From positions 434,001 through 498,000 of the forward strand of contig CAJNDT010003779.1 of the NCBI GenBank assembly GCA_905221615.1: a stretch of 64,000 bases of DNA. The letters are read 5' to 3'. Below the pieces are notes generated by a model. It was not told where the DNA came from, ran no database searches, and was given only the letters and a program-made list of their open reading frames with translations. Source of the DNA: Symbiodinium sp. CCMP2592. Its lineage: Eukaryota > Sar > Dinophyceae > Suessiales > Symbiodiniaceae. A program made the position numbers and the translations under genes. The first letter of the stretch is position 1. The number at the start of each line of letters is the position of its first letter. This document shows positions 1-64,000 of this stretch, piece by piece.

Positions 1-948
1 TTATAGCTCCCTTACAGGGAGCCCTTAAAGGATCCCTTCAAAGGTAGACCCTAAATCCTAAACCCTAGACCCTAAACCGCTAAACTGCAGACCCTAAACG
101 GTTAAACCCTAGACCCTAAACGGTTAAGCCCTAAAGCCTAGAGCGTTATGCCCTCAACCCTAAACGGTTAAACCCTAAACCCAAAACAGTTGAAGCCCAA
201 GCCGCAGCCTAAGCCCTAAGGAGCCCGAGCTCTCGGATTCGTGGATTGAGGGTTGGAGCTTACCCTAATATACGGGTTTTGAATGATTAGAATAGGGTTC
301 CTTTTAAAGGGGTCTACAAGGATTACTATTTGGGGTACTATTGGGGTTTAGTTTAGAGGCCTAAATAATTACCCATACTGTTGTGGGGGCTCCTTATCAT
401 ATTTATAGTTTTCTGGGCCCCAAAACCCTATTCCAAGTATTAAGGCCTCTATATTAAACCCTATTCTAATTATTCCGGTTTCTACATTGAACCCAATGAG
501 TCCGAAATTTTTGGAGAATAGCTGCTCACTCAAATCATTCGGCGCTAAAACCGAAGGCACTGCAACTTGAAGCCCTCCCTGGAGATTCCAAAACCCCCTT
601 GGTCTCAAGGAATGTACCCAGATCTACGGTTTAGGGTTTAGGGTTTAGGGTTCCGACACTCCTTAGTTACGGTAGATATACCTTGCATCGTATGAGGGAT
701 CTTATCGTCATACGATGTAAGGTATATCCGTGAATACAGGATTTTAGACATGAGGCACTCGCACTGGAGACTCCTCCTAGTATAAACCATGTAGAACCCC
801 TGAAAAGGAACCCTTAGAACTATATGGGAGTACATGGGCCCTTAAACCCTAAACCCTGAATCCCTTATAGAACCATTAAAGGAATCCCTCTTTGGGTACA
901 TGGAGCCTTGGGGATGCAGGAGCCCTGGTCAAGAGGTCCCTTGTTGCG
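1..948. repeat. Degenerate telomere-like repeats, no gene seen
   Basis: Scattered imperfect CCCTAAA/TTTAGGG heptamers lie among unique AT-moderate sequence. Arrays near 50-180 are in CCCTAAA orientation and one near 635-650 is in TTTAGGG orientation. Open frames here are short and lack coding character, so I see no gene. Confidence 0.6.
668..732. repeat. Short hairpin (inverted repeat)
   Basis: The left arm carries GATATACCTTGCATCGTATG and the right arm its near-complement CATACGATGTAAGGTATATC, with about 14 bases between them. It is probably a small foldback element of the kind common in these introns. Confidence 0.6.
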
Positions 949-1085
949 TACTTGGAGGGTCGGGGGACTTAGTAAGTAGGTAGTAAGTAGACTTATAAGT
1001 ACCCTAAAAAGGGACCCTAATTGGGGTTATGGTACTTATAAGTCACTAAAATAACCAGTTACTAAGTCCCCCGACCCTCCAAGTA
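949..1085. mobile_element. Foldback MITE, family A (copy 1)
   Basis: The ends are exact inverted repeats, TACTTGGAGGGTCGGGGGAC at the left and its complement at the right, and the whole 137 bp can fold into one long hairpin. There is no coding capacity. An almost identical copy lies at 15057-15192. Confidence 0.85.
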
Positions 1086-1097
1086 CCCCGGATCCAG

Positions 1098-1179
1098 GCT
1101 CATCGCGCACCGCGCGGACGTCACCGCCGTGAACGGCAGCGGTGCTACGGCTCTTCACTGGGCCGCAGCTGGGGACAAC
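1098..1179 (+). CDS. Ankyrin-repeat exon
   Basis: After an acceptor-like CCAG the plus frame reads LIAHRADVTAVNGSGATALH followed by WAAAGD. This is the ankyrin signature: the GADVN-type turn, then G-x-T-x-LHxAA. Ankyrin repeats are about 33-residue helix-loop-helix protein-binding modules. The exon holds about one repeat and is followed by a possible GT donor at 1180. Further ankyrin-like exons on the same strand at 8.5, 13.6 and 14.6 kb suggest one gene whose exons are kilobases apart. The start of the gene is not seen. The motif is clear; the exon ends are inferred. Confidence 0.7.
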
Positions 1180-1295
1180 GTGGAAGGCGCAGAAGGGTTC
1201 CGTCTTTAGAGTTTAGGTGTTGCCGTTTTGAGGATTACTATAGAAGTCGGACAATGCCAACTCTTAGGGTGCATTTGTGCAAATCTAGAAGCAAC

Positions 1296-1352
1296 CCTAA
1301 ACCCCAAACCCTAAACCCTAAACCCCAAACCCTAAACCCTAAACCCTCAAGC
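1296..1352. repeat. CCCTAAA/CCCCAAA array
   Basis: About eight heptamers alternate between CCCTAAA and CCCCAAA. A second array of the same type spans about 1644-1765. The open frames across 1238-1669 on both strands are by-products of a CCCGCCAAAA tandem repeat at 1545-1615 and these arrays. Confidence 0.85.
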
Positions 1353-1852
1353 AAATGATAAATAGAAGGTGTGTGTTGGACGGTTCGGATGGCAGGGTCA
1401 TGAGAATAGCAATAAGCATGTTGTGAAAAATGTCTTTTCATTGCAACTTTGTTGTTCCGCGAGAGCTCGAAAGCAGGGGCAGGGCAGGTTCGAGGCAGCA
1501 AAAAACAAAGCCACCTGCACCAAAAAAGCAAAAGCAAAAACCCTGTCAAAACCCGCCAAAACCCGCCCGAAACCCGCCAAAACCCGCCCGAAACCCGCCC
1601 GAAACCCGCCAAAACTCCGGACCCAAACCCTACACACCTTCTATAAACCCTAAACCCCAAACCCTATAACCCCAGACCCTATAACCCTAAACCCTAAACC
1701 CTAAACCCTAAACCCCAAACCCTAAACCCTAAACCCTAAACCCTAAACCCCAAACCCTAAACTCTAAATGATGTTTTGCAGGAGTTCCCAAAACCCCGGA
1801 TCTGATCCGGGTTGAGGGACCCGGGCTGAATAACCAGTCTTGCCTGAAGAGC

Positions 1853-1966
1853 ACTTGGAGGCCCTTTTGACTTAGTAAGTAGGGTTAGTAAGGTGGGTTA
1901 TGGGGTTTCTAACAGGGTTTCTAGGGGATACTAAGTAGACTTACTAAGTCAAAAGGGCCTCCAAGT
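1853..1966. mobile_element. Foldback MITE, ACTTGGAGGCCC variant
   Basis: Inverted ends ACTTGGAGGCCCTTTTGACT and its complement enclose 114 bp. A second copy, differing by about one base, lies at 3136-3250, which shows that the unit is mobile or recently duplicated. Confidence 0.85.
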
Positions 1967-2320
1967 ATACCCAGACCCGCGGGAGGATCCAAAAAGTAGA
2001 GCCCTTCATGGGGGTTCCTATAAAGTACCCTTAGTAGTATGGGGCCCTAAATGAGGGGATCTACTTTCCCTAAACCCTAAACCCTGAACCCTTTAACCCT
2101 AGACCCTTAAACCCTTAAACCCTAAACCCAAGGGGATCTGCTTTCCAGATCCTCCCCGGGGTCTGGGTATCGACTATTTTGGCCCTTAGCAGTCCTGAGG
2201 TCCCGAAACTCTGAAGCCGAAACAAGCGGAGTTGACGGATCATGGGATTTAGCAAGTTCCTTTAGAGGGCTCCTTTAAGGATCTATATATATAGGGGTTC
2301 TATAAGGGGTAGTTTAGGCT

Positions 2321-2442
2321 ACTTAGAGGATCATGGGACTTAGTAAGTAGGTTATAATTGGGGTTATAAGTCCCCTAAGTGGGGTTATCCTAATTCTAAC
2401 CTACGTATAACCTTACTTACTAAGTCCCATGAGCCTTTAAGT
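2321..2442. mobile_element. Foldback MITE, family A (CATGGGACTTAGTAAG type)
   Basis: The left arm includes GATCATGGGACTTAGTAAGT and the right arm ACTTACTAAGTCCCATGAGC, with ACTT at the left edge and AAGT at the right edge. The centre shares TTGGGGTTATAAGTCCCCTA with many copies in the window. Confidence 0.85.
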
Positions 2443-2713
2443 GAGCCCGACACCCCAAAGCCCGGGCACCCCGAACCCAAAACCCCGTGCACCCCGAACT
2501 GGAACTTGAACCCCCCAAATCCTACAAGTCATCCCTGGATCGCAGAGCTAAGAGACTTCGAAGCCCTGACAGTTTGCCTGAGTAGCAGCCCGCAAAAAGA
2601 CAAGAGAAGATTCCGCAAGCCATAAGAAACCCCCAGACCCTCCAGAAATCCACCGGAATCAAGGAATATGCTGTAAATCATCATAAGGACCCCTCTGTAC
2701 TACAAGCTTTAGT

Positions 2714-2807
2714 AGTTGTCAAAATTAAGGTCCCTCTTTGGGTACACTAAATAATAGGTGCCATATTATAATAGGGACCCAAAAAGGGACCTTAATTTTG
2801 ACAACCA
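2714..2807. mobile_element. Foldback MITE, GTTGTCAAAATT family
   Basis: Inverted ends GTTGTCAAAATTAAGGTCCC and its complement enclose about 94 bp. Related copies lie at about 10161-10268, 54392-54485 and 59588-59697. Confidence 0.85.
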
Positions 2808-2858
2808 CCCCATGTAGATTCCTTAGTTCAAGCTGTTTTGGAAAGTTCTGGGAAGAAG

Positions 2859-2947
2859 CCCTAAACCCTAAACCCTAAACCCTAAACCCTAAACCCTAAA
2901 CCCTAAACCCTAAACCCTAAACCCTAAACCCTAAACCCTAAACCCCA
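2859..2947. repeat. Perfect (CCCTAAA)n array, about 12 units
   Basis: This is the longest uninterrupted telomere-type heptamer run in the window. It sits inside unique sequence rather than at an end, so it is an interstitial array, not a chromosome end. Confidence 0.95.
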
Positions 2948-3020
2948 AGACCCCTAGGCTCCTAACCCTACACCCCGAACCCGACAACCTATACCCCAAG
3001 ATACTTTAAAGGAGTAACCC

Positions 3021-3120
3021 AGAGACTCCAATATCCCTTAATTAAGGAATATTCCTTAAATCATATTAGGGATCCTACTATAATTTAAGGTATATTCCTT
3101 AATTAAGGGGTTTTGGAGTT
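3021..3120. mobile_element. Foldback MITE, GAGACTCCAATATCCC family
   Basis: The arms AGAGACTCCAATATCCCTTA and TTAAGGGGTTTTGGAGT are nearly complementary around an AT-rich centre. A cleaner copy lies at 61251-61359 and a decayed one around 57400-57490. Confidence 0.75.
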
Positions 3121-3135
3121 AAAGGAGTAAGTCAT

Positions 3136-3250
3136 ACTTGGAGGCCCTTTTGACTTAGTAAGTAGGGTTAGTAAGGTGGGTTATGGGGTTTCTAATAGGG
3201 TTTCTAGGGGATACTAAGTAGACTTACTAAGTCAAAAGGGCCTCCAAGTA
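3136..3250. mobile_element. Foldback MITE, ACTTGGAGGCCC variant (copy 2)
   Basis: Near-identical to 1853-1966 over its whole length, with the same terminal inverted repeats and internal GTTAGTAAGGTGGGTTATGG. Confidence 0.85.
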
Positions 3251-3887
3251 ACCCCTAAACTCTGAACGCCCCTAAACCGCAGGCATCCAGATTCTCCGAA
3301 CAGCCGGCACCGGAACTGCATTGCTCAGGATGACTTTCTTGCATTGTAGTGCCGGGGAATCATGAAAAAATAGGATTTTGGGGGGGTGCAGGGTAGCCAA
3401 GAGCCGAGGAAGGTTGAGGGTTGAGGGGTTCATTAGGGGCTTAGGGTTTAGGAGTTTAGGGTTTAGGGGTTTAGGGTTTGGTCCAGGGCAGAGCTTGATG
3501 GGTTTTGGGGTTTGAGGCTTAAACGACAGTCGTCAAAGCTCACACCCCGCATCGCTTGCAAGCCCTCAGCACTGAACCCGCCCCAGCCAAAAATCGGAAA
3601 TTTCGATTCGCCAAGCGCAATATAGAAAATAGAAGCCTGAAGAATGAATACTGGTAATAGTTGAGTGTACCCCACATAGTTGGAGATACGATAAGGCCCT
3701 GCAAAAACCATAACCAACGAAAACAGCCAAAACCCAGAACAGCGCCTCAAACCCTAAAGCCACTACCCAAAACCCAAGACGTTAACCCTAAACCCTAAAC
3801 CCTAAACCCGAAACCCCTAAACCCTAAACCCCTCGAACCCTAAACCCAAAACGTAAAGCTCCCTTCAACTCCGCCTTTACGGAGCTG

Positions 3888-3935
3888 AGGCGCTGGCGAG
3901 GGGGCATCTGACTCCCTGGGCTACTTGGCCTTCGA
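3888..3935 (+). CDS. Short exon candidate
   Basis: A GC-rich island lies between a CCCTAAA array on its left and TTTAGGG arrays on its right. After an AG acceptor the plus frame reads AGEGASDSLGYLAFE and then meets a GTGCGT donor. I do not recognise the peptide. It could be another piece of the ankyrin gene. Support rests on flanking polarity and composition only. Confidence 0.3.
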
Positions 3936-3944
3936 GGTGCGTGG

Positions 3945-4172
3945 GGGCTTTGGGTTTAGGGGTTTAGGGGTTTTAGGGGCTTAGGGGTTTAGGGTTTAGG
4001 GGTTAAGGGGCTTAGGGGTTTAGACAGGTTTAGAGCTTTAGGGTTTAAGATTTAGGGGCTTAGGGCTTAGGGGTTTAGGGTCTCAGGGGTTCAGGGGTTT
4101 AGGGGTTTAGGGTTTAGGGTTTAGGGTTTTAGGGTTTAGGGTTTAGGGTGTAGGGTTTAGGGTTTAGGGTTT
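3945..4172. repeat. TTTAGGG-type degenerate array
   Basis: More than 200 bp of TTTAGGG, TTTAGGGG and related units on the plus strand, just right of an exon candidate. It is followed by a CCCTAAA cluster at 4260-4330 and another at 4640-4735. Confidence 0.9.
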
Positions 4173-4882
4173 TAATTAGCGGGCCCCTTTGAACTATTCG
4201 GAGTCTAGGGAGCGCGGGCTGCGCTACGCTACGGTAAGGATTCGAGGTTCAGTTTCAAGGTTCCTTCATACCCTAAACCTCAAGCTTTAAGCCCTGAACC
4301 CTAAACCCGAAGCCCTAAACCATAAACTCTAATCTAATGACATTATGAGGGCTTCATAGGAACCATGGTATCCGAGAAGATTGACATCTGGGGTCGGGGG
4401 TTACTAGTAACGAGTATACAGCATAAGCGTTTGGGGCTTTAGGGGATCAAGGTTTAGGGGATCAGGGTTTAGGGTTTAGGGTTTAGGGTAGTGCTTCTCG
4501 GTTTGATGGTTTAGGGTTTAAGGCTTAAAGTATTGCGAAAGCATTTTACTGTTCGCATCTAGGGTTTTAGGGTTACCATTTTCCACGAGGCATCTTGCGG
4601 AAGTACACGAATGATGTTAACCTACAAAGCTTCAAGGCCTAAACCCTAAACCCTAAACTAAACCCTAAACCCTAAACCCTAAACCCTAAACTTAACCCTA
4701 AACCCTAAACCCTAAACCCTAAGCCCTAAACTAAGCCCCAAAATCGTGGAGCCGAAAGCTTGAAAACTACAGCCAGCACCCTGAACCCGAGCCCCGCAAC
4801 CCTGAGATGGAGGTCTGTACCCCCTGACGGAAGTGCAGAGTCGGTAGCAAAGTAGACCCGGTGGTATACACGAAAAACCATG

Positions 4883-5003
4883 TTTAAAGGCTCATGGGAC
4901 TTAGTAAGTAAGGGTATAAGTAGGTTATACTTAGGATAACTCCACTTAGGGGACTTATAACCCCACTTATAACCTACTTACTAAGTCCCATGATCCTGCA
5001 AGT
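4883..5003. mobile_element. Foldback MITE, family A
   Basis: The arms GGCTCATGGGACTTAGTAAG and CTTACTAAGTCCCATGATCC are complementary. The internal order is the reverse of the 2321 copy, so it is inserted in the opposite orientation. Confidence 0.8.
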
Positions 5004-5062
5004 ACTCCAAGTATTCCTTCGATTGTAAGATAAACCTTACACCCTAAAGCCTAAAGGGAACT

Positions 5063-5147
5063 CCAGAAAGTTGGAATATGGTTTCAGGGTAGGATACCCT
5101 ATAATTTACCATAAAGGGTTTAGGATAATCATATTCCAACTTTCTGG
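5063..5147. mobile_element. Foldback MITE, CCAGAAAGTTGG family
   Basis: Inverted ends CCAGAAAGTTGGAATATG and its complement enclose 85 bp. A near-identical copy with a few differences lies at 15271-15355. Confidence 0.85.
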
Positions 5148-5546
5148 CTTTTACCTTAAACCCTCAACCCGTCACGGCCCTTTTCGCTCGGGGCGACCTG
5201 GATGACTAGAAACTTCTGACGCAGCTGCGCAGATGCTCCGTGCCGCTCCGGGTTTCCTAGACCCCCCAACTATACTCTAATATACCCGACATACCCACTA
5301 TTAAGGACCATAAGGGCTCTACTCAGAAATCTTGGGTGCATGTGCTGGGCTCACTGAGCTATCGTGTCGGCGAGACTTCTGACCCAGGTCATCTCCTTTA
5401 ATGGCTGAGTTTAATGGTTCCTTTACGGGGATACTTCCCTAAACCATAATAGTAGTTCCGATCGTCCGACGCGTGACCAAATCCCTACTGGGCCTGGTCC
5501 CAGGTCACGGGTTTAGGGTTTAGGTTGTAAAGGTTTAGGGTTTACG

Positions 5547-5750
5547 GTGCAGCCTGCCATGAGTGCAATCCGGTATGTGGCAGAGTTGTGGACCCTGCCC
5601 GCCGCAATTTTCACGTCTCGGGTTGATGATAAGTATAGTGTGCCTCCCCTAGCTACTACTTGCCATGATCCTCAAATTTCAGCTGTTGTGTCCCTATTGA
5701 ATAAGGAGCTAAAGAGCCAAGGGAACCCGGAAGCCACTGGTTACTTATAG
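5547..5750 (+). CDS. Open frame of 67 codons, doubtful gene
   Basis: A continuous plus frame that starts with MQPAMSAIRYVAELWTLPAA. Its 3' part (about 5684-5742, TCCCTATTGAATAAGGAGCT onward) is repeated with few changes at about 55832-55890, so at least that half is dispersed repeat. No domain is recognised. It may be a repeat-derived frame rather than a gene. Confidence 0.2.
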   Translation: MQPAMSAIRYVAELWTLPAAIFTSRVDDKYSVPPLATTCHDPQISAVVSLLNKELKSQGNPEATGYL

Positions 5751-5798
5751 CTTGGCTCTTATTTGTACTTGTGGTCCATGTTTGTGCTAACGGTTGGT

Positions 5799-5884
5799 AA
5801 TATAAATCCTACAGTACCCATAATAAGAAATATACCATAATTCCCATAGTCTAGGGTCATTCAGGTAATGCAGGATTTATATCA
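5799..5884. mobile_element. Foldback MITE, TATAAATCCTGCA family
   Basis: The outer arms TATAAATCCT and AGGATTTATA are complementary, with a conserved centre CCATAATTCCCATAG. Related copies lie at about 39927-40013, 44499-44586 and 49533-49630. Confidence 0.75.
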
Positions 5885-7614
5885 TTCTCAGTAAGTTGGG
5901 GGTTTAGGGCAGGGGCACCCTGGAACCTGCTAGGTCCTCTGATCTTTTCCGATGAGCCCTTCACCCCCAAGCCCAGCCCCAAGCCCTGAACCCTGAACTC
6001 TACACTTTCACAGCTATTTTGGGGGGTTCCGTATTAAAGATATAGCTTGATGGGCCCCAAAACTCTGTTCGAATTATTCAGGCCCCTGTACTACCCCTTA
6101 TAGTATCCTTATAGACCCCTCTATAAGGAACTACTATAGAACCCCAAAAAGGAACCCTTTTAAGGAAGCCTTTAAAGGGAACCCCATTCTAATTATGAAG
6201 GCATCTGTTCGTGCTTTTTTTGAAGGCCGCTTGCGCTGCAGGCTCCCTGGATGCTATTCAGGAGCGAGGATTTTTGTAGCATTGCGCGTCGGGTTTGGGG
6301 TTTAGGGGGCCTGAAAACTTAGACTAGGGTTCCTAGGGCAGTTTAGGGGTTTAGAGGTTTAGAGTGTAGGGTTTAGGGCTTTAGAGTTTGGGGTTCAGAG
6401 CGAGCGTTTCCCAAGGTTCCTCTGCTCCTCACGCCCTCCCAAGATTTCATCCCATATTGGCGACCCATCCTGCTTCAATTACCATAATGGGGACTAGGAC
6501 CTACAGTCGGCCCTTAATCCCTGTTTTGGGGTTCAGGTTCCCTTATCAGCCCCTTCAAACCAAAAGGGGCACCTTGTTTATTCCTAGGTTACTCTTGGGT
6601 CTAGTTTAGGGTGTTTGAGCTTCAGTGAATTCAAAATTTAGGGCTTCAGGATGCTTTGGGGTTTATAAAGTATTCGGACATTCTAGAGGTTTGGGTTCAA
6701 CGTTCAATGTAAGGTTTACGGGGTAGAGGGCAGAGCAATGAACCCCTGAACCTTTCAACCCAACGGTCCTGAGCCTCTAAACCCCGGAATCCGTGAGCCT
6801 CTGAACCCTTGGATCCTTTAAGGCCCCCAACCCTCCAACTTCTCAAAGGGCTGTTAAAGAGCAGAGCTGCCTACTTCGTGCAGAACCTCATTGAGCCGCT
6901 TGAGCCGCAACCGAAGAGCCCTGAATCCTTAGCGGGATCCGCAAAGGAAGCGCTCAAAGGATCCCCCCCGCTAAAGCCACCCTGATCCGCAGAGGATCCC
7001 TTCAAGGAACCCTTAAAGGAAGGCTTACCGGAACCCTACGCCTGAAACTTTCAGGAATCCGTACAGAAACCCTAAGCCCTGCCAGAAGCTCCAGTCTCTG
7101 TACCCGTAGACCCCCAGCGCAAAGAACACTAAACCCTGAACGAACCCTTAGAGCAAGCCTTACAGGAACCCTCAAAGCAACCTTGAAAGCAACCCTAAAC
7201 GGAACCCCCTTTAAACGAACCCTAAGGCTCAAAATGAAAAGCCTTATACAATTTGGTCTCTAGGCCCAAAAGCCTTAAAATACGAGTCCTTAGAGCCTTA
7301 GGGGAACTCTCAAAGGCTGAAGGCGTGCTTCGTCCCTTACTCGCAGGAGCTCCTCCATCGTGTGCCGGCACCCCTTCTCACGGAGGGCCTTCAAGCGGGG
7401 CCACTCCGCTTTCAAATTGGGACCTCTCCAGGGCCCAAGCCCTAGCTAACCCCAAACCCCAAACTCTAGACCAAAACCCCGAAGCCGGGCTCGTTCAAAG
7501 GAGCCGTCAAGGTTTGCTTTACGTTTTCCTCTTGAGCGTTGTACAGGGGCTTATACGCTTTGGTTCCTGTAAAGGAGCCGTTAAAGGCCCCTTTCAAGAT
7601 GCCTTTGAATACAT

Positions 7615-7736
7615 ACTCAAAGGATCATGCGACTTAGTAAGTAGGTCATAGTTGGGGCTATAAGTCCCCTAAGAGGGGTTATCCTAATTATGACCTACTT
7701 ATAACTTTACTTACTAAGTCCCATGAGCCTTTAAGT
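7615..7736. mobile_element. Foldback MITE, family A
   Basis: The arms AAAGGATCATGCGACTTAGT and ACTAAGTCCCATGAGCCTTT are complementary with a few mismatches. The interior is the same as in the 2321 copy. Confidence 0.8.
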
Positions 7737-8093
7737 ACTAGTTCCTTCTTTTGGGTTGTGCACATATGGTTGTTGCAGGTTGTGGTGGGTTGGGTTTTAT
7801 AGGGCTCGAACTGTCTATTGAAGATCCATAACATCTGCATGCACTATTGAACCCGGAGAACCCAGATGAATTTTCCAACCACCCCAAGCCCCTCTAAAGC
7901 CCTCAACGGCAAAGTCGTGAGTCCTAAATGTAAAGCTCTACACCTAAACCCTACAGCCTACACCCCTCAAAAGAAACAAAAAGCCAAAACCTAAACTTAA
8001 ACCCAAAAACCTGAAACCCCAAATCCCCGGAACTCCAGAACCCCTAAACCCTAAACTCTTATAGGGACCTCTAAACGCCAAGAAGCGGAAGCC

Positions 8094-8133
8094 TGTGAGG
8101 TTGCTCCATGGAGGCGCTTCGCCGGAGGCCGCG
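8094..8133 (+). CDS. Possible ankyrin exon fragment
   Basis: After an AG the plus frame reads PVRLLHGGASPEAA, close to the second half of an ankyrin repeat (VRLLxxGA). A GT follows at about 8134. A CCCTAAA array lies to the left and TTTAGGG arrays to the right, the polarity seen around other exons. Short and tentative. Confidence 0.35.
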
Positions 8134-8535
8134 GGTTTCGTTTTTGGGGTTTAGGGTTAGGGTTTAGGGTTTAGGACTTAGGGTTTTGGGTTTAGGGTTC
8201 AGTCAGGATTGTGAGGTTTAGGGTGTTGGGTCAGATGAAACCTCAAAGAAGCTTTCAAGGAACTCTTTGTAGAGGAGCCCTTGAAGCAGCCTTTCAGATG
8301 AAGCCTGCAGGAAAGCCGTCCAAATGCCTGAACAGAGTGTCTCCAAACCCTACATCCCGAATCCCCGAGACTTCTAAACCCCGAAATCCCTAAACCCTAG
8401 CCTAGACCCTAACCCTAAACCCTTAAACCCCTAATAAATCCCTAAACCCTACATCCTTAAACCCTTAAATCCTAAACCCTAACCCGAAACCCTTAAATCC
8501 CAAAATCCCTAGATCCTCTAAACCCTAAACTGTAG

Positions 8536-8622
8536 AGGTGGTGACAACATTGGTCCGCGCTCGAGCCGATGTGAATGCACAGCGGAGCATTCCGCTGTCG
8601 CCGGGCCGCCTTCCTTTTCGGG
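8536..8622 (+). CDS. Ankyrin-repeat exon
   Basis: The plus frame reads VVTTLVRARADVNAQRSIPL then SPGRL. The stretch LVRARADVNAQ is the canonical end of one ankyrin repeat and beginning of the next (L-x-x-x-GADVN). A TGTAG acceptor precedes it. It is flanked by CCCTAAA heptamers on the left and TTTAGGG heptamers on the right. It probably belongs to the same plus-strand gene as the exons at 1.1, 13.6 and 14.6 kb. The donor position is uncertain. Confidence 0.7.
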
Positions 8623-9164
8623 GTTCCTCTAAGGCTAAGGGTTTAGGGTTTAGGGATAGTGCTGCTATATAAGGCCGATAAGGGAACACCGACATCCCCT
8701 AAGCCTCAAACCAAAACTTGCCCAATGCTCTGAACCTTGAACGCCAAACCCCATCCCAAACCCTCACCAAACAAATTCCCCAAACTCAACTCCGGACACT
8801 AGACGCGAGCCCGCAGCCAACCCTAAATGCTCCAAGCCCAAACCCCAATCCGCTGTCAACCATACAGCCACCCCGAGCCCTACAAAATCTGTTCACGACC
8901 CAGGCTGCAAAGTTTTCGGTTTACTTGGGGGATCATGGGACTTAGTGACTAGGCGACTAGGGCCATTTTGAGGTAGCCATACTCTAAATTTCTTCTATGC
9001 GTTTAGGGTAGGGGTTGAGGGTTTAGATTAGGGGTTCAGGGTTTAGGGTTTAGGTTAGAGGTTTAGGGGTTTAGGTTTCAGGATACAAGACTCCAAAGCT
9101 TAAGCCCTAAGCTCAAACTGAAACATCAAGGCCTTAACCCCTAATCCCTAAACTCCAGAACCCT

Positions 9165-9253
9165 ACTTAAAGGATCATGGGACTTAGTAACTGGGGTTAT
9201 AGATAGGGCAACTATACTTACAATTACTTGCTAAGTCCCATGATCCTCCAAGT
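9165..9253. mobile_element. Short foldback MITE, family A
   Basis: The arms AAAGGATCATGGGACTTAGT and GCTAAGTCCCATGATCCTCC are complementary. The centre is shorter than in other copies (about 89 bp in all), consistent with an internal deletion. Confidence 0.75.
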
Positions 9254-9451
9254 AAACCCTTAACCCTGAACCCCATAGACCCCTTTAAGGATCCCTATAG
9301 ATCCGTTTCAGGAGCCCTTTAAGAACCCTTAAAGGAACCCCAAGCCCACAGACTACCGGTCCCCATCGCCCTGAAGCTGAGGTTCCCTAAACCCTAAACC
9401 CTAAACCCTAAACCCTGAAGCTGAGGTTCAGTTCCATGGGGCTTTGGTACG

Positions 9452-9520
9452 GACTTCTCAGCTGGCGCCACTGGTGGAGTCCTTCGCCCTTGCTGCTTGG
9501 AAGCGTTTGACCCTGCAGGA
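9452..9520 (+). CDS. Exon candidate
   Basis: The plus frame reads RTSQLAPLVESFALAAWKRL and is alpha-helical in character. It sits in a GC-rich island with CCCTAAA repeats on its left and TTTAGGG repeats on its right. No family is recognised and both boundaries are unknown. Confidence 0.3.
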
Positions 9521-10160
9521 TTGAGGGTTTAGGGTTTAGGATGTGGGGTTTGGGTGGCTAAGGGATTTTGCAAATTGTCAAGGCTTTTGGGTCCCACTAA
9601 GCATTACCTGACATGCTCCGAGCTTTCGATTCTGATGCCAGAAGCGCGCAATTTCACTGAGTTTTCATCTCGGTGGGGTTTGAGGTCTAGTGTTTAGGTC
9701 ATAAAGCATTCAGAGCTCAGGGTGTAGGGTCTTGGATTGAAGGGTCAGGGCTTGGGTTTCTCGTCTAGGGTTCAAGCAACTTAACTACAAGCCGCGACCT
9801 TAAACTCAAGCATCGAATAGAAGCCTGTAGAGATGCCACGCTAACTCCTTAATGTCAGTAGGCTATAGTGCCCAAGCCCTGCTTGAATTATTCAGGCCAC
9901 CGAATGAGCTTAGTCACAACCTCACTATACTTCAAGTAAGGGCAGTTATCTTCAAGTTCAGAGTACTCTAAGCCTCTGAGTAGACCCCAACCGCCTAAAC
10001 CATAAACCCCCCTAGCCCCTAAACCCCGTGCAGTAAATGCCAATCCCGAAGCCGTAAGTCCTAAACCCTTGCCCACGGCACATTAAACTCATACTACTAT
10101 TGCTGAACCATACTAGATGAATAAACTTAGCGATATTATTAGTAGTATTCTTATTCATAC

Positions 10161-10268
10161 ATATGGGTGGTTGTCAAAATCAGGATCCCCTTTCGGGCCC
10201 CGATTAGAGTACGGCACCTAATATTCAGGGTACCCAAAAAGGGACCTAATTTTGACAACCACCCATAT
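10161..10268. mobile_element. Foldback MITE, GTTGTCAAAATT family
   Basis: Outer arms ATATGGGTGGTTGTCAAAAT and TTTTGACAACCACCCATAT are complementary. Same family as 2714-2807. Confidence 0.85.
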
Positions 10269-10474
10269 TACAAAACTGAGAAACCTTACACCATAGTTTT
10301 CACTATTCTATTATTTATTCTTAGTATTACTGTGAGGGAACCCTAAACCCTAAACCCTAAACCCTAAACCCTAGACTCTAAACCCTAAACCTTACAGATT
10401 CAATCCTGAACTCTAAGCCTGGGCCCAAACCTTGCACGATGTGGAACCCACTTCCGAAACCTGCCGTCAGGTTT

Positions 10475-10745
10475 TTGGGTTTAGGGTTACTAAGGTTTCA
10501 GGGGTTTAGGGGTTAGGGTTTAGGGGTACAGGTTTTTGGGGTTTAGGGGTTAGGATTTAGGGATACAGGTTTTTGGGGTTTAGGGGTTAGGATTTAGGGG
10601 TACAGGTTTTAGGGGGTTTAGGGGTTAGGATTTAGGGTTGCAGGTTTTAGGGGTTTAGAGTTGCAGGTTTTAGGGGTTTAGGGGTAAGGGGCTTAGGGGT
10701 GGTTAGGTTTAGGGGTAAGGGTATTTAGGGTTTAGGCTAAGCTTT
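10475..10745. repeat. TTTAGGG-derived array with about 50-bp higher-order unit
   Basis: A repeated phrase (GGGGTTTAGGGGTTAGGATT plus TAGGGGTACAGGTTTT) recurs about five times with small changes, so heptamers have been amplified here as a longer unit. Confidence 0.8.
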
Positions 10746-10971
10746 AGGGTTGTTGTGATGCTCGATTGGGGCAAAATCCTGCGTCATAGTGAGGAATGTG
10801 CCATTATACTTGAGTTCATGTTAACACGGGGCTTTGTTGTCCATCAGCTGTCTTGCTTGGACTCGAGGGTCTGTGGCTCTGCTAGAGGTACTGCAGAGGT
10901 AAAGGTTCCCAACCCCCGAAATCCTGATCCCGGAGCTCTTGTCGAGTTTAGCTAGGGGACTCGCTGCAGCA

Positions 10972-11077
10972 ACTTAGTAAGTAAGGTTATAAGTACCTTG
11001 ATTGGGGTCATAAGTAATGAAAAGTATAGTTACCTCATTTATAACCCCAGATACTAAGTCCCATGACCCTTTGAGTA
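10972..11077. mobile_element. Decayed foldback MITE, family A
   Basis: The right arm TACTAAGTCCCATGACCCTT is intact. The left arm keeps only ACTTAGTAAGTAAGGTTATA and has lost its outer part. Confidence 0.65.
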
Positions 11078-11316
11078 GTTAAAGCAAGTCGCAGCCTGAG
11101 GAGCAATTATGCTTATCACCACAGCGGCGCCACACCCTTGATGTGTCCTGGTCGCAGAATCTGAAGCAGAAGCAGAGCTTAACTGGGCTATGGAGTACCA
11201 TACTTAAATATTTTTTCTTAACGGAACCAGTATGAAATACAAGTTTAGACTTTTTCTGGCTACTTAAACGCACAGTTTAGGGATTCCGTAGCAGGAAGTC
11301 AAACCGTCTCAGAGGT

Positions 11317-11437
11317 ACTTGGAGGATCATGGGACTTAGTAAGTAAGGTTATAAGTACCTTAATTGGGGTTATAAGTAAGTATAGTATAGTTACCTCATT
11401 TATAACACCAGTTACTAAGTCCCATGACCCTTTAAGT
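11317..11437. mobile_element. Foldback MITE, family A
   Basis: The arms CTTGGAGGATCATGGGACTT and TACTAAGTCCCATGACCCTT are complementary with ACTT/AAGT edges. Its centre resembles those at 54835 and 57820. Confidence 0.85.
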
Positions 11438-11708
11438 CGAGCTCTATAAGCAGTCGCTGACAGATTGAGCCAGCCCCCCAAACCAAGTCACTCCCAAACC
11501 CCTTCATACTTAAGTCAGAACGTGCAATTTCAAGCAGACTCCTTACTTGAAGCCCCTATATTATAGTACCCTTATAGATCCCCTTTAGTAACCCTTGTAG
11601 ACCCCTATGAGGGATTTCGGAGTGCTTGGAAAGCCCCAGAGACCGTAAAGAAGGAACACTGCAAGGAGCCAGTGCTGGAGGCCCAGAGAGCATCCCAGCA
11701 GAACCTAC

Positions 11709-11830
11709 ACTTAAAGGCTCATGGGACTTAGTAAGTAGGTTATAATTGGGGTTATAAGTCCCCTAAGTGGGGTTATCCTAATTATAACCTACTTATGACC
11801 TTACGTACTAAGTCCCATGAGCCTTTAAGT
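11709..11830. mobile_element. Foldback MITE, family A
   Basis: ACTTAAAGGCTCATGGGACT at the left is matched by its complement at the right, 122 bp overall. Very close to the copies at 2321, 39468 and 41537. Confidence 0.85.
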
Positions 11831-11934
11831 ATACCCTAAACTCTAAGACCCCGGAACACCCCGAGCCCTAAACCCTGAACCCTAAAACCTAAACCCTGAC
11901 CCTAAACTCGAATCCCACACCCCCCCCCCGGCAA

Positions 11935-11999
11935 GCCGAGGTGCAGCATCTTGACCTCCTCCTTCCAGGCATTGAGCACAGAGGGCTTGGGCTTTAGGG
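11935..11999. CDS. Exon candidate, strand uncertain
   Basis: This GC-rich island is open in convincing frames on both strands. The plus strand reads AEVQHLDLLLPGIEHRGLG after a C-tract and an AG. The minus strand reads KPSVLNAWKEEVKMLHLGLP. Other exons nearby are on the plus strand, which favours the first reading. Transcript evidence would decide. Confidence 0.35.
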
Positions 12000-12471
12000 G
12001 CGGGCCTCACCCGTTTAAGACTGAAAAGGGCTTTGCGTGATGTTAAATAGCTAAGTAAGGCTTACCATTTTTCAGAGGCTTTTAAACCCTAAACCCTAAA
12101 CCCTAAACCTTGCCATTTTTCAGAGGCTTTTAAAAGCACCTGCTAGAAAGGAGTCTAAGGGGCTTCGGACGATGTTTTGGCAGGCTTCCTGTTGCGCGCT
12201 TCCGTAAGATTTCATAGGGTTGTTTCTAGCTTTTCTGGGCGTTTCTCTGTTGGACTTGTGACTGGGTCGGAACGGTCAGCGTATTCCCTTGTAGTGCTTA
12301 CTCAGTATATGTAGACCCCGCGCTCCTGTTGAAATTGTTTGAGGCCCCTATACTAAGACCGCACGGCAACCCCTATAGTAGCGCATACAGTTCCTTGCAG
12401 ATTTAAACCCGACTTAGGGTTTTTGGCGTGCCCTTTTTGTGCACTGGGTGTGTCGCACGATGCTGATGAAG

Positions 12472-13019
12472 ACTCACTTGCCGGTTCTTTCGCCGAGCTT
12501 CCCGTTATGGTCACCCAGACAAAGGAGGACCTCAAAGGATGCAGATCTTCTTGCAGGGACTTGGCCGGTTCTTTCGCCGAGCTTCCCGTTATGGTCACCC
12601 AGACAAAGGAGGACCTCAAAGGATGCAGATCTTCTTGCAGGGACTTGGCCGGTTCTTTCGCCGAGCTTCCCGTTATGGTCACCCAGACAAAGGAGGACCT
12701 CAAAGGATGCAGATCTTCTTGCAGGGACTTGGCCGGTTCTTTCGCCGAGCTTCCCGTTATGGTCACCCAGACAAAGGAGGACCTCAAAGGATGCAGATCT
12801 TCTTGCAGGGACTTGGCCGGTTCTTTCGCCGAGCTTCCCGTTATGGTCACCCAGACAAAGGAGGACCTCAAAGGATGCAGATCTTCTTGCAGGATGCTGT
12901 AGATTTGGCAATTGCAATCCGTCGGCAACATCCAGAGCGCACCATTTGCCTCCGAGCCGCCCCAGAGATCCGGAGATTCCCGAACGCTGCTGCTTCAGGA
13001 GATCCTGCTGCCCCACTGT
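12472..13019 (+). CDS. DnaJ-like (J-domain half) exon with 84-bp tandem duplication
   Basis: One plus frame reads FFRRASRYGHPDKGGPQRMQ then IFLQDAVDLA. This matches the end of helix II, the HPD motif and the start of helix III of a J domain, the part that stimulates Hsp70 ATPase. The 28-codon segment containing HPDKGG is repeated five times without change in frame, then continues into a unique tail with RRQHPERTICLRAAPEIRRF. The preceding in-frame stop at 12467-12469 means the first half of the J domain must come from an upstream exon. Caution: because 84 is divisible by three, several other frames on both strands are also open, and the call rests on the HPD motif. Confidence 0.5.
12475..12894. 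repeat. Five exact 84-bp tandem repeats
   Basis: A unit beginning GGACTTGGCCGGTTCTTTCG recurs at an 84-bp period, from the first partial joint near 12475 to the junction with unique sequence near 12894. I see no base differences between copies, so the expansion is recent or homogenised (or an assembly artefact). There are no spacers, so it is not a CRISPR. Confidence 0.95.
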
Positions 13020-13174
13020 ACCCTAAACCCTGAATCCAAGCTAGACCTTGAACCCCTGAAACCTGACCGCGAAGACTTCTAAGCCTTAAGACCCAAAGCC
13101 CCTAAACCCCGAAACCCTAACCCTAAACCCCGAACCCCTGACCCCTGAAACCCTAAACCCATTACTAAACCCCT

Positions 13175-13306
13175 GGTTGGAGGGGCAGGGGACTTAGTGA
13201 GTAGGTTATAAGTAGAGTTATAAGTACCCTAAGTGGAGTTACACCAACTATGACCCTACTTATAAACGACTTACTAAACTTACTAAGTCCCCTGGCCCTC
13301 CAAGTA
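13175..13306. mobile_element. Foldback MITE, GGGGCAGGGGACTTAG variant
   Basis: The arms GGAGGGGCAGGGGACTTAGT and ACTAAGTCCCCTGGCCCTCC are complementary. Same subfamily as 35346, 39715 and 52014. Confidence 0.8.
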
Positions 13307-13644
13307 ATTATAGTATAATGTAACTAAGGCCCATGATCCCCTGAGTAGGGCAAAGTAGGGGAAGTCGGCAAAGTAGATCTTCGGGCCCCAAAAAAGCACA
13401 TAAGGCTTGACTAGGATCTCCAGTAGTACCCTTATTCCCTTTTTGTAGTCCTAGGTTCCTTATAAAGTTACCCCTTTTTATTCTTAGGTTACTGGGTATC
13501 CTAGTTATTGGGGATTATATAGGGACTACTGTAGGGATCCCTTCCCTCATGCCATAAAGCCCCCTAAACCCCAAAACCCTAAACCCTAAACCGTTAAAGC
13601 ATTCAGGGTTCAGGGTGTAGGGTCTAATTAGGCTTGATCCCCAG

Positions 13645-13713
13645 GCCACTGCTGTGCTCCTGGCTGCTGGGGCAGAAGCCGACATCCGCAACTACCGGGG
13701 GAAGAACGCGGAG
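13645..13713 (+). CDS. Ankyrin-repeat exon
   Basis: Right after CCAG the plus frame reads ATAVLLAAGAEADIRNYRGK then NAE. This is the second half of an ankyrin repeat (VLLAAGAxAD) running into the next loop. If the exon ends at GAG (13713) and the intron begins GATCATGG, the frame joins cleanly to the exon at 14570. That would be a GA-AG intron, a class known in dinoflagellates. A 440-bp TTTAGGG array starts immediately downstream. Confidence 0.7.
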
Positions 13714-13721
13714 GATCATGG

Positions 13722-14165
13722 TTTTAGGGGTTTAGGGGTTTAGGGTTTAGGGGTTTAGGTATTTGGGGTTTAGGGGTTTACGGGTTTAGGGTTTACGGGT
13801 TTAGGGTTTAGGGGTTAGGGGTTCAGGTATTTGGGTTTTAGGGGTTTACGGGTTTAGGGTTTAGCGGTTTAGGGTTTAGGGGTTTAGGGGTTTAGGGTTT
13901 ACGGGTTTAGGGTTTAGGAGTTTAGGAGTTTAGTGTTTAGGGGTTGAGGGGTTTAGGGTTTAGGGGTTTAGGTATTTGGGGTTTAGGGGTTTAGGGGTTT
14001 AGGGTTTACAGGTTCAGGGTTTAGGGGTTTAGGGTTTAGGGGTTTAGGGTTTCCGGGTTTAGGGTTTATGAGTTTAGGAGTTTAGGGTTTAGGGGTTTAG
14101 GGTTTACGGGTTTAGGGTTCTCAGGGTTTAGTAAGGGTTTAGGGTCTTAGAGTTCAGGGTTTTAC
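13722..14165. repeat. Long degenerate TTTAGGG array
   Basis: About 440 bp made almost only of TTTAGGG, TTTAGGGG and TTTACGGG units on the plus strand, immediately downstream of the ankyrin exon and inside the predicted last intron of that gene. Confidence 0.95.
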
Positions 14166-14259
14166 GGGTGGCAGAGTTTATTATTCCCAAAGCCCTTCAC
14201 CTTCAGATTCGACAGCCGTAAAAGGCCATCAAGCCCCAAACCCGAAGCGCCAAAACACT

Positions 14260-14378
14260 ACTTGGAGGTTAATGGGTAGTTATATAAGTGGGGTTATACG
14301 TCTCTAATATGGGTTATAATTATGGTATGGTTACCCTAATTATAGCCCCACGTATACCTACCCATGAACTTCCAAGTA
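14260..14378. mobile_element. Foldback MITE, GGTTCATGGGTAGTTAT variant
   Basis: ACTTGGAGGTTAATGGGTAG is matched by CTACCCATGAACTTCCAAGT. A sister copy lies at 37551-37665. Confidence 0.8.
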
Positions 14379-14569
14379 AAGCCCTACAGCCCCAGACCCG
14401 TTTTCAGAGTCCTTACAGGAATCCTTAAAGAAGTCCTTGTCGTAATCATCAAAAGAACCCTTTAACTCTAAGGAACCTTTAAAGGACCCCCCCAACAGAA
14501 CCCTGAAAGGATCCCTTCCCTCCAGAGGATCCCTCGAACGAGCCCTTACAGAAACCCTGCGAAAAGGAG

Positions 14570-14638
14570 CTGGCGCTTGAGATGTCGGCTCCCGATCATG
14601 TGCTCTCGGCGCTCCGATCAGCGCGGGAAAGCGTCTGA
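14570..14638 (+). CDS. Ankyrin gene, terminal exon
   Basis: After AAAAGGAG the plus frame reads LALEMSAPDHVLSALRSARE then SV and a TGA stop at 14636-14638. It completes the repeat begun in the exon at 13645 (KNAE plus LALEM), a typical C-terminal capping helix pair. The 3' flank to 15417 holds two MITEs and no further coding signal. Confidence 0.6.
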   Translation: MALEMSAPDHVLSALRSARESV

Positions 14639-15056
14639 GTCCAGGGTGGTCCTTTCGGGGTTCGTATAGGTTCCTGAGCTAAAGGGGATCTGTGCTGGAT
14701 TTGGCTGTGGAGGCCTTCATGATGAGAAAGGGTTCCCTTAAGGGTTCGAATAAGGGTTCTTATAACTGTTTAGGGTCTACGGCCCTTCTTTCAAAAGCGT
14801 TTAGGGCTCTTCTTCTTTGAACAGGGTTGTTAAGGAGGTTAGGATGGTCCTTTAAGGGTTCTTATGAGGAGTTTCTTTGAAGGCTGGTACAGTGCGAGTT
14901 ATAGTCTAGTTGGTTTAGGGTCCAGAGTTTAGGCAGCAATTGATCAATATTGTTCCTTCGAGTTGGTGTTCCTCCTCTTATGGTTTCGGGGTTTAAATAA
15001 ATTAGATCGGCGTCGCATTGCTTGACCTGCAGGTCCATATACTTTGGTGTTGCAAC

Positions 15057-15192
15057 TACTTGGAGGGTCGGGGGACTTAGTAAGTAGGTAGTAAGTAGAC
15101 TTATAAGTACCCTAAAAGGGACCCTAATTGGGGTTATGGTACTTATAAGTCCCTAAAATAGCCAGTTACTAAGTCCCCCGACCCTCCAAGTA
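15057..15192. mobile_element. Foldback MITE, family A (copy 2 of 949-1085)
   Basis: Aligns end to end with 949-1085 with very few differences (one A fewer in the A-run, CCC for CAC near the middle). The inverted ends are perfect. Confidence 0.85.
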
Positions 15193-15270
15193 GGGGCCCT
15201 AAAGGCTCAGTCTTAACCCCGACTTTAGGGATCATGGGACTTTTAGCAAGCAAGGCAAATACGGGGAACT

Positions 15271-15355
15271 CCAGAAAGTTGGAATATGGTTTCAGGGTAG
15301 GATACCCTATAATTTACCATAGAAGGGTTGGGAGAATCATATTCCAACTTTCTGG
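15271..15355. mobile_element. Foldback MITE, CCAGAAAGTTGG family (copy 2)
   Basis: Near-identical to 5063-5147. It lies about 60 bp outside the left end of the giant element. Confidence 0.85.
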
Positions 15356-15412
15356 CTTCTACTGTACAGCTATATGATTAGAAATGCTTGCACGAAATAG
15401 TAGAATCCTTAT

Positions 15413-15417
15413 TATAC
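15413..15417. other. Candidate target-site duplication, left
   Basis: TATAC directly precedes the left terminal inverted repeat and is repeated directly after the right one at 33814-33818. Confidence 0.65.
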
Positions 15418-15535
15418 TCAGGGCAACACAGAAGGGGGCAACACTTTGGAAAGGCAAGACCCGACCCTTCGCCCGAAGTTCGTCGAACCCCGCCGGCGTT
15501 CGCCGAACCCTCGCCGAACACCTCCCCTCCTTCGA
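15418..15535. repeat. Left terminal inverted repeat and subterminal TTCGNCGAA motifs
   Basis: The outer 25 bp pair with the right end (22 of 25). Inside lie GACCCTTCG and palindromic TTCGTCGAA (about 15479) and TTCGCCGAA (about 15499), followed by further CGAAC words. Such subterminal palindromes are typical transposase binding sites (inference). Confidence 0.8.
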
Positions 15536-16900
15536 ACCTTTATTATTAAATTCTAATATTATTAATATTAATTAATACTAATAATACTAATAATAACTAA
15601 TTAATATTCATTTAATTATAATTAATATTAATATTAATATCAATAATACGAATACTAATATAATACTAATAATACTAATACTAATATAATAATACTACTA
15701 ATAATAACTACTAATACTAATATTAATGCTAATACTAATTTGTTTAATACTAATACTAATTAAATCCTAATACTAATGTTACATAAATTATTATTATACT
15801 TAAATTTATTTAAATACTAGTACTTATGATACTGATATTTCAATATAATTTGTAACAACAGAACTAATAATACTAATACACTAATTAAATTAGTAATTAA
15901 ATATTACTAATACTAGTATTATTAATGATGTATTAAATACAAATATTTATTAAGTCTCATATTAATAATTTTAGTAATATTTATATTCAAAAAATACAAA
16001 GGTGAAATTACAATGAATGTGAAAAACTAATAAACTAAAAAGTATTAGCAATAATGTGCATACTTTAACCTTATCACGAATGGCTCATAGTATAATAGAT
16101 TTGCATTCGAAGCCTGAATGGCTTGTATTCTTAATCATAGATGAATAATATGGGAACCCTGTCATGAACAATTAACTTGCAGAATACTTGTTAGTGTGCT
16201 GTTCAGAGTTACTAATTGATAATCAATGTCCATACAGGCCATTGTCAATAAAGTATATTGTTTGTTAGCTATTTCTTATTATTCAATTTGTGATACTATC
16301 GCTAGTGGTAACAATTTAAACAATAATTTTTAAATAACTCATCATCAGCACACTATTTCTCACAGGGGCCTGCCTATCACCGGTACGATCCCAATTCATA
16401 TTCTAATAGTATCAATAATAAAAAACTCAGTTTCCTGATTGCTTAATTTGGACGCAGAACATGTGTGTCCTGGATATGCATCTATTTTCTTTGAGTGGTT
16501 CTGTATAATAATTAAGCAGCTTTATGAACTTGTGTATGATATGATGTCAACACTAATCAAAACATACTGCCGTATAAGTGATGAATAATTAAATACACAC
16601 TTTGACTTAGCTAGATTATTCGTGGTTTTGCCTGTTGTAACACTGAATATTGGCTAACAAGAACAATAGTACTATTTTATAATCAGCAGGTTTCAGCAAG
16701 ATTGAGTACAATAATATCACGATCATCCCTCTGCTTGTAACCAGAAAGAATAAACAACAGTTGAGTCGAAAGAACAAACTTGACAATAGTGTAGCCAGAG
16801 GCTTAGGCAATTACATTGTTACTAACTGTTAGCAGCATAAAGAATGTAGTTAATAGCAACAACAAATATGAACACATATAGATACTCACCATCATCATCG
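15536..16900. other. AT-rich subterminal region, no gene
   Basis: About 15540-15990 is built from TAATACTAATATTAAT-type words. The rest is AT-rich unique sequence full of stops. The short minus frame at 16616-16810 is AT-rich and unlike the element's other genes, so I do not call it. Confidence 0.7.
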
Positions 16901-16911
16901 TCATCATAATC

Positions 16912-17202
16912 ATGCGTGCTGCTGTGTCTTTTTGTTTTGGGAAGGGGGGAAGGTTCAGTCAGGGCAAGACTTCGGCTTCGCTGCAGTTGGGAGGGTTTGG
17001 GGTTTGCGAGTCTTGCAGGGTTTGGCCCGAGTCCATTGTAAGAACCCTATTCCCAAAGACCCGAAAGAAAAGAAACCAACCCCACCATGCAGCCCTCCTG
17101 AAGCCGCAAGCCCAGCCCAAGCAAGAGAGCATTCACGTCTTGGACAAGATCATGGTGATGCTGGGAGCCCGGGCAAAGTACTCAGTGAGGGTTTCCGGGT
17201 GA
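16912..17202 (+). CDS. Small open frame, uncertain
   Basis: A GC-richer island between the AT-rich end and the hairpin cluster. The plus frame from ATG 16912 reads MRAAVSFCFGKGGRFSQGKT and later ESIHVLDKIMVMLGARAKY. A second overlapping plus frame (16932-17210) is also open, so the reading frame is undecided. No family is recognised. Confidence 0.25.
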   Translation: MRAAVSFCFGKGGRFSQGKTSASLQLGGFGVCESCRVWPESIVRTLFPKTRKKRNQPHHAALLKPQAQPKQESIHVLDKIMVMLGARAKYSVRVSG

Positions 17203-17231
17203 GCGCCTAAGGATTCGGGTTAGGAGTTAAT

Positions 17232-17526
17232 GGGCCGACCGTGAGGTCGTGCCCGGGTCTAGGAGTAAGATTTACGCTAGCCGGGTCGACCGGGAGGTCG
17301 CGCCCGTTTTTGCAAGACGTCCATCGGACGCCGGCCGTGAGGTCGTAAGAACAGCGGCTGGGAAGCCGAGTCGTAATACGGCAAGAATTAGCAAGACGTC
17401 CATTTGGACGCCGGCCGTGAGGTCGTACGAGTAAGAGATAGCAAAGTCACTATATGGAGAGACGGTAGGGAGTAAGGTGTAAGATCAACAGACGTCCATA
17501 GGATGCCGACCGGGCGGTCGCAAGAT
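17232..17526 (+). repeat. Five spaced hairpins CSRCC-NNNN-GGTCG with GACGTCCAT words
   Basis: The motif CCGACCGTGAGGTCG or close variants (TCGACCGGGAGGTCG, CGGCCGTGAGGTCG twice, CCGACCGGGCGGTCG) occurs five times about 45-100 bp apart. The last three are each preceded by GACGTCCAT...GGA(C/T)GCC. Each forms a small stem-loop. They lie about 2 kb inside the left end and could be protein-binding or regulatory sites. I see no matching cluster near the right end. Confidence 0.75.
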
Positions 17527-18334
17527 TAGAAAGGAGGGTCAATGCAGAGTAAGATTATTCTTCCAGCAAGCAACTAGTTACGTCGTATTGAACTGATATT
17601 ATTGGCCATTGGTTGATGGTTGTTGGGTTGAGTAGTCAGTGTTACAGTGTATAATAAGACTGTGATGTGTTTCTTGATGTGGGAATTTCAGGGCAAGACC
17701 TAACCCTGCCGAGAGCGTAAGAACCGATGACGAACGCCCCCTGATAAATACGGAGCTTCCGCAAGCTTTGAATGTAAGTCGTAAGTGTAAACCGAACCAC
17801 CCTCTCCCGCGCAAGATTCCGATTTGCTAGCTGCCCGAAGCCATCAGACTTGAACTCTGCCTGACCTCAGACCCAACTCCGAGCCCTAAACCGGGACCAA
17901 TCTCCAAACAGGCAAGAACATTTGTAAAAAATGTTAGACATTAGTTAGAGACTTGCCCAAGGCAATCAATCAATATACAAAATTCAAATCAATTAATAAT
18001 AATATACAAAATTCATGCTAAGTGAATTGCCAGATTGACTACCGAGGCCAGACCTCCGCATGCCTCGTCGTGCCAGATTTCTAGCAGGAGGAGACCCGGG
18101 TGGTTTGGTTTTCTGCAGTGGGCTTTTGATCAGATCAATAATCGAATCAGCGGTTGTTGACCATTTGTCAGATTTGGCTTCACGTCAAGGTTGAATTGAG
18201 TCAGCAAGAACAGTGCGTCCGCAGTTGACCAGGTTGTCTCAGTCAGACTCAGAAGCATAATTAATTAATTATATTTTTTACAACGTAGAGTGAGTGAAGA
18301 CGAGTAGACACTGACACGTAGTAGCTCCGCTTCC

Positions 18335-18658
18335 ATGGCTGACCAGTGGCAAGATCAGCAGTGGAATGACCGTGCCACGCGGTGGAATGAGTGGCAAGAT
18401 GACCAGTGGCGGTGGAATGAGTGGCAAGATGAGCAGTGGCGGTGGAATGAGTGGCAAGATGAGCAGTGGCAAGATCAGCAGTGGAATGACCGTGCCACGC
18501 AGTGGAATGAACACCGGCACTGGCCCGAGCAGCAGGGGGGCGACGAGGACCGGAGCAAGAAGAAGAAGAAGAAAAAAAAGGGGGAAGGCGCCGTACTCCG
18601 ACACACGCTTAAACGGTTTGGCGTGACTTGGCATCTTGATAATAAAACTAACCTTTAA
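18335..18658 (+). CDS. W/Q-rich repeat exon, possible first coding exon of the element gene
   Basis: ATG 18335 has a favourable context (TTCCATGGCT) and begins MADQWQDQQWNDRATRWNEW. A 30-bp unit gives the decapeptide WQDEQWRWNE in tandem, flanked on both sides by DQQWNDRAT copies. A stretch of eight lysines follows. The product would be a hydrophilic, low-complexity, strongly Trp-rich peptide of no family I know. The GC-rich exon probably ends before the frame's stop at 18656-18658. As the leftmost Kozak-like ATG upstream of a run of plus-strand exons, it may start the long element gene. Confidence 0.5.
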   Translation: MADQWQDQQWNDRATRWNEWQDDQWRWNEWQDEQWRWNEWQDEQWQDQQWNDRATQWNEHRHWPEQQGGDEDRSKKKKKKKKGEGAVLRHTLKRFGVTWHLDNKTNL

Positions 18659-18715
18659 GACTTACTTGTTAAAGATTAGTATTATATTATTCAGTCGTCA
18701 CATCCATGGCTGGAC

Positions 18716-20066
18716 TCAGGTAGTTGGCACGCAAGAGTTATATTGCAGGCAACGAGCTGCACGGCAAGAGGTCCTCAACAAAGCCAAGGCTCCTCAAGTG
18801 GTCGTGGCCAGATGTAAAGCAGAGCCAAGCAGACCACTCGTGGCCAGATGTAAAGCAGAGCCAAGCAGACCAGAGGACAGACCAGAGCCCGTGGAGCCAC
18901 AATCAACTTCGCCAGCACAGGTGAACATGCCTTCCCAGCCTCTGCCTGAGCCAGAGCCTGCGGCATTGCCCCGCCAGCCAATTGGACCACCCGTCAGCTT
19001 TGGCCCCCCAGCAAGGCCGCAGCCAGAACAAGCACTGAAGCCACAAGCAAGTCAAGCCACAGCCGCAGCAAGTCCAAGGAGACCACCTGAGAGCCTTTTA
19101 AACCCAAGGCATTCAGCAAGACCAGAAATGCCAATGCCACGAGCAAGTCCAGCCACAGCCGCAGCAAGCCCACCACCAGCAGGGCTGCAGCACCAAGCCC
19201 AAGCCCCGCTAACTCCGCGGCCAAAAGGACGGCAAATGCAAATAACTGAGCCAGCACAGCAACAGCAAGAGCAGCAGGTCCAACAAGCCCCGCCAACTCC
19301 TCAGACTCCCCCCCCCTCCTCGCAGCGGCCGCAGCAAGTGGCACAGCCACGGCAACAGCAACCAGCCCCACAAACTTCAGCTGCACAAACTCAGCAAGGG
19401 CTTCTAGCAGCACCGCCGCAGGTCCCAGAAATGCCGCCACCGCGGTGGCAGCCGTTGCGACAGCAGCTGCAGCAGGGAGCCCCGCCGCAGCAAGAGCAGC
19501 CGGCACCCGTGAGCCAGCCGCCACTCAACCGTCAGCAACAGCCGCTACAGCAGAGAACATCACAGCAAGAGCAGCCCGCGCCCGTGAACCAGCCGCTCAA
19601 CACTCGGCAAGAGCCGCTGCAGCAGAGAGCCCCGCCGCAGCAAGAGCAGCAGCCGCTCAACCCTCAGCAACAGCCACTGCAGCAGAGAGCCCTGCAGCAA
19701 GAACAGCAGAGAACATCGCAGCAAGAGCCCGCACGCGTGAACCAGCCGCTCAACCCTCGGCAAGAGCCGCTGCAGCAGAGAGCCCCGCCGCCGCAACAGC
19801 AGCAGCCGCTCAACCCTCGGCAACAGCCGCTGCAGCACAGAGCAAGACCGCAGCAAGAGCCAGCGCCCGTGAGCCAGCCTCTGAACCCGTTGAACGTGCC
19901 ATTCGGCTTTCCGATGCCGCCGCTGGCGAATGCGTTGCTGCCGCCGCCACCGCTGCCGTTGCCGGTTGTTCAAGGGCAAGAAGTGGTTGAGCAGATGGCT
20001 TCGCTGCTCAAGGTTACGACAGCAATGCTGCTACTCAACCGCAATTTGCATGTGTGGGATGGTTCG
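18716..20066 (+). CDS. Long Pro/Gln-rich disordered exon
   Basis: About 450 codons stay open and are dominated by P, Q, A and R. Recurrent phrases include QPLNPRQQPLQQRAP and QQEQPAPVNQPLN, which recur at least six times between residues of about 19480 and 19880 and reflect DNA-level tandem duplication. The end, VVQGQEVVEQMASLLKVTTA then MLLLNRNLHVWDGS, is better ordered and meets a GTATGT donor at 20067. The fully open antisense and +1 frames are consequences of the CAG/CCG composition. It is probably a disordered linker or transactivation-like region of an element protein (inference). Confidence 0.5.
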
Positions 20067-20103
20067 GTATGTGTAATTTCAATCAGTAGCATCATGGAGT
20101 GGT

Positions 20104-20750
<647 letters not shown>

Positions 20751-20868
20751 AGTACTACAACTCTACACATATTTGTTTTATACACACAGTTGCGCTACAG
20801 CTAGCAATCGTTTCTGCTGTAAGAAGCTGATAAAAAGCAACAGTTGTCGTTGCCCAACTCCGCCCAAG

Positions 20869-20988
20869 GTCTGACTCGCAAAAGAACTATTTCAATGCCG
20901 AGCAGTGCAGGATGGAAGAGGCAAAACGCGGTGCCAAGAACGAAATTCGGGCTCAGCAGGCCTGGACATGTCAAAGAAAAACCTCCGA
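20869..20988 (+). CDS. Charged coiled-coil exon
   Basis: After CCCAAG the plus frame reads SDSQKNYFNAEQCRMEEAKR then GAKNEIRAQQAWTCQRKTS, ending at a GTAAAT donor. The composition is clearly protein-like, and the exon sits between two TAG microsatellites, which supports splicing around them. Unknown family; probably part of the same transcript as its neighbours. Confidence 0.5.
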
Positions 20989-21122
20989 GTAAATGCCAGC
21001 AGCCGCACGAAGTAGCAGTAGTAGTAGTAGTCGTCGTCGTCGTCGTAGTAGTATTAGTAGTCGTACTAGTACTAGTACTTACTCGTGGTCTTCCTCGAGT
21101 TTGAGCACAGTTCCCTGATCAG

Positions 21123-21512
21123 GTGAGTCTGCAAGAGGACAGAGCCCGGGAAGAGCTGGCGAAGGCGAAGACAATGCTGGAGGCTGCATTGAACGCTGCT
21201 GGCCAGAAGAGGCCAGTCAGCCAGACGAGTCCGTTCGATCCGATAATAAGAAAACGAGCCCCATCACCGGCGCCAGAGAAGAAGGAGAAGCCGGCGGAGC
21301 TAGATACGGAGACGGAGGAGATGAAGGGCGGCAAGAAAAGGGGCAAGAAGCAGCGCTCGGACAGGAAGACGAAGAAGGAGAAGAAGGAGAAGAAGGAGAA
21401 GAAGGAGAAGAAGAGCAAGTCCTCAAGAAGAACTCCCAGTCCTTCCCTGACCTCGAGCAGCATCAGCACGCACATGCGGAGACTACGAGATGGGTCGAGT
21501 CGCAAGAAGTAA
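21123..21512 (+). CDS. Lys/Ser-rich exon with short coiled coil
   Basis: After CCCTGATCAG the plus frame reads VSLQEDRAREELAKAKTMLE, an amphipathic helix. It continues to QTSPFDPIIRKRAPSPAPEK, four KKE repeats, an SR-like stretch (SKSSRRTPSPS) and RRLRDGSSRKK, then TAA at 21510-21512. Basic tails of this sort suggest nuclear location or nucleic-acid binding (inference). The stop may end one transcript or lie in a retained intron. Confidence 0.55.
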   Translation: MSLQEDRAREELAKAKTMLEAALNAAGQKRPVSQTSPFDPIIRKRAPSPAPEKKEKPAELDTETEEMKGGKKRGKKQRSDRKTKKEKKEKKEKKEKKSKSSRRTPSPSLTSSSISTHMRRLRDGSSRKK

Positions 21513-22144
21513 GATTCAATTCAAGAAGGACACCGCAAGAATCGAGGCTAGCTGAGATAGTTAGTAAGACAAGCCAAGGTTCATGCTACATGGTTTTGTT
21601 TAAAAATTATGGCGCGTGTGACGACATCGCCTTGGTTCCATCCGGTGTCCTTTTCATTTTCTCTGCTTTGCTGATCGCCAGACATCTCCATACAGCAGCT
21701 GGAAAAAGAAGCCACTTGCCAGGCTGTTAAACGTCCATGAGCTAGAGTCTTTCTGGTTGGCCCAATCAGCAAGAGCGAAGAAGCATAAGCAGCATGCCCA
21801 ATAAGCCAAGCGACCCACTCCAGGAGCTTCTTCACTTCGGTCCGCTGCTGGCTCGGCACCGACATGCAGGCCAGAACCGGGCAAGGCCGCAGGCTGCAGG
21901 GTGCGGGACAGCTTCAAATCATTTATTAGCCCCGCTCTTCGGTCACTGTCCCAAGGTGACAGACATCCTCGGCAAGAGACGACTTGGAGGCCAGCCCTGC
22001 ACATAGAAGCAGTAGTCAGTCAGCTTTGAGTTTCTGGATGCATGCATGAGTCTTGAGCGACATGTGGGCCTTGAATTTTTGATCTCAAGCAAGAAAGTGA
22101 ATGGGTGTCAGAAGCCGCGGGCAAGAAGAGTCGCCCGCGCTGCC

Positions 22145-22320
22145 ATGGCCGAAGAGCCAGAGCCCAAGAAGAAGGTGCCAGACGTGGTCTGGCGCTGGCG
22201 CAAGACACTGGCCAACTGCCTGGGTGGCCTCAAGCCGCCTTATGGAGAACAAGGCCGGCTGCTCTTGAAGGCGCTAGAGGTCTGCAACTCGACTGCAACA
22301 TATCAGATTGCTACATTTGT
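22145..22320 (+). CDS. Exon with possible start: MAEEPEPKKKVPDVVW
   Basis: ATG 22145 has an excellent context (TGCCATGGCC). The frame reads MAEEPEPKKKVPDVVWRWRK, then LLLKALEVCNSTATYQIATF, and meets GTAAGA at about 22319. It may be the true start of the transposase-like gene, or an internal exon. No family is recognised. The next exon follows in 70-80 bp. Confidence 0.5.
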
Positions 22321-22390
22321 AAGACTCGACCGTTCTCTCCCTGCGTACTGAGACTGGGATGAGCTCCCACGAGCGACCCGGCCGACAAGC

Positions 22391-22575
22391 AGTTGGCCAC
22401 TGCCAGACTACAAATCGGCGCAAGAGTGCGATAAGTTCGTGACGCAAGAGCTGCTGTTTTTGAGTCCGGATCTGGCATGGGTGATGCTTCAACTCCAGAT
22501 AGATATGCCGGCGTGGGCCGTTCCTTGGCTGCAAGAGCTGAAAAAGTTGTATTGCAATTCAAGCGAGAATGTTTC
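22391..22575 (+). CDS. Exon of element gene
   Basis: Open from about 22391, reading WPLPDYKSAQECDKFVTQEL then LFLSPDLAWVMLQLQIDMPA and WAVPWLQELKKLYCNSSENV. Balanced, helical and protein-like. Downstream a different frame (about 22574-22680) takes over with QKRAKAFAKELTHKLLRDLA and a TGA, so a small intron or a frame change lies near 22570. Confidence 0.5.
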
Positions 22576-22747
22576 TGGCGCAATCCCAGGCGGTCTTGGC
22601 GGTAAGATCCCACCCTTGCCAGAAGCGCGCGAAGGCGTTCGCCAAGGAGCTCACGCACAAGTTGCTCCGAGACTTAGCGTGATTCATCTAGCCAGTAAGG
22701 TTTTTTCAGGCTGCAGTGTGAGAGTCAGACTTGACTGATTGCTGCGA

Positions 22748-22868
22748 GGCCACTGGCTCGCCTTCAACAAGGCACACGTCTATCCAGACGTGTTCAGATT
22801 TTGCGTGGCCTGGGCGCATGAGAAAAACTACCTCCTCAGCAGCTTCTTCGCAAGAGAGACATGGTAGT
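22748..22868 (+). CDS. Exon of element gene
   Basis: The plus frame reads GHWLAFNKAHVYPDVFRFCV then AWAHEKNYLLSSFFARET. The mix of aromatic and charged residues is typical of a folded domain. It is followed by GTAGTG. Unknown family; its position and strand place it in the transposase-like transcript. Confidence 0.5.
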
Positions 22869-22971
22869 GGTGTCCAGTCAGCCAGTCAGACAGTCACGTC
22901 AGTCAGTCCGATCTCTGTGTGTGTATGCGCATAACGTTGCAGATTTGCTTTGACCCTGTGCGATCCAAGTG

Positions 22972-23165
22972 GCGGGGCACCCGCAGCAGTGGAACTACGA
23001 CAAGTCAGAGTGGTACAGGGTCCCGAAGGAGGACAAGCCGGTCCAGACGGATCTGGAACCGAGCTATTTGCAAGAAAACCCGTACCGCAAGAAGCCCCCT
23101 CCGCCTGCGGGTCGTCCCCCCTGGGGTTACGGTTCGAATGCACAGGCGCCTGAGGGCAGTGATTG
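22972..23165 (+). CDS. Proline-rich exon, W/Y motif
   Basis: After a CCAAG acceptor the frame reads AGHPQQWNYDKSEWYRVPKE and ends RKKPPPPAGRPPWGYGSNAQ then APEGSD and TGA. The polyproline and WGYG motifs suggest a disordered, interaction-type segment. Overlapping open frames at 22919-23434 have worse composition. Confidence 0.45.
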
Positions 23166-23582
23166 AAGCTAGCTGGCTGCGGCAATATTCTTCAGTGTTG
23201 GTGTGTCAGAGAATGACTCATTGGCAACAATTTATAGCATCCCCCCATTCGGGTGCCGCAAGACCAGGCTGCGGAAGCGAAGGCCAAGGCAACTTGCAAT
23301 GCAATTTGTGGAAATTGCCCCCACTGTTCACTTCACTGTTCACGTGGTGTCCCAGCAGCCAAACTTCTCCAGTGCCGCTGCTCAGGCGTCGTCAGAGCAA
23401 GACGCAGCCACTTGGTCTGCAAGTACAGTATTAATTATTGGTGTTCCTCGATTCTGACAATGACAATCTTGTCGCTGCAAAGGCAAGACCAAAGCAGCCC
23501 ACCACTCCTAAGGACAATGACAAGGTGACTTGCATTGCAAGATTTTGCTTGGTGAGTGCCTGCTATTGATCATCGTTGCTGC

Positions 23583-24310
23583 TCAGGGGCCGTCAGATCA
23601 GCCTGGCACGGGAAAGGCCGAGACGACTTGTGCGGCAACAATAATTTTGTAGCACGTCGTCTGGATGAGCTCTTTTGTGACGGCGGCACTTGTTCAGGCG
23701 CCATCACAGCCGCTCGCCGCGCAGAAAGCCGCCACTCCCAAGGGCAAGGCGACTTGCTTGCTCCGCACGAAACCCGAGTTTCTTATTCGGTGAGTGCTTG
23801 TCGTTGTTGCTGCTCAGGCGCCATCAGATCAGCCTGGCACGGGAAAGGCCGAGACGACTTAAAAGATTAATAGTGTGGCGGCGTGTCTGTGTGAGCTCTT
23901 CTGTGATGGCGGCACTTGTTCAGGCGCCGTCACAGCCGCCCGCCGCGAAGAAAGCCGCCGCTCCCAAGAATAAGGCGACTTGCTCTGCAAGAAACCAGAG
24001 TTTCTTATTCGGTGGGTGCTTCTCAGACTCCATCAGATCAGCCTGGGACGGGAAAAGCCGAGACAACATGCAATCCAGAACCCAGCAGCGTGAGGGAGTG
24101 TGAGCTCTTCTGTGGCACCTGTTCAGGCAGTGATACAGTCACAGCCACAACTGGCCCGTACCGCCGCTCCCGAGGAACAGGCGGCGACTTGCTTTGCAAG
24201 AAAACCGGTGTCTCATTTGAGTACTGCGTGCTTCGGTGCTGCTGCTCAGGGGACAACGTCGCCAGAGCCAGAGGCGACTTGCACTGCTCACAACTGCAAT
24301 TTGAGTGAGA
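23583..24310 (+). repeat. Array of alternating duplicated microexon-like units
   Basis: Type A units (about 23586, 23818, 24025) read APSDQPGTGKAETT. Type B units (about 23701, 23929, 24128) read APSQPPAAKKAAAPKNKATC or a variant. Each follows a TTCAG or CTCAG acceptor preceded by GTGAGY and a pyrimidine-rich stretch only 27-35 bases long. A and B alternate with a period of about 205-230 bp. It appears to be a duplicated pair of tiny exons encoding a Pro/Ala/Lys-rich repeat peptide. The array runs into the gap at 24374, so its full length is unknown. Confidence 0.6.
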
Positions 24311-24373
24311 GTGTTTGAGTGGCTGTGTTGGTCGAGTGTAATTCTGGCCGTTGTTGCATCAGGCGCAAAGAAT

Positions 24374-24473
24374 NNNNNNNNNNNNNNNNNNNNNNNNNNN
24401 NNNNNNNNNNNNNNNNNNNNNNNNNNNNNNNNNNNNNNNNNNNNNNNNNNNNNNNNNNNNNNNNNNNNNNNNN
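24374..24473. other. Assembly gap (100 N)
   Basis: Exactly 100 N, the conventional size for a gap of unknown length. It interrupts the microexon array just before the transposase-like exons. Confidence 0.99.
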
Positions 24474-24479
24474 TGTCAG

Positions 24480-24550
24480 GTCGATCCTTCGAGCCTTTGG
24501 CTGTCAATGGAAGACATTCAAGCTGAGTTGGCGTTCTTTTGCAAACCAAC
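24480..24550 (+). CDS. Exon preceding transposase-like core
   Basis: After TGTCAG the frame reads VDPSSLWLSMEDIQAELAFF then CKPT and meets GTAAGA at about 24551. Both splice signals are good. It is probably spliced to the large exon that opens near 24654. Confidence 0.55.
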
Positions 24551-24653
24551 GTAAGAGGCTGGATACACGTCCGCCAAAGACTACGTCTAAGTAGATCTAA
24601 GCGGTCAGTTTAGTTTGGCATGCTTGCTCTCGACCATTTGCTTAAGAAGCTGA

Positions 24654-25633
24654 GGGCAAGATCGCAAACGAGACTTGGAAGATGCTGAAGCCGAGACTCT
24701 GTCCAGCCGCAAGAAGCCCGCCTGCAGACTAAGCACGTACGACCAAGTGCTGGCTTTGGATCACATCGTCAAGCTCACCAACAACGCCAGAGGACTCGTG
24801 GCTTTTGCGCCAGAAAATGAGGAGGAAGAGAAAATGCAAGACGCTGACCCGTTGGGCAAGACACCAGTCTTGGTGTGCTGTACAGACCACGGCACTGATG
24901 CTCAAGCTTGCACGATGTTCCTCATGTTCCACGCAAGACTCCGCAGCATCTTCATCTACGACCCCAGGCACAAGCTACAGCGTGTCCTGCAGAATGCGCA
25001 GACCTATGGAAACTACAGCGCAAGATGGGCCAATGCGCTCATAAGCTTGACACGAGGTCCCTGGGGTGGCATGAAGTGGAAGCGCATCGTCGCAGAAGAA
25101 GTTACGAGTTTTCTGGAGACGCTGAAGAAGAAACAAAGACAGCAAGAGACCTCTGCAGAAGGGGAGATCATGAAGTTCTTTCTTCCACACGTGGCCATGG
25201 AAATTGGTGTCGCCGAGCACGATCTCAGTGTGCCAGACATCATCCGCCTCTTGCAAGGCAGAAGCATCGGCAAGAAGCACATCGGCAGTGGAAATGCATC
25301 TCGTTGGGATGAGTTTCATTCAGCCTGGCACAACATCAGGCAAGAAGCAGGCCTTTTGGGCATCATTCTGGTCAGTTTCGGGTTGAAGAACGGCTGGCTG
25401 CGCCAGAATGGTGGGCAACTGGAAATGTTGTCGAGCATGCAAGATGCCATCGCCAGCGGTGCGGAGACCCTGGCGGAGAGCAAGAAGCAGCAGGCTGCAG
25501 CTTTGTCGAAGTTCAAAAACAAGCTGCAGGCCATAATGCACCTAGTGTGCGACCCAGAGGTCCTGGGAAACGTGAATGCTTGGTACTGCGTCTCTGTTCC
25601 GGTATCCCGCGAACTCAACAGGAGTCGCCAGAG
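24654..25633 (+). CDS. Transposase-like core exon 1 (possible DDE family)
   Basis: About 325 codons are open. Early on it reads STYDQVLALDHIVKLTNNAR. Next comes LVCCTDHGTDAQACTMFLMF, with a candidate catalytic Asp in TDHG. About 30 residues later comes IFIYDPRHKLQRVLQN, a DxxH placed like the CxxH/DxxH element that follows the second Asp in several DDE transposases. The rest is helical. From memory, not checked, this matches a multicopy family in Symbiodiniaceae with a DPxHRxWND motif. An in-frame stop lies at 24651. A GTAAGA donor lies at 25634, but its phase does not fit the next acceptor simply. Its place inside an inverted-repeat element supports the role. Confidence 0.55.
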
Positions 25634-25749
25634 CGTAAGAGGACGAGAGGGCTCGTGGAGGTACTTGGCAGAGCAGGCACAAGGGCGATGGCGAACTGTC
25701 GTGACTCTGGCTGAATTACTAATATAATTTTAGCGATGTTCATCCACAG

Positions 25750-26027
25750 AAAAAATGTACGACTTTAGTCTGTCTGCCAAGTACCATGAGTCGAATTATG
25801 AGGTGCAAGAGATCACCAACGAGGCACTTTTGCCAGAGAACCACCGCAGCATGGGCATCATTGACGCGTTGGCGGCTGGCAACTCCTTGTACTACTTCTC
25901 GCTGAAGCCAGACTACGCAGAACTGACTTGGCAAGACTTCCTCTACGAGCGGCTCTTCCGCTATGCGATCGCAATGATGAGATTCCACTGTCTCTTCGAG
26001 TCGCTTGTCGAACATGTGCAGCATTGA
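25750..26027 (+). CDS. Transposase-like exon 2
   Basis: After CATCCACAG (or TTTTAG at 25733) the frame reads KKMYDFSLSAKYHESNYEVQ, then LYYFSLKPDYAELTWQDFLY and ERLFRYAIAMMRFHCLFESL, to a TGA near 26027. Aromatic-rich and folded in character. The intron before it is about 115 bases. It continues the core protein; the downstream donor is uncertain. Confidence 0.5.
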
Positions 26028-26311
26028 TTGATTCTGGGCTAACCTTGATTGTGCGACCTGAAGATTTGGAAGCATGACCAGGCCATGTGTCGACAATGGT
26101 CACTGGAGAACAAGTAAATTTGGACACCAATCGTTGACGGACTTAGCTCAAGTTCCTCGAATGCTGCAGACTTCAGTCAGTCAGAGTCAGACTCACACTA
26201 CTACTACAAATTTGGATATGATCCCATTAAATTAAAATTATTATGATGACTGAATGAAATAAACCGACCCCAGTCCCAGCTCCGGTAACCCTAACTTAAC
26301 TATGCGCCCAG

Positions 26312-27260
26312 GCTTTCACATGGCTGCTTCCCGCTGGTTTTGGCAAGAGGCTGCGAGAGCGTCGAGGCGGCGGACAAGGTCCTGCAAGAGCTGAAAGTTT
26401 TTGCCGCAGCTGATGCGAAGGTGACCGAATTGATAAGAGAAAACCCTTGGTGCAAACTTGCAGCTACCAGATCTGCGATGCGCCTCCGATGGGTCTCTGA
26501 CCTGGCAAGATTTGCGGCAAGAAACGATTGGAAAGCCACGCCAGAGCTGGTCCAGTATCTCAGAGATTGCTTCGGGTCCATGATCGTCACCTACAACGAG
26601 GAGGGCTTTGGCAAGATGAGGGAAGCCGAATCAGCAGAAGGCAAGATGCACGATTTCGCCCCGGCAGACTCCTGGTCGCAAGTTTGCACGTCGAAGGGGT
26701 TGCATTCTTTCGGTTACCCCGAGATCGAGACGAACGGGCAAACTGTGGCCGCGCAAGAGCCCATCCCCAAAGCAGTGCACCACACGCGCAAGATGGATGG
26801 GCACCCGAAGCTGCCAGAGGTCATGGGGAAAGCTTCTTGGCCAAACTTGAGCAGCATGGGTTACCACGCGACCTTCTTGGAGCAAATCCTCCTGGTCAAC
26901 ACGCCCCCCGCCAGAATGAACACCTTGATGTCCTCCTGGAGAAGCGCCTTCATCACTGCTGGCCTGGTCGTCCGCAAGAAGACCGACACAGCGAAGGTTT
27001 GGCTCAGTCTCGGGCCCTGGCCGCAAAACACGGCTGTGGGATTACTGAGAATGGAAAGGGGCGAGCAAGAGTCCTTCGTCTTCTTGAAGCTGCAAGACCC
27101 GGTGGTGCTGCATTTCGAGGCAGTCATCAACTTCTCCGACTGGGTTGTGCTAGATGCAGTTCCAGCTGCCCCGCTTACTGTCGCGGTGACAAGAAGACAC
27201 AAGGCGCCAAAAAAACCAAAGGCAGGAGAACTTTGTCGTACCACCCTTGCCTGGCTTGCT
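26312..27260 (+). CDS. Transposase-like exon 3, with candidate catalytic Glu
   Basis: Opens after GCGCCCAG. It reads RLRWVSDLARFAARNDWKAT and later SMIVTYNEEGFGKMREAESA. An E-x-x-F-x-x-M-R pattern here could supply the third catalytic residue of a DDE triad, separated from the second by a helical insertion (inference). The remainder, including HPKLPEVMGKASWPNLSSMG and SDWVVLDAV, looks like a C-terminal domain. The frame formally runs to 27410. Coding character shifts frame after about 27260, where GTGGGA could start a 37-base intron ending in CTGCAG at 27297. Confidence 0.55.
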
Positions 27261-27297
27261 GTGGGAAAGAAGCAAGACATCGGTCTCATTGCTGCAG

Positions 27298-27402
27298 TTT
27301 TCCGCAAGAGAAGGATTCTTCAACGTCCCGGAGTCCATGCTGAAGCGCCTCCTCAAGGAACTTCTGCTGGCACAGCTTCAGTTCACAAATTTGACTCCTT
27401 GA
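27298..27402 (+). CDS. Transposase-like C-terminal exon
   Basis: Phase-0 continuation after GCTGCAG, reading FSAREGFFNVPESMLKRLLK then ELLLAQLQFTNLTP and TGA at 27400-27402. This frame is far more protein-like than the one continuing from the previous exon. That indicates a very short intron or a one-base frameshift upstream. Confidence 0.5.
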   Translation, partial: FSAREGFFNVPESMLKRLLKELLLAQLQFTNLTP

Positions 27403-27498
27403 AGTCTTGAATTTCAGAGCGCTTCATTCTGTGAAATAGTTCTGTCAATGCAGCAACAGTGACGTTGACAGAACTGATATCGGTGTCATTGATCCTTC

Positions 27499-27693
27499 AT
27501 GTCACAGGACGAGCACGGCGTCGTTGAAGAGGCTGATGACTTTGCAGGGCTTCTGCAAGAATCCATCCGACAAACTTTGGCCACCACGGAGGAGCTCGTG
27601 GCACAAGCCTTGGAGAGATCCATGTTCTGGCGGTGCCAGAATAATGCATACTCTTTGGGGAACCTTTTGGGTAGCCTGGCCAAGCAAGGTTGA
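27499..27693 (+). CDS. Small acidic open frame
   Basis: ATG 27499 begins MSQDEHGVVEEADDFAGLLQ and continues to QALERSMFWRCQNNAYSLGN before TGA. Helical and acidic. It may be an exon or a short independent gene. Three overlapping frames are rejected as shadows. Confidence 0.4.
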   Translation: MSQDEHGVVEEADDFAGLLQESIRQTLATTEELVAQALERSMFWRCQNNAYSLGNLLGSLAKQG

Positions 27694-27829
27694 CACTGAA
27701 CCCAAAACCCCTTAACTTGTTAGATTAGATTCCACTTCCTCGTTCAGCTGTTGTCATTGTCTTTTGCTGCCTTCGTCAGTTATTGCTTGATTCATCAGAA
27801 AATAAATCAAATTACAATTTAGATCTGAG

Positions 27830-28260
27830 GTGAAGAGGATCGCAAGTATGGCGATGGCGAAGAGGCGCAAGCGCTTGCAGAAGAAGCTGCGGAGAAAGAT
27901 GAGGAGAACGCACCGGTGCTCAAACAGATCGCCAAAAGCATCAGGCGAATTCGCAAGAAAGCGGCAAAAGCCGAGCAGCCCTACTGCAAGAGGAAGCCCA
28001 TCACCTTCCGTTCTTCTGACACATGGGACGCAAGAAAGATGCAGCAGTTTCTGCCAGAGAACTACAAGTGCTATAAGGACATGTTCAACAAGTGTTTCCG
28101 AGTCTCTTGCCGCCGATCTCGCTGGTCGCAAAGCAAGAGCTGGGGAGGCAAGGGAGACGCTCACGCCGTCAGATTCCTTCTCGAGTCGGTTTGGGCCAGA
28201 CACGGGAATTTGCATCCCGGTGTTCAGTGTCCTTTCGACTTCGATGCCATTCACGCCTAA
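27830..28260 (+). CDS. Element protein C-terminal exon
   Basis: After GATCTGAG the frame reads EEDRKYGDGEEAQALAEEAA, then a basic linker, DTWDARKMQQFLPENYKCYK and DAHAVRFLLESVWARH, with CPFDF near the end and TAA at 28258-28260. I recall a similar C-terminus (AVR...W..H...G..CPF) from dinoflagellate transposase-like proteins, unverified. A 430-nt exon with about 120 bp of AT-rich intron in front. The longer open frame at 27830-28444 in another phase has poor composition. Confidence 0.5.
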
Positions 28261-28997
28261 AGTCGAAGCTGCAAAATCCGCGCCGCTGGCAAGAAGAATC
28301 GTCGCCGTCAGTGCTTGCTCGTCGATGATTGAATGCGAAGAACAAAAAAGTGCGGTGTCGATATTATTAGATGAGGTGCTGGGCAGATACAGACTTTCAA
28401 AGAAGCAGCAATCAATGTCCGCAGGCCCAGAGCAGTGGTGTTAGCGAGCCGCATTAAAATAGACCCGCCCGTTTTTGCTAGGACTTTGCTGCGGCCGTTT
28501 TCTTTGGCACGCCTGGAGCTCAGTGGGGCTAGACTGCCAAAGCTGGGGAAGTCATTTTGGGTCTTTGTCTTCAGAACAGAACTTTACTGCCACGGGGTCA
28601 TGAATTTGATGCTTTGTGAAGTGCCTTCTTTCGGAGGGTGACAGGCAAGTGAAAAGAGGATGTAAGAACAAACAAGCCACTTGCCGTTGTGGCGGCAAGC
28701 ACTTGGCCGCAGCAGTGCCGACATTGATTGCTCATATCCACCGTTGCCGACGCTCGCTCAGGTCCAGTCCGTGCCAGACGCCGTTTGCCAGAGGGAGCCG
28801 ATGCCGATAGAGGCATGTCACCAAACGGCGTTGTGCAGTCTGCAACAAATGAAGCTTTAGATCTGCATTTACGTTATATGCCGCGTTTTAAAATCAGAAG
28901 CTCCAATCGCAGGCCACCCTTCTGCGCTGCCCGGCTGCTGCCGCTGGCGCCGTTCGCTCATCTCCGTCCCGCTCTTGGCGTGTACGGTAGGTGGTTG

Positions 28998-29300
28998 AGT
29001 TTAATTAGTTCGGAGGCTGTAGTCTAAGCCCCCCGCCCTAAGGCCCAACCCGTTGCCGAATGGTATGTCAGGAGCCGTTTCAGGGTGGACCTCGACTGCG
29101 TAAGATTCCCTTGCCGAAGCATTATGGGGCCCTGTCAGAAAGCCTTGATTTAATGTTTCAGTTTCTTCACTTCAGGAGGCCGAACTCACATTCGGAGGGT
29201 ATCATTTCGACCCTGGGGATGCTTCAGTTTTCGCCTTCCGGCTCCTGAAATAGAATCCCCGGTGTAGGACTCCACCGTGCCTCCTCCGAACTAATTAAAT
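28998..29300. mobile_element. Nested MITE, about 300 bp
   Basis: The ends TTTAATTAGTTCGGAGG and CCTCCGAACTAATTAAA are an exact inverted pair (17 bp). The interior has no convincing protein. This family is different from the foldback MITEs of the flanks. Confidence 0.65.
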
Positions 29301-29479
29301 GGCTAAGGCATTGGGTGAATTGGGTGTAGTGTAGGGGGTGTTGTTTTAAGAAACCTTTAAAATAGGGGTGGTCCCTTTGGCGGAGGAAGGTTTCTTAGGC
29401 GGGCCTTTCTTCTCTAGACATACTAGGGTTGTCCGCCCAGGGGAACACCGTAGTTAGCCCCACTCCGAAAGCACTGGAG

Positions 29480-29897
<418 letters not shown>

Positions 29898-30899
29898 CCT
29901 ACACCCCTGAACCCTAAACCCTATTAATATTAGCATAAGTAAGAAGCAAGAGCGCAAACATCATTAATACAATGCACTTACAATAGTTCGTTCAGGGGCT
30001 GGGCTTCTTTCCCGGGCTTTCAAGTTTGGTTTCGGGGTCTTTGGGACTGATCTTGAAGCTCTGTTTCAGTAATTTAATAATAATTCCGGTTTAGGGTTTA
30101 GGGTTTAGGGTATGGGCACTCCCCCCTAAGTCGCCCACTCGCAAGACCCATAAGATCCGCAAGATGCATCCAAGCAATAATTGCAGGCATAATGTAATAA
30201 ATGTAATTTACTCGAAAGTTGCAACCGAAACAAGGCCAGTAAGACTCAGTTAAGATTCTCCTTCTTTGCTCAAATCTGCAAATCTGAGTCTTTGGAAGTA
30301 AAGGAGTGGCACCCTCGTAGCCAGACCTTCCGTAAGTTCCTCTGCCCAGATTCAGCACAAAAGCAAACCCTAAACTAGCTAGTAAACGACGATTATTATT
30401 ACTACTAGTACTTAATAACTAGTGCTACTACTACGACGACGACTACTACTCCTGACTGTCTTGAAGTAACGAATGAATGCATATTTCATAATAACAATTT
30501 TTAATACAGTAAGCTTCCGGGTCTTGCATATCACCACGCTTGCAGGCGGAGACTCCTGCGAGAGTTTCCTGCCCTGCTGATTACACTGGTCTGGCCAGAG
30601 TCCTCCTGCCGCGAACCCAGAGTGCGACCGGTCACAACCGCATGCACGCACAATTTATTAATAAACTATTAAGTTGTATAGTAGCGCCCACCCACATACG
30701 CAAACGTAAACATACATGCACGCTTGCGCCTGTACGCATCTGCGAGCATAGAGACGGTGTGCGGATGCTTATTCAAGTCAATAGTTGAAATGATTAACTC
30801 ACCTGCGCTGGATCGATGCTCGCAGCTTTTGCGATTGTCCTTGGTTTCCACATTCTGATGTATAGTAAGCCAAACCAATCCAATCAGACACAGTCAGAC

Positions 30900-31085
30900 A
30901 CTAACAGGTGCCGGTTCCACCGGTCTATCCTGCAAGAGACCTACGTCGCTTGCAAGGTCTGCCCGCCTCCTGTTGGATTGTTTCGGCCAGATTCAGAAAC
31001 GACACTGCAGGGAAGCCTGTTTGTTTGCGATGAGGTTGTGAGAGATGAGAAATTGCACCGGCCCAGCCGTCATCACTGCCGGTGA
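30900..31085 (+). CDS. Exon candidate with CxxC
   Basis: The plus frame reads CRFHRSILQETYVACKVCPP then PVGLFRPDSETTLQGSLFVC. The CKVC pair and a later Cys/His cluster (HRPSRHHC) hint at metal binding but match no known finger. It probably lies upstream of the 31.2-33.0 kb gene. Confidence 0.35.
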   Translation, partial: TNRCRFHRSILQETYVACKVCPPPVGLFRPDSETTLQGSLFVCDEVVRDEKLHRPSRHHCR

Positions 31086-31173
31086 CATGTCCGGCTCGAT
31101 AGCAAGTAAGAGAAGCCTTGAAGCATCTCAGTCTTGGATAATTTTGTTTCCTGCTGGCCGAGCTTGCGCAGCT

Positions 31174-31255
31174 ATGGCCCCGAAGAAGAGCTGCATCCAG
31201 TCAAAAACCAAGGCAGTGCAAGAGAAGGCGCTTTCGAAGGAGAAGAAGCTGAAAG
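31174..31255 (+). CDS. Second element gene, first exon candidate
   Basis: ATG 31174 (CAGCTATGGCC) begins MAPKKSCIQSKTKAVQEKAL then SKEKKLK. It is lysine-rich with nuclear-localisation character. A donor probably lies just after, near GTGTTTTG. It is followed about 110 bp later by the exon at 31368. Confidence 0.45.
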
Positions 31256-31367
31256 TGTTTTGTCTGCAAGCAAGGCGTCTACACTTCAACCTTCCGACCC
31301 CCCTTAACTTTAAACATATGATCCCATCAATCAAGCTAATCACATGTCCGAATATTCGTGAACTGAG

Positions 31368-31517
31368 GACAAGGCGGAGGAAGCCTTGCGCAAAGAGCAG
31401 AAAGCGAATCTTGAAGCGCAAGAGAACAGACTGGTCACGATGAGGCAGGAGCTCGATGCGTGGTTTGCCCTACGGCCGAAAGCACTGGAACACATCCATC
31501 GGGGCTTCAGTCGCTGA
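31368..31517 (+). CDS. Coiled-coil exon, second element gene
   Basis: After AACTGAG the frame reads DKAEEALRKEQKANLEAQEN then RLVTMRQELDAWFALRPKAL and EHIHRGFSR, TGA at 31515-31517. The heptad-rich helix ends in a compact tail. Strong coding character; unknown family. Confidence 0.55.
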   Translation, partial: DKAEEALRKEQKANLEAQENRLVTMRQELDAWFALRPKALEHIHRGFSR

Positions 31518-31619
31518 GAATTTTAGTTCTTCGTTTTTTTGGGTATGTTTGGGAAAGAAAAATAGTACTGTGAAGCTTTAGCGAGCTAGGTTCTTTAAAT
31601 TCAGTTGAACTTGAGTGAA

Positions 31620-31892
31620 ATGACTGACTGTGATTCATTGTCTTTAGAGCGCACGTGGCATAAAGGTATGGGAAGCTTTGATTCGCTGGACTCCGGCAAG
31701 ATCGTGGGCGACGACGACTCGTCGGAGCAGAAGCTGAAGCCCTACATGAACAAGTTCCGATTGCTTGGGCAAGAGCAAACGCGACCGCTGCTTTGCAAGA
31801 TGATTCCCAAAGTGATGTCGTTCTTGGACAAACAGCAGAAGAACTTCAGGTGCAAGATAGAGCGTGCTTTCCTGGCGACCCTGCTCGCGTAG
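31620..31892 (+). CDS. Exon/ORF, second element gene cluster
   Basis: From ATG 31620 the frame reads MTDCDSLSLERTWHKGMGSF, then SSEQKLKPYMNKFRLLGQEQ and MIPKVMSFLDKQQKNFR. Well-balanced acidic protein. The last codons (KIERAFLATLLA) may be intronic. Confidence 0.45.
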   Translation: MTDCDSLSLERTWHKGMGSFDSLDSGKIVGDDDSSEQKLKPYMNKFRLLGQEQTRPLLCKMIPKVMSFLDKQQKNFRCKIERAFLATLLA

Positions 31893-31992
31893 CTTGGCTG
31901 TGAATCAGTAGTACATGTAAAACAATCTTTCATTCAAATCTTCTTTGCCTCTGCCGAAGCAAGACAAGTGCAAAACACCTCACTCGCCGTAG

Positions 31993-32149
31993 GTTCATCA
32001 CTCACTGCGACGTCAACAGCGCGTTGCCGAGCAAGAGCATGGTCGCGCTTGAGGACTTCATGATGAAGCGCTTCACAGACTACGGCAGCCGGCTAGAAAC
32101 CTGGGAGCCACGGGGGCCAGAGACGACCTTCCAGGACCTACTCGTTTAA
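31993..32149 (+). CDS. Exon, second element gene cluster
   Basis: After CGCCGTAG the frame reads FITHCDVNSALPSKSMVALE then DFMMKRFTDYGSRLETWEPR and TTFQDLLV, TAA at 32147-32149. It is too short for the usual gene-length cutoff yet strongly protein-like. It may be spliced to the exon at 31620. Confidence 0.55.
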
Positions 32150-32335
32150 CCCGCCTAAGTAAGGCATCCTGCTGTAACATCGTGATTTTCCGCCGCCTGT
32201 TCATTGCTCAGCCTCTTAGGCCCAACATGCGGCTGGGGTCGTGAGTCCAAGTCAGTGAAAATTCAAGTTGAATGAATTCGGTTTAACCGTTGCCTTGTTT
32301 GTCGGATCGGTTGGCCTTAAATTCACCCAAGCCCA

Positions 32336-32487
32336 AGAGTCCGCGTTCTCAAGGAGTTCTGTGACGATCCCTCCTGCAGCTACTGGAGGCTGGAGAAGCA
32401 GGACGACGGCAAGAGTCAGTTGCGGTACATGCAGACCGACTTGATGTTTAAGCTTCCGCCGGAGATGCAGAACATCGACAACATCAA
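32336..32487 (+). CDS. Exon, second element gene cluster
   Basis: The plus frame reads FCDDPSCSYWRLEKQDDGKS then QLRYMQTDLMFKLPPEMQNI and DNIK, ending at AAG followed by a GT donor (GTCATG) at 32488. The next exon starts after TCCGTCAG at about 32656. Confidence 0.55.
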
Positions 32488-32657
32488 GGTCATGTGCGCA
32501 AGAAACTTCAACACATCCTTGAGTTTCTCAGCTGCAATGTGCGAATCTTTCAGATCAAGTTATCTAAGCACGCGCTTCTCTAGTTCTCTCGTCTATTCAG
32601 AACATGTTGAAACCACTTCTTCCAACTCAGTTGTTCGTTGCATAGCAATTCCGTCAG

Positions 32658-32995
32658 GTGCTGGGTTGGTGGACATCTCGGTGTGCAAGATCCTGAATTC
32701 CGACATCAACGAGGGCAAGACCTTGCCCGAGAGCCCGTTCTTTCTGAAGGAGTGCCCGACGGGTTCCTCCCCCGAAGCCGGTTCTGGTGATGGCAAGAAG
32801 ACGAAATCGTGGCAGGCGAAATCGGAGACTGCGCTTCAACCGGCAGCTGGGAACGGCAAGAACACTCCCCCGCGGACGCCGAAGCGCAAGATCAATTCCA
32901 AGTCGTCGCCTAGCAAGAGTCCGAAGACCCTCGCCGGATCGCCCGTCAGCTCGATCAAGTCGCCAGCATCAGGAGGGCGAGGATCGCCAAAGTAA
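32658..32995 (+). CDS. Exon with Ser/Lys/Pro-rich tail
   Basis: The frame reads AGLVDISVCKILNSDINEGK then TLPESPFFLKECPTGSSPEA, followed by a basic tail with repeated S/TPxK and KSPS motifs, ending GGRGSPK and TAA at 32993-32995. S/TPxK repeats are typical of minor-groove DNA-binding tails such as those of histone H1 (inference). Confidence 0.55.
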
Positions 32996-32999
32996 GCTT

Positions 33000-33700
33000 G
33001 ACTGAGATTGTTTCAGGGGCAAGAACACAGAAGAAGCATTATTATTTTTAACATAAAAAATGCATCGCTGAAAGTTGGTGTCACATGCTTTTGTGTTCTC
33101 GGGTTACCCCTGCTTCTGAGTCTTCCGAGACTGTAGGTCAGAGAGCAGGGAAGTATTTCAAGAGCGCCCCGGCCTGACTCTGCCGAATTCCGCTGCCGCT
33201 GTTTCTGAAGGCAAGAAATTTTAATCGAGTCCTCGGCCGCTGAACCTGGCAAGTTTTGGCGATCAACCGCCTTGCCGGGCCGTTTGCGATAAAACGCTGC
33301 CTTAGTCACTGGCCGCAGAAGTCGCAAGAGAGAAAACGGGTTGCCAGAGCAACAAGCCTTTTGACGCACCTCATTTGTGATTTTACACTCCCGCCCGCCA
33401 GGATTCTGCACTTCCTGGACCTGCACTGAACGACTGTCGGGCCCTGGCAAGAATTTTTGCTAATGAGCCAGAGTAACGCAAGAAACTCCGTATTTTTGGA
33501 AAGACATTCGCAGGAAATCCCTGCAAGATGCAGAGAAAAAGGCGTGGCAAATCATCATCATTTCATCTCGCTGACATATAAACTTCACAGACTATCCGGG
33601 GTGTAGTGTCGTAAATTCTTATTGAAGCTTTTAATATACTTGGGAATTTTAACAACATATCAGAACTTTATCTTGTAACCGAACAACCCACGAACCCCTC
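33000..33700. other. Right subterminal region, no convincing gene
   Basis: Mixed AT and GC sequence with several GCAAGA words. The minus open frame 33013-33450 has biased composition and is judged a shadow. Confidence 0.5.
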
Positions 33701-33813
33701 ACGAACCCCCAAAACGTTCGCAGAAGTTCGCCGAAGGGTTTTTGAAAAAACGAACTTCGTCGAAGGGTCAACCTTTGCCTGACAGACCGTTGCCCCCTTC
33801 TGCGTTCCCCTCA
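33695..33813. repeat. Right terminal inverted repeat and subterminal motifs
   Basis: The minus-strand reading begins TGAGGGGAACGCAGAAGGGG and contains GACCCTTCGACGAAGTTCG, matching the left end in order. TTCGTCGAA and TTCGCCGAA palindromes recur here as at the left end. Confidence 0.8.
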
Positions 33814-33818
33814 TATAC
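33814..33818. other. Candidate target-site duplication, right
   Basis: TATAC immediately follows the right inverted repeat, matching 15413-15417. Confidence 0.65.
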
Positions 33819-33934
33819 TAAGGACCTCAAATAAGGTACAACCAATTTGCGGAAACTTCCATTTAAGGAATGGGGGTTCAGGTGCTTAGAGTTTCGGTTT
33901 CGGGCTCAGAAGGTTCTTTTCAATCCTAAACCCC

Positions 33935-34057
33935 ACTTAAAGGCTCATGGGACTTAGTAAGTAAGGCTATAAGGTAGGCTATAACTAGGATAACCCCACT
34001 TAGGAGACTTATAACCCCAATTATAACCTACTTACTAAGTCCCATGATCTTTTAAGC
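33935..34057. mobile_element. Foldback MITE, family A
   Basis: ACTTAAAGGCTCATGGGACT at the left pairs with AGTCCCATGATCTTTTAAG at the right. Confidence 0.8.
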
Positions 34058-34124
34058 AAGCCAAGAACCTGAAACTGTAAACCCTCAACCGTGTTTTGCC
34101 GTTTTGAAGAGCTTTCAGGAGCTT

Positions 34125-34244
34125 CTACAGGATCATGGGACTTAGTCATTGGGGTTATAAATGAGGTAACTATACGTATAATTACTTCTAACCCCAATTA
34201 AGGTACTTACAAGCTTACTTACTAAGTCCCATGATCCTCCAAGT
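34125..34244. mobile_element. Foldback MITE, family A
   Basis: The arms AGGATCATGGGACTTAGT and ACTAAGTCCCATGATCCT are perfectly complementary. About 80 bp separates this copy from the previous one. Confidence 0.8.
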
Positions 34245-35340
34245 TGTCAGTGTGTTATCAGTTTATTTGTCTTCTGTTTGGCAGTTGGGGCTTTAAGGCT
34301 CCATAAGCCCGAAACACGAAGCCCTAAACCGTAGGGGTTAAGTTTGAGGCCTTGAGAGTTTGGGGCTTGTGGTGTACTTGCCGGGTCATGGGGCTTAGTA
34401 ACTTAAAGCGTTGCAAGGGCTCCTTAAATGGATCCATAAGGGTTCTGGGGGGGGGGTTTTAGGGCTTAGGGGATCGTTGATCATGGGACTTAGTAAGGAG
34501 GGTCATTGTCAAGGCTTTGCCGTGACTGTGGTCAGGGTTTGTAGGGCGGCGCGTCGGTCCCATTGGCGTTAGTCAAGGGCCCATTTGGGATGAAGGCAGG
34601 TGGGTTGCGGAATCCTATATGCCTTATATATGTAGGGTATGCTGTTCGTTATTCCTTCATCCACCTGTTGAGCCCGTTGACGTGAAAACTACGCCGGGGA
34701 ACGAAGGATACCGGATATTGCCATACGCTCCTCATTGCACATCAAACATCCCCTGAACCCTGAACCCGAAACCGTAGCTCCCGGTGTCAAGTTCTACGCT
34801 CTACGCCCCAGATCCAGTAAAGCCTAGACATACCCACAGAAGCCAAATCACCACCCCCCCCCTTGCCAACAAATTTCCAAGTCCGCTGAATCGAAAACCC
34901 TAGACCCTAGCCCTTAGCCCGTGAATCCTAAACCCTAAACCCTCAACCCTACACCCTAAACCCTAAACCCTAAACAAATCGCTAAAGAACCTCGAGTTGT
35001 CTTGATATCCTCCGAATGTCGCCTTTCCGAAGGCAGACGGTTGAGGTTCAGACATGCCAGGTCTCCCCCCCTCTGTTTCCTCTGTTGCTTAGTAGCTCAG
35101 TGGATGCACTTTATACACTTTTTGGATAACACCACCTGCTATAAAACTAAAAGTGTACACTCTTTGGGGCTTATGATCTCAGCAACTAAGGTTGTGGTCT
35201 TAGGTTCTTCATTTAATCCTGACTATAGGGATCATGGGACTGACACTGAGTAACCGGGCTACAAGTAAGGTAGTTATTCCGATAATTACTGACAAGCCCA
35301 CATAAGGTATTCTATAACCTTGTCAAGCCCGCTGAACCTA
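34245..35340. other. Repeat-rich non-coding stretch with one exon candidate
   Basis: Holds an imperfect hairpin at about 34589-34679 (GATGAAGGCAGGTGGGTTG against CAACAGGTGGATGAAGG) and a CCCTAAA array at 34928-34976. After the array a short plus frame at about 34990-35045 reads EPRVVLISSECRLSEGRR, which may be an exon. Confidence 0.4.
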
Positions 35341-35345
35341 CAAGC

Positions 35346-35468
35346 ACTTAGAGGCCCAGGGGACTTAGTAAGTAGGTGATCAGGAGAGTTGTAAGCACCC
35401 TACATGGAGTTACCCCAACTATGACCCTACTTATATCCGACTTACTAAGTCCGCTGAACTTACAAGTA
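35346..35468. mobile_element. Foldback MITE, GGGGACTTAGTAAG variant
   Basis: The left arm ACTTAGAGGCCCAGGGGACT is partly matched by the right arm AGTCCGCTGAACTTACAAGT, with a decayed outer part. Same interior as 13175. Confidence 0.65.
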
Positions 35469-35609
35469 ATCCCCAATCCCTAAACCCTGAACCCTAAACC
35501 CTGAATTCTAAACCCTGAACCTACAAGTAAACGTGGCTTTAAGCATCCTTAGGGTGTCGCGCCCCCCTGGGGTCCGAAGAGAGAAAGGAGCCCAAAAGCA
35601 TGCAGGGTT

Positions 35610-36100
35610 TGATTGGTCCAGGGTTTAGGGTTTAGGTAGGGCTTAGGGATTTTCGGGTTTAGTACTTTAGGGTTTAGGGTTTATGTACGGTTTATAGGTT
35701 TAATGTTTAGGGTTTGGTAATTTAGAATTTAATGTTTAGGGGACCCCAGAAAGACAGAAGCATAAGCATGTTATAGGAAGTTATAGGGATATCCCTACCC
35801 TTGCTTGCTCATGTGTTTTTTGATGCCTGATTTAACGGCTATAGAGGGCATAAGGGGGTTTAGGGTTTAGGGGTATAGAGCTGAGCTTTCGGGTTTAATC
35901 ATTTAGACCTGAGGTCGAGGGTTTAGGAGTTTGAAGTGAGGTTTAGGGTTTAGGGTTTAGGGTTTAGGTTTCAGGGTTTAAGGGTTTAGGGTTCAGTTGT
36001 TTAGGGTTTAGGGTTTCAGGGTTTAAGGGTTTAGGGCAGCTTAGCATTTAGGTTTAGAGATTTGGGGTTTAGGATTTCGGGCTTTTAGGGTGAGGGTTCA
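35610..36100. repeat. TTTAGGG-type arrays
   Basis: Two blocks (35615-35745 and 35858-36100) of degenerate TTTAGGG units with no coding signal between them. Confidence 0.85.
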
Positions 36101-36459
36101 GGGTTAGCGTCTACCAAGCCCCAAGGCCTTAAGCCCACAACGACAGACACTGCTTTCGGTTATCACTGCTTAAGGATCATGTTAATTTTAGGGGTAAGTC
36201 TACTTATAGTTACTTCCACCCCCAATTAAGGGACTTGTAACTTTACAGACAGTTGCCTATAGCCCGACTTAAAGTAATTATCATCTCATCTGCTAAGCTC
36301 TTAGCAGCAAGATAAGGGGTGTAAGCTTCACGCTAAACCCTAACCCTATTACATTTACCTCCAAACCGGAGTGGGGCTTTATTATTTGTCCGGCCTCAAC
36401 TGTCGAATGATGGGACCCAGCAGAGCACAGGGACAGAAGGATTCCTCAAAGATGCGATG

Positions 36460-36554
36460 TGGGAGTTTCCGAAAATTAGGGGTACATTATTTGGGGTTCC
36501 TTATAATAAGGATCCTGCTATAATTAGGGTCCCCTATTTTCGGAAACTCCCATG
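36460..36554. mobile_element. Foldback MITE, GGGAGTTTCCGAAAAT family
   Basis: Left arm GGGAGTTTCCGAAAATTAGG, right arm ATTTTCGGAAACTCCCAT. Sister copies lie at 40829-40937 and 55152-55258. Confidence 0.85.
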
Positions 36555-37550
36555 TGGCGACTTCTGACTAAACCCTAAACCCTGAACCCTAAACCCCTCA
36601 ACCCCTAAACCCTAAACCCCTCAACCCCTAAACCCTACTAGACCCTGAACCCTTGAACTATAGATCCCGAAGCAGCTGGCCCTACGACTTAGTAAGGGTT
36701 CTTAAAGGGCTCCTTAAAGGGATCTATAGGGATCCTAAAAGGGGTCTATGGGGTTTAGGGTTTAGGGTCTACTTGGAGGATCATGGGACATAGTAGGTAA
36801 GGCGAGAAGTACCTTAATTGGGGTTATATGTACTTACCATGGCCCTTTAAGTAGTATCTTGGGTGTATATTGGGTGCCCTGATTTTCTGCAACTCCCCTC
36901 GCCACCTCCCCGTTGAGGGATTAGGGTTTTAGCATTAGGGTTTAGGGTTCAGCTCCAAGTACCAGCTGCTCACTATCACCAGAACCCCTAGCTGGAAATC
37001 GAGAGCCCGAAACCCTGAAACCGAAACCCTAAACAACTGAACCCTAAACCCTTAAACCCTGAAACCTAAACCCTAAACAACTGAACCCTAAACCCTTAAA
37101 TAAACCCTGAAACCTAAACCCTTAAACCCGCTAAGCCTAAACCTGAAAGCCGCTAAGCCCACAAAGGCCCTATAAACCCTTATCAGGAGCCAGAGAAGCA
37201 CCCAAATATAAGCTTTCCGGTGGGATATCCCTATCTTATTGGGTTGATTAAAGAGGGGGTTCTGTGATATCCCAACCTTATGCTTTTTTGTTTAGGTCCT
37301 TTTTCTGGGTCCCAACCTTAAGCCCTGAACCCAAACTTCAACAATCCCTACACGTTAGAACCCTGAAGCGCCCAGCTTTACGAATAAGCTTCGCTGATTT
37401 GACCAGTAATCCTTAGGGTTCCTTGGTATAGCTACAAGGTTTCGCAAGGCTGAAGCCTACTTGGAGGTTCATGGGTAGTTATAAGGGTTCCTTTAAGGGT
37501 CCCTTTAAAGGGGTCTATAGGGATTCTATAAGGGTATAGGGTTTAGGGCC

Positions 37551-37665
37551 TACTTGGAGGTTCATGGGTAGTTATACGTGGGCTTGTGGTTAGGGTAACC
37601 ATAACTTTTCACCCATCTTAGGGGACTTACAACCCCACTTATTACTACCCATGAACCTCCAAGTA
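37551..37665. mobile_element. Foldback MITE, GGTTCATGGGTAGTTAT variant
   Basis: TACTTGGAGGTTCATGGGTA pairs with TACCCATGAACCTCCAAGTA. A solo left arm of the same type occurs at about 37459-37482. Confidence 0.85.
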
Positions 37666-37964
37666 CAGTATGATCCCCCCAAGCCTATTGCAAGTATGAA
37701 GGCCCCTATACCAATCCCCTACAGTACCCTGACAGACCCATTCAAGAAACCCTTGTAGGATCCGGACCCTGCTTGGTGTTCATAGGCCTTAATAAAGTAT
37801 CTAAAATGGGCTTTTGGATAGGTGTAGTCTATTTCTACACATATATATATATATATCTATATATGTGTATGTATATGTATGTATACATATATACGCATAC
37901 TTATCTATCTTGTTGGAAATACTGGTTGCTTCGTCCCATGATCCTTCAAGTATTCTCATAAATA

Positions 37965-38095
37965 AGGCCCCAAAAGAAACCACCGAGGGTCCCGCCGTCT
38001 TTGTGCTTTTCTGGGCCCATTGGAATGACGTCTCACCACAGGAAAGGGACTTGCTGCCGAGATTCGAGCCACAGTTATTTGTCAAGAGGGGTTCA
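37965..38095 (+). CDS. Exon candidate
   Basis: The plus frame reads APKETTEGPAVFVLFWAHWN then DVSPQERDLLPRFEPQLFVK. Composition is protein-like and differs from the surrounding TA-rich microsatellite (37838-37900). No family is recognised. Confidence 0.35.
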
Positions 38096-39072
38096 GGGTT
38101 CTGTGTTAGTTATTTCAGTTGTCTGCTTTTTTGGGCTCATGGTTTTTAGGGCTTGACTAACCATTTGGGGGGTTTGGGGTTTAAGATCCCAGGGGTTCGT
38201 TTTCGTGGCAAGACTGCCAGGTTGATTTATTCTTACAGGCTCGTTAGGTTGGCTTTATGACCTTGCTGTAGGTTGTCGTCACTAGGGGTGATGCGTTTCG
38301 GGGTCACCTTACTCGTGACTCCATATAACCAGCCCTGCCGGTGAACCTGGTTTAGGGTTCGGGGTTTGGGGTTCCTTCAAGGTAGGGTCGGTTAAGGGGT
38401 TTAGGGTTCAGATTTAAGGTTCCTCTAAGGGTTTATTCCAGCAGGCCACCTCTTCATGCCTAAACCCTACTTGCCTAAATCTTAGACCCGCAACCACGCA
38501 AACACAGCTTCTCTACCGCAGCTGTTTTTTCCTGCATCTGTCAAGATTACTTGTAGGCTATAAGTAGAGTTATAAGTACCCTAAAGGCAGTTACCCCAAT
38601 TATAACCCGACTTATAAACGACTTACTAAGTCCGCTGCCCCTCCAAGTAGCTCAGTAGAACTCCGGTTCCACAGCTGGAGGCCCTTCTACAAGCACAAGC
38701 ACTTCAATGACAGGCCCTAAACCCCTTACAACAAGGACGGCCCCTAACCCATAAACCTAAACCCCATACCAACCCTAAGCCCCTGAACCCGTAACTCTGA
38801 ACCCTTCAACCCTAAATCCTAAGCCCAGAAGCCCTGCCCACTTGAGCCTGAGCCTTCAACCCTAAACCCCAAGCCGCTAACTCCTAAACACCCACCTTAA
38901 CCTCAAGTAACTTACCTTTGTAAGATTCCTGCTCATGATTTCCTTTCTTTGGTCTTGAAAACGGTAGGGTTTTTGTAGGGTCCATGCAAGCCTTGTACTC
39001 CTTAATCTAGACCCCCCAACTACCCTCCAATAAACCCTATGAAGGACTCTATTGCAGGGCCTTTGCCCCTAA

Positions 39073-39304
39073 ACCCTAAGCGGCCCTAAACCCCAAACCC
39101 TAAAGGGCCCTAAGCCCCAAACCCTAAAGGGCCCTAAGCCCCAAACCCTAAAGGGCCCTAAGCCCTAAACCCTAAAGGGCCCTAAGCCCCAAACCCTAAA
39201 GGGCCCTAAGCCCCAAACCCTAAAGGGCCCTAAGCCCCAAACCCTAAAGGGCCCTAAGCCCCAAACCCTAAAGGGCCCTAAGCCCCAAACCCTAAAGGGG
39301 GCCC
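39073..39304. repeat. 24-bp tandem repeat, about 10 copies
   Basis: The unit GGGCCCTAAGCCCCAAACCC plus TAAA recurs about ten times almost unchanged. It is a higher-order version of the CCCTAAA heptamer with an ApaI-like GGGCCC core. The minus open frame across it is an artefact of 24 being divisible by three. Confidence 0.92.
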
Positions 39305-39467
39305 TAAGCCCAAAACCGTGGGGTTCCTGGAGCACCCGAACCTTCAAGTCACACCCGCCCTACTTCAAGGATCATGGGACTTAGTAGGTAGGTTCCTTTA
39401 AAGGGCTCCTCTTAAGGGATCTATAGGGTTCCTTGAAGTAATCTATGGGGTTTAGGGTTTAGGTTCT

Positions 39468-39589
39468 ACTTGAAGGATCATGGGACTTAGTAAGTAGGTT
39501 ATAATTGGGGTTATAGGTCCCGTAAGTGGGGTTATCCTAATTATAACCTACTTATAACCTTACTTACTAAGTCCCATGAGCCTTTAAGT
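39468..39589. mobile_element. Foldback MITE, family A
   Basis: The arms AGGATCATGGGACTTAGTAA and TTACTAAGTCCCATGAGCCT are complementary. A solo left arm lies about 110 bp upstream at 39363-39393. Confidence 0.85.
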
Positions 39590-39714
39590 CACCCCAAATA
39601 ACTTACCTTTTTACTTGGAGGGGCAGTGGACTTAGTAGGGGTTCTTAAGGGCTCCTTCAAGGGATCTTTATAGGGTTCCTGAACGGGATCTATGGGGTTT
39701 AGGGTTTTAGGGTC

Positions 39715-39837
39715 TATTTGGAGGGGCAGGGGACTTAGTAAGTAGGTTATAAGTGGAGGCATAAGTACCCTAAATGGAATCACCCAATTATCACCCTACT
39801 TATAAACGACTTACTAAGTCCCCTGCTGCTCCAAGTA
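39715..39837. mobile_element. Foldback MITE, GGGGCAGGGGACTTAG variant
   Basis: The arms TTGGAGGGGCAGGGGACTTA and TAAGTCCCCTGCTGCTCCAA are complementary. A solo left arm lies at 39614-39640. Confidence 0.8.
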
Positions 39838-39926
39838 GGGTTCCTTTTCTTCACGATTTCCCTGGATTAACTCCTTAACACCCAAGCCTTGAAGTCGCCA
39901 AAAGCCCAAGCAATTACCAGTATTGT

Positions 39927-40013
39927 TGATGACTGCATTACCCATAATAAGGAATATACCATAATTCCCATAGTTTAGGGTCTTTGAAGTAATGCAGGAT
40001 CTTTATATCATAA
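39927..40013. mobile_element. Foldback MITE, TATAAATCCTGCA family
   Basis: The conserved centre CCATAATTCCCATAGTTTAG is flanked by partly complementary GATGACTGCATTACC and TAATGCAGGATCTTTATATC. Confidence 0.65.
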
Positions 40014-40072
40014 ACCGTATTATTCCTTAGGGCTCCTGAACCTAAGCCTTCAAGTTGCTAGTGGATCTCGGC

Positions 40073-40160
40073 AGTCGTTCTGCTGATTTTTGGGCCGTGC
40101 CGGCCTGGTCTCCTACGCTGAAGCTGATCGTCGAAAAAGAAGCTGCGGATAGCTTAGAGG
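40073..40160 (+). CDS. Exon candidate
   Basis: The plus frame reads RSADFWAVPAWSPTLKLIVE then KEAADSLEV before a TAG. It is a GC-rich island followed at once by TTTAGGG units, with CCTAAGCC to the left. Unknown family. Confidence 0.4.
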
Positions 40161-40828
40161 TTTAGGGTCTAGGGTTTATGTGGGTTTTCATAGGGTTCAG
40201 GGTTTGCCTTGACAATTGTTGTCGTTTTGAAGGGGGGGGTTTAGGGATTTGAGGAGTTTGAGGCTCTCAGAGCTTGGCTAATAATTAGGTGCTTTAGTTT
40301 GGGTTTAGGGCTTTGGAGTTTGAGTGCTGTTGGGGCCGTTCGGGTTCACTGTCTTTGGTTTCAGAACTGGCTAGTTCTCTCTAAACGAGGGTCCGCTGTT
40401 TAAGTCATTTAATTTGATTTAATTTAATGGATTTAATTACTTTTAATTTAATTCACTAGCTTAATTTACTTAATTAATTTAATTACTTTATATAGTACGG
40501 CACCCTTATAAGAAGGAGCCCAAATGGGACCCCAATTTTGAGAACTACCCATGTGGTGGCAAGTCGAGGAAGAAAGGCATGCAGATTGCTAGAAGTTTGC
40601 ACATGCAATACTTTGCAAATGCATTTGGGTTTAGGGGTTTAGGGTTTGGGGTTTAGGTTTTCGGTTCAATAGGAAATTGGTAGACAGATAGGTGGATAGA
40701 CAGTTAGATGGTGCACGTGTAGATGAAGTTGCAGTCATATGGGCACACACACACACACATGCGGGCATGTGCGTACGCAAGTGTGTACAGCCAGCTGTGC
40801 CTACCGTCAGGTGCACACATGCCATGAA

Positions 40829-40937
40829 CATGGGAGTTTCCGGAAATAGGGGACCCTAACTTAGTACCCCTAAATAGTGGATCCTTTTTTATAAGGAATC
40901 CAAAATAAGGTACCCCTAATTTTCGGAAACTCCCAGA
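40829..40937. mobile_element. Foldback MITE, GGGAGTTTCCGAAAAT family
   Basis: ATGGGAGTTTCCGGAAATAG pairs with ATTTTCGGAAACTCCCA across about 109 bp. Confidence 0.8.
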
Positions 40938-41536
40938 TGTGCGGATTGAAAGAGAAGAGACCGGAGAGCTTCGTTTCGCGCTATCTTGAATGGCCCTTGC
41001 AGCAGACAATAGAGACGAAGAGCCAATCTTCCTAGCCTCCATTTCCCAGACAGACGGTGTAGATGCTCGGGAAAGTCCGCGTGAGGGCGACTTTGGGCCA
41101 AGATTCTACTCCAGTAGTACCCTTATTCCCTTTTTGTAGTCCTAGGTTCCTTATAAAGTTACCCAATACCAAAAAGAGAGGCCTTTTTATTCTTCGGTTA
41201 CTGGGTATCCTAGTAAAGATTTTAGAGCTCAGCACGCATCGACGTTCAGAACTTTAACTCGAATGTGTCGGGTGAAATACGTGATGCATCCACAGAACTT
41301 GGAAAGCCCACCACCTCATCAAACGTCAACTAAGCTAAACCCTAAACGTCTGAAACAAAAATCTGTACCCCATGTTCCAGAGGCGTGCTCTCCTCGCTGA
41401 GAGTGTGTATTTGCCTATAACCCCCAAACATGAGTCGAACCCCGTCGAAAAACCACGAACCTAAACACTTTCATGAACATGGTGGCTGCCATGTCCGTTC
41501 CGGAGTGACCATGTTCAACTTCCTCTTCAGGACAGC

Positions 41537-41658
41537 ACTTGAAGGATCATGGGACTTAGTAAGTAGGTTATAATTGGGGTTATAAGTCCCCTAAGTGGGG
41601 TTATCCTAACTATAACCTACTTATAACCCTACTTACTAAGTCCCATGAGCCTTTAAGC
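41537..41658. mobile_element. Foldback MITE, family A
   Basis: The arms AAGGATCATGGGACTTAGTA and TACTAAGTCCCATGAGCCTT are complementary. Confidence 0.85.
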
Positions 41659-42117
41659 AAGCTCCATGTTGGGGTTTCAAGTCAGACTAGAATCTAGAAC
41701 CTTTGCGAAGCATGTCCCCTGGCATCGAACTTTTCGGGTCCTTTAAGAGCGGCGTTGCAGGAGTAAAGGGCCTATATAAGCTATACAGTCACGGGTGCCG
41801 GGATGCAGTGTTTACGGTTCCCTGAATTCTGAATTTTTTCTTTTAGCCAAAGTTTCATCCTTCGCCACGGACCAGGATTCTAGATTTCAGTGGTCTCCTC
41901 CGTCTCGTAACTCAGCTGAAGTTCCTTGGCAGAGGACCCACAAAGCTCTGAACCCCAAGCCCCACGCTCGAAAGCCGAGCAGGCTAATTGGAGTTTCACA
42001 GGGACTTAGCAAGTAGGTTAAACTTGGGTTCAGAAGTTTAATAAGCAATTGACCCTAAACCCTCGGCCCTGGGCCTAGACCCTAAACCCCAGGCCCTTGA
42101 GAATCCAAGCCATACCT

Positions 42118-42239
42118 ACTTAAAGGTTCATGGGACTTAGTAAGTAGGTTATAATTGGGGTTATAAGTCCCCTAAGTGGGGTTACCCTAATTATAACCTA
42201 CTTATAACCTTACTTACTAAGTCCCATGATCCTTTAAGT
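42118..42239. mobile_element. Foldback MITE, family A
   Basis: ACTTAAAGGTTCATGGGACT pairs with AGTCCCATGATCCTTTAAGT. The interior is almost identical to 41537 and 49298. Confidence 0.88.
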
Positions 42240-42608
42240 ACAGCCTGAAGAACCTACCAAGAAGCTGTTTATGGTTGCTTGGTGGGGTTTAGGGTGAGGG
42301 CCTCAGGGTACTCCCTCAATTACGGAGTCTTGGCGTTCTTCTGGTTGGCTCTTAGGACTTTAACTTTTTGGGTTTCCAAGAAACCCTGGCCCTATAACCC
42401 CAAATAGAAGGATTCATACAAGGAACCCTAATAAAGGCCCAAGGTTTTTTTAAATCATTCTCCTACATGACACCCTAAACCCCCAAATCCTAAATCCTAA
42501 GCCTTGCACCCTAAACCTCTCAACTCCCCTCTAATATACCCCAAATACCCACTATTAAGGACCATACGGGCTTCATCAAAGGGCCATTGGGGGGTCCTGG
42601 TACACCCT

Positions 42609-42734
42609 ACTCAAAGGATCATGGGACTTAGTAACTGGAGCTATAAATACATGGTAACTTTACTTCTATCTACTTATAACCCCAACTAAGGTACTTCTCA
42701 ACCTTACTTAACAAGTCCCATGATCCCCCAAGTA
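42609..42734. mobile_element. Foldback MITE, family A
   Basis: The arms AAAGGATCATGGGACTTAGT and AACAAGTCCCATGATCCCCC pair with several mismatches. Confidence 0.75.
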
Positions 42735-42774
42735 GGGTCTATAGGCTTCCATAAGCCCTACACCGTAAACCTTA

Positions 42775-43145
42775 ACCCCCCATAACCCTAAACCCCCAAA
42801 CCCTAAACCCTAAACCCCCAAAGCCTTAAACCCTAAACCCCAAACCCCCAAACCCTAAAGCCTGAACCCCCAAAACCCTAAACCCTAAATCCTACACCCT
42901 AAACCCAAACCTCAATCCCCACCCCATAGACCTCTTTGAGGATGCTTATGGATCCCTTTCAGGAGCCCTTTAAGAACCCTTACCAAGTACTGTAAAGCTT
43001 TCAACCCGCTAAACCACCAAACAGTAAACCCTGAACCACCAAAACCATAAAAAACCCTAAATCCTAACGCCCCAAACCCTAAACCCTAAACCCCCCAAAG
43101 CCCTAAACCCCAAATCCTACACCCTAAACCCTAAACCCTTCAACC
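42775..43145. repeat. CCCTAAA-type array upstream of an exon candidate
   Basis: Two clusters (42775-42925, 43015-43145) of CCCTAAA, CCCCAAA and ACCCCCAAA units end directly at a CCCCCAG acceptor. A TTTAGGG/TTTGGGG array (43235-43335) begins on the other side of the exon candidate. Confidence 0.85.
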
Positions 43146-43148
43146 CCC

Positions 43149-43230
43149 AGGAGGCGCGGGAATGATGACCCGGACCGGAGCGGCTTCCTGCCCATGCCCT
43201 CGACGAGCAGCCGAGAGATGGCCGCCCTGC
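43149..43230 (+). CDS. Exon candidate
   Basis: After CCCCCAG the plus frame reads RRGNDDPDRSGFLPMPSTSS then REMAALPW. The CCCTAAA arrays on the left and TTTAGGG arrays on the right show the exon-flanking polarity most cleanly here. Unknown family, probably a linker region. Confidence 0.45.
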
Positions 43231-43860
43231 CTTGGTTTGGGGGTTTAGGGGTTTGGGGCTTAGTGTTTGGGGTTTGGGGTTTAGGGTTTGGGGTTTAGGG
43301 TTTAGGGTTGATGGTATGAGGTTTAGGGTTCAGGCTGGAGGGTTTAGGGTCGAGAGGTGGCCGCTGGCTTTGGTGGGAAAAAGGGTTTAGGGTTTAGGGT
43401 TGATCGTTTAGTGATGCTTTAGAGTTCTGAAGAGTTATTTTGTGCTATACCTGCTATACTGTGAAGCTTAGCAGATGATGCAGTAGCGACTGTTATTTTC
43501 TGAAGGCGCACAGGGTTTAGAGTTTGGAGTGTAGGGTTTAGGTGGGCAGTAGTTCTTGTTGTCGTCGATTTGCTTCCGCGGGCGCGAGACCCCTTGATCA
43601 ATGCCACAGCTCCTGAGTTCATAGGGGCCCTTAAAAGGCTAAAAGGGGGCAGGGGATGGGAGACTATACTTCTTAAAACAGAACTTATTCAGTCCGGTCT
43701 TAACCTAGCCCCCTCCCCCGTACCTGCCATAAGGGTCCCTTTGATGAGTCTCTGGGTACTCACTTCCGAAGGTCTGGACTTCGTGCAGTAACAGTTTGGG
43801 ATTCCTGGCGTCCGATGCACCAAACCCAAAACCCACAACAGACGGAACGGCAAATTACTG

Positions 43861-43975
43861 TAGGAACCTGATTACGAAACCTTGGGTCTAAAATATAACC
43901 CCAAAGTAGTAGGATTCAGAGAAGGAGCCCTAATAAAGGCCCGAGGTTTCTGAATCAGGTTCCTATATTAACCAA
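43861..43975. mobile_element. Foldback MITE, TAGGAACCTGATT family
   Basis: TAGGAACCTGATTACGAAAC pairs with GTTTCTGAATCAGGTTCCTA with one or two mismatches. A related decayed element is near 42370-42470. Confidence 0.8.
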
Positions 43976-44498
43976 AAACTCAAAAAGGCTCACGACTCTG
44001 ACTCTAAAGCCCTGAACGCCCCAACAGCCTTGAACTCTAAGCAAAGGCGGGTACTGCCCAGAAGATGTTCCGAAAGGAGGCCTGCGGCAAGCAAAGGCTT
44101 TTTGCAAGGGCATTTGGCTGGTTTCAGTCTCTTACAGGACACTTCCGGGAGTCCTGGAGCGTAACTTCTAATTCCTAAATCAAGCCCTAAACCCCCACCC
44201 TAAATCCCAAACCTTACAGGACCCTCCCCGGAGCCTCGCAGTGGCTTGCATGGAACTTAGGAGGTTAAGATTCCTCTAACCGAAGTAGGAAGGCCTGCCG
44301 TATTGAAGGATATAGGTTTTTTCGAACATAGGGCACCCTCATCTAGTACCTTAAATAGTAGGGTCCTTATTATGAGAACCCCAGAATAAGGTACCCCTAT
44401 TACCGGAAACTCCCATACCCTAAACCTTGATCCTTCATCTTAACAGTACGAGCCATACTGAGGATGATGATGATGATGATGATGATGTCATAATACGG

Positions 44499-44586
44499 TT
44501 GATGATATAACGCCTGCGTTACCCATAATCAGGAATAGACCATAATTACCATAGCTTAGGGTCCTGCAGTTAATCCATATCATCAG
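44499..44586. mobile_element. Foldback MITE, TATAAATCCTGCA family (decayed)
   Basis: Outer GATGATATAACG and a matching ATCATC flank a centre like that at 49533, with several substitutions. A (GAT)n tract at 44459-44488 adjoins it. Confidence 0.6.
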
Positions 44587-44980
44587 CCTTAGCATTCATC
44601 ATGCAAGTAACATTGCCAATCGAGTCGCGACCCCAAATAGAAGTCTCAACCCTAAATTCATAGGGACCCTTAGGGGAGTAGGGGGGGAGGGGGGTAGGGG
44701 ACTATACTTCCGGAAACGGGCCTCATTATAGATATTAAGGGCCCCTAATTTCCCCCCTCCTCCACCCTAGCCCCCTCAGGCTCCTTATGATAAATTCTGA
44801 ACTACCAGGACCCCCCCATGGGCCTCTAATGGAGTTCTTATGGTCCTGAATAATGGGTTTTTAGGGTTGTTTACCGTCTTTTTGCCGGCGGAGGCTTTAA
44901 TGCCTACAACCCTACACCCCAAACTCTAAACCCTACGCCCCCAACACTAAACCCTAAACCCCAAACCCAAACCTTAAACC

Positions 44981-45052
44981 CGATGCCTTCGCGGAGCAAT
45001 GCCTACACCCCGAGTCGCCGAGCCCTAACGACTCCAGAGGCTCCGAGGGAGT
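44981..45052 (+). CDS. Exon candidate
   Basis: The plus frame reads DAFAEQCLHPESPSPNDSRG then SEG. It was found by looking for coding character at a CCCTAAA-to-TTTAGGG switch point. Short, unknown family. Confidence 0.35.
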
Positions 45053-45471
45053 TTGGGTTTAGGAGTGTAGGGTTTAGGGTTTAGGGTGAAGGTTTAGGGT
45101 TGTCTAGGGTTTGGGGTCATGGGACTGCACAAGTAAATAAGTATCGTTTTTTGGGGGTATAAGTACCTCAAAGCATGGTTGCCCTAATGATAATAACCCT
45201 GGTTACAAACTCCCATGATTCTTTAGGTAGTCGCCTCTACTTAGATCCCCCACACGGGAACTCAAAGCTAAAAATGCAAAACGCCAGAACTTTCCATATG
45301 CTAAACTCTGACAGCTTTCAACACCCTCAAGCCCTCACCGATGACCGCTCCAAACGCGACGAAATGTTTAGGGTTTAGGGTTTACGTTTTTTGTGTAAAT
45401 AGGGTCTAGGGAGCAAAAAACCCCTAAAACCCTACACCCTAAGCCTTAAGCCATAAACGATTTCCCTTGAG

Positions 45472-45550
45472 GTGTCTTTCATCCGCGACGCGGAGCGGGG
45501 GGGCATGTCCTACCCGCTTCATCCTGAGGAGGTGGCCCATGATTCCCTTC
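45472..45550 (+). CDS. Exon candidate
   Basis: After CCCTTGAG the plus frame reads VSFIRDAERGGMSYPLHPEE then VAHDSLL. CCCTAAA-type repeats lie immediately to the left. Good composition; unknown family. Confidence 0.4.
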
Positions 45551-46248
45551 TTCTATAGTTTTGTGAGGAACCATTTTAAAATTTGGTTCATATGAAACTT
45601 AGGAGAATATTAGGAACAGATTTTTTTATTATGATTCTAAGGGGTGTGTAGTGATAGTCTTGTTCTCTGTTCAACAGCCCTAAACTCAAACACAACAACC
45701 CCGAAACCCCTAAACCCTTCAGGGTTTCAGGGTTCAGGGTTTTCTGGGCTTTGCTTAGGTTCCACATCTCTTTGTATTTTGGCGAGTTTGGGGTGTTAGG
45801 CTGACGGGTTTAGGGCTGCTTAACCGTCGTTCATATCGTACTTTCAATCAGAATACAAGGCTCTGTGCACTTGAAGGTACACTGCTGACCTGGGCATTCT
45901 TGGGTGCTGTAGATCGGGTGATTCTTAAGTGAGAACAGGGAGGGAATAGCGGATAATGGGTGTTGGGGTAAAACTATAGCACAGTATATTCATGGGGCTA
46001 CAAGGGGGTATCATGTATCATGATCAAATTTTCAGACCCCTGACCGACCTTCACAAGCCCCTTTAAAACTCTCAGCAGAAATGTTCTGAAAGTTTACATT
46101 TGCAGTTCCTTGGAATATTGAGAGGTTCGCGCTCTCATTAATTTAGCCACCTAAAGAGGCCAGGTACCTTGAACTTCCGTTGGGTTTGAGTCTGAAAGCC
46201 TTAGGGTAGGTCCCTCGGCACGCTGGGCCTGATGGGGCTCGTTGCTGC

Positions 46249-46374
46249 AGGGCCGGCAGAGTTTTCGGAGGCGAGGTTTTTCGCTTCTAACATTGAGGGG
46301 CGTTTGAACCAGACCCGTTCGATGTTGCCCTTCGAAGCCGAATGCTTTGCCTTGTTCGTAGTGCAGTGTCATGA
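46249..46374 (+). CDS. Exon candidate upstream of RING exon
   Basis: After GCTGCAG the plus frame reads GPAEFSEARFFASNIEGRLN then QTRSMLPFEAECFALFVVQ. It lies directly upstream of the RING-coding frame and may be its preceding exon, although the frames differ and no intron is obvious. Confidence 0.35.
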
Positions 46375-46835
46375 AGAAGGCATTACGGTCCAAGCCTCAT
46401 GGCCAAGCGGAGTGCTGTGCTATGGACCTTCGTGCTGACCTTACGTGCGTGGTGTGCCTTGCGTGCAAACCTGATGAGCTGTTCCGGCCCTGCGGCCATG
46501 TGGTGTGCTGTAGCCGCTGCTCGGCCGAGCTTCGCCGGGACGCATGTTGCGTTTGCAACACGCCAATCCAGGACCTTGCTTCGTTTGGCTTTGCAGTTCT
46601 TAAGATAAAATCCTCTAATTATCATCGGGATCTCAAACCTTCACAAGCACGGTGTTCTAATCAGTACTTAGCGGAATTGGCGTTCTCCTCCCGAAGGGTA
46701 ATAGTCCCCTCTCAGATGTATTCCCAGAATCGCCTCAACCTTTTAGGACATTTGTATAGACATCCAGAAGCGTTGGAGTCTCAAGCCACTTTCATGCCGT
46801 CAGCGGCTTACAGACATACCAGAGGCCCCAACTGA
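46371..46835 (+). CDS. RING-finger (C3HC4-type) protein, probable E3 ubiquitin ligase part
   Basis: The frame contains CVVCLACKPDELFRPCGHVV then CCSRCSAELRRDACCVCNTP. This gives the RING-HC spacing: CxxC, then the PCGH core, CxxC and a final CxxC, with Cys in place of the usual Pro in the last CPxC. RING-HC domains bind two zinc ions and recruit ubiquitin-charged E2 enzymes. The core spans about 46440-46571. The frame stays open to 46835, but composition weakens after about 46620 (LKIKSS), so the exon may end there. ATG 46371 is a possible start. In many proteins this RING form is C-terminal, after ankyrin or other repeats. Confidence 0.75.
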   Translation: MKKALRSKPHGQAECCAMDLRADLTCVVCLACKPDELFRPCGHVVCCSRCSAELRRDACCVCNTPIQDLASFGFAVLKIKSSNYHRDLKPSQARCSNQYLAELAFSSRRVIVPSQMYSQNRLNLLGHLYRHPEALESQATFMPSAAYRHTRGPN

Positions 46836-47642
46836 GTTGGGAGGTCGAAGGCCCACTGGGCGGAGTCATGCCTCGTGGAGGCCTCACGTCGATGGGATAT
46901 TCCCCAGGCGGACGCAGTTCTTCCTCATTCCTTGATAGAGCATGATTTCTTCTCCATTCCCACATCAGCTGAAATCAGACACGAACATTCCTCGCACTCC
47001 ATGGTATGGATGGACAACACTCATCTTTATCGCCGCATTTCATCAGTTGTCAGAAATAGAGCACGTGGGGTTTCTGTAGTTAACAGTTAACAAACCAAGC
47101 CGTAAAATCTGCAAGCGCTGCTGACACGGTCGGTGCAGACGGGACCTTCTTGGACCCTGCTCTTGCAAAAAAGCTCTCAGGGTTCTGCTTGAGTGAGTCA
47201 AAAGCACGGCAGACGGATTCTAACGGAATGTTTGATGACATCCGCTGTTGTTATTGCCACTGCAAGCAGCAACGTTTGTTCCTCGATCTGCACACTCCAA
47301 GCCTCGTGATTTGAGGACCGGCGACACTGCCGTGCCGACACCTACTATGTTGGGCAAGATCATCCCCTCATGCAGACGCAAAGGACGATCCTCGTACCCG
47401 CATGTGTGTATTTTAGAGTGAGACTTCGGCCAATAAGCCGTGCCCAGCAGGTCCATCGACCCGGAACAACCCCTGAACTTTCATCGTAGTCCGATTGTGT
47501 GAAGAAACCCAAACCCCACCTGAGGTTGTGACAATTGTATGTTTATAAACGACTGAAGAGTACTTAAACCCGACACACTTCCTTAGACACTACCCCAAAC
47601 CCTGGACCCTAAGACCTAAACCCTCCCGATCTGAGGAAGCGA

Positions 47643-47745
47643 TCTTTGAACCAGCTCGACCGTTGGCTATGGCATGTGGCCTGCATCGGGGCTGGCTGCG
47701 TCGCTTCTGGGCCTTGCTTGGGGGCAGAAGGTTTAGGGTTCTTGG
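47643..47745 (+). CDS. Exon candidate, frame uncertain
   Basis: A GC-rich island after CCCTAAA-type repeats reads NQLDRWLWHVACIGAGCVAS in one plus frame and EAIFEPARPLAMACGLHRGW in another after GATCTGAG. Either could precede the membrane-protein exon at 47906. Confidence 0.3.
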
Positions 47746-47905
47746 GCTTTGGGGTTCAGGGCTTGTGGGCGTTTTTTTGCTGCGGTTTCTGTCTTTCCGA
47801 GATTCTGGGGTTGGTGAAGCGCCAAACCCCCCTGAACCTTAAAGCCTAAACACCTAAGCCCTCAATTCTTCAAATGCCCAGCCCTCTACACTAAACTACT
47901 TGCAG

Positions 47906-48784
47906 GTTTGCTATGCTGTGGTGAGAGCAGTTGGCATCTCTGGACTACTGCATATGTGGACTCCATTGGCGCAGCTGTCTGCGGGAATCGTTTCGGCCGT
48001 ACGTTTCTTGTACAACATGGGGCTGGTGCTGTACAACTGTGTCCTTGCCCCAGCTCCAATACTATTGTGGCATTTATTATGCTTGCTGCTGCGCATGTGC
48101 TCATTGGTCGCTACCGGTGCAGTCCTCATGTACAACATGGCTTTGATGACGCTGGGCGCTTTATTTTCGCGCGTTCTGGCTCCGATGCTAGACCTGGTTT
48201 GGAAAGCGCTCGTGGAATACAACCTGCTATGGCATTCACCGCGTTTGCTGATGATCTTGTGGTTTTGGCAAGCGTTTGGGGAAGTTCTTCAAATCTTCTT
48301 CCTTCTTCTAGCGACCTATCGTTTGCTGGACTTGCTTTACAACATGCAAGTGACGCTACTGTTGTCCTGGTGCGAATACTTTCTGGATCCGATGCTACAG
48401 CTGAAAATTTCCGTGGAGTGCAACCTGCTGTGGCATTTGCTGCTGTTGCTGTTCCGGGTGCCCACGCTGGTAGCTTCAGGTGCTGTGTTCATCTACGACA
48501 TGGGGCCTTTCTATTGGCAGGTTCTGTGTCCGATGCTTACGGTTTTCGTGCGGCTGCCTTTGGGAATAGTTTCTGTCATGCAATTCGTGTACGACGTGGG
48601 GCTGCTGCCGCTCTACAACCATGTCACTGGCGCGGCGGTGCCACTGCTGTGGTATTCGCTGGTCCACATGTGCACTGGTGCGGCTTCCAGTGCTGTGTTC
48701 ATCTGCAACATGGCTTTGGTGCTGGCGCCGATGCTGCAAATCGTTTGGACCACATTCCTGGAGATGTTACATGATATTGGCTAA
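47906..48784 (+). CDS. Repeat-built multi-span membrane protein exon
   Basis: After CTACTTGCAG about 290 codons stay open, with very high Leu, Val, Trp and Met. Hydrophobic stretches recur about every 30-35 residues, suggesting six or more membrane segments. Three internal copies of a unit are visible: ATGAVLMYNMAL, ASGAVFIYDMG and SSAVFICNMALV, each with LLWH or LLWY nearby. A second plus frame is also open across the exon, but it lacks the regular pattern. The stop at 48782-48784 may not be the real end: a different frame from about 48770 reads MILANLEKRVPAAQLAVDAL then LRVSKGIALLSP. An intron or a frameshift probably lies near 48760. Unknown family. Confidence 0.6.
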   Translation, partial: VCYAVVRAVGISGLLHMWTPLAQLSAGIVSAVRFLYNMGLVLYNCVLAPAPILLWHLLCLLLRMCSLVATGAVLMYNMALMTLGALFSRVLAPMLDLVWKALVEYNLLWHSPRLLMILWFWQAFGEVLQIFFLLLATYRLLDLLYNMQVTLLLSWCEYFLDPMLQLKISVECNLLWHLLLLLFRVPTLVASGAVFIYDMGPFYWQVLCPMLTVFVRLPLGIVSVMQFVYDVGLLPLYNHVTGAAVPLLWYSLVHMCTGAASSAVFICNMALVLAPMLQIVWTTFLEMLHDIG

Positions 48785-49297
48785 CTTGGAAAAGCGGGTC
48801 CCGGCAGCGCAACTGGCAGTAGACGCCTTGCTGCGGGTGTCGAAAGGAATTGCTTTGCTGTCACCTTGATTTAGGTGTAGTACACCACGTGGCTGGTACG
48901 CTGTACAGGTCGTTTGTGCTTCGTGTTTTTTTCATCACGGTCTGGCTCGGATCTTCGCTGGAGTGGAGTCGGGCTCGTTGCGATTCCGTCTTGAGACCGT
49001 CGTGTCGAGGCTTCGGAAAACAGTTTGAGTCCAAGGTTGCCAGACTTTGACGGGCTTTGAGGGTCCGGTTTGGCAAACATGTTCCCAGAGGCAAAGAAGA
49101 ACCAACAGAAATGCGTCTTGTTAATGGCCCAAGCAGAAACAGAAATCCGGAACCTTAATCCCTAAATGAAGGCAGGATTCCTACAGGTGTAATGACGCCA
49201 CACAACAGAAGTATCAAAATTGAAGGGTTCAGATGCGGGTCATGGGTTTGCTCTTGAGATCGTATGGAACGCCTTGAATAAGCTAGCTGCCGACCCT

Positions 49298-49419
49298 ACT
49301 TAAAGGATCATGGGACTTAGTAAGTAGGTTATAACTGGGGTTATAAGTCCCCTAAGTGGGGTTATCCTAATTATAAGCTACTTATAACCTTACTTACTAA
49401 GTCCTATGATCCTTTAAGT
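49298..49419. mobile_element. Foldback MITE, family A
   Basis: ACTTAAAGGATCATGGGACT pairs with AGTCCTATGATCCTTTAAGT (one mismatch). Confidence 0.88.
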
Positions 49420-49532
49420 AGGGCTTATTGGTGGTCGGCGAAAGGAAACAGCATGCCGCGCAGTAGCGAGCATGGGGAGATTGGGGTTCAGGGTGGAGGG
49501 GCTGTCTGCCCGTTCTGTCTGCCTGTCCATAC

Positions 49533-49630
49533 GGTTGATGATATAAATCCTGCATTACTCATAATAAGGAATACACCATAATTCCCATAGTTTAGGGTCC
49601 TTAAGGTAATGCAGGATTTATATCATCAAC
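49533..49630. mobile_element. Foldback MITE, TATAAATCCTGCA family (best copy)
   Basis: GGTTGATGATATAAATCCTG pairs with its near-exact complement ending TTTATATCATCAAC, the clearest member of the family at about 98 bp. Confidence 0.85.
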
Positions 49631-51125
49631 AGTACTGTCTATTGTCTTGTATTGTTTGTCTGTGCTGTCAGTCTGTGTCTGTCGTGTCGTCTGTCTGTCG
49701 GGGTCTGTCTCTCTCTATCTCTCTCTCTCTATGTTTGTCGCTTGAAGAGTTAGTTGCGGATTGGTGCTGTTAGAGTCAGGGTTTTGCATTGCGATGTTGC
49801 GGGCCTTTAAGATCTTGAACTTCCTGTGCAGGTTATTTTCGAGAGTGCAGACCCGGAAAAAATTCCTGAGAGCACGAAGCCAAATACTTTCTACCCGAAT
49901 TCGATCCCAAACCTACCACCCTAAAAACTCCCATGCCCTACGAAGAAGTTCCGAAACTCTTAACGTCCCCTTGAGACTCCAACACCTCAAACGCCGAAAC
50001 CCTAAAACCCACCAAAACTTATCCACTGCACAGCGGTCCGGCCCGGGTTTGAAGTTTCCCGGCATTTTTTCCTCGAATCCGTGTAATTATGACGACATCA
50101 GGCAGGGCATAAAACCGCACATAACCTGCAACAAAGCAGTAGAACACCCCCCATAATACAAGTATATAGCCAATTAAAGCCTTTCACCTGCTACACGGCG
50201 GATCCCCGAGCGTTGAGCATTGTAATCCTGGGGTAGCGGGCTTTGGGGTTTCGGGTTGAGACGGTTTAGGGTTTAGGGTTCAGGGTTTAGGGTTGAGCGG
50301 TTTAGGTTAGGATTTGAGTGTTCAGGTTAGGGCTAAAGTGCAGGGTGTAGGATGAGGTTCTCATCCTACGTAGTCGGATGCTTTCTTCCCTACCTGAAGC
50401 ATCATGGGACTTAGCCAGTAAAGTTATAAGTTACAAGCTCTAAGTTTTCAGTACCTGAATTGCTCACAATCAATTGGCTGCGTGATTATATCCGTAGTTA
50501 CGAAGTGCCATGATCCTTTACGCCTTTGTCGCTATCGCACCATAATGGCCCCAACGGAAGACCTTGCGAAGGCTTCTGGGTCCGGAGCTGGGAGCACGAA
50601 GACCTTAGAATCTGAACATCTCTTGCATGCATAATCGCATTCCGTACTGCTGATAAACACTTGATCAGCTTAACCATGATGCATGATGTAGAGCCCTCAT
50701 TAAAAATCCCTTTTTCCTCTACAGGATTTTTTTTTGCAAGGGCCCAATATTAGGATCCTGCAAATGACTGGGGCTACACATCAGAGGTCTACATTGGTGG
50801 TCAGAAACAGATGCCTTGATCATAACCCCCGGATGCTTACCCCTAAACCCTGCAGCTCCAATCCCTAAAACCATAAACCCTACACCTAAACCCTAAAGCC
50901 GAAGCCTGAAATTTCGACCTCCGGAGATCCCGAACTCCACATTCTGAAATTTGCAAAACCCCAATATCGTCGCGAAAAGAGGGATCCTCACTACAGACTG
51001 GTATAGAAGCCTCACCTTATGAAGTTATGAAGACCTTCTAGAAGTTTTCTGAAACACCACCCTAAACCCCTAAAATCCTAAACTCCTAAAGCCCGAAACC
51101 CTGAGCCCTAAGCCCTAAACCCTAA
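49631..51125. other. Repeat-rich stretch without a supported gene
   Basis: Contains TCTG and TCTC microsatellite words (49660-49735), TTTAGGG units at 50250-50350, a decayed family A MITE at about 50393-50520 and CCCTAAA units at 50830-50900. The 131-codon plus frame at 49761-50156 has no domain and mixed composition, so I do not count it as a gene. Confidence 0.5.
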
Positions 51126-51127
51126 AC

Positions 51128-51210
51128 CTCAGCGCCTTCGCAAGGAGGAGGAGGAGCAGGCAGACGAAGAGGCAACGCCTAGGATACCTCATGTCCCCGG
51201 CTCAGCAGGG
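51128..51210 (+). CDS. Exon candidate
   Basis: After a CCCTAAA array and CCTCAG one plus frame reads LRKEEEEQADEEATPRIPHV then PGSAG, and another reads an Arg-rich peptide. The acidic reading is preferred. Unknown family. Confidence 0.35.
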
Positions 51211-51212
51211 CT

Positions 51213-51336
51213 TGCTTAAAGGATCATGGGACTTAGTAAGTAGGTCATAATTGGGCTTACAAGTCGCCGAAGCTGGGCTATCCTAATTATAAGCCTACTT
51301 ATAACCTTACTTACTAAGTCCCATAAGCCTCCAAGT
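51213..51336. mobile_element. Foldback MITE, family A
   Basis: AAAGGATCATGGGACTTAGT pairs with ACTAAGTCCCATAAGCCTCC with a few mismatches. A short decayed relative lies at about 51716-51799. Confidence 0.8.
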
Positions 51337-52013
51337 GGGGTTAGCAGGGATTTGAGCCTTTTGGTTTAAGGTTTTCCCGGACCCTAAGGAACATACCATT
51401 TTAGGGCTCCCTAATACGATTTCTTCATATAAGTCCTTAAAAAGGTAGGTTACTTGGGGCCAAGGTGGGTTTTGGAGCTTTGAGGTGTAGAATTTGGGGT
51501 TTAGGGTTTTGTACCGTTGTTTAAATGTTTAAACACGGTTTCATGGCAAGACCTTTCCAGGGGTTCGAGGGTTTTCCGTCGCCTGGGCATTGATTTGTTG
51601 AGGTGGGGTTCGTGGCGCAAAGACTCTGTGGATTGTTCGGTTGACGGGTGAAGGGCTTCGAGGTTGGGGCTTCATAGCTTTAAGTCGGGATTCAATGTCA
51701 GGGGCCCATGCAACCTACTTAAGGGATCATGGGACTCCGTAGCTAGGGATATAGCGAAGAACCTTACTAAGTCACGAAGTCCCATGGGCCTCAAGTAGGG
51801 TTAAGGTCTGCCTCTTCGGCAAACCCTAAGAGAGCAGCCCGCATATTCCCAAAGCAAACCTTGCCCAACTTACCGGAGGACGGTGCTTCGGAAGCACCTA
51901 CCAAAGGGGAGAAAAGGAGGGACCTTAAATGGGGACCCCTACCCTATAATGGGCTAAGTAGTGGGTATATCATAGCTATATTGAGGGTATATACCTAGGG
52001 GTCCTTATCAAGG

Positions 52014-52132
52014 GTCGGGGCAGGGGACTTAGTAAGTCGTTTATAAGTAGGGTTATGATTGGGGTAACTCCATCTAGAGTACTTATAACTCTACTTGTAA
52101 CCTACTTACTAAGTCCCCTGCCCCTCCAAGTA
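52014..52132. mobile_element. Foldback MITE, GGGGCAGGGGACTTAG variant
   Basis: GGGGCAGGGGACTTAGTAAG pairs with CTTACTAAGTCCCCTGCCCC exactly. The remains of a second element (52133-52198) abut it. Confidence 0.85.
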
Positions 52133-52398
52133 TAAGTAAGTATAAGTATAGTTACCTTATCTACAACCCCAGTTCCTTAGTCCCATGATCCTTTAAGCAG
52201 AACCCGAAGTCAACACTCCGAGACCTCAAGCAACATACCCCTTAATCCTGACGAATTATGTTTGTGCTTTTGATCATATAAAGCCCCAGAGAATATTAAA
52301 CATATTATCTTGATCATGGTTCTAAGGGGGGTAAAACCTTAAACCCTAAACCGTAAAACCTTAAACCCTAAACTCTAAGCCCCTTCAACCCTCTGCAG

Positions 52399-52470
52399 GA
52401 TCGAATCAGTCGCGACATGCAGCGTCTCCTGGCGCATCGAAGCCCCATCGTCAGCTGCCGCTGGGCGTGA
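52399..52470 (+). CDS. Terminal exon candidate
   Basis: After CCCTCTGCAG the plus frame reads DRISRDMQRLLAHRSPIVSC then RWA and TGA at 52468-52470. CCCTAAA-type units precede it and TTTAGGG-type units follow. Helical and protein-like; unknown family. Confidence 0.4.
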   Translation, partial: DRISRDMQRLLAHRSPIVSCRWA

Positions 52471-52661
52471 GAAAGCCTGTAACGGGATCCTTTAAGGGAT
52501 CCTTTAAGGAAAGGGGTTCAGGGCTACACTCTTTAGGGGATTAGTGTGTAAGGTTCCTACAAAGGGATCCCGGGGGTTTGGGTTTTGGTGTTTTGGGTTC
52601 AGGGTGCAGGGCATGTCCAGGGTTGAGGTTAGTTTGAGGTTTAGAGCTTAGGGCGTAAGGT

Positions 52662-52761
52662 TAGAAGCTGCCCCCACCCTGTAATAGTGACTATAAGGAT
52701 TATAATAGGGCCCTATTTTGTTCCCATTATACCACTATTACAGGGTGGGGGCAGCTTCTAA
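52662..52761. mobile_element. Foldback MITE, AGAAGCTGCCCCCACC family
   Basis: TTAGAAGCTGCCCCCACCCT pairs exactly with AGGGTGGGGGCAGCTTCTAA, 100 bp in all. Only one copy is seen in the window. Confidence 0.88.
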
Positions 52762-53667
52762 GTGTAAGGCTTCAGGGTTTATGGCTTCAGTGTTTTAGGG
52801 CTTTGGGGTTTAGCCGTTTAGGGTTCTTAGGGCCTTAGGGTTTAAGTCTAGGGCTTGGGGTTTGGGGATTCACGCTGTAGGGTTGTCTCTTCGAGGGCTT
52901 CCCTGCTGGTTCTCTAAGGGCTGCCCCCGCTTTAGGGTTTAGGGTCTCGGGGGTTTAGGGCTTCACACTTTAGTGAAGCTTAGAGGTTTGAGTTCTTTTT
53001 GCTTCATGCGGGTGCTGACGGAGTCTACCACAATGTATGCAATTCATTGAAAGAGCCCCTCGCTTTACCAAGGTCTTTAATGGGGATCCGAACATTAAGT
53101 CCCCTCGCTACGGAGAGGGGCCTTCTTCAACAGCGGTCCACTTTACAGGCTTCGGGTTTAGGATTTATGTTGAAGCTTAAGGCTTCAGCGGTAATGACCC
53201 GGAAAGGTTTATTCTTTCTGGACTAGGTTTCAGGGTTTCTAAGCTTGAGGTTCGCGATTGAGTTCGTTAATTTTTAGGGTTAAAAGTTTTGGCCTAAGGT
53301 TTGTGCTTTTGTTCTCCGGGGGCTTTTTTCTGTCTGGTTTTTAGACTGGAGGAATGGATTGTGGAGACTATGATTGGGGATTATATAGGGGCTACTGTAG
53401 GGATCCCTTCCCCCATGTCCTACTAAGCACCAGACAGTTTTGCGTCAGCAAGAATTTCGGGCCTAAAGCGTAAACCCTCAACCCTAAACCCTGTTTGCAT
53501 CAGCAACGAGTGGGTAGGATGACTGTTTAGGGTTTTGGAGTTTTGGAGTTTGAGGGGTGCAGGATTTTGCACCAGACCGTACACCCTAAACCGAAACATG
53601 CTGACAAGCCTAAGCCTTAAGCAACCCCCCACACTTCGAGCCGAGAACCCTAAACCCTAAACCCTGA

Positions 53668-53755
53668 AGCCGTTTCCAAGCACTGCGACCCAGGCAATTT
53701 CAACATCGCGCAAGCCTGCCTCAGGCCTGCTTTTGGGAGGGAAAATTTCTACAAG
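53668..53755 (+). CDS. Exon candidate
   Basis: The plus frame reads SKHCDPGNFNIAQACLRPAF then GRENFYK and meets a GTTTTT donor. CCCTAAA units lie on the left and TTTAGGG on the right. The composition is convincing, but I know no family with this peptide. Confidence 0.45.
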
Positions 53756-54141
53756 GTTTTTTAGGGTTTAGGGCTTGGGTACTATCAGGCACTGTATGGG
53801 TTCAGGGTTTGGGGTTTTGAGCTTTGGACTCTTGGGTTTGGGCTCAAGGTCTAGGGCCGGAAGCCTCAACCCTGAAACCTAAGCGAGGTGTAGGGCTTGT
53901 TGCAGCGTTGATGGGGAGGGGGGGTACAACGATAGCACTGCTCTGTCTATTTTTGTGGCGTTATTGCTCGCAGCACTGTGGTAAAGTATTAGGGTTGTTG
54001 AGCATATGGGGTTCAGGAAGTTTTCTGAAGCTTGGTGTCCGGGAGAAATGCTGTAAACCTGAAGCCCTAAACCGTCAGGGCAGGCATTGGGAGAGTTTTT
54101 TCGGCTTCCTGGTCCCCTAAACCCTAAACACGAATCTTTTC

Positions 54142-54246
54142 GGTACGGCCCCCACTCAGTAATAGTTGAATAATATTCCTTATATAGATATATTAGGATC
54201 TTCATAGTAGCCCTATTATAGACTCTTACCGTATGGGGGCCGTACC
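54142..54246. mobile_element. Foldback MITE, GTACGGCCCCCA family
   Basis: GGTACGGCCCCCACTCAGTA pairs with TACCGTATGGGGGCCGTACC imperfectly over its inner part. Single copy here. Confidence 0.7.
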
Positions 54247-54391
54247 TAACTAATCTTGGAGCTCATAGCCCTCCGTCCTTACTTTTTGTGTTCCTCGGGT
54301 TCCAAAGTCGTCTTTAGTCTATGGGCTTTGTAAGGTCTCTTGTTAGGTTCCTATAGGGTTTCATAGAAGGGTACTATCAGAACCCGTATTA

Positions 54392-54485
54392 GGTAGTTGT
54401 CAAAATTATGGTCCCTTTTTGGGTACCCTAAATATTAGGTGCCGTATTACAATAAGGACCCCGCCCCTGATTTTGACAACCACCC
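54392..54485. mobile_element. Foldback MITE, GTTGTCAAAATT family
   Basis: GGTAGTTGTCAAAATTATGG pairs with CTGATTTTGACAACCACC. The interior, including GGTGCCGTATTA, is shared with 2714. Confidence 0.82.
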
Positions 54486-54834
54486 GTATGTGTTTAGGGT
54501 TTAAGACATGTTTTTCTTTGCTAAGGGGTTCGCGCGGAAAGCTACGAGCTAGGAGCACCCTCAAGCCCCTTTAGAGCTTTTAGCAACCCTAGCCCTAAAC
54601 CCTAAACCCTATTGCCTCAACTGCTTAAACCTTGCACCCTAAACCCTAAACTTCTTAAACCGTACAGCAACCCTTACAGAGCTTCATATGGTCTCTCATT
54701 CGCCAAGGAGTTGGGGTTCCATGGTATAGGGCCGTGAGCCAAGAAATCCCCAACCGCTCCCGGCCGAGGGAAGTTCATGAGGACGAGAACGAGGGCGACG
54801 CCGACAGTGGTTACTGGGTTCTTGTTAAAGTTGC

Positions 54835-54954
54835 TCAGAGGATCATGGGACTTAGTAAGCAAAGTTATAAATACCTTAATTGGGGTTATAAGTAATTATA
54901 AGTATAGTTACCTCATTTATAACCCCAGTTACTAAGTCCCATGACCCTTTAAGT
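54835..54954. mobile_element. Foldback MITE, family A
   Basis: The arms AGAGGATCATGGGACTTAGT and ACTAAGTCCCATGACCCTTT pair across about 120 bp. The plus and minus frames just upstream (54720-54835) are both open and look coding, so a strand-ambiguous exon may adjoin. Confidence 0.8.
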
Positions 54955-54959
54955 ACCCA

Positions 54960-55790
54960 TAACAAGGAAACCCTCTTATGTATTGTAGACCCCTTTTCTG
55001 GTAACTTAAATTAGACTCCCTAACAAGACCCCAGCAAGCCCTAACCCCTAAACCCTTGCAACCCTAAACCTTAAACTCTAAACCCCAAACCCTTGCAACC
55101 CTAAACCCTAGCGCCTAAACCCTATACCCTATCATGGTAACTTAAGCTACATGGGAGTTTCCGAAAACAGGGACCCCCATACTGTAGTACCCTAAATTGT
55201 AGGGTCCTTTTTTGTAAGGACCCCAAAATACGGGTACCCCCTTAATTTTCGGAAACTCTAAGCCCCAAAACCTTCATAGAACCCTTGTAGATCCCTTTAA
55301 AGAACCCGTAAAGGACCCCTTTAAAGAGTGCCCCCTAATTTTCGGAAACTCCCACATCCCAACCCTAAAAGAAAGCCTTAAACCCTGATAATAAGGAAAC
55401 CCTCTTATTTAGCTCCCTATTATGGTAACTTAAGCTAAATCCCTTAAGGAAGCCGTAAAGGATCCCTTTGAAGAGTGCCCCCGAATTTTCTGAAATTCCC
55501 AAATCCCAACCCTAAACCCTAAACCTACACCCTAATAATAAGGAAACCCTCTTATTTACTATAGATCCCTATTATGGTAACTTAAGCTAAATCCCTTAAC
55601 TCTAAGCCCAAACCCTTTACCCTTATAGATCCCTTTAAGGAACCCAAAAGGATCCCTTGAAAGAGTGCCTCCTAATCATCGGAAACTCCCAAATCCCAAC
55701 CCTAAACCCTAAACCCTAGAACCTAATAACAAGGAAACCCTCTTATTTATGACAGATCCCTATTATGGTAACTTAAGCTAAACTAACCTT
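54960..55790. repeat. Tandem repeat array (about 160-190 bp units) containing MITE sequence
   Basis: The words AAGGAAACCCTCTTAT and CTATTATGGTAACTTAAGCT recur four times (units beginning near 54964, 55391, 55549 and 55733). Each later unit also carries the right arm of the GGGAGTTTCC MITE, and a complete copy of that MITE sits at 55152-55258. Confidence 0.85.
55152..55258. mobile_element. Foldback MITE, GGGAGTTTCCGAAAAT family
   Basis: GGGAGTTTCCGAAAACAGGG pairs with TTAATTTTCGGAAACTC. It is embedded in the tandem array. Confidence 0.8.
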
Positions 55791-56009
55791 GGAAAATGGA
55801 AGAGCTAAAGAGCCGGGGATGGTGATAATCCCTATTGAGTAAGGAGCTAAAGAGCCAAGGGAACCCCAAAACCACTGGTTAGAAAGGGCCGAAAGAAGCC
55901 AGGTACACTGTTAAGGGCTCCCTGAAAGGGGTTCTATTAGGGATCTATAGAGGTTTAAGATCTACTAGGTTCCCTTTTAGGGTCCACTGGTTAGTAAATC
56001 CCTGAACAA

Positions 56010-56120
56010 GAGCAGAGGTTTCGAGTGCAATCAGTTCTTGAAGCAGTTCGTCGTGGTGCCCGAGCTCGGCGAGCACCAGAAGGCGACCTTCGGGAGATTT
56101 CAGGGCCGCCTCGCGCGTTT
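56010..56120 (-). CDS. Exon on the minus strand
   Basis: On the minus strand a run of C then T ends in TTTTTTTAG, an ideal acceptor. Right after it the frame reads TREAALKSPEGRLLVLAELG then HHDELLQELIALETSAL, ending at a GT. The helical, Leu-rich peptide resembles part of a helical-repeat protein. No family is assigned. A long antisense-shifted frame over 55991-56434 is a shadow. Confidence 0.5.
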
Positions 56121-56665
56121 CTAAAAAAAGGGGGGGCCGGAATGATTAAGTCTACGAGTTTTGAAGGTTCCTTATTATAGATATTCCTTGTGATGGGTAA
56201 TGCAGGATTTATATCATCAGCCCTAACAGTGACTGGGTAAGAGCCGGGTCCTGCAAATCCATTTGTAACCTGCTTGATTACTTGGTATGCCAGATGGTTC
56301 CAAGACCCCCCAAAGTAGAAGCTTGTACAGAACACCATTGCTCCTTCATTATCCCTTTTGCCAAAACCCTCAGACCAGTCCTCAAAACCAAAACCCCCAA
56401 CTTCAGCCCTCAAACCCCAAGCCACAGACCACAAAATCGCTAAACCCCACCTAGATTACACAAAATACCCACAATTAATGCCCACAAGGGCCCCGTTAAG
56501 GGGCACTTGGGAGGGGGGGTTCTTGCCCTGCACCCTAAGCCTTAAACCCTAGGCCCTGCTGCGCAGGCCGGACCCTCGTGCAGACGCAAGAGAGCCCTCA
56601 AAACAAAAAACCTAAACCCCAAGCCCTAAACCCTTAACCCTAAACCCTAAGCCCTAAACCTCCGA

Positions 56666-56736
56666 ACCAGCTGTTTTGCGAGGCAAAAGGCTACGTCCAC
56701 TGGGTGGAAGTGGCTCGGTCACAGCTAGCGACCTTT
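56666..56736 (+). CDS. Exon candidate
   Basis: The plus frame reads NQLFCEAKGYVHWVEVARSQ then LATFRV before TAG. CCCTAAA arrays precede and TTTAGGG arrays follow. Strong coding composition; unknown family. Confidence 0.45.
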
Positions 56737-57034
56737 AGGGTGTAGAGATGCTTCGGGTTTAGGGTTTAGGGTTTGGGGTTATAGGGTTTAGGGGTACGGG
56801 TGTATGGGTTTAGGGTTTAGGGTTCAGGATTCAAGGGTAGCAGCCAGGAAACATCTTTGGGTCAGGCTTTGGCGGTGGGTTGCGGGTTTCGAGCCCTAAA
56901 GCCAAGTCCTCCACCCTCAGCCCTAAACCCTAAACATTCTCAAAACTCTAAACCCTAATTCCCCTAAAGTCTTAAAACCTACAAATCCTTTAAAGGAGCC
57001 CTTCAAGAATGCCTTGAGGGAACCCTAGCACCCT

Positions 57035-57156
57035 ACTTAACGGCTCATGGGACTTAGTAAGTAAGGTTATGAGCAGGTTATAAGTAGGGTAACTCCACTT
57101 AGGGGACTTATAACCCCAATTATAACCTACTTACTAAGTCCCATGATCCTTTAAGT
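57035..57156. mobile_element. Foldback MITE, family A
   Basis: ACTTAACGGCTCATGGGACT pairs with AGTCCCATGATCCTTTAAGT. A solo right arm repeats at 57216-57243. Confidence 0.82.
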
Positions 57157-57263
57157 ATCCTAAACTACCCCTTCTAGAACCCCTATATAGATCCCTTAAG
57201 AGGAGCCCTTTAAAGCAACCTACTTACTAAGTCCCATGAACCTTTAAAGCAGACCCCTAAAAG

Positions 57264-57327
57264 GTCTGGGACCTCTACGTCACGATGCTGCTCTTCTTCA
57301 TGGCGTGCCTCGATTTGACCGGAGGAG
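57264..57327 (+). CDS. Membrane-segment exon candidate
   Basis: After an AAAAG acceptor the plus frame reads VWDLYVTMLLFFMACLDLTG then GG and a GT donor. One amphipathic/hydrophobic helix with acidic residues resembles the first helix of voltage-sensor-type cation channels, but one helix is too little to assign a family. A (TTTAGGG)5 array follows at 57357. Confidence 0.45.
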
Positions 57328-57814
57328 GTCAGGGTTCCCGGAGACTCCAAAAAGCACGGGTTTAGGGTTTAGGGTTTAGGGTTTAGGGTTTAGGGACCGA
57401 ATTCAGGAATCTATACTTTAGATTATAAGTGGATCCTGAAGATGATTTAAGGTATATTCCTTGACAAACAAAGAATTTTGGAGTCTCTGGATTTAGGGTT
57501 TCCTCAGGGTTTTGGGAATTGTGGGCTTTAGGGTTTAGGGGGTTGAGGGGGTTTGGGGCTTTAGAGTTGTGGGCTTTATTGCTTCTACAAGAGAACCAAG
57601 AAGTAGGCGCAAGTGGACTCGCCCCGCCAAAGGCTAAAGCCTAAACCATAAACCCCCAAACCTTTCACTGAGCTATTTGCAGGCTGTTACAAGTCATGGT
57701 GCACTATGGGGTCCCCTGTTATTGCGTTTCGGGTTTAGGGTTTTCAAGGTTTTGGAGTCTCTGGGTTTCGGGTCCTTCTCAAGGCAGTAGGCCACAGTTT
57801 AAACTGGCGCGTTC

Positions 57815-57924
57815 GGGGACTTAGTAAGTAGGGTTATAAGCACCTTAATTGGGGTTATAAGGAATTATATGTATAGTTACCTTATTTGTAACCCCAGTTA
57901 CTAAGTCCCATGATCCTTTAACTA
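57815..57924. mobile_element. Foldback MITE, family A (left arm worn)
   Basis: GGGGACTTAGTAAGTAGGGT at the left is partly matched by CAGTTACTAAGTCCCATGAT at the right. The outer left arm is lost. Confidence 0.65.
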
Positions 57925-58139
57925 GCCTGGATGGTGTAAACCTCGAAAGACGGTACAAAGCCTTACAAAGCTCTGCAAGCCCAGCCCACCCGCCGTATTC
58001 AAAGTGAGCCCCCGTGGAGTTAGAAGTGATTGGGTTCATAGGGGTTCAGGGTTTAGGGTTTAGGGTTTAGGGTTTAGGGGCTGAGGGGTAGTTCTAAGGG
58101 AGGTTCTTGGGTACCCAGAGGCTCCATAGTAGTTCTTTT

Positions 58140-58385
58140 TTGTGGCTTCATATAAGAATCCGAGGCCAGGATGGCTAGACTCAAGTCCCCAGATGCAAAG
58201 CCGGCATTTAAATTTGGAGCGCAGCTGTCGGATGAAGAAGTGCAAGCAGCGCTTACAGAAACCTTCAAAACTGGTCAACACGTCTCGAACCGACATCAAG
58301 CCTGAGTAGTCGTAAGGTTCGTTTGTACCTGGTTCGAGCTTAGGTTGCTTTTTCAGTTCGTGCAGGATAGTACGTTTCAAGGTTT
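58140..58385. CDS. Coding-like island, strand ambiguous
   Basis: The minus strand reads KKQPKLEPGTNEPYDYSGLM then SVRDVLTSFEGFCKRCLHFF. The plus strand reads MARLKSPDAKPAFKFGAQLS then DEEVQAALTETFKTGQHVS. Both look like protein and cannot both be. TTTAGGG arrays flank the island on both sides. Confidence 0.35.
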
Positions 58386-58799
58386 AAGGTGTAGGGTTGA
58401 GAGTTAGGGGTTTAGGTACCATAACTATAAGTGAGAGGGCTTGCGCTACACCCTCATTCCGCTCAGTGAAGCACGCCCCTCATTTTTGAGTATCGTGTCG
58501 ACATCCGTGGTGTACCGAGGTACTTCCTCCCGCTCGTCCAGGCCCAGACGGCCTTTTCAAGGTTTTGGTTTAGGGTTTTAGCGGGGTTCACCAAAAACGT
58601 GCAATATCCCTCAACTAAGGCTCCTTGCTTAAATTTCACTAAAGGCAGCACCGGAGGACCTGTGGATTTTTCTTTCATTTTTGGCGTTCGAGTTTTTTGG
58701 CATATATCTGGGTTCAGGGTTTAAAGGGCAGTGTGGCTTAAGGCTGATGGCTGTGGGTGCGGTGCTCTCCAAGTATCAGACATCTCCATCCACTCTTCG

Positions 58800-59275
58800 C
58801 AGTAGTTCCTAAGCCCAAGACACTAAACTCCTAAACCCTACATCCTCAATCCTAAACTCCTAAACTCTTAAACTCCTAAACCCTAAACCTTACTGTAAAC
58901 CCCTAAAACCACAAACCCTGAACTCTTAAAGCCCTAAACCCTTCACTAAACCCTCAACCACCCCGGCCCTGAAACACATGAATCCTCTAATCTAAGGACT
59001 TTTGCAATCGAAAAGGGTTTTTGGGGTATCGTATAGTGTAGCATAGTGTAGTATTTTGTAGAGTCATAGTGTCGTTTCGTCTGGTATAATCAACTGCGGA
59101 TCCGTATGGACGCAGAAGGGCCCGATGTGGCCAGAATGTTGATGGAGCCGCCGGAAACCTAGACCCTAAACTTTGAACCCTAAACCCCAAACCCTAAACT
59201 TTGAACCCTAAACCCTAGACCCTAAACTTTGAACCCTAAAACCCTAAAATTTGAACCCTAAACCCTAAACCTTAA
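58800..59275. repeat. CCCTAAA-type arrays
   Basis: Two blocks (58830-58950 and 59158-59275). The second consists of a longer unit ACCCTAAACTTTGAACCCTA repeated four times. Confidence 0.85.
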
Positions 59276-59319
59276 GTCCCCACCGAAGCAGTCCTGGCAC
59301 TCCCACCAGTTCGGGGGAG

Positions 59320-59324
<5 letters not shown>

Positions 59325-59370
<46 letters not shown>

Positions 59371-59408
59371 GGAGAGAGGGAGAGAGAGAGAGTGAGAGTG
59401 AGAGAGCT
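59325..59408. repeat. (GA)n microsatellite
   Basis: About 84 bp of GA/AG dinucleotides with a few interruptions. Frames across it are artefacts. Confidence 0.95.
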
Positions 59409-59587
59409 TGTGGATGGGTTTCAGGTTTAGGATTTAGGGGTTTAGGTTTTAGGGGTTTAGGGGCCCCCATAGGCCAGCGGGGACGAGTTGGTTTTTTTGG
59501 ATTATTTCCGGGTCGACCGGCCTGACTGTGTTGATCGAGCTCAGCGAGTCGAAGGCTAAACCCGAAACCACTAAACCCTCTTAAACC

Positions 59588-59697
59588 TATATGGGTGGTT
59601 GTGAAAATTAGGGTCCTTTTTTGGGTACCCTACAGAATAGGTGCTGCATTGTAATAGGGACCTAATGGGGACCATAATTTTGACAACCGCCCATATA
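59588..59697. mobile_element. Foldback MITE, GTTGTCAAAATT family
   Basis: TATATGGGTGGTTGTGAAAA pairs with TTTTGACAACCGCCCATATA, about 110 bp. Confidence 0.85.
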
Positions 59698-59792
59698 AAT
59701 CCAAACCCTGAATGCAATGCCAGGAAGCGAAGTATTCTGGTGATTCGGCATGGGTGTCGTGGAGAGAGCCGCCCCGTCTGGAGAGTGAGGCA

Positions 59793-60100
59793 CTACAACC
59801 GTCCCGCTAGTAGCCGGACAGTACACGGGGAATCGGCGGAAAAATGCATGGCAGTGCCCGAACTGCGGCTTTATTCATTGCCCAACTTGCGCCAACCAGT
59901 CGCCTGGAGGATTTCCCGGTACAGACGGGAAGACCCGTTACCTCGGCGGGCAAAGAGTTGTTGAGGCAAATCATTTCGAAGTTGCTGTTACAATGGCCGG
60001 ACTGTCGAGTATTGAAAATGCAGCAATGGAGAACACTAGAAATGAAATACGACCGCGGTCTTGTGTTGCTTCGGACAAACGTCCTTTGTGCTTGTGGTGA
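59793..60100 (+). CDS. Cys-rich zinc-binding exon
   Basis: The best plus frame, open from a stop near 59790, reads GNRRKNAWQCPNCGFIHCPT then CANQSPGG. Two closely spaced CxxC knuckles (CPNC and CPTC) with a His suggest a zinc ribbon or knuckle. The tail DGKTRYLGGQRVVEANHFEV then AVTMAGLSSIENAAMENTRN ends at TGA 60098-60100. Two overlapping longer plus frames lack the Cys pattern. Zinc binding is inferred; partner and pathway are unknown. Confidence 0.5.
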
Positions 60101-60299
60101 CACCTTGACAAGTTAGATAGCGTCTGGACTTAGGGCTTACTACCTGAGGGTTTGCCGACCTCCGACGACTACGCGACACCCGAGGCCCACACATCTCACG
60201 CCCCTGACGCCAAACCCCTTCGTGACTGGAGGCACACTGCATCGAGCCAGCGAATATTCGTTCCTTATGATGAAATACTAACATAGCTCCTTAATCCAG

Positions 60300-61080
60300 G
60301 GTTTTTTTCACCAGCTGCCCTAAACCATAAGCCCTTCTTATGTATGACTTTTTGCAGTAGTTTGCTTAGCCCTAAACCATAAGCCCTGCTTATGACTTAT
60401 TGAAGTACTTGCTGAAGTTGGGCATTAAAAATGGAGCATTTGGGCAGGTGATTGACACCAGCCATCCTCCGGTGCATCGTGCAATCAGGAGACACAAAAA
60501 ACTTAGGGTTTAGGTTTAGGGCAATAGGGGTGTAGGGTTGAGGGTTTCAAGGCCCTAGACACAAAAAACCCTGAACCCTAGACCCTAAGATCCTGAGCTC
60601 TACACCCGAAACCCTAGAACCCCCAAGCCCCCCAAGCCTAAAACCTAAACTCAACATGAGAGTTCTTGGGACTATCCAGTTGAAAGCCCACGTTGTAAGA
60701 CACGGGCTTTAGGCTGTCGGGTGTGGGATTCGGGTCTAGGATGTGGGGTTCAAACTCACGGAACTATTGAAGCCCTTTATGCAAAAGGTGGGATGAACGT
60801 AGGTAAGATTAAGGATCCCTTCTCGGCTTTGATTTTGGGGCTTCGGGGCGCCTTGGATTTGGGGTGTGAGCCCTAAGCCCTAAACCGTTGACATATGAAC
60901 TGAGCAGCCAAGTGAAGGGGTCTGAACACTTCGTACTCTTACCATCTTTTACCGTCTCATATTCCGACTTGGGTTTCGGAGGTATGACAGCCTAAGCTTA
61001 AGTGCCACACTACCATCCGTATATAGTTGTACTTGCAGCCGTAAACCTTAACCCTAAATCCTAAATCCATCTTTAACACT
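60300..61080. other. Repeat-rich stretch without a supported gene
   Basis: Contains sparse CCCTAAA and TTTAGGG units, a duplicated phrase CCCTAAACCATAAGCCCT (60318 and 60370) and one very short exon-like island at about 60449-60505. Confidence 0.45.
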
Positions 61081-61099
61081 ATAAACATCCTATGCCTAT

Positions 61100-61237
61100 G
61101 CCCCGAAGCCTTGTTCTTCGAGCAGCAGTCCTGCAGCACACTCTTGTTCGTGGCGAACCCAAGCGCGTGTTATGCGGACGAGGTCTGCAAGCCCAAGAAG
61201 CTGAAGCGGGGGCACTTTGGCAGCCGTGAAGGACGAG
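61100..61237 (+). CDS. Exon candidate
   Basis: The plus frame reads EALFFEQQSCSTLLFVANPS then ACYADEVCKPKKLKRGHFGS and meets a GT donor (GTCAAG) at 61238. CCCTAAA-type units precede it and a foldback MITE follows 14 bp downstream. The minus strand is less convincing but not excluded. Confidence 0.45.
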
Positions 61238-61250
61238 GTCAAGGAGGGAA

Positions 61251-61359
61251 CCCAGAGACTCCAATATCCCTTATTTACGGAATATACCTTAAACTATAAT
61301 GGGATCCCCAATATGATTTAAGGAATATTCCTTAATTAAGGGATATTGGAGTCTCTGGG
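61251..61359. mobile_element. Foldback MITE, GAGACTCCAATATCCC family (best copy)
   Basis: CCCAGAGACTCCAATATCCC pairs exactly with GGGATATTGGAGTCTCTGGG. Confidence 0.9.
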
Positions 61360-61365
61360 AACAGT

Positions 61366-61540
61366 GACGGTGCAGTTCAGCCCCAGCAAGTGGATCACAT
61401 GCTGCACTGCAGGCAGCACTTCGATCTTCCGAGCTGCCACCAACCGCTTTGCCTCATCGGCAGTCTCGGTGGTCGTGTCTTGACGGTGCAGTTTGAACGC
61501 GAGCTCTTCGTCGTGCACCACCGCAGACTTGACTTGCCTT
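61366..61540 (-). CDS. Exon candidate, minus strand preferred
   Basis: The minus frame reads VKSAVVHDEELAFKLHRQDT then TTETADEAKRLVAARKIEVL. DEELAFKLHRQ resembles the acidic-Leu helices of ubiquitin-interacting motifs. A plus frame (HFDLPSCHQPLCLIGSLGGR) is also open, so the strand is not certain. It lies between two foldback MITEs, each a few bases from its edge. Confidence 0.4.
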
Positions 61541-61619
61541 TGGTTAGTAGGGAATGGAGGAATGGGGTACAATTATAACTACTATTACTACCATTCTTCC
61601 ATTCCCTACTAACGAAAGG
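61537..61619. mobile_element. Foldback MITE, GGTTAGTAGGGAATGG family
   Basis: CCTTTGGTTAGTAGGGAATG pairs with CATTCCCTACTAACGAAAGG. Single copy in the window. Confidence 0.88.
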
Positions 61620-62212
61620 TAAGCAACGAGCACAGGAAGTGCTGAAACAGGGCTTCAAAAAGGGTCCTTCTTCCTTAGAATAAGCGTTTGGGGACCATTA
61701 TATTACAAATATAATGGGAGCCCCCAAAACCCTGTTCGAATTACCCTAGTCCCTAAACCTTCGACCCTAAACCCCTAAACCCTGGACCCCACTAAATAGT
61801 ATTGGTAATTATTAAGGCCCCTATAGGGTTTGTATAGGGTTTAGGTGTTTTGTGCTTAGGGGTTTAGGGTTTGGGGAGTTTAGATTGCTGTTTGTTTCCG
61901 GGTTTGGGGCAAGAAATCAAACTCCCAGCTATTTGGGTTTTTGCCGGTATACTTTTTTTGGGGGGGGGAGTAGGCTTAATTCACAGTGCCCCATCGACTA
62001 TTGCGGGAACGCTTTTGGGTGGATTGAGTGAGTGAGTGAGCGGGAGGGAGAAAGAAAAGAATAAAAAATAGAAAGGAGGGAAGAGAGAAAAATGGTCATT
62101 GCATTTCTTTTTGGGGTCGTCCTACATCTCAAAAGCAAATGCCCAGACGTCTTCAATGATTTTATTGTGTCTGTGATGCTGCAAAATAATTCTTTTGGGA
62201 CCGCTGCCTCAG

Positions 62213-62340
62213 GCGTTGAAGTCGGCCCAGTGGCTAAAGATGGCAGTCTTGGGTGGATGGAGAGATGAAGGGACGAGGGCCGCAAGCTACATGGATGCTT
62301 TGTGGGACTTGCGGCATTTCGCCACTGAGTGCGGTTTGCA
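62213..62340 (+). CDS. Exon of 62-kb gene
   Basis: After GCCTCAG the plus frame reads ALKSAQWLKMAVLGGWRDEG then TRAASYMDALWDLRHFATEC. It is a phase-0 opening with excellent composition. It is followed shortly by the next exon on the same strand. Unknown family. Confidence 0.55.
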
Positions 62341-62394
62341 GTAGCATATTCTCGGCTCACAGGCGGCATACGGTGCTCCACCACGTCTTCCACC

Positions 62395-62880
62395 ATGTCC
62401 CTTCAGTGGTTGGAGACTTGCACCAAGGAGTGTGTTCAAGCCCAATTCCTATTGTGGAAAGCAGAAAATCGCCAACAGGGCATTTTTACAAAACCCAAGG
62501 TTTTCCGTCACGGAGCCTGGACGAATGCTGCCGAAAACGATGATGACGCTGTCGACCTGATGTCATTCGACAATGCGGAGGACCAGCCGGCCTTCTTCGT
62601 CCAGATCTCGCAAGATGGGGTCGAAACTGCAATCCTGTGCATGCTTGAGGGAATGACTGATTACGCGACAGCGCATGCTGTGCATGCCAGCTGGGTGCGC
62701 CGGAACCCCGGCGCACCAGCTCATCAACAGGTCCCTTGGAACTGCTTGGCCGCCACAGACCAGGTCAAGGACGTGCACTTTGCATCGGAGGTCAGGGCTT
62801 GGCTACTTGAGCATCTGGACCTGATCCCAGAGGCAGGGGTCACCGTGATATCTCGTCCGAAGAATGAACACCCCAGCACA
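62395..62880 (+). CDS. Main exon of 62-kb gene
   Basis: ATG 62395 has a good context (CACCATGTCC), though the frame is also open upstream. It reads MSLQWLETCTKECVQAQFLL then WKAENRQQGIFTKPKVFRHG, later DQPAFFVQISQDGVETAILC and DVHFASEVRAWLLEHLDLIP. Acidic, with scattered Trp. The frame runs on to 62964, but the last 28 codons are Leu/Cys-rich readings of a CTACTA-type tract and probably intronic. No family is recognised. Confidence 0.55.
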
Positions 62881-63284
62881 AGTCATCTACTACTCCTACT
62901 ACTGCCGCGCTGCCACCGCAATTGCACTGGCTACTACTTTTGCTACTGCCACTGCTGCTGCTAATTGTGGCTGTGCAGGCAGGTAGCCAGACGATGGTGG
63001 TGTTGGTGTGAACATTAGCGGCTCCAATGTCATTACATGTCATTACCGTTGTGGGTGGCGGGAATGCTTCTTTTGCTGTTTCCTTAACTGCTTCTTGCTT
63101 CATGGTTCTATGCCCTGTTTGAGTGCTGCGACTTCCGTGCCTCAAAACGTTTGTGTGAGACCCAGCTTACAAGACGTCAACATGTTTGGATTTTGTGGTC
63201 CGGAGACCCTGCAATAGGTCAAGTCTTTAATGAAGTAATCCAAAAATGACAGCAGCCACAGACCTTGTCGCAGGATCATATCAG

Positions 63285-63435
63285 CAACGACAAGGCTGAT
63301 ATTATGGAAGCCGGCGGCCTCTTCACGCATATCGACCTGGATAACGGCTGGCTCCCGGATCACATGTCGGAGGATGACCGCACCAGCCTAGCAGCTATGG
63401 TGCCAGTGACGTTCAGTGACTTCTTCGACAGCTGA
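63285..63435 (+). CDS. Acidic C-terminal exon
   Basis: After CATATCAG the plus frame reads NDKADIMEAGGLFTHIDLDN then GWLPDHMSEDDRTSLAAMVP and VTFSDFFDS, TGA at 63433-63435. IDLDNGWL is reminiscent of a calcium-binding loop (DxDxxG) but is incomplete as an EF-hand. It is likely the end of the 62-kb gene or the next gene. Confidence 0.5.
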
Positions 63436-63820
63436 GCTGTTAACTCCGATGAGAAGCCCGTAGGGCTTAGGATGCATGATTTAGGCTTGCTGGTTCCTGG
63501 CTTAGGGCGTACGCGCGGGTACATGTACATATAGATATACATCCACCGGTTCTTTTAGTGTAGATACACACACATACAAGCACTTACTTGGATAGGATAT
63601 GTATGATCATCCGCAGGCCGCTAGTAGGTTGCTAGCCTGGTAAGATAACGACAGATACACGGCAAGCGACTGCAACCATTTGTCTGACATGACCTATGTT
63701 GAAAGCTTTCAATTTAGGGTTTAGGGTCTAGGGTTTAGTGTTCAGGGTTTATACTGTACACAGGGGGACAGGAAACACACGAGCTTAAAGACAAGACCAA
63801 GCGTTGAGAGACCTTTCTTC

Positions 63821-64000
63821 TTATTTAGAGTCCACCACCCACTGCAGCTGCGGTGACAACTGCTCCAAGACGCCGTAGAGCAGGCCGATCACATTGCCTT
63901 CAACCTGCCTCATACATTGCAGGAAGCACAGACACGAAATCCAAAAGCCTTCTGTCTGGAAACACTTAAACTGAAGTGAGCTGTTGCTGTGCCGGTAGCC
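63821..64000 (-). CDS. Terminal exon of a minus-strand gene, cut by window edge
   Basis: The minus frame reads LQFKCFQTEGFWISCLCFLQ then CMRQVEGNVIGLLYGVLEQL and SPQLQWVVDSK, TAA at 63823-63821. It stays open to the window edge. It is helical and hydrophobic, typical of a folded domain's last helices. Unknown family. Confidence 0.5.
   Translation of the reverse strand, partial: GYRHSNSSLQFKCFQTEGFWISCLCFLQCMRQVEGNVIGLLYGVLEQLSPQLQWVVDSK

Follow-up and report, generated by a model that had tools for sequence, protein, structure and literature searches.

Dinoflagellate genomes are large and still poorly explained. Within a 64,000-nucleotide stretch of contig C3779 of Symbiodinium sp. CCMP2592 (hereafter, the window), the block at positions 15,413-33,818 raises the question of whether it is a mobile element and, if so, of what size, kind and gene content. 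A first-pass annotation had read it as an 18.4-kb cut-and-paste transposon carrying a multi-exon transposase-like gene and several accessory genes. The analysis reported here supports, as that reading had it, a giant DNA transposon with terminal inverted repeats (TIRs) and intron-containing genes, shows it to be multi-copy, and departs from that reading on the length of the unit and on the accessory genes. Very probably, the block belongs to a young family of giant TIR (class II) elements of about 34 kb that move by the mechanism proposed below. This would add to the known inventory a recently active transposon family of that size, with an unrecognised transposase-like gene, in a dinoflagellate.

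Ends, copies and length of the element

The element proper spans positions 15,418-33,813, and the five bases on either side (15,413-15,417 and 33,814-33,818) are the duplicated target (Table 1). The ends described from the window sequence were borne out: the TIRs TCAGGGCAACACAGAAGGGGGCAAC and TGAGGGGAACGCAGAAGGGGGCAAC match at 22 of 25 positions, the flanking 5-bp duplication TATAC is exact at both ends, and the shared subterminal words GACCCTTCG, CGAAGTTCG and TTCGNCGAA are present at both. An abrupt change of composition, which had been claimed for both ends, is plain at the left one, where GC content drops from 0.469 to 0.315 and 0.347 in the two kilobases from 15,001; in 1-kb steps, the right one shows no such change (0.543, 0.468 and 0.480 from 32,001).

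The 1.1-Gb assembly was searched for exact matches to a 23-base end pattern, with the pattern read backwards as a control. There were 129 matches (56 forward, 73 reverse), and none to the control. Among the matches listed (100 of the 129), at least 22 inward-facing pairs of ends lie 16.7-63.4 kb apart on 21 contigs; left and right ends are distinct types throughout the genome, and every one of the 22 pairs consists of one left and one right end. The first-pass annotation had named paired inverted ends elsewhere in the genome as the check on its proposal, and many were found. An exact 5-bp duplication flanks all 16 of the 22 pairs that were read at base level (6 of 6 and 10 of 10), and these duplications, with a GC content of 22.5%, differ in target sequence from site to site. 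Compared with the window copy, five others (C2, C3, C228, C447 and C1824) are collinear and 98.1-99.7% identical; all six copies contain gaps. Three marks of class II elements are present, namely TIRs, a fixed-length duplication and dispersed copies at unrelated sites, and the abundant paired ends, exact duplications and near-identical copies uphold the notion of a giant DNA transposon. Such near-identical copies open a way to studying the movement of so large a unit.

Some loci are irregular: C192 (with three left-type ends), C2335, C1631 and C1313 (with an extra left end).

The length of 18.4 kb had to be abandoned. Exactly 100 N at 24,374-24,473 of the window replace about 15.6 kb of copy C2 (element positions 8930-24,487, of which 2.6 kb is itself N), a region that takes in exons 1 and 2 of the transposase-like gene and the beginning of its third exon. 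The full unit is therefore about 34 kb, about half of it concealed by the gap in the window copy.

Table 1. Features of the window copy (positions in the window)
Feature	Position	Strand	Remarks
Left target site duplication, TATAC	15413..15417	.	exact match to 33814-33818
Left TIR, TCAGGGCAACACAGAAGGGGGCAAC; left type, AGGGCAACACAG	15418..15442	+	
GCAAGA-enriched span	15454..33528	+	112 sites on + strand, 4 on - strand
Left subterminal region	15456..15535	.	many TTCG/CGAA words
Open frames, repeats rich in W/Q and in P/Q	18340..20090	+	20 GCAAGA
Open frame, K/E-rich	21105..21512	+	no Pfam match at curated cut-off
Short open frames, probable exons	22100..22560	+	no Pfam matches
100-N scaffold gap	24374..24473	.	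about 15.6 kb in copy C2
Exon 3 of transposase-like gene, 3' part	24474..24550	+	donor GTAAGA at 24551; from copy C2
Exon 4, CTDHGTDAQ...IYDPRHKLQRV, candidate second catalytic region	24655..25626	+	putative splice sites, from frame only
Exon 5 (KMYDFSLSAKYHESNYEV...)	25750..26002	+	both boundaries putative, the 3' one by reading alone
Exon 6 or separate downstream gene	26312..27410	+	open frame 26295-27410; putative boundary, by reading alone
Open frame, probably coding	27829..28260	+	no PHROGs match
Stretch without GCAAGA, including a (TC)n run	28450..29930	.	within right half common to fetched copies
Open frame, probable exon	31599..31892	+	
Last long + strand open frame	32321..32995	+	no family match
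3' trailer past the stop of the 32321-32995 frame	32996..33560	+	6 GCAAGA in 565 bp
Right TIR, TGAGGGGAACGCAGAAGGGGGCAAC; right type, AGGGGAACGCAG	33789..33813	-	
Right target site duplication, TATAC	33814..33818	.	exact match to 15413-15417

A candidate transposase gene and the place of the element among known systems

Splice sites of the transposase-like gene were placed from the reading frame. In copy C2, the exons so delimited join in frame to give a predicted protein of 944 amino acids; the putative donors include GTCAGA, GTAAGA and probably GCCAGA (at 25,627, after exon 4, from the frame only), and also GCCAAT. Two regions, FDSSRVGGRKITS in exon 2 (seen in C2) and CTDHGTDAQ...IYDPRHKLQRV in exon 4, are candidate catalytic regions of an RNase H-like (DDE) transposase. 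The exon 2 frame has one distant homologue, P0001, with 40% identity across 271 aligned positions; the alignment stops one residue beyond the predicted end of the exon. The start of exon 3 is also visible by eye in P0001. Searches with the exon 4 protein and with the joined protein (residues 400-880), in which only the candidates sharing most words were scored, returned no homologue at E values up to 10; the gene has no usable match in Pfam, PHROGs or PDB, and the predicted structure of exon 4 is poor (pLDDT of 39.8).

We infer cut-and-paste movement, in which this intron-containing gene on the plus strand would encode a transposase that binds the TIRs and the subterminal repeats rich in TTCG/CGAA, excises the element and inserts it at a target cut staggered by 5 bp. 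The several accessory genes of the first-pass annotation are not apparent as such: the open frames that we judge convincing share a strand, and a number of them may be exons belonging to a single gene or to a few. Among the frames selected for Pfam from the element and copy C2, none from the element reached a curated cut-off, the frame 18,627-20,105 had no match there, and Rfam, run on the window at gathering scores, returned none. Searches of viral contigs and GTDB genomes, from which records of this genome were possibly left out, yielded neither a protein relative nor a match to the end pattern.

The element resembles TIR class II DDE transposons in its TIRs, fixed-length duplication, dispersed copies and intron-bearing internal gene, but it is about 34 kb long, against their usual few kilobases, and lacks a recognised transposase. 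To our knowledge, a 5-bp duplication combined with TC/TGAGGG ends fits no superfamily. Transib elements share the 5-bp duplication but have ends that begin with CAC, whereas those found here are TCAGGG/TGAGGG, and no Pfam match was obtained. The end core CAGGG is like that of hAT elements, which, however, duplicate 8 bp of target; all 16 pairs read here show 5 bp. MULEs, with duplications of 8-11 bp, and CACTA elements, with CACTA ends and duplications of 2-3 bp, differ from an element with TCAGGG/TGAGGG ends and 5 bp. Starships of fungi are likewise described as giant and gene-carrying but are moved by a tyrosine recombinase captain and have no TIRs, whereas the present element has TIRs and a fixed duplication, and the frames scanned from the gapped copies gave no Pfam match to a captain. 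Polintons duplicate 6 bp of target, against 5 bp here, and no match to PolB, integrase or capsid was obtained with the frames scanned from the gapped copies. Polinton/Maverick elements (PMC6431247) and Polinton-like viruses (PMC12721341) are giant and present in protists, like the element. They also share inverted repeats with it. The literature matches listed for dinoflagellate transposons that are giant or bear TIRs, which cover few subscription journals, include no report of this family.

With no tested frame matching a known transposase in Pfam or PHROGs, the element could be a giant non-autonomous one that has picked up genes and depends for its movement on a transposase from another locus; we regard this as unlikely, given that it holds a long gene of several exons that has conserved D-containing motifs and a homologue. 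An integrated DNA virus, such as a Polinton-like virus or a relative, is quite improbable: size, TIRs and a short target duplication are compatible with one, and PMC12721341 reports a 25-kb Polinton-like virus in a dinoflagellate, but no polymerase, capsid, packaging ATPase or integrase was matched in the Pfam-scanned frames or in six frames against PHROGs (which covers bacterial and archaeal viruses) in these gapped copies, and the putative introns speak against a virus. That the block is ancestral host sequence, the outcome that the first-pass annotation had named as counting against its own reading, or a segmental duplication, with inverted ends by chance, has next to no probability: nothing was found in its favour, and the target duplications flanking the copies, which are exact at every one of the 16 pairs read and lie at differing targets beside the same ends, show insertion.

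A hexamer in one orientation

The strongest oddity of the transposon, the strand-specific hexamer GCAAGA, had escaped the first-pass annotation. With simple-repeat words excluded, it is the most strand-asymmetric hexamer in all six copies (plus/minus counts of 112/4 in the window copy, 158/6 in C2, 125/7 in C3, 91/6 in C228, 156/7 in C447 and 114/4 in C1824), and its density in the window copy is one per about 165 bp. The flanks in the window (45.6 kb) hold 8 on the plus and 13 on the minus strand. GCAAGA is the foremost member of a wider plus-strand family, G[CT][AC]AGA, and resembles the putative donors of the transposase-like gene, of which GCCAAT falls outside that family.

The word occurs in all three reading frames, and it is made partly through synonymous codon choice. 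Where CAA as the glutamine codon would make GCAAGA, CAA and CAG number 32 and 2, against 46 and 109 elsewhere (p=1.4e-12), and tests for Arg after Ala (p=1.2e-6), Lys (p=2.5e-5) and Pro (p=0.009) gave further values that, like the first, are only descriptive because the ten open stretches behind them (eight of them in the window, the other two in C2) were of our own choosing. Protein composition as the cause was rejected on the use of all three frames and the codon tests. Plain pairing with U1 is doubtful, the best U1 match, GTAAGT, not being enriched (4 versus 3).

Between copies, 2 of 1452 motif bases were changed on the left versus 75 of 39,459 other bases, and 4 of 2028 versus 131 of 51,494 on the right; with permuted words changed at 3 of 3972 and 10 of 5755 bases, the motif is not clearly better conserved than other bases and no better than permuted words, a comparison that is uninformative because the copies are too young. 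Spacing of the word in three stretches of C2 showed no departure from random.

What the hexamer may do

We lean, tentatively, towards an action of GCAAGA on RNA, be the word confined to the element or present in host genes too. As a splice-donor-like or exon-marking signal, it would allow a very long transcript to be handled as a proper gene.

There is a substantial, though less than even, chance that GCAAGA is a general trait of transcribed or exonic host sequence (an exon code, splicing enhancer or donor-like word), which the transposon would display only as a long gene block within a gene-poor window. Outside the element, five pieces that look coding, 1.83 kb in all, contain GCAAGA 6 times in sense and once in antisense; 5 of the 6 adjoin copy C1824, and the pieces were of our choosing, three of the five because the word had already been seen near that copy. 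Stretches beside C1824 have 5 sense against 1 antisense in 2.7 kb, which suggests that the word may not be peculiar to the element, and the small set of coding-looking flank pieces hints that host genes may share it. Furthermore, the putative donors GTCAGA, GTAAGA and probably GCCAGA belong to the same word family, and a review (PMC11453091) reports GC/GA splice donors in dinoflagellates. Against a host trait, a RING-finger piece (46,362-46,600) has no GCAAGA in 240 bp, the piece 62,380-62,880 has 1 in 500 bp, and the word has about the same density in the element's leader and trailer as in its open frames.

Possible, but more doubtful than not, is an element-wide oriented code, in which donor-like G[CT][AC]AGA words would run through coding and non-coding parts and synonymous codons would be chosen for the word. 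Such a code could let the long transcript be recognised, for example through U1-like binding, and shield it from premature ending or silencing; alternatively, it could mark the DNA of the element for an oriented process.

We know of no oriented, self-written word code in any eukaryotic transposon. Chi, KOPS and the EcoP15I sites of phage T7, which all share one orientation, are likewise short words oriented across a replicon, but they belong to bacteria and phages and are far sparser. Dinoflagellate introners are short introns, whereas the present element is giant and gene-bearing, with donor-like words within its exons. Introners have in common with it a transposon-like nature and a link to splice donors (PMC7789003, PMC11453091).

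Among the 20 of 6,054 papers listed for GCAAGA, which cover few subscription journals, there was no report of this family; one of those listed, a paper on human splice sites, contains the word. The matches listed likewise include no report of a strong exon signal in dinoflagellates. If special to the element, the oriented hexamer would represent a novel means by which a mobile element influences the reading of its transcript or DNA; if shared by host genes, it would instead indicate that dinoflagellates have a strong exon signal.

Ends, insertion and size of the element

The first-pass annotation had proposed an 18.4-kb transposon at 15413..33818 with terminal inverted repeats and a flanking 5-bp duplication, and both features are present as described: the tips agree at 22 of 25 positions, and TATAC stands on either side of the element. 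Exact matches to the end pattern AGGGNAACRCAGAAGGGGGCAAC were sought in the assembly holding the window (1.098 Gb in 5383 contigs; the window corresponds to C3779:434001-498000), yielding 129 places (56 forward and 73 reverse), with none for the reversed pattern used as a control. The ends come in two variants, left (AGGGCAACACAG) and right (AGGGGAACGCAG), and among the 100 of the 129 places listed, at least 22 inward left-right pairs on 21 contigs were found, spaced 16.7 to 63.4 kb apart; paired inverted ends, which the annotation had suggested seeking genome-wide, are therefore present. Four listed contigs are irregular, with three left-type ends (C192), an extra left end within a pair (C2335) or adjoining one (C1313), or ends facing outward (C1631), and the remaining listed places are single ends.

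Six copies were read with their flanks (the window copy and those on contigs C2, C3, C228, C447 and C1824), as were the ends of ten more, for a total of 16 of the 22 pairs. The 5-bp duplication is exact in all 16, and the targets have a GC content of 22.5%, compared to 0.43-0.53 per kb in the window flanks. The exact duplications show that the element arrived by insertion and contradict the view that the block is ancestral host sequence. By structure, the element is a TIR DNA transposon. To our knowledge, a 5-bp duplication combined with TCAGGG/TGAGGG ends fits no superfamily: target duplications are 8 bp in hAT, 8-11 bp in MULE and 2-3 bp in CACTA elements, whereas Transib shares the 5-bp duplication but has CAC ends.

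The window copy is interrupted by exactly 100 N, probably a gap of unspecified size. Copy C2, 99.3% identical on either side, has about 15.6 kb at this place, including 2.6 kb of N (8930-24487 of the C2 element), so the proposed 18.4-kb length is an artefact of the gap. All six copies contain gaps; including N, the other five measure 33.8 kb (C2, 2600 N), 36.7 kb (C3, 10100 N), 34.3 kb (C228, 7600 N), 38.9 kb (C447, 10008 N) and 22.1 kb (C1824, 100 N). If the lengths given for the gaps are reliable, a full unit spans some 34 kb or more. An abrupt change of composition, claimed for both ends, holds at the left, where the GC content of 1-kb windows is 0.315 and 0.347 from 15001, preceded by 0.469, but not at the right, where the values from 32001 (0.543, 0.468, 0.480) form no step.

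Features in and around the element (window positions)
Feature	Position	Remark
84-bp tandem repeat	12476-12893	five copies, 99% alike
Telomere-like repeats (examples)	13723-14169, 39065-39317	degenerate
Inverted units	15070-15190, 33950-34240	beside element
Element proper	15418-33813	
Tandem duplication	23575-24021	226 bp
Run of N	24374-24473	
Exon 1		ATG exon; inferred, copy C2
Exon 2		ends WAPPQ; inferred, copy C2
Exon 3		short; inferred, copy C2
Exon 4	24655-25626	inferred
Exon 5	from 25750	inferred
GCAAGA-free stretch	28450-29930	
RING-finger frame	46362-46832	

A transposase-like gene

All open frames judged convincing lie on the + strand, overlapped by - strand frames. The inferred exons of C2 join in frame into 944 amino acids, with exon 5 read to its stop; in the window copy, the assembly gap hides exons 1-2 and the beginning of exon 3. 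A distant homologue, P0001 (ENA, 403 aa), matches the exon 2 frame with 40% identity over 271 aligned positions, and the match ends one residue beyond the inferred exon end; VHQDSGH, the start of exon 3, was recognised by eye further along P0001. The segment FDSSRVGGRKITS, near-identical between the C2 exon 2 frame and P0001, and CTDHGTDAQ...IYDPRHKLQRV in exon 4 may form the catalytic regions of a transposase of the RNase H-like kind. The tested frames had no usable match in Pfam, PHROGs or PDB, and the structure model of exon 4, for which no relatives were used, is of low quality (mean pLDDT 39.8). No viral hallmark genes were detected in the scanned frames of these gap-containing copies. 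The tandem duplication inside the element resembles a repeated exon with a short intron.

A strand-biased hexamer

In the window copy (15454-33528), the hexamer GCAAGA is found at 112 places on the + strand but at 4 on the - strand, whereas 200 first-order Markov simulations of the element averaged 11 and never exceeded 24; 45.6 kb of window flanks show no excess (8 and 13 on the two strands). With simple repeats masked, no other hexamer of the window copy is as strand-asymmetric, and with simple-repeat words excluded GCAAGA also ranks first in every one of the six copies (756 vs 34 in sum), although these are close kin, so that the bias counts as one observation, not six. Among single-base neighbours, a clear bias is seen for GCCAGA (40 vs 7) and GTAAGA (19 vs 0), and some bias for GCAACA (16 vs 2); GTCAGA, two changes away, has 15 vs 4.

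Sites fall in all three reading frames, and the leader (10 sites in 1469 bp) and trailer (6 sites in 565 bp) carry them just as 24654-27410 does (26 sites in 2757 bp). A single site lies in the 1.3 kb of AT-rich sequence on the left side, and there is none in the AGT run, the element's last 258 bp or the GCAAGA-free stretch, which is perhaps an old nested insertion. This stretch contains a (TC)n run and lies in the right half of the element, which the fetched copies have in common. Where the preceding codon ends in G and the following one starts with GA, glutamine is encoded by CAA 32 times and CAG twice, compared to 46 and 109 elsewhere, and the codon choice for arginine after alanine, for lysine and, weakly, for proline is bent likewise. 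Given the sites in all frames and in non-coding sequence, together with this codon bending, GCAAGA is made at the nucleotide level, not by the protein. Between-copy changes (2/1452 and 4/2028 motif bases; 75/39459 and 131/51494 other bases; 3/3972 and 10/5755 for permuted words) are uninformative on its conservation.

A role at the RNA level fits best, because one strand is marked, in coding and non-coding parts both. The inferred donors of the transposase-like gene are GTCAGA, GCCAAT, GTAAGA, probably GCCAGA and, from reading of the sequence, perhaps GCTTGT; from these, the enriched family G[CT][AC]AGA looks like a splice donor, with 2 of the 5 outside it. The inferred introns include GC donors, and PMC11453091 describes GC/GA donors in dinoflagellates.

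That GCAAGA is an exon mark common to host genes is, in our judgement, close to an even proposition. In 1.83 kb of hand-chosen, coding-looking sequence outside elements (five pieces), 6 sites are in sense and 1 in antisense orientation, which favours sharing in a biased sample, 5 of the 6 sense sites adjoining copy C1824, examined because sites were seen there; a RING-finger piece in the window, however, has none in 240 bp. A code specific to the element is a possibility that we entertain with some doubt. In the literature searched, we found no report of the element's family or of such use of GCAAGA.

Flanking sequences

Coding-looking stretches lie on both sides of copy C1824 and may belong to a host gene or to another mobile element; over 2.7 kb they contain GCAAGA 5 times in sense and once in antisense orientation. 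The RING-finger frame of the window matches PF13920 above the curated cut-off and is likely a host gene. The window flanks are full of TTTAGGG-like repeats, with degenerate telomere-like TTTAGGG/CCCTAAA on both strands; according to PMC11453091, telomeres of Fugacium kawagutii and other dinoflagellates are built of TTTAGGG units. With these repeats and the GC donors of the inferred introns, the host is probably a dinoflagellate. The inverted units, which carry GGGACTTAGTAAGTA and ACTTACTAAGTCCC, are probably a separate short repeat family. The 84-bp tandem repeat has several open frames and contains five TCTTGC sites.
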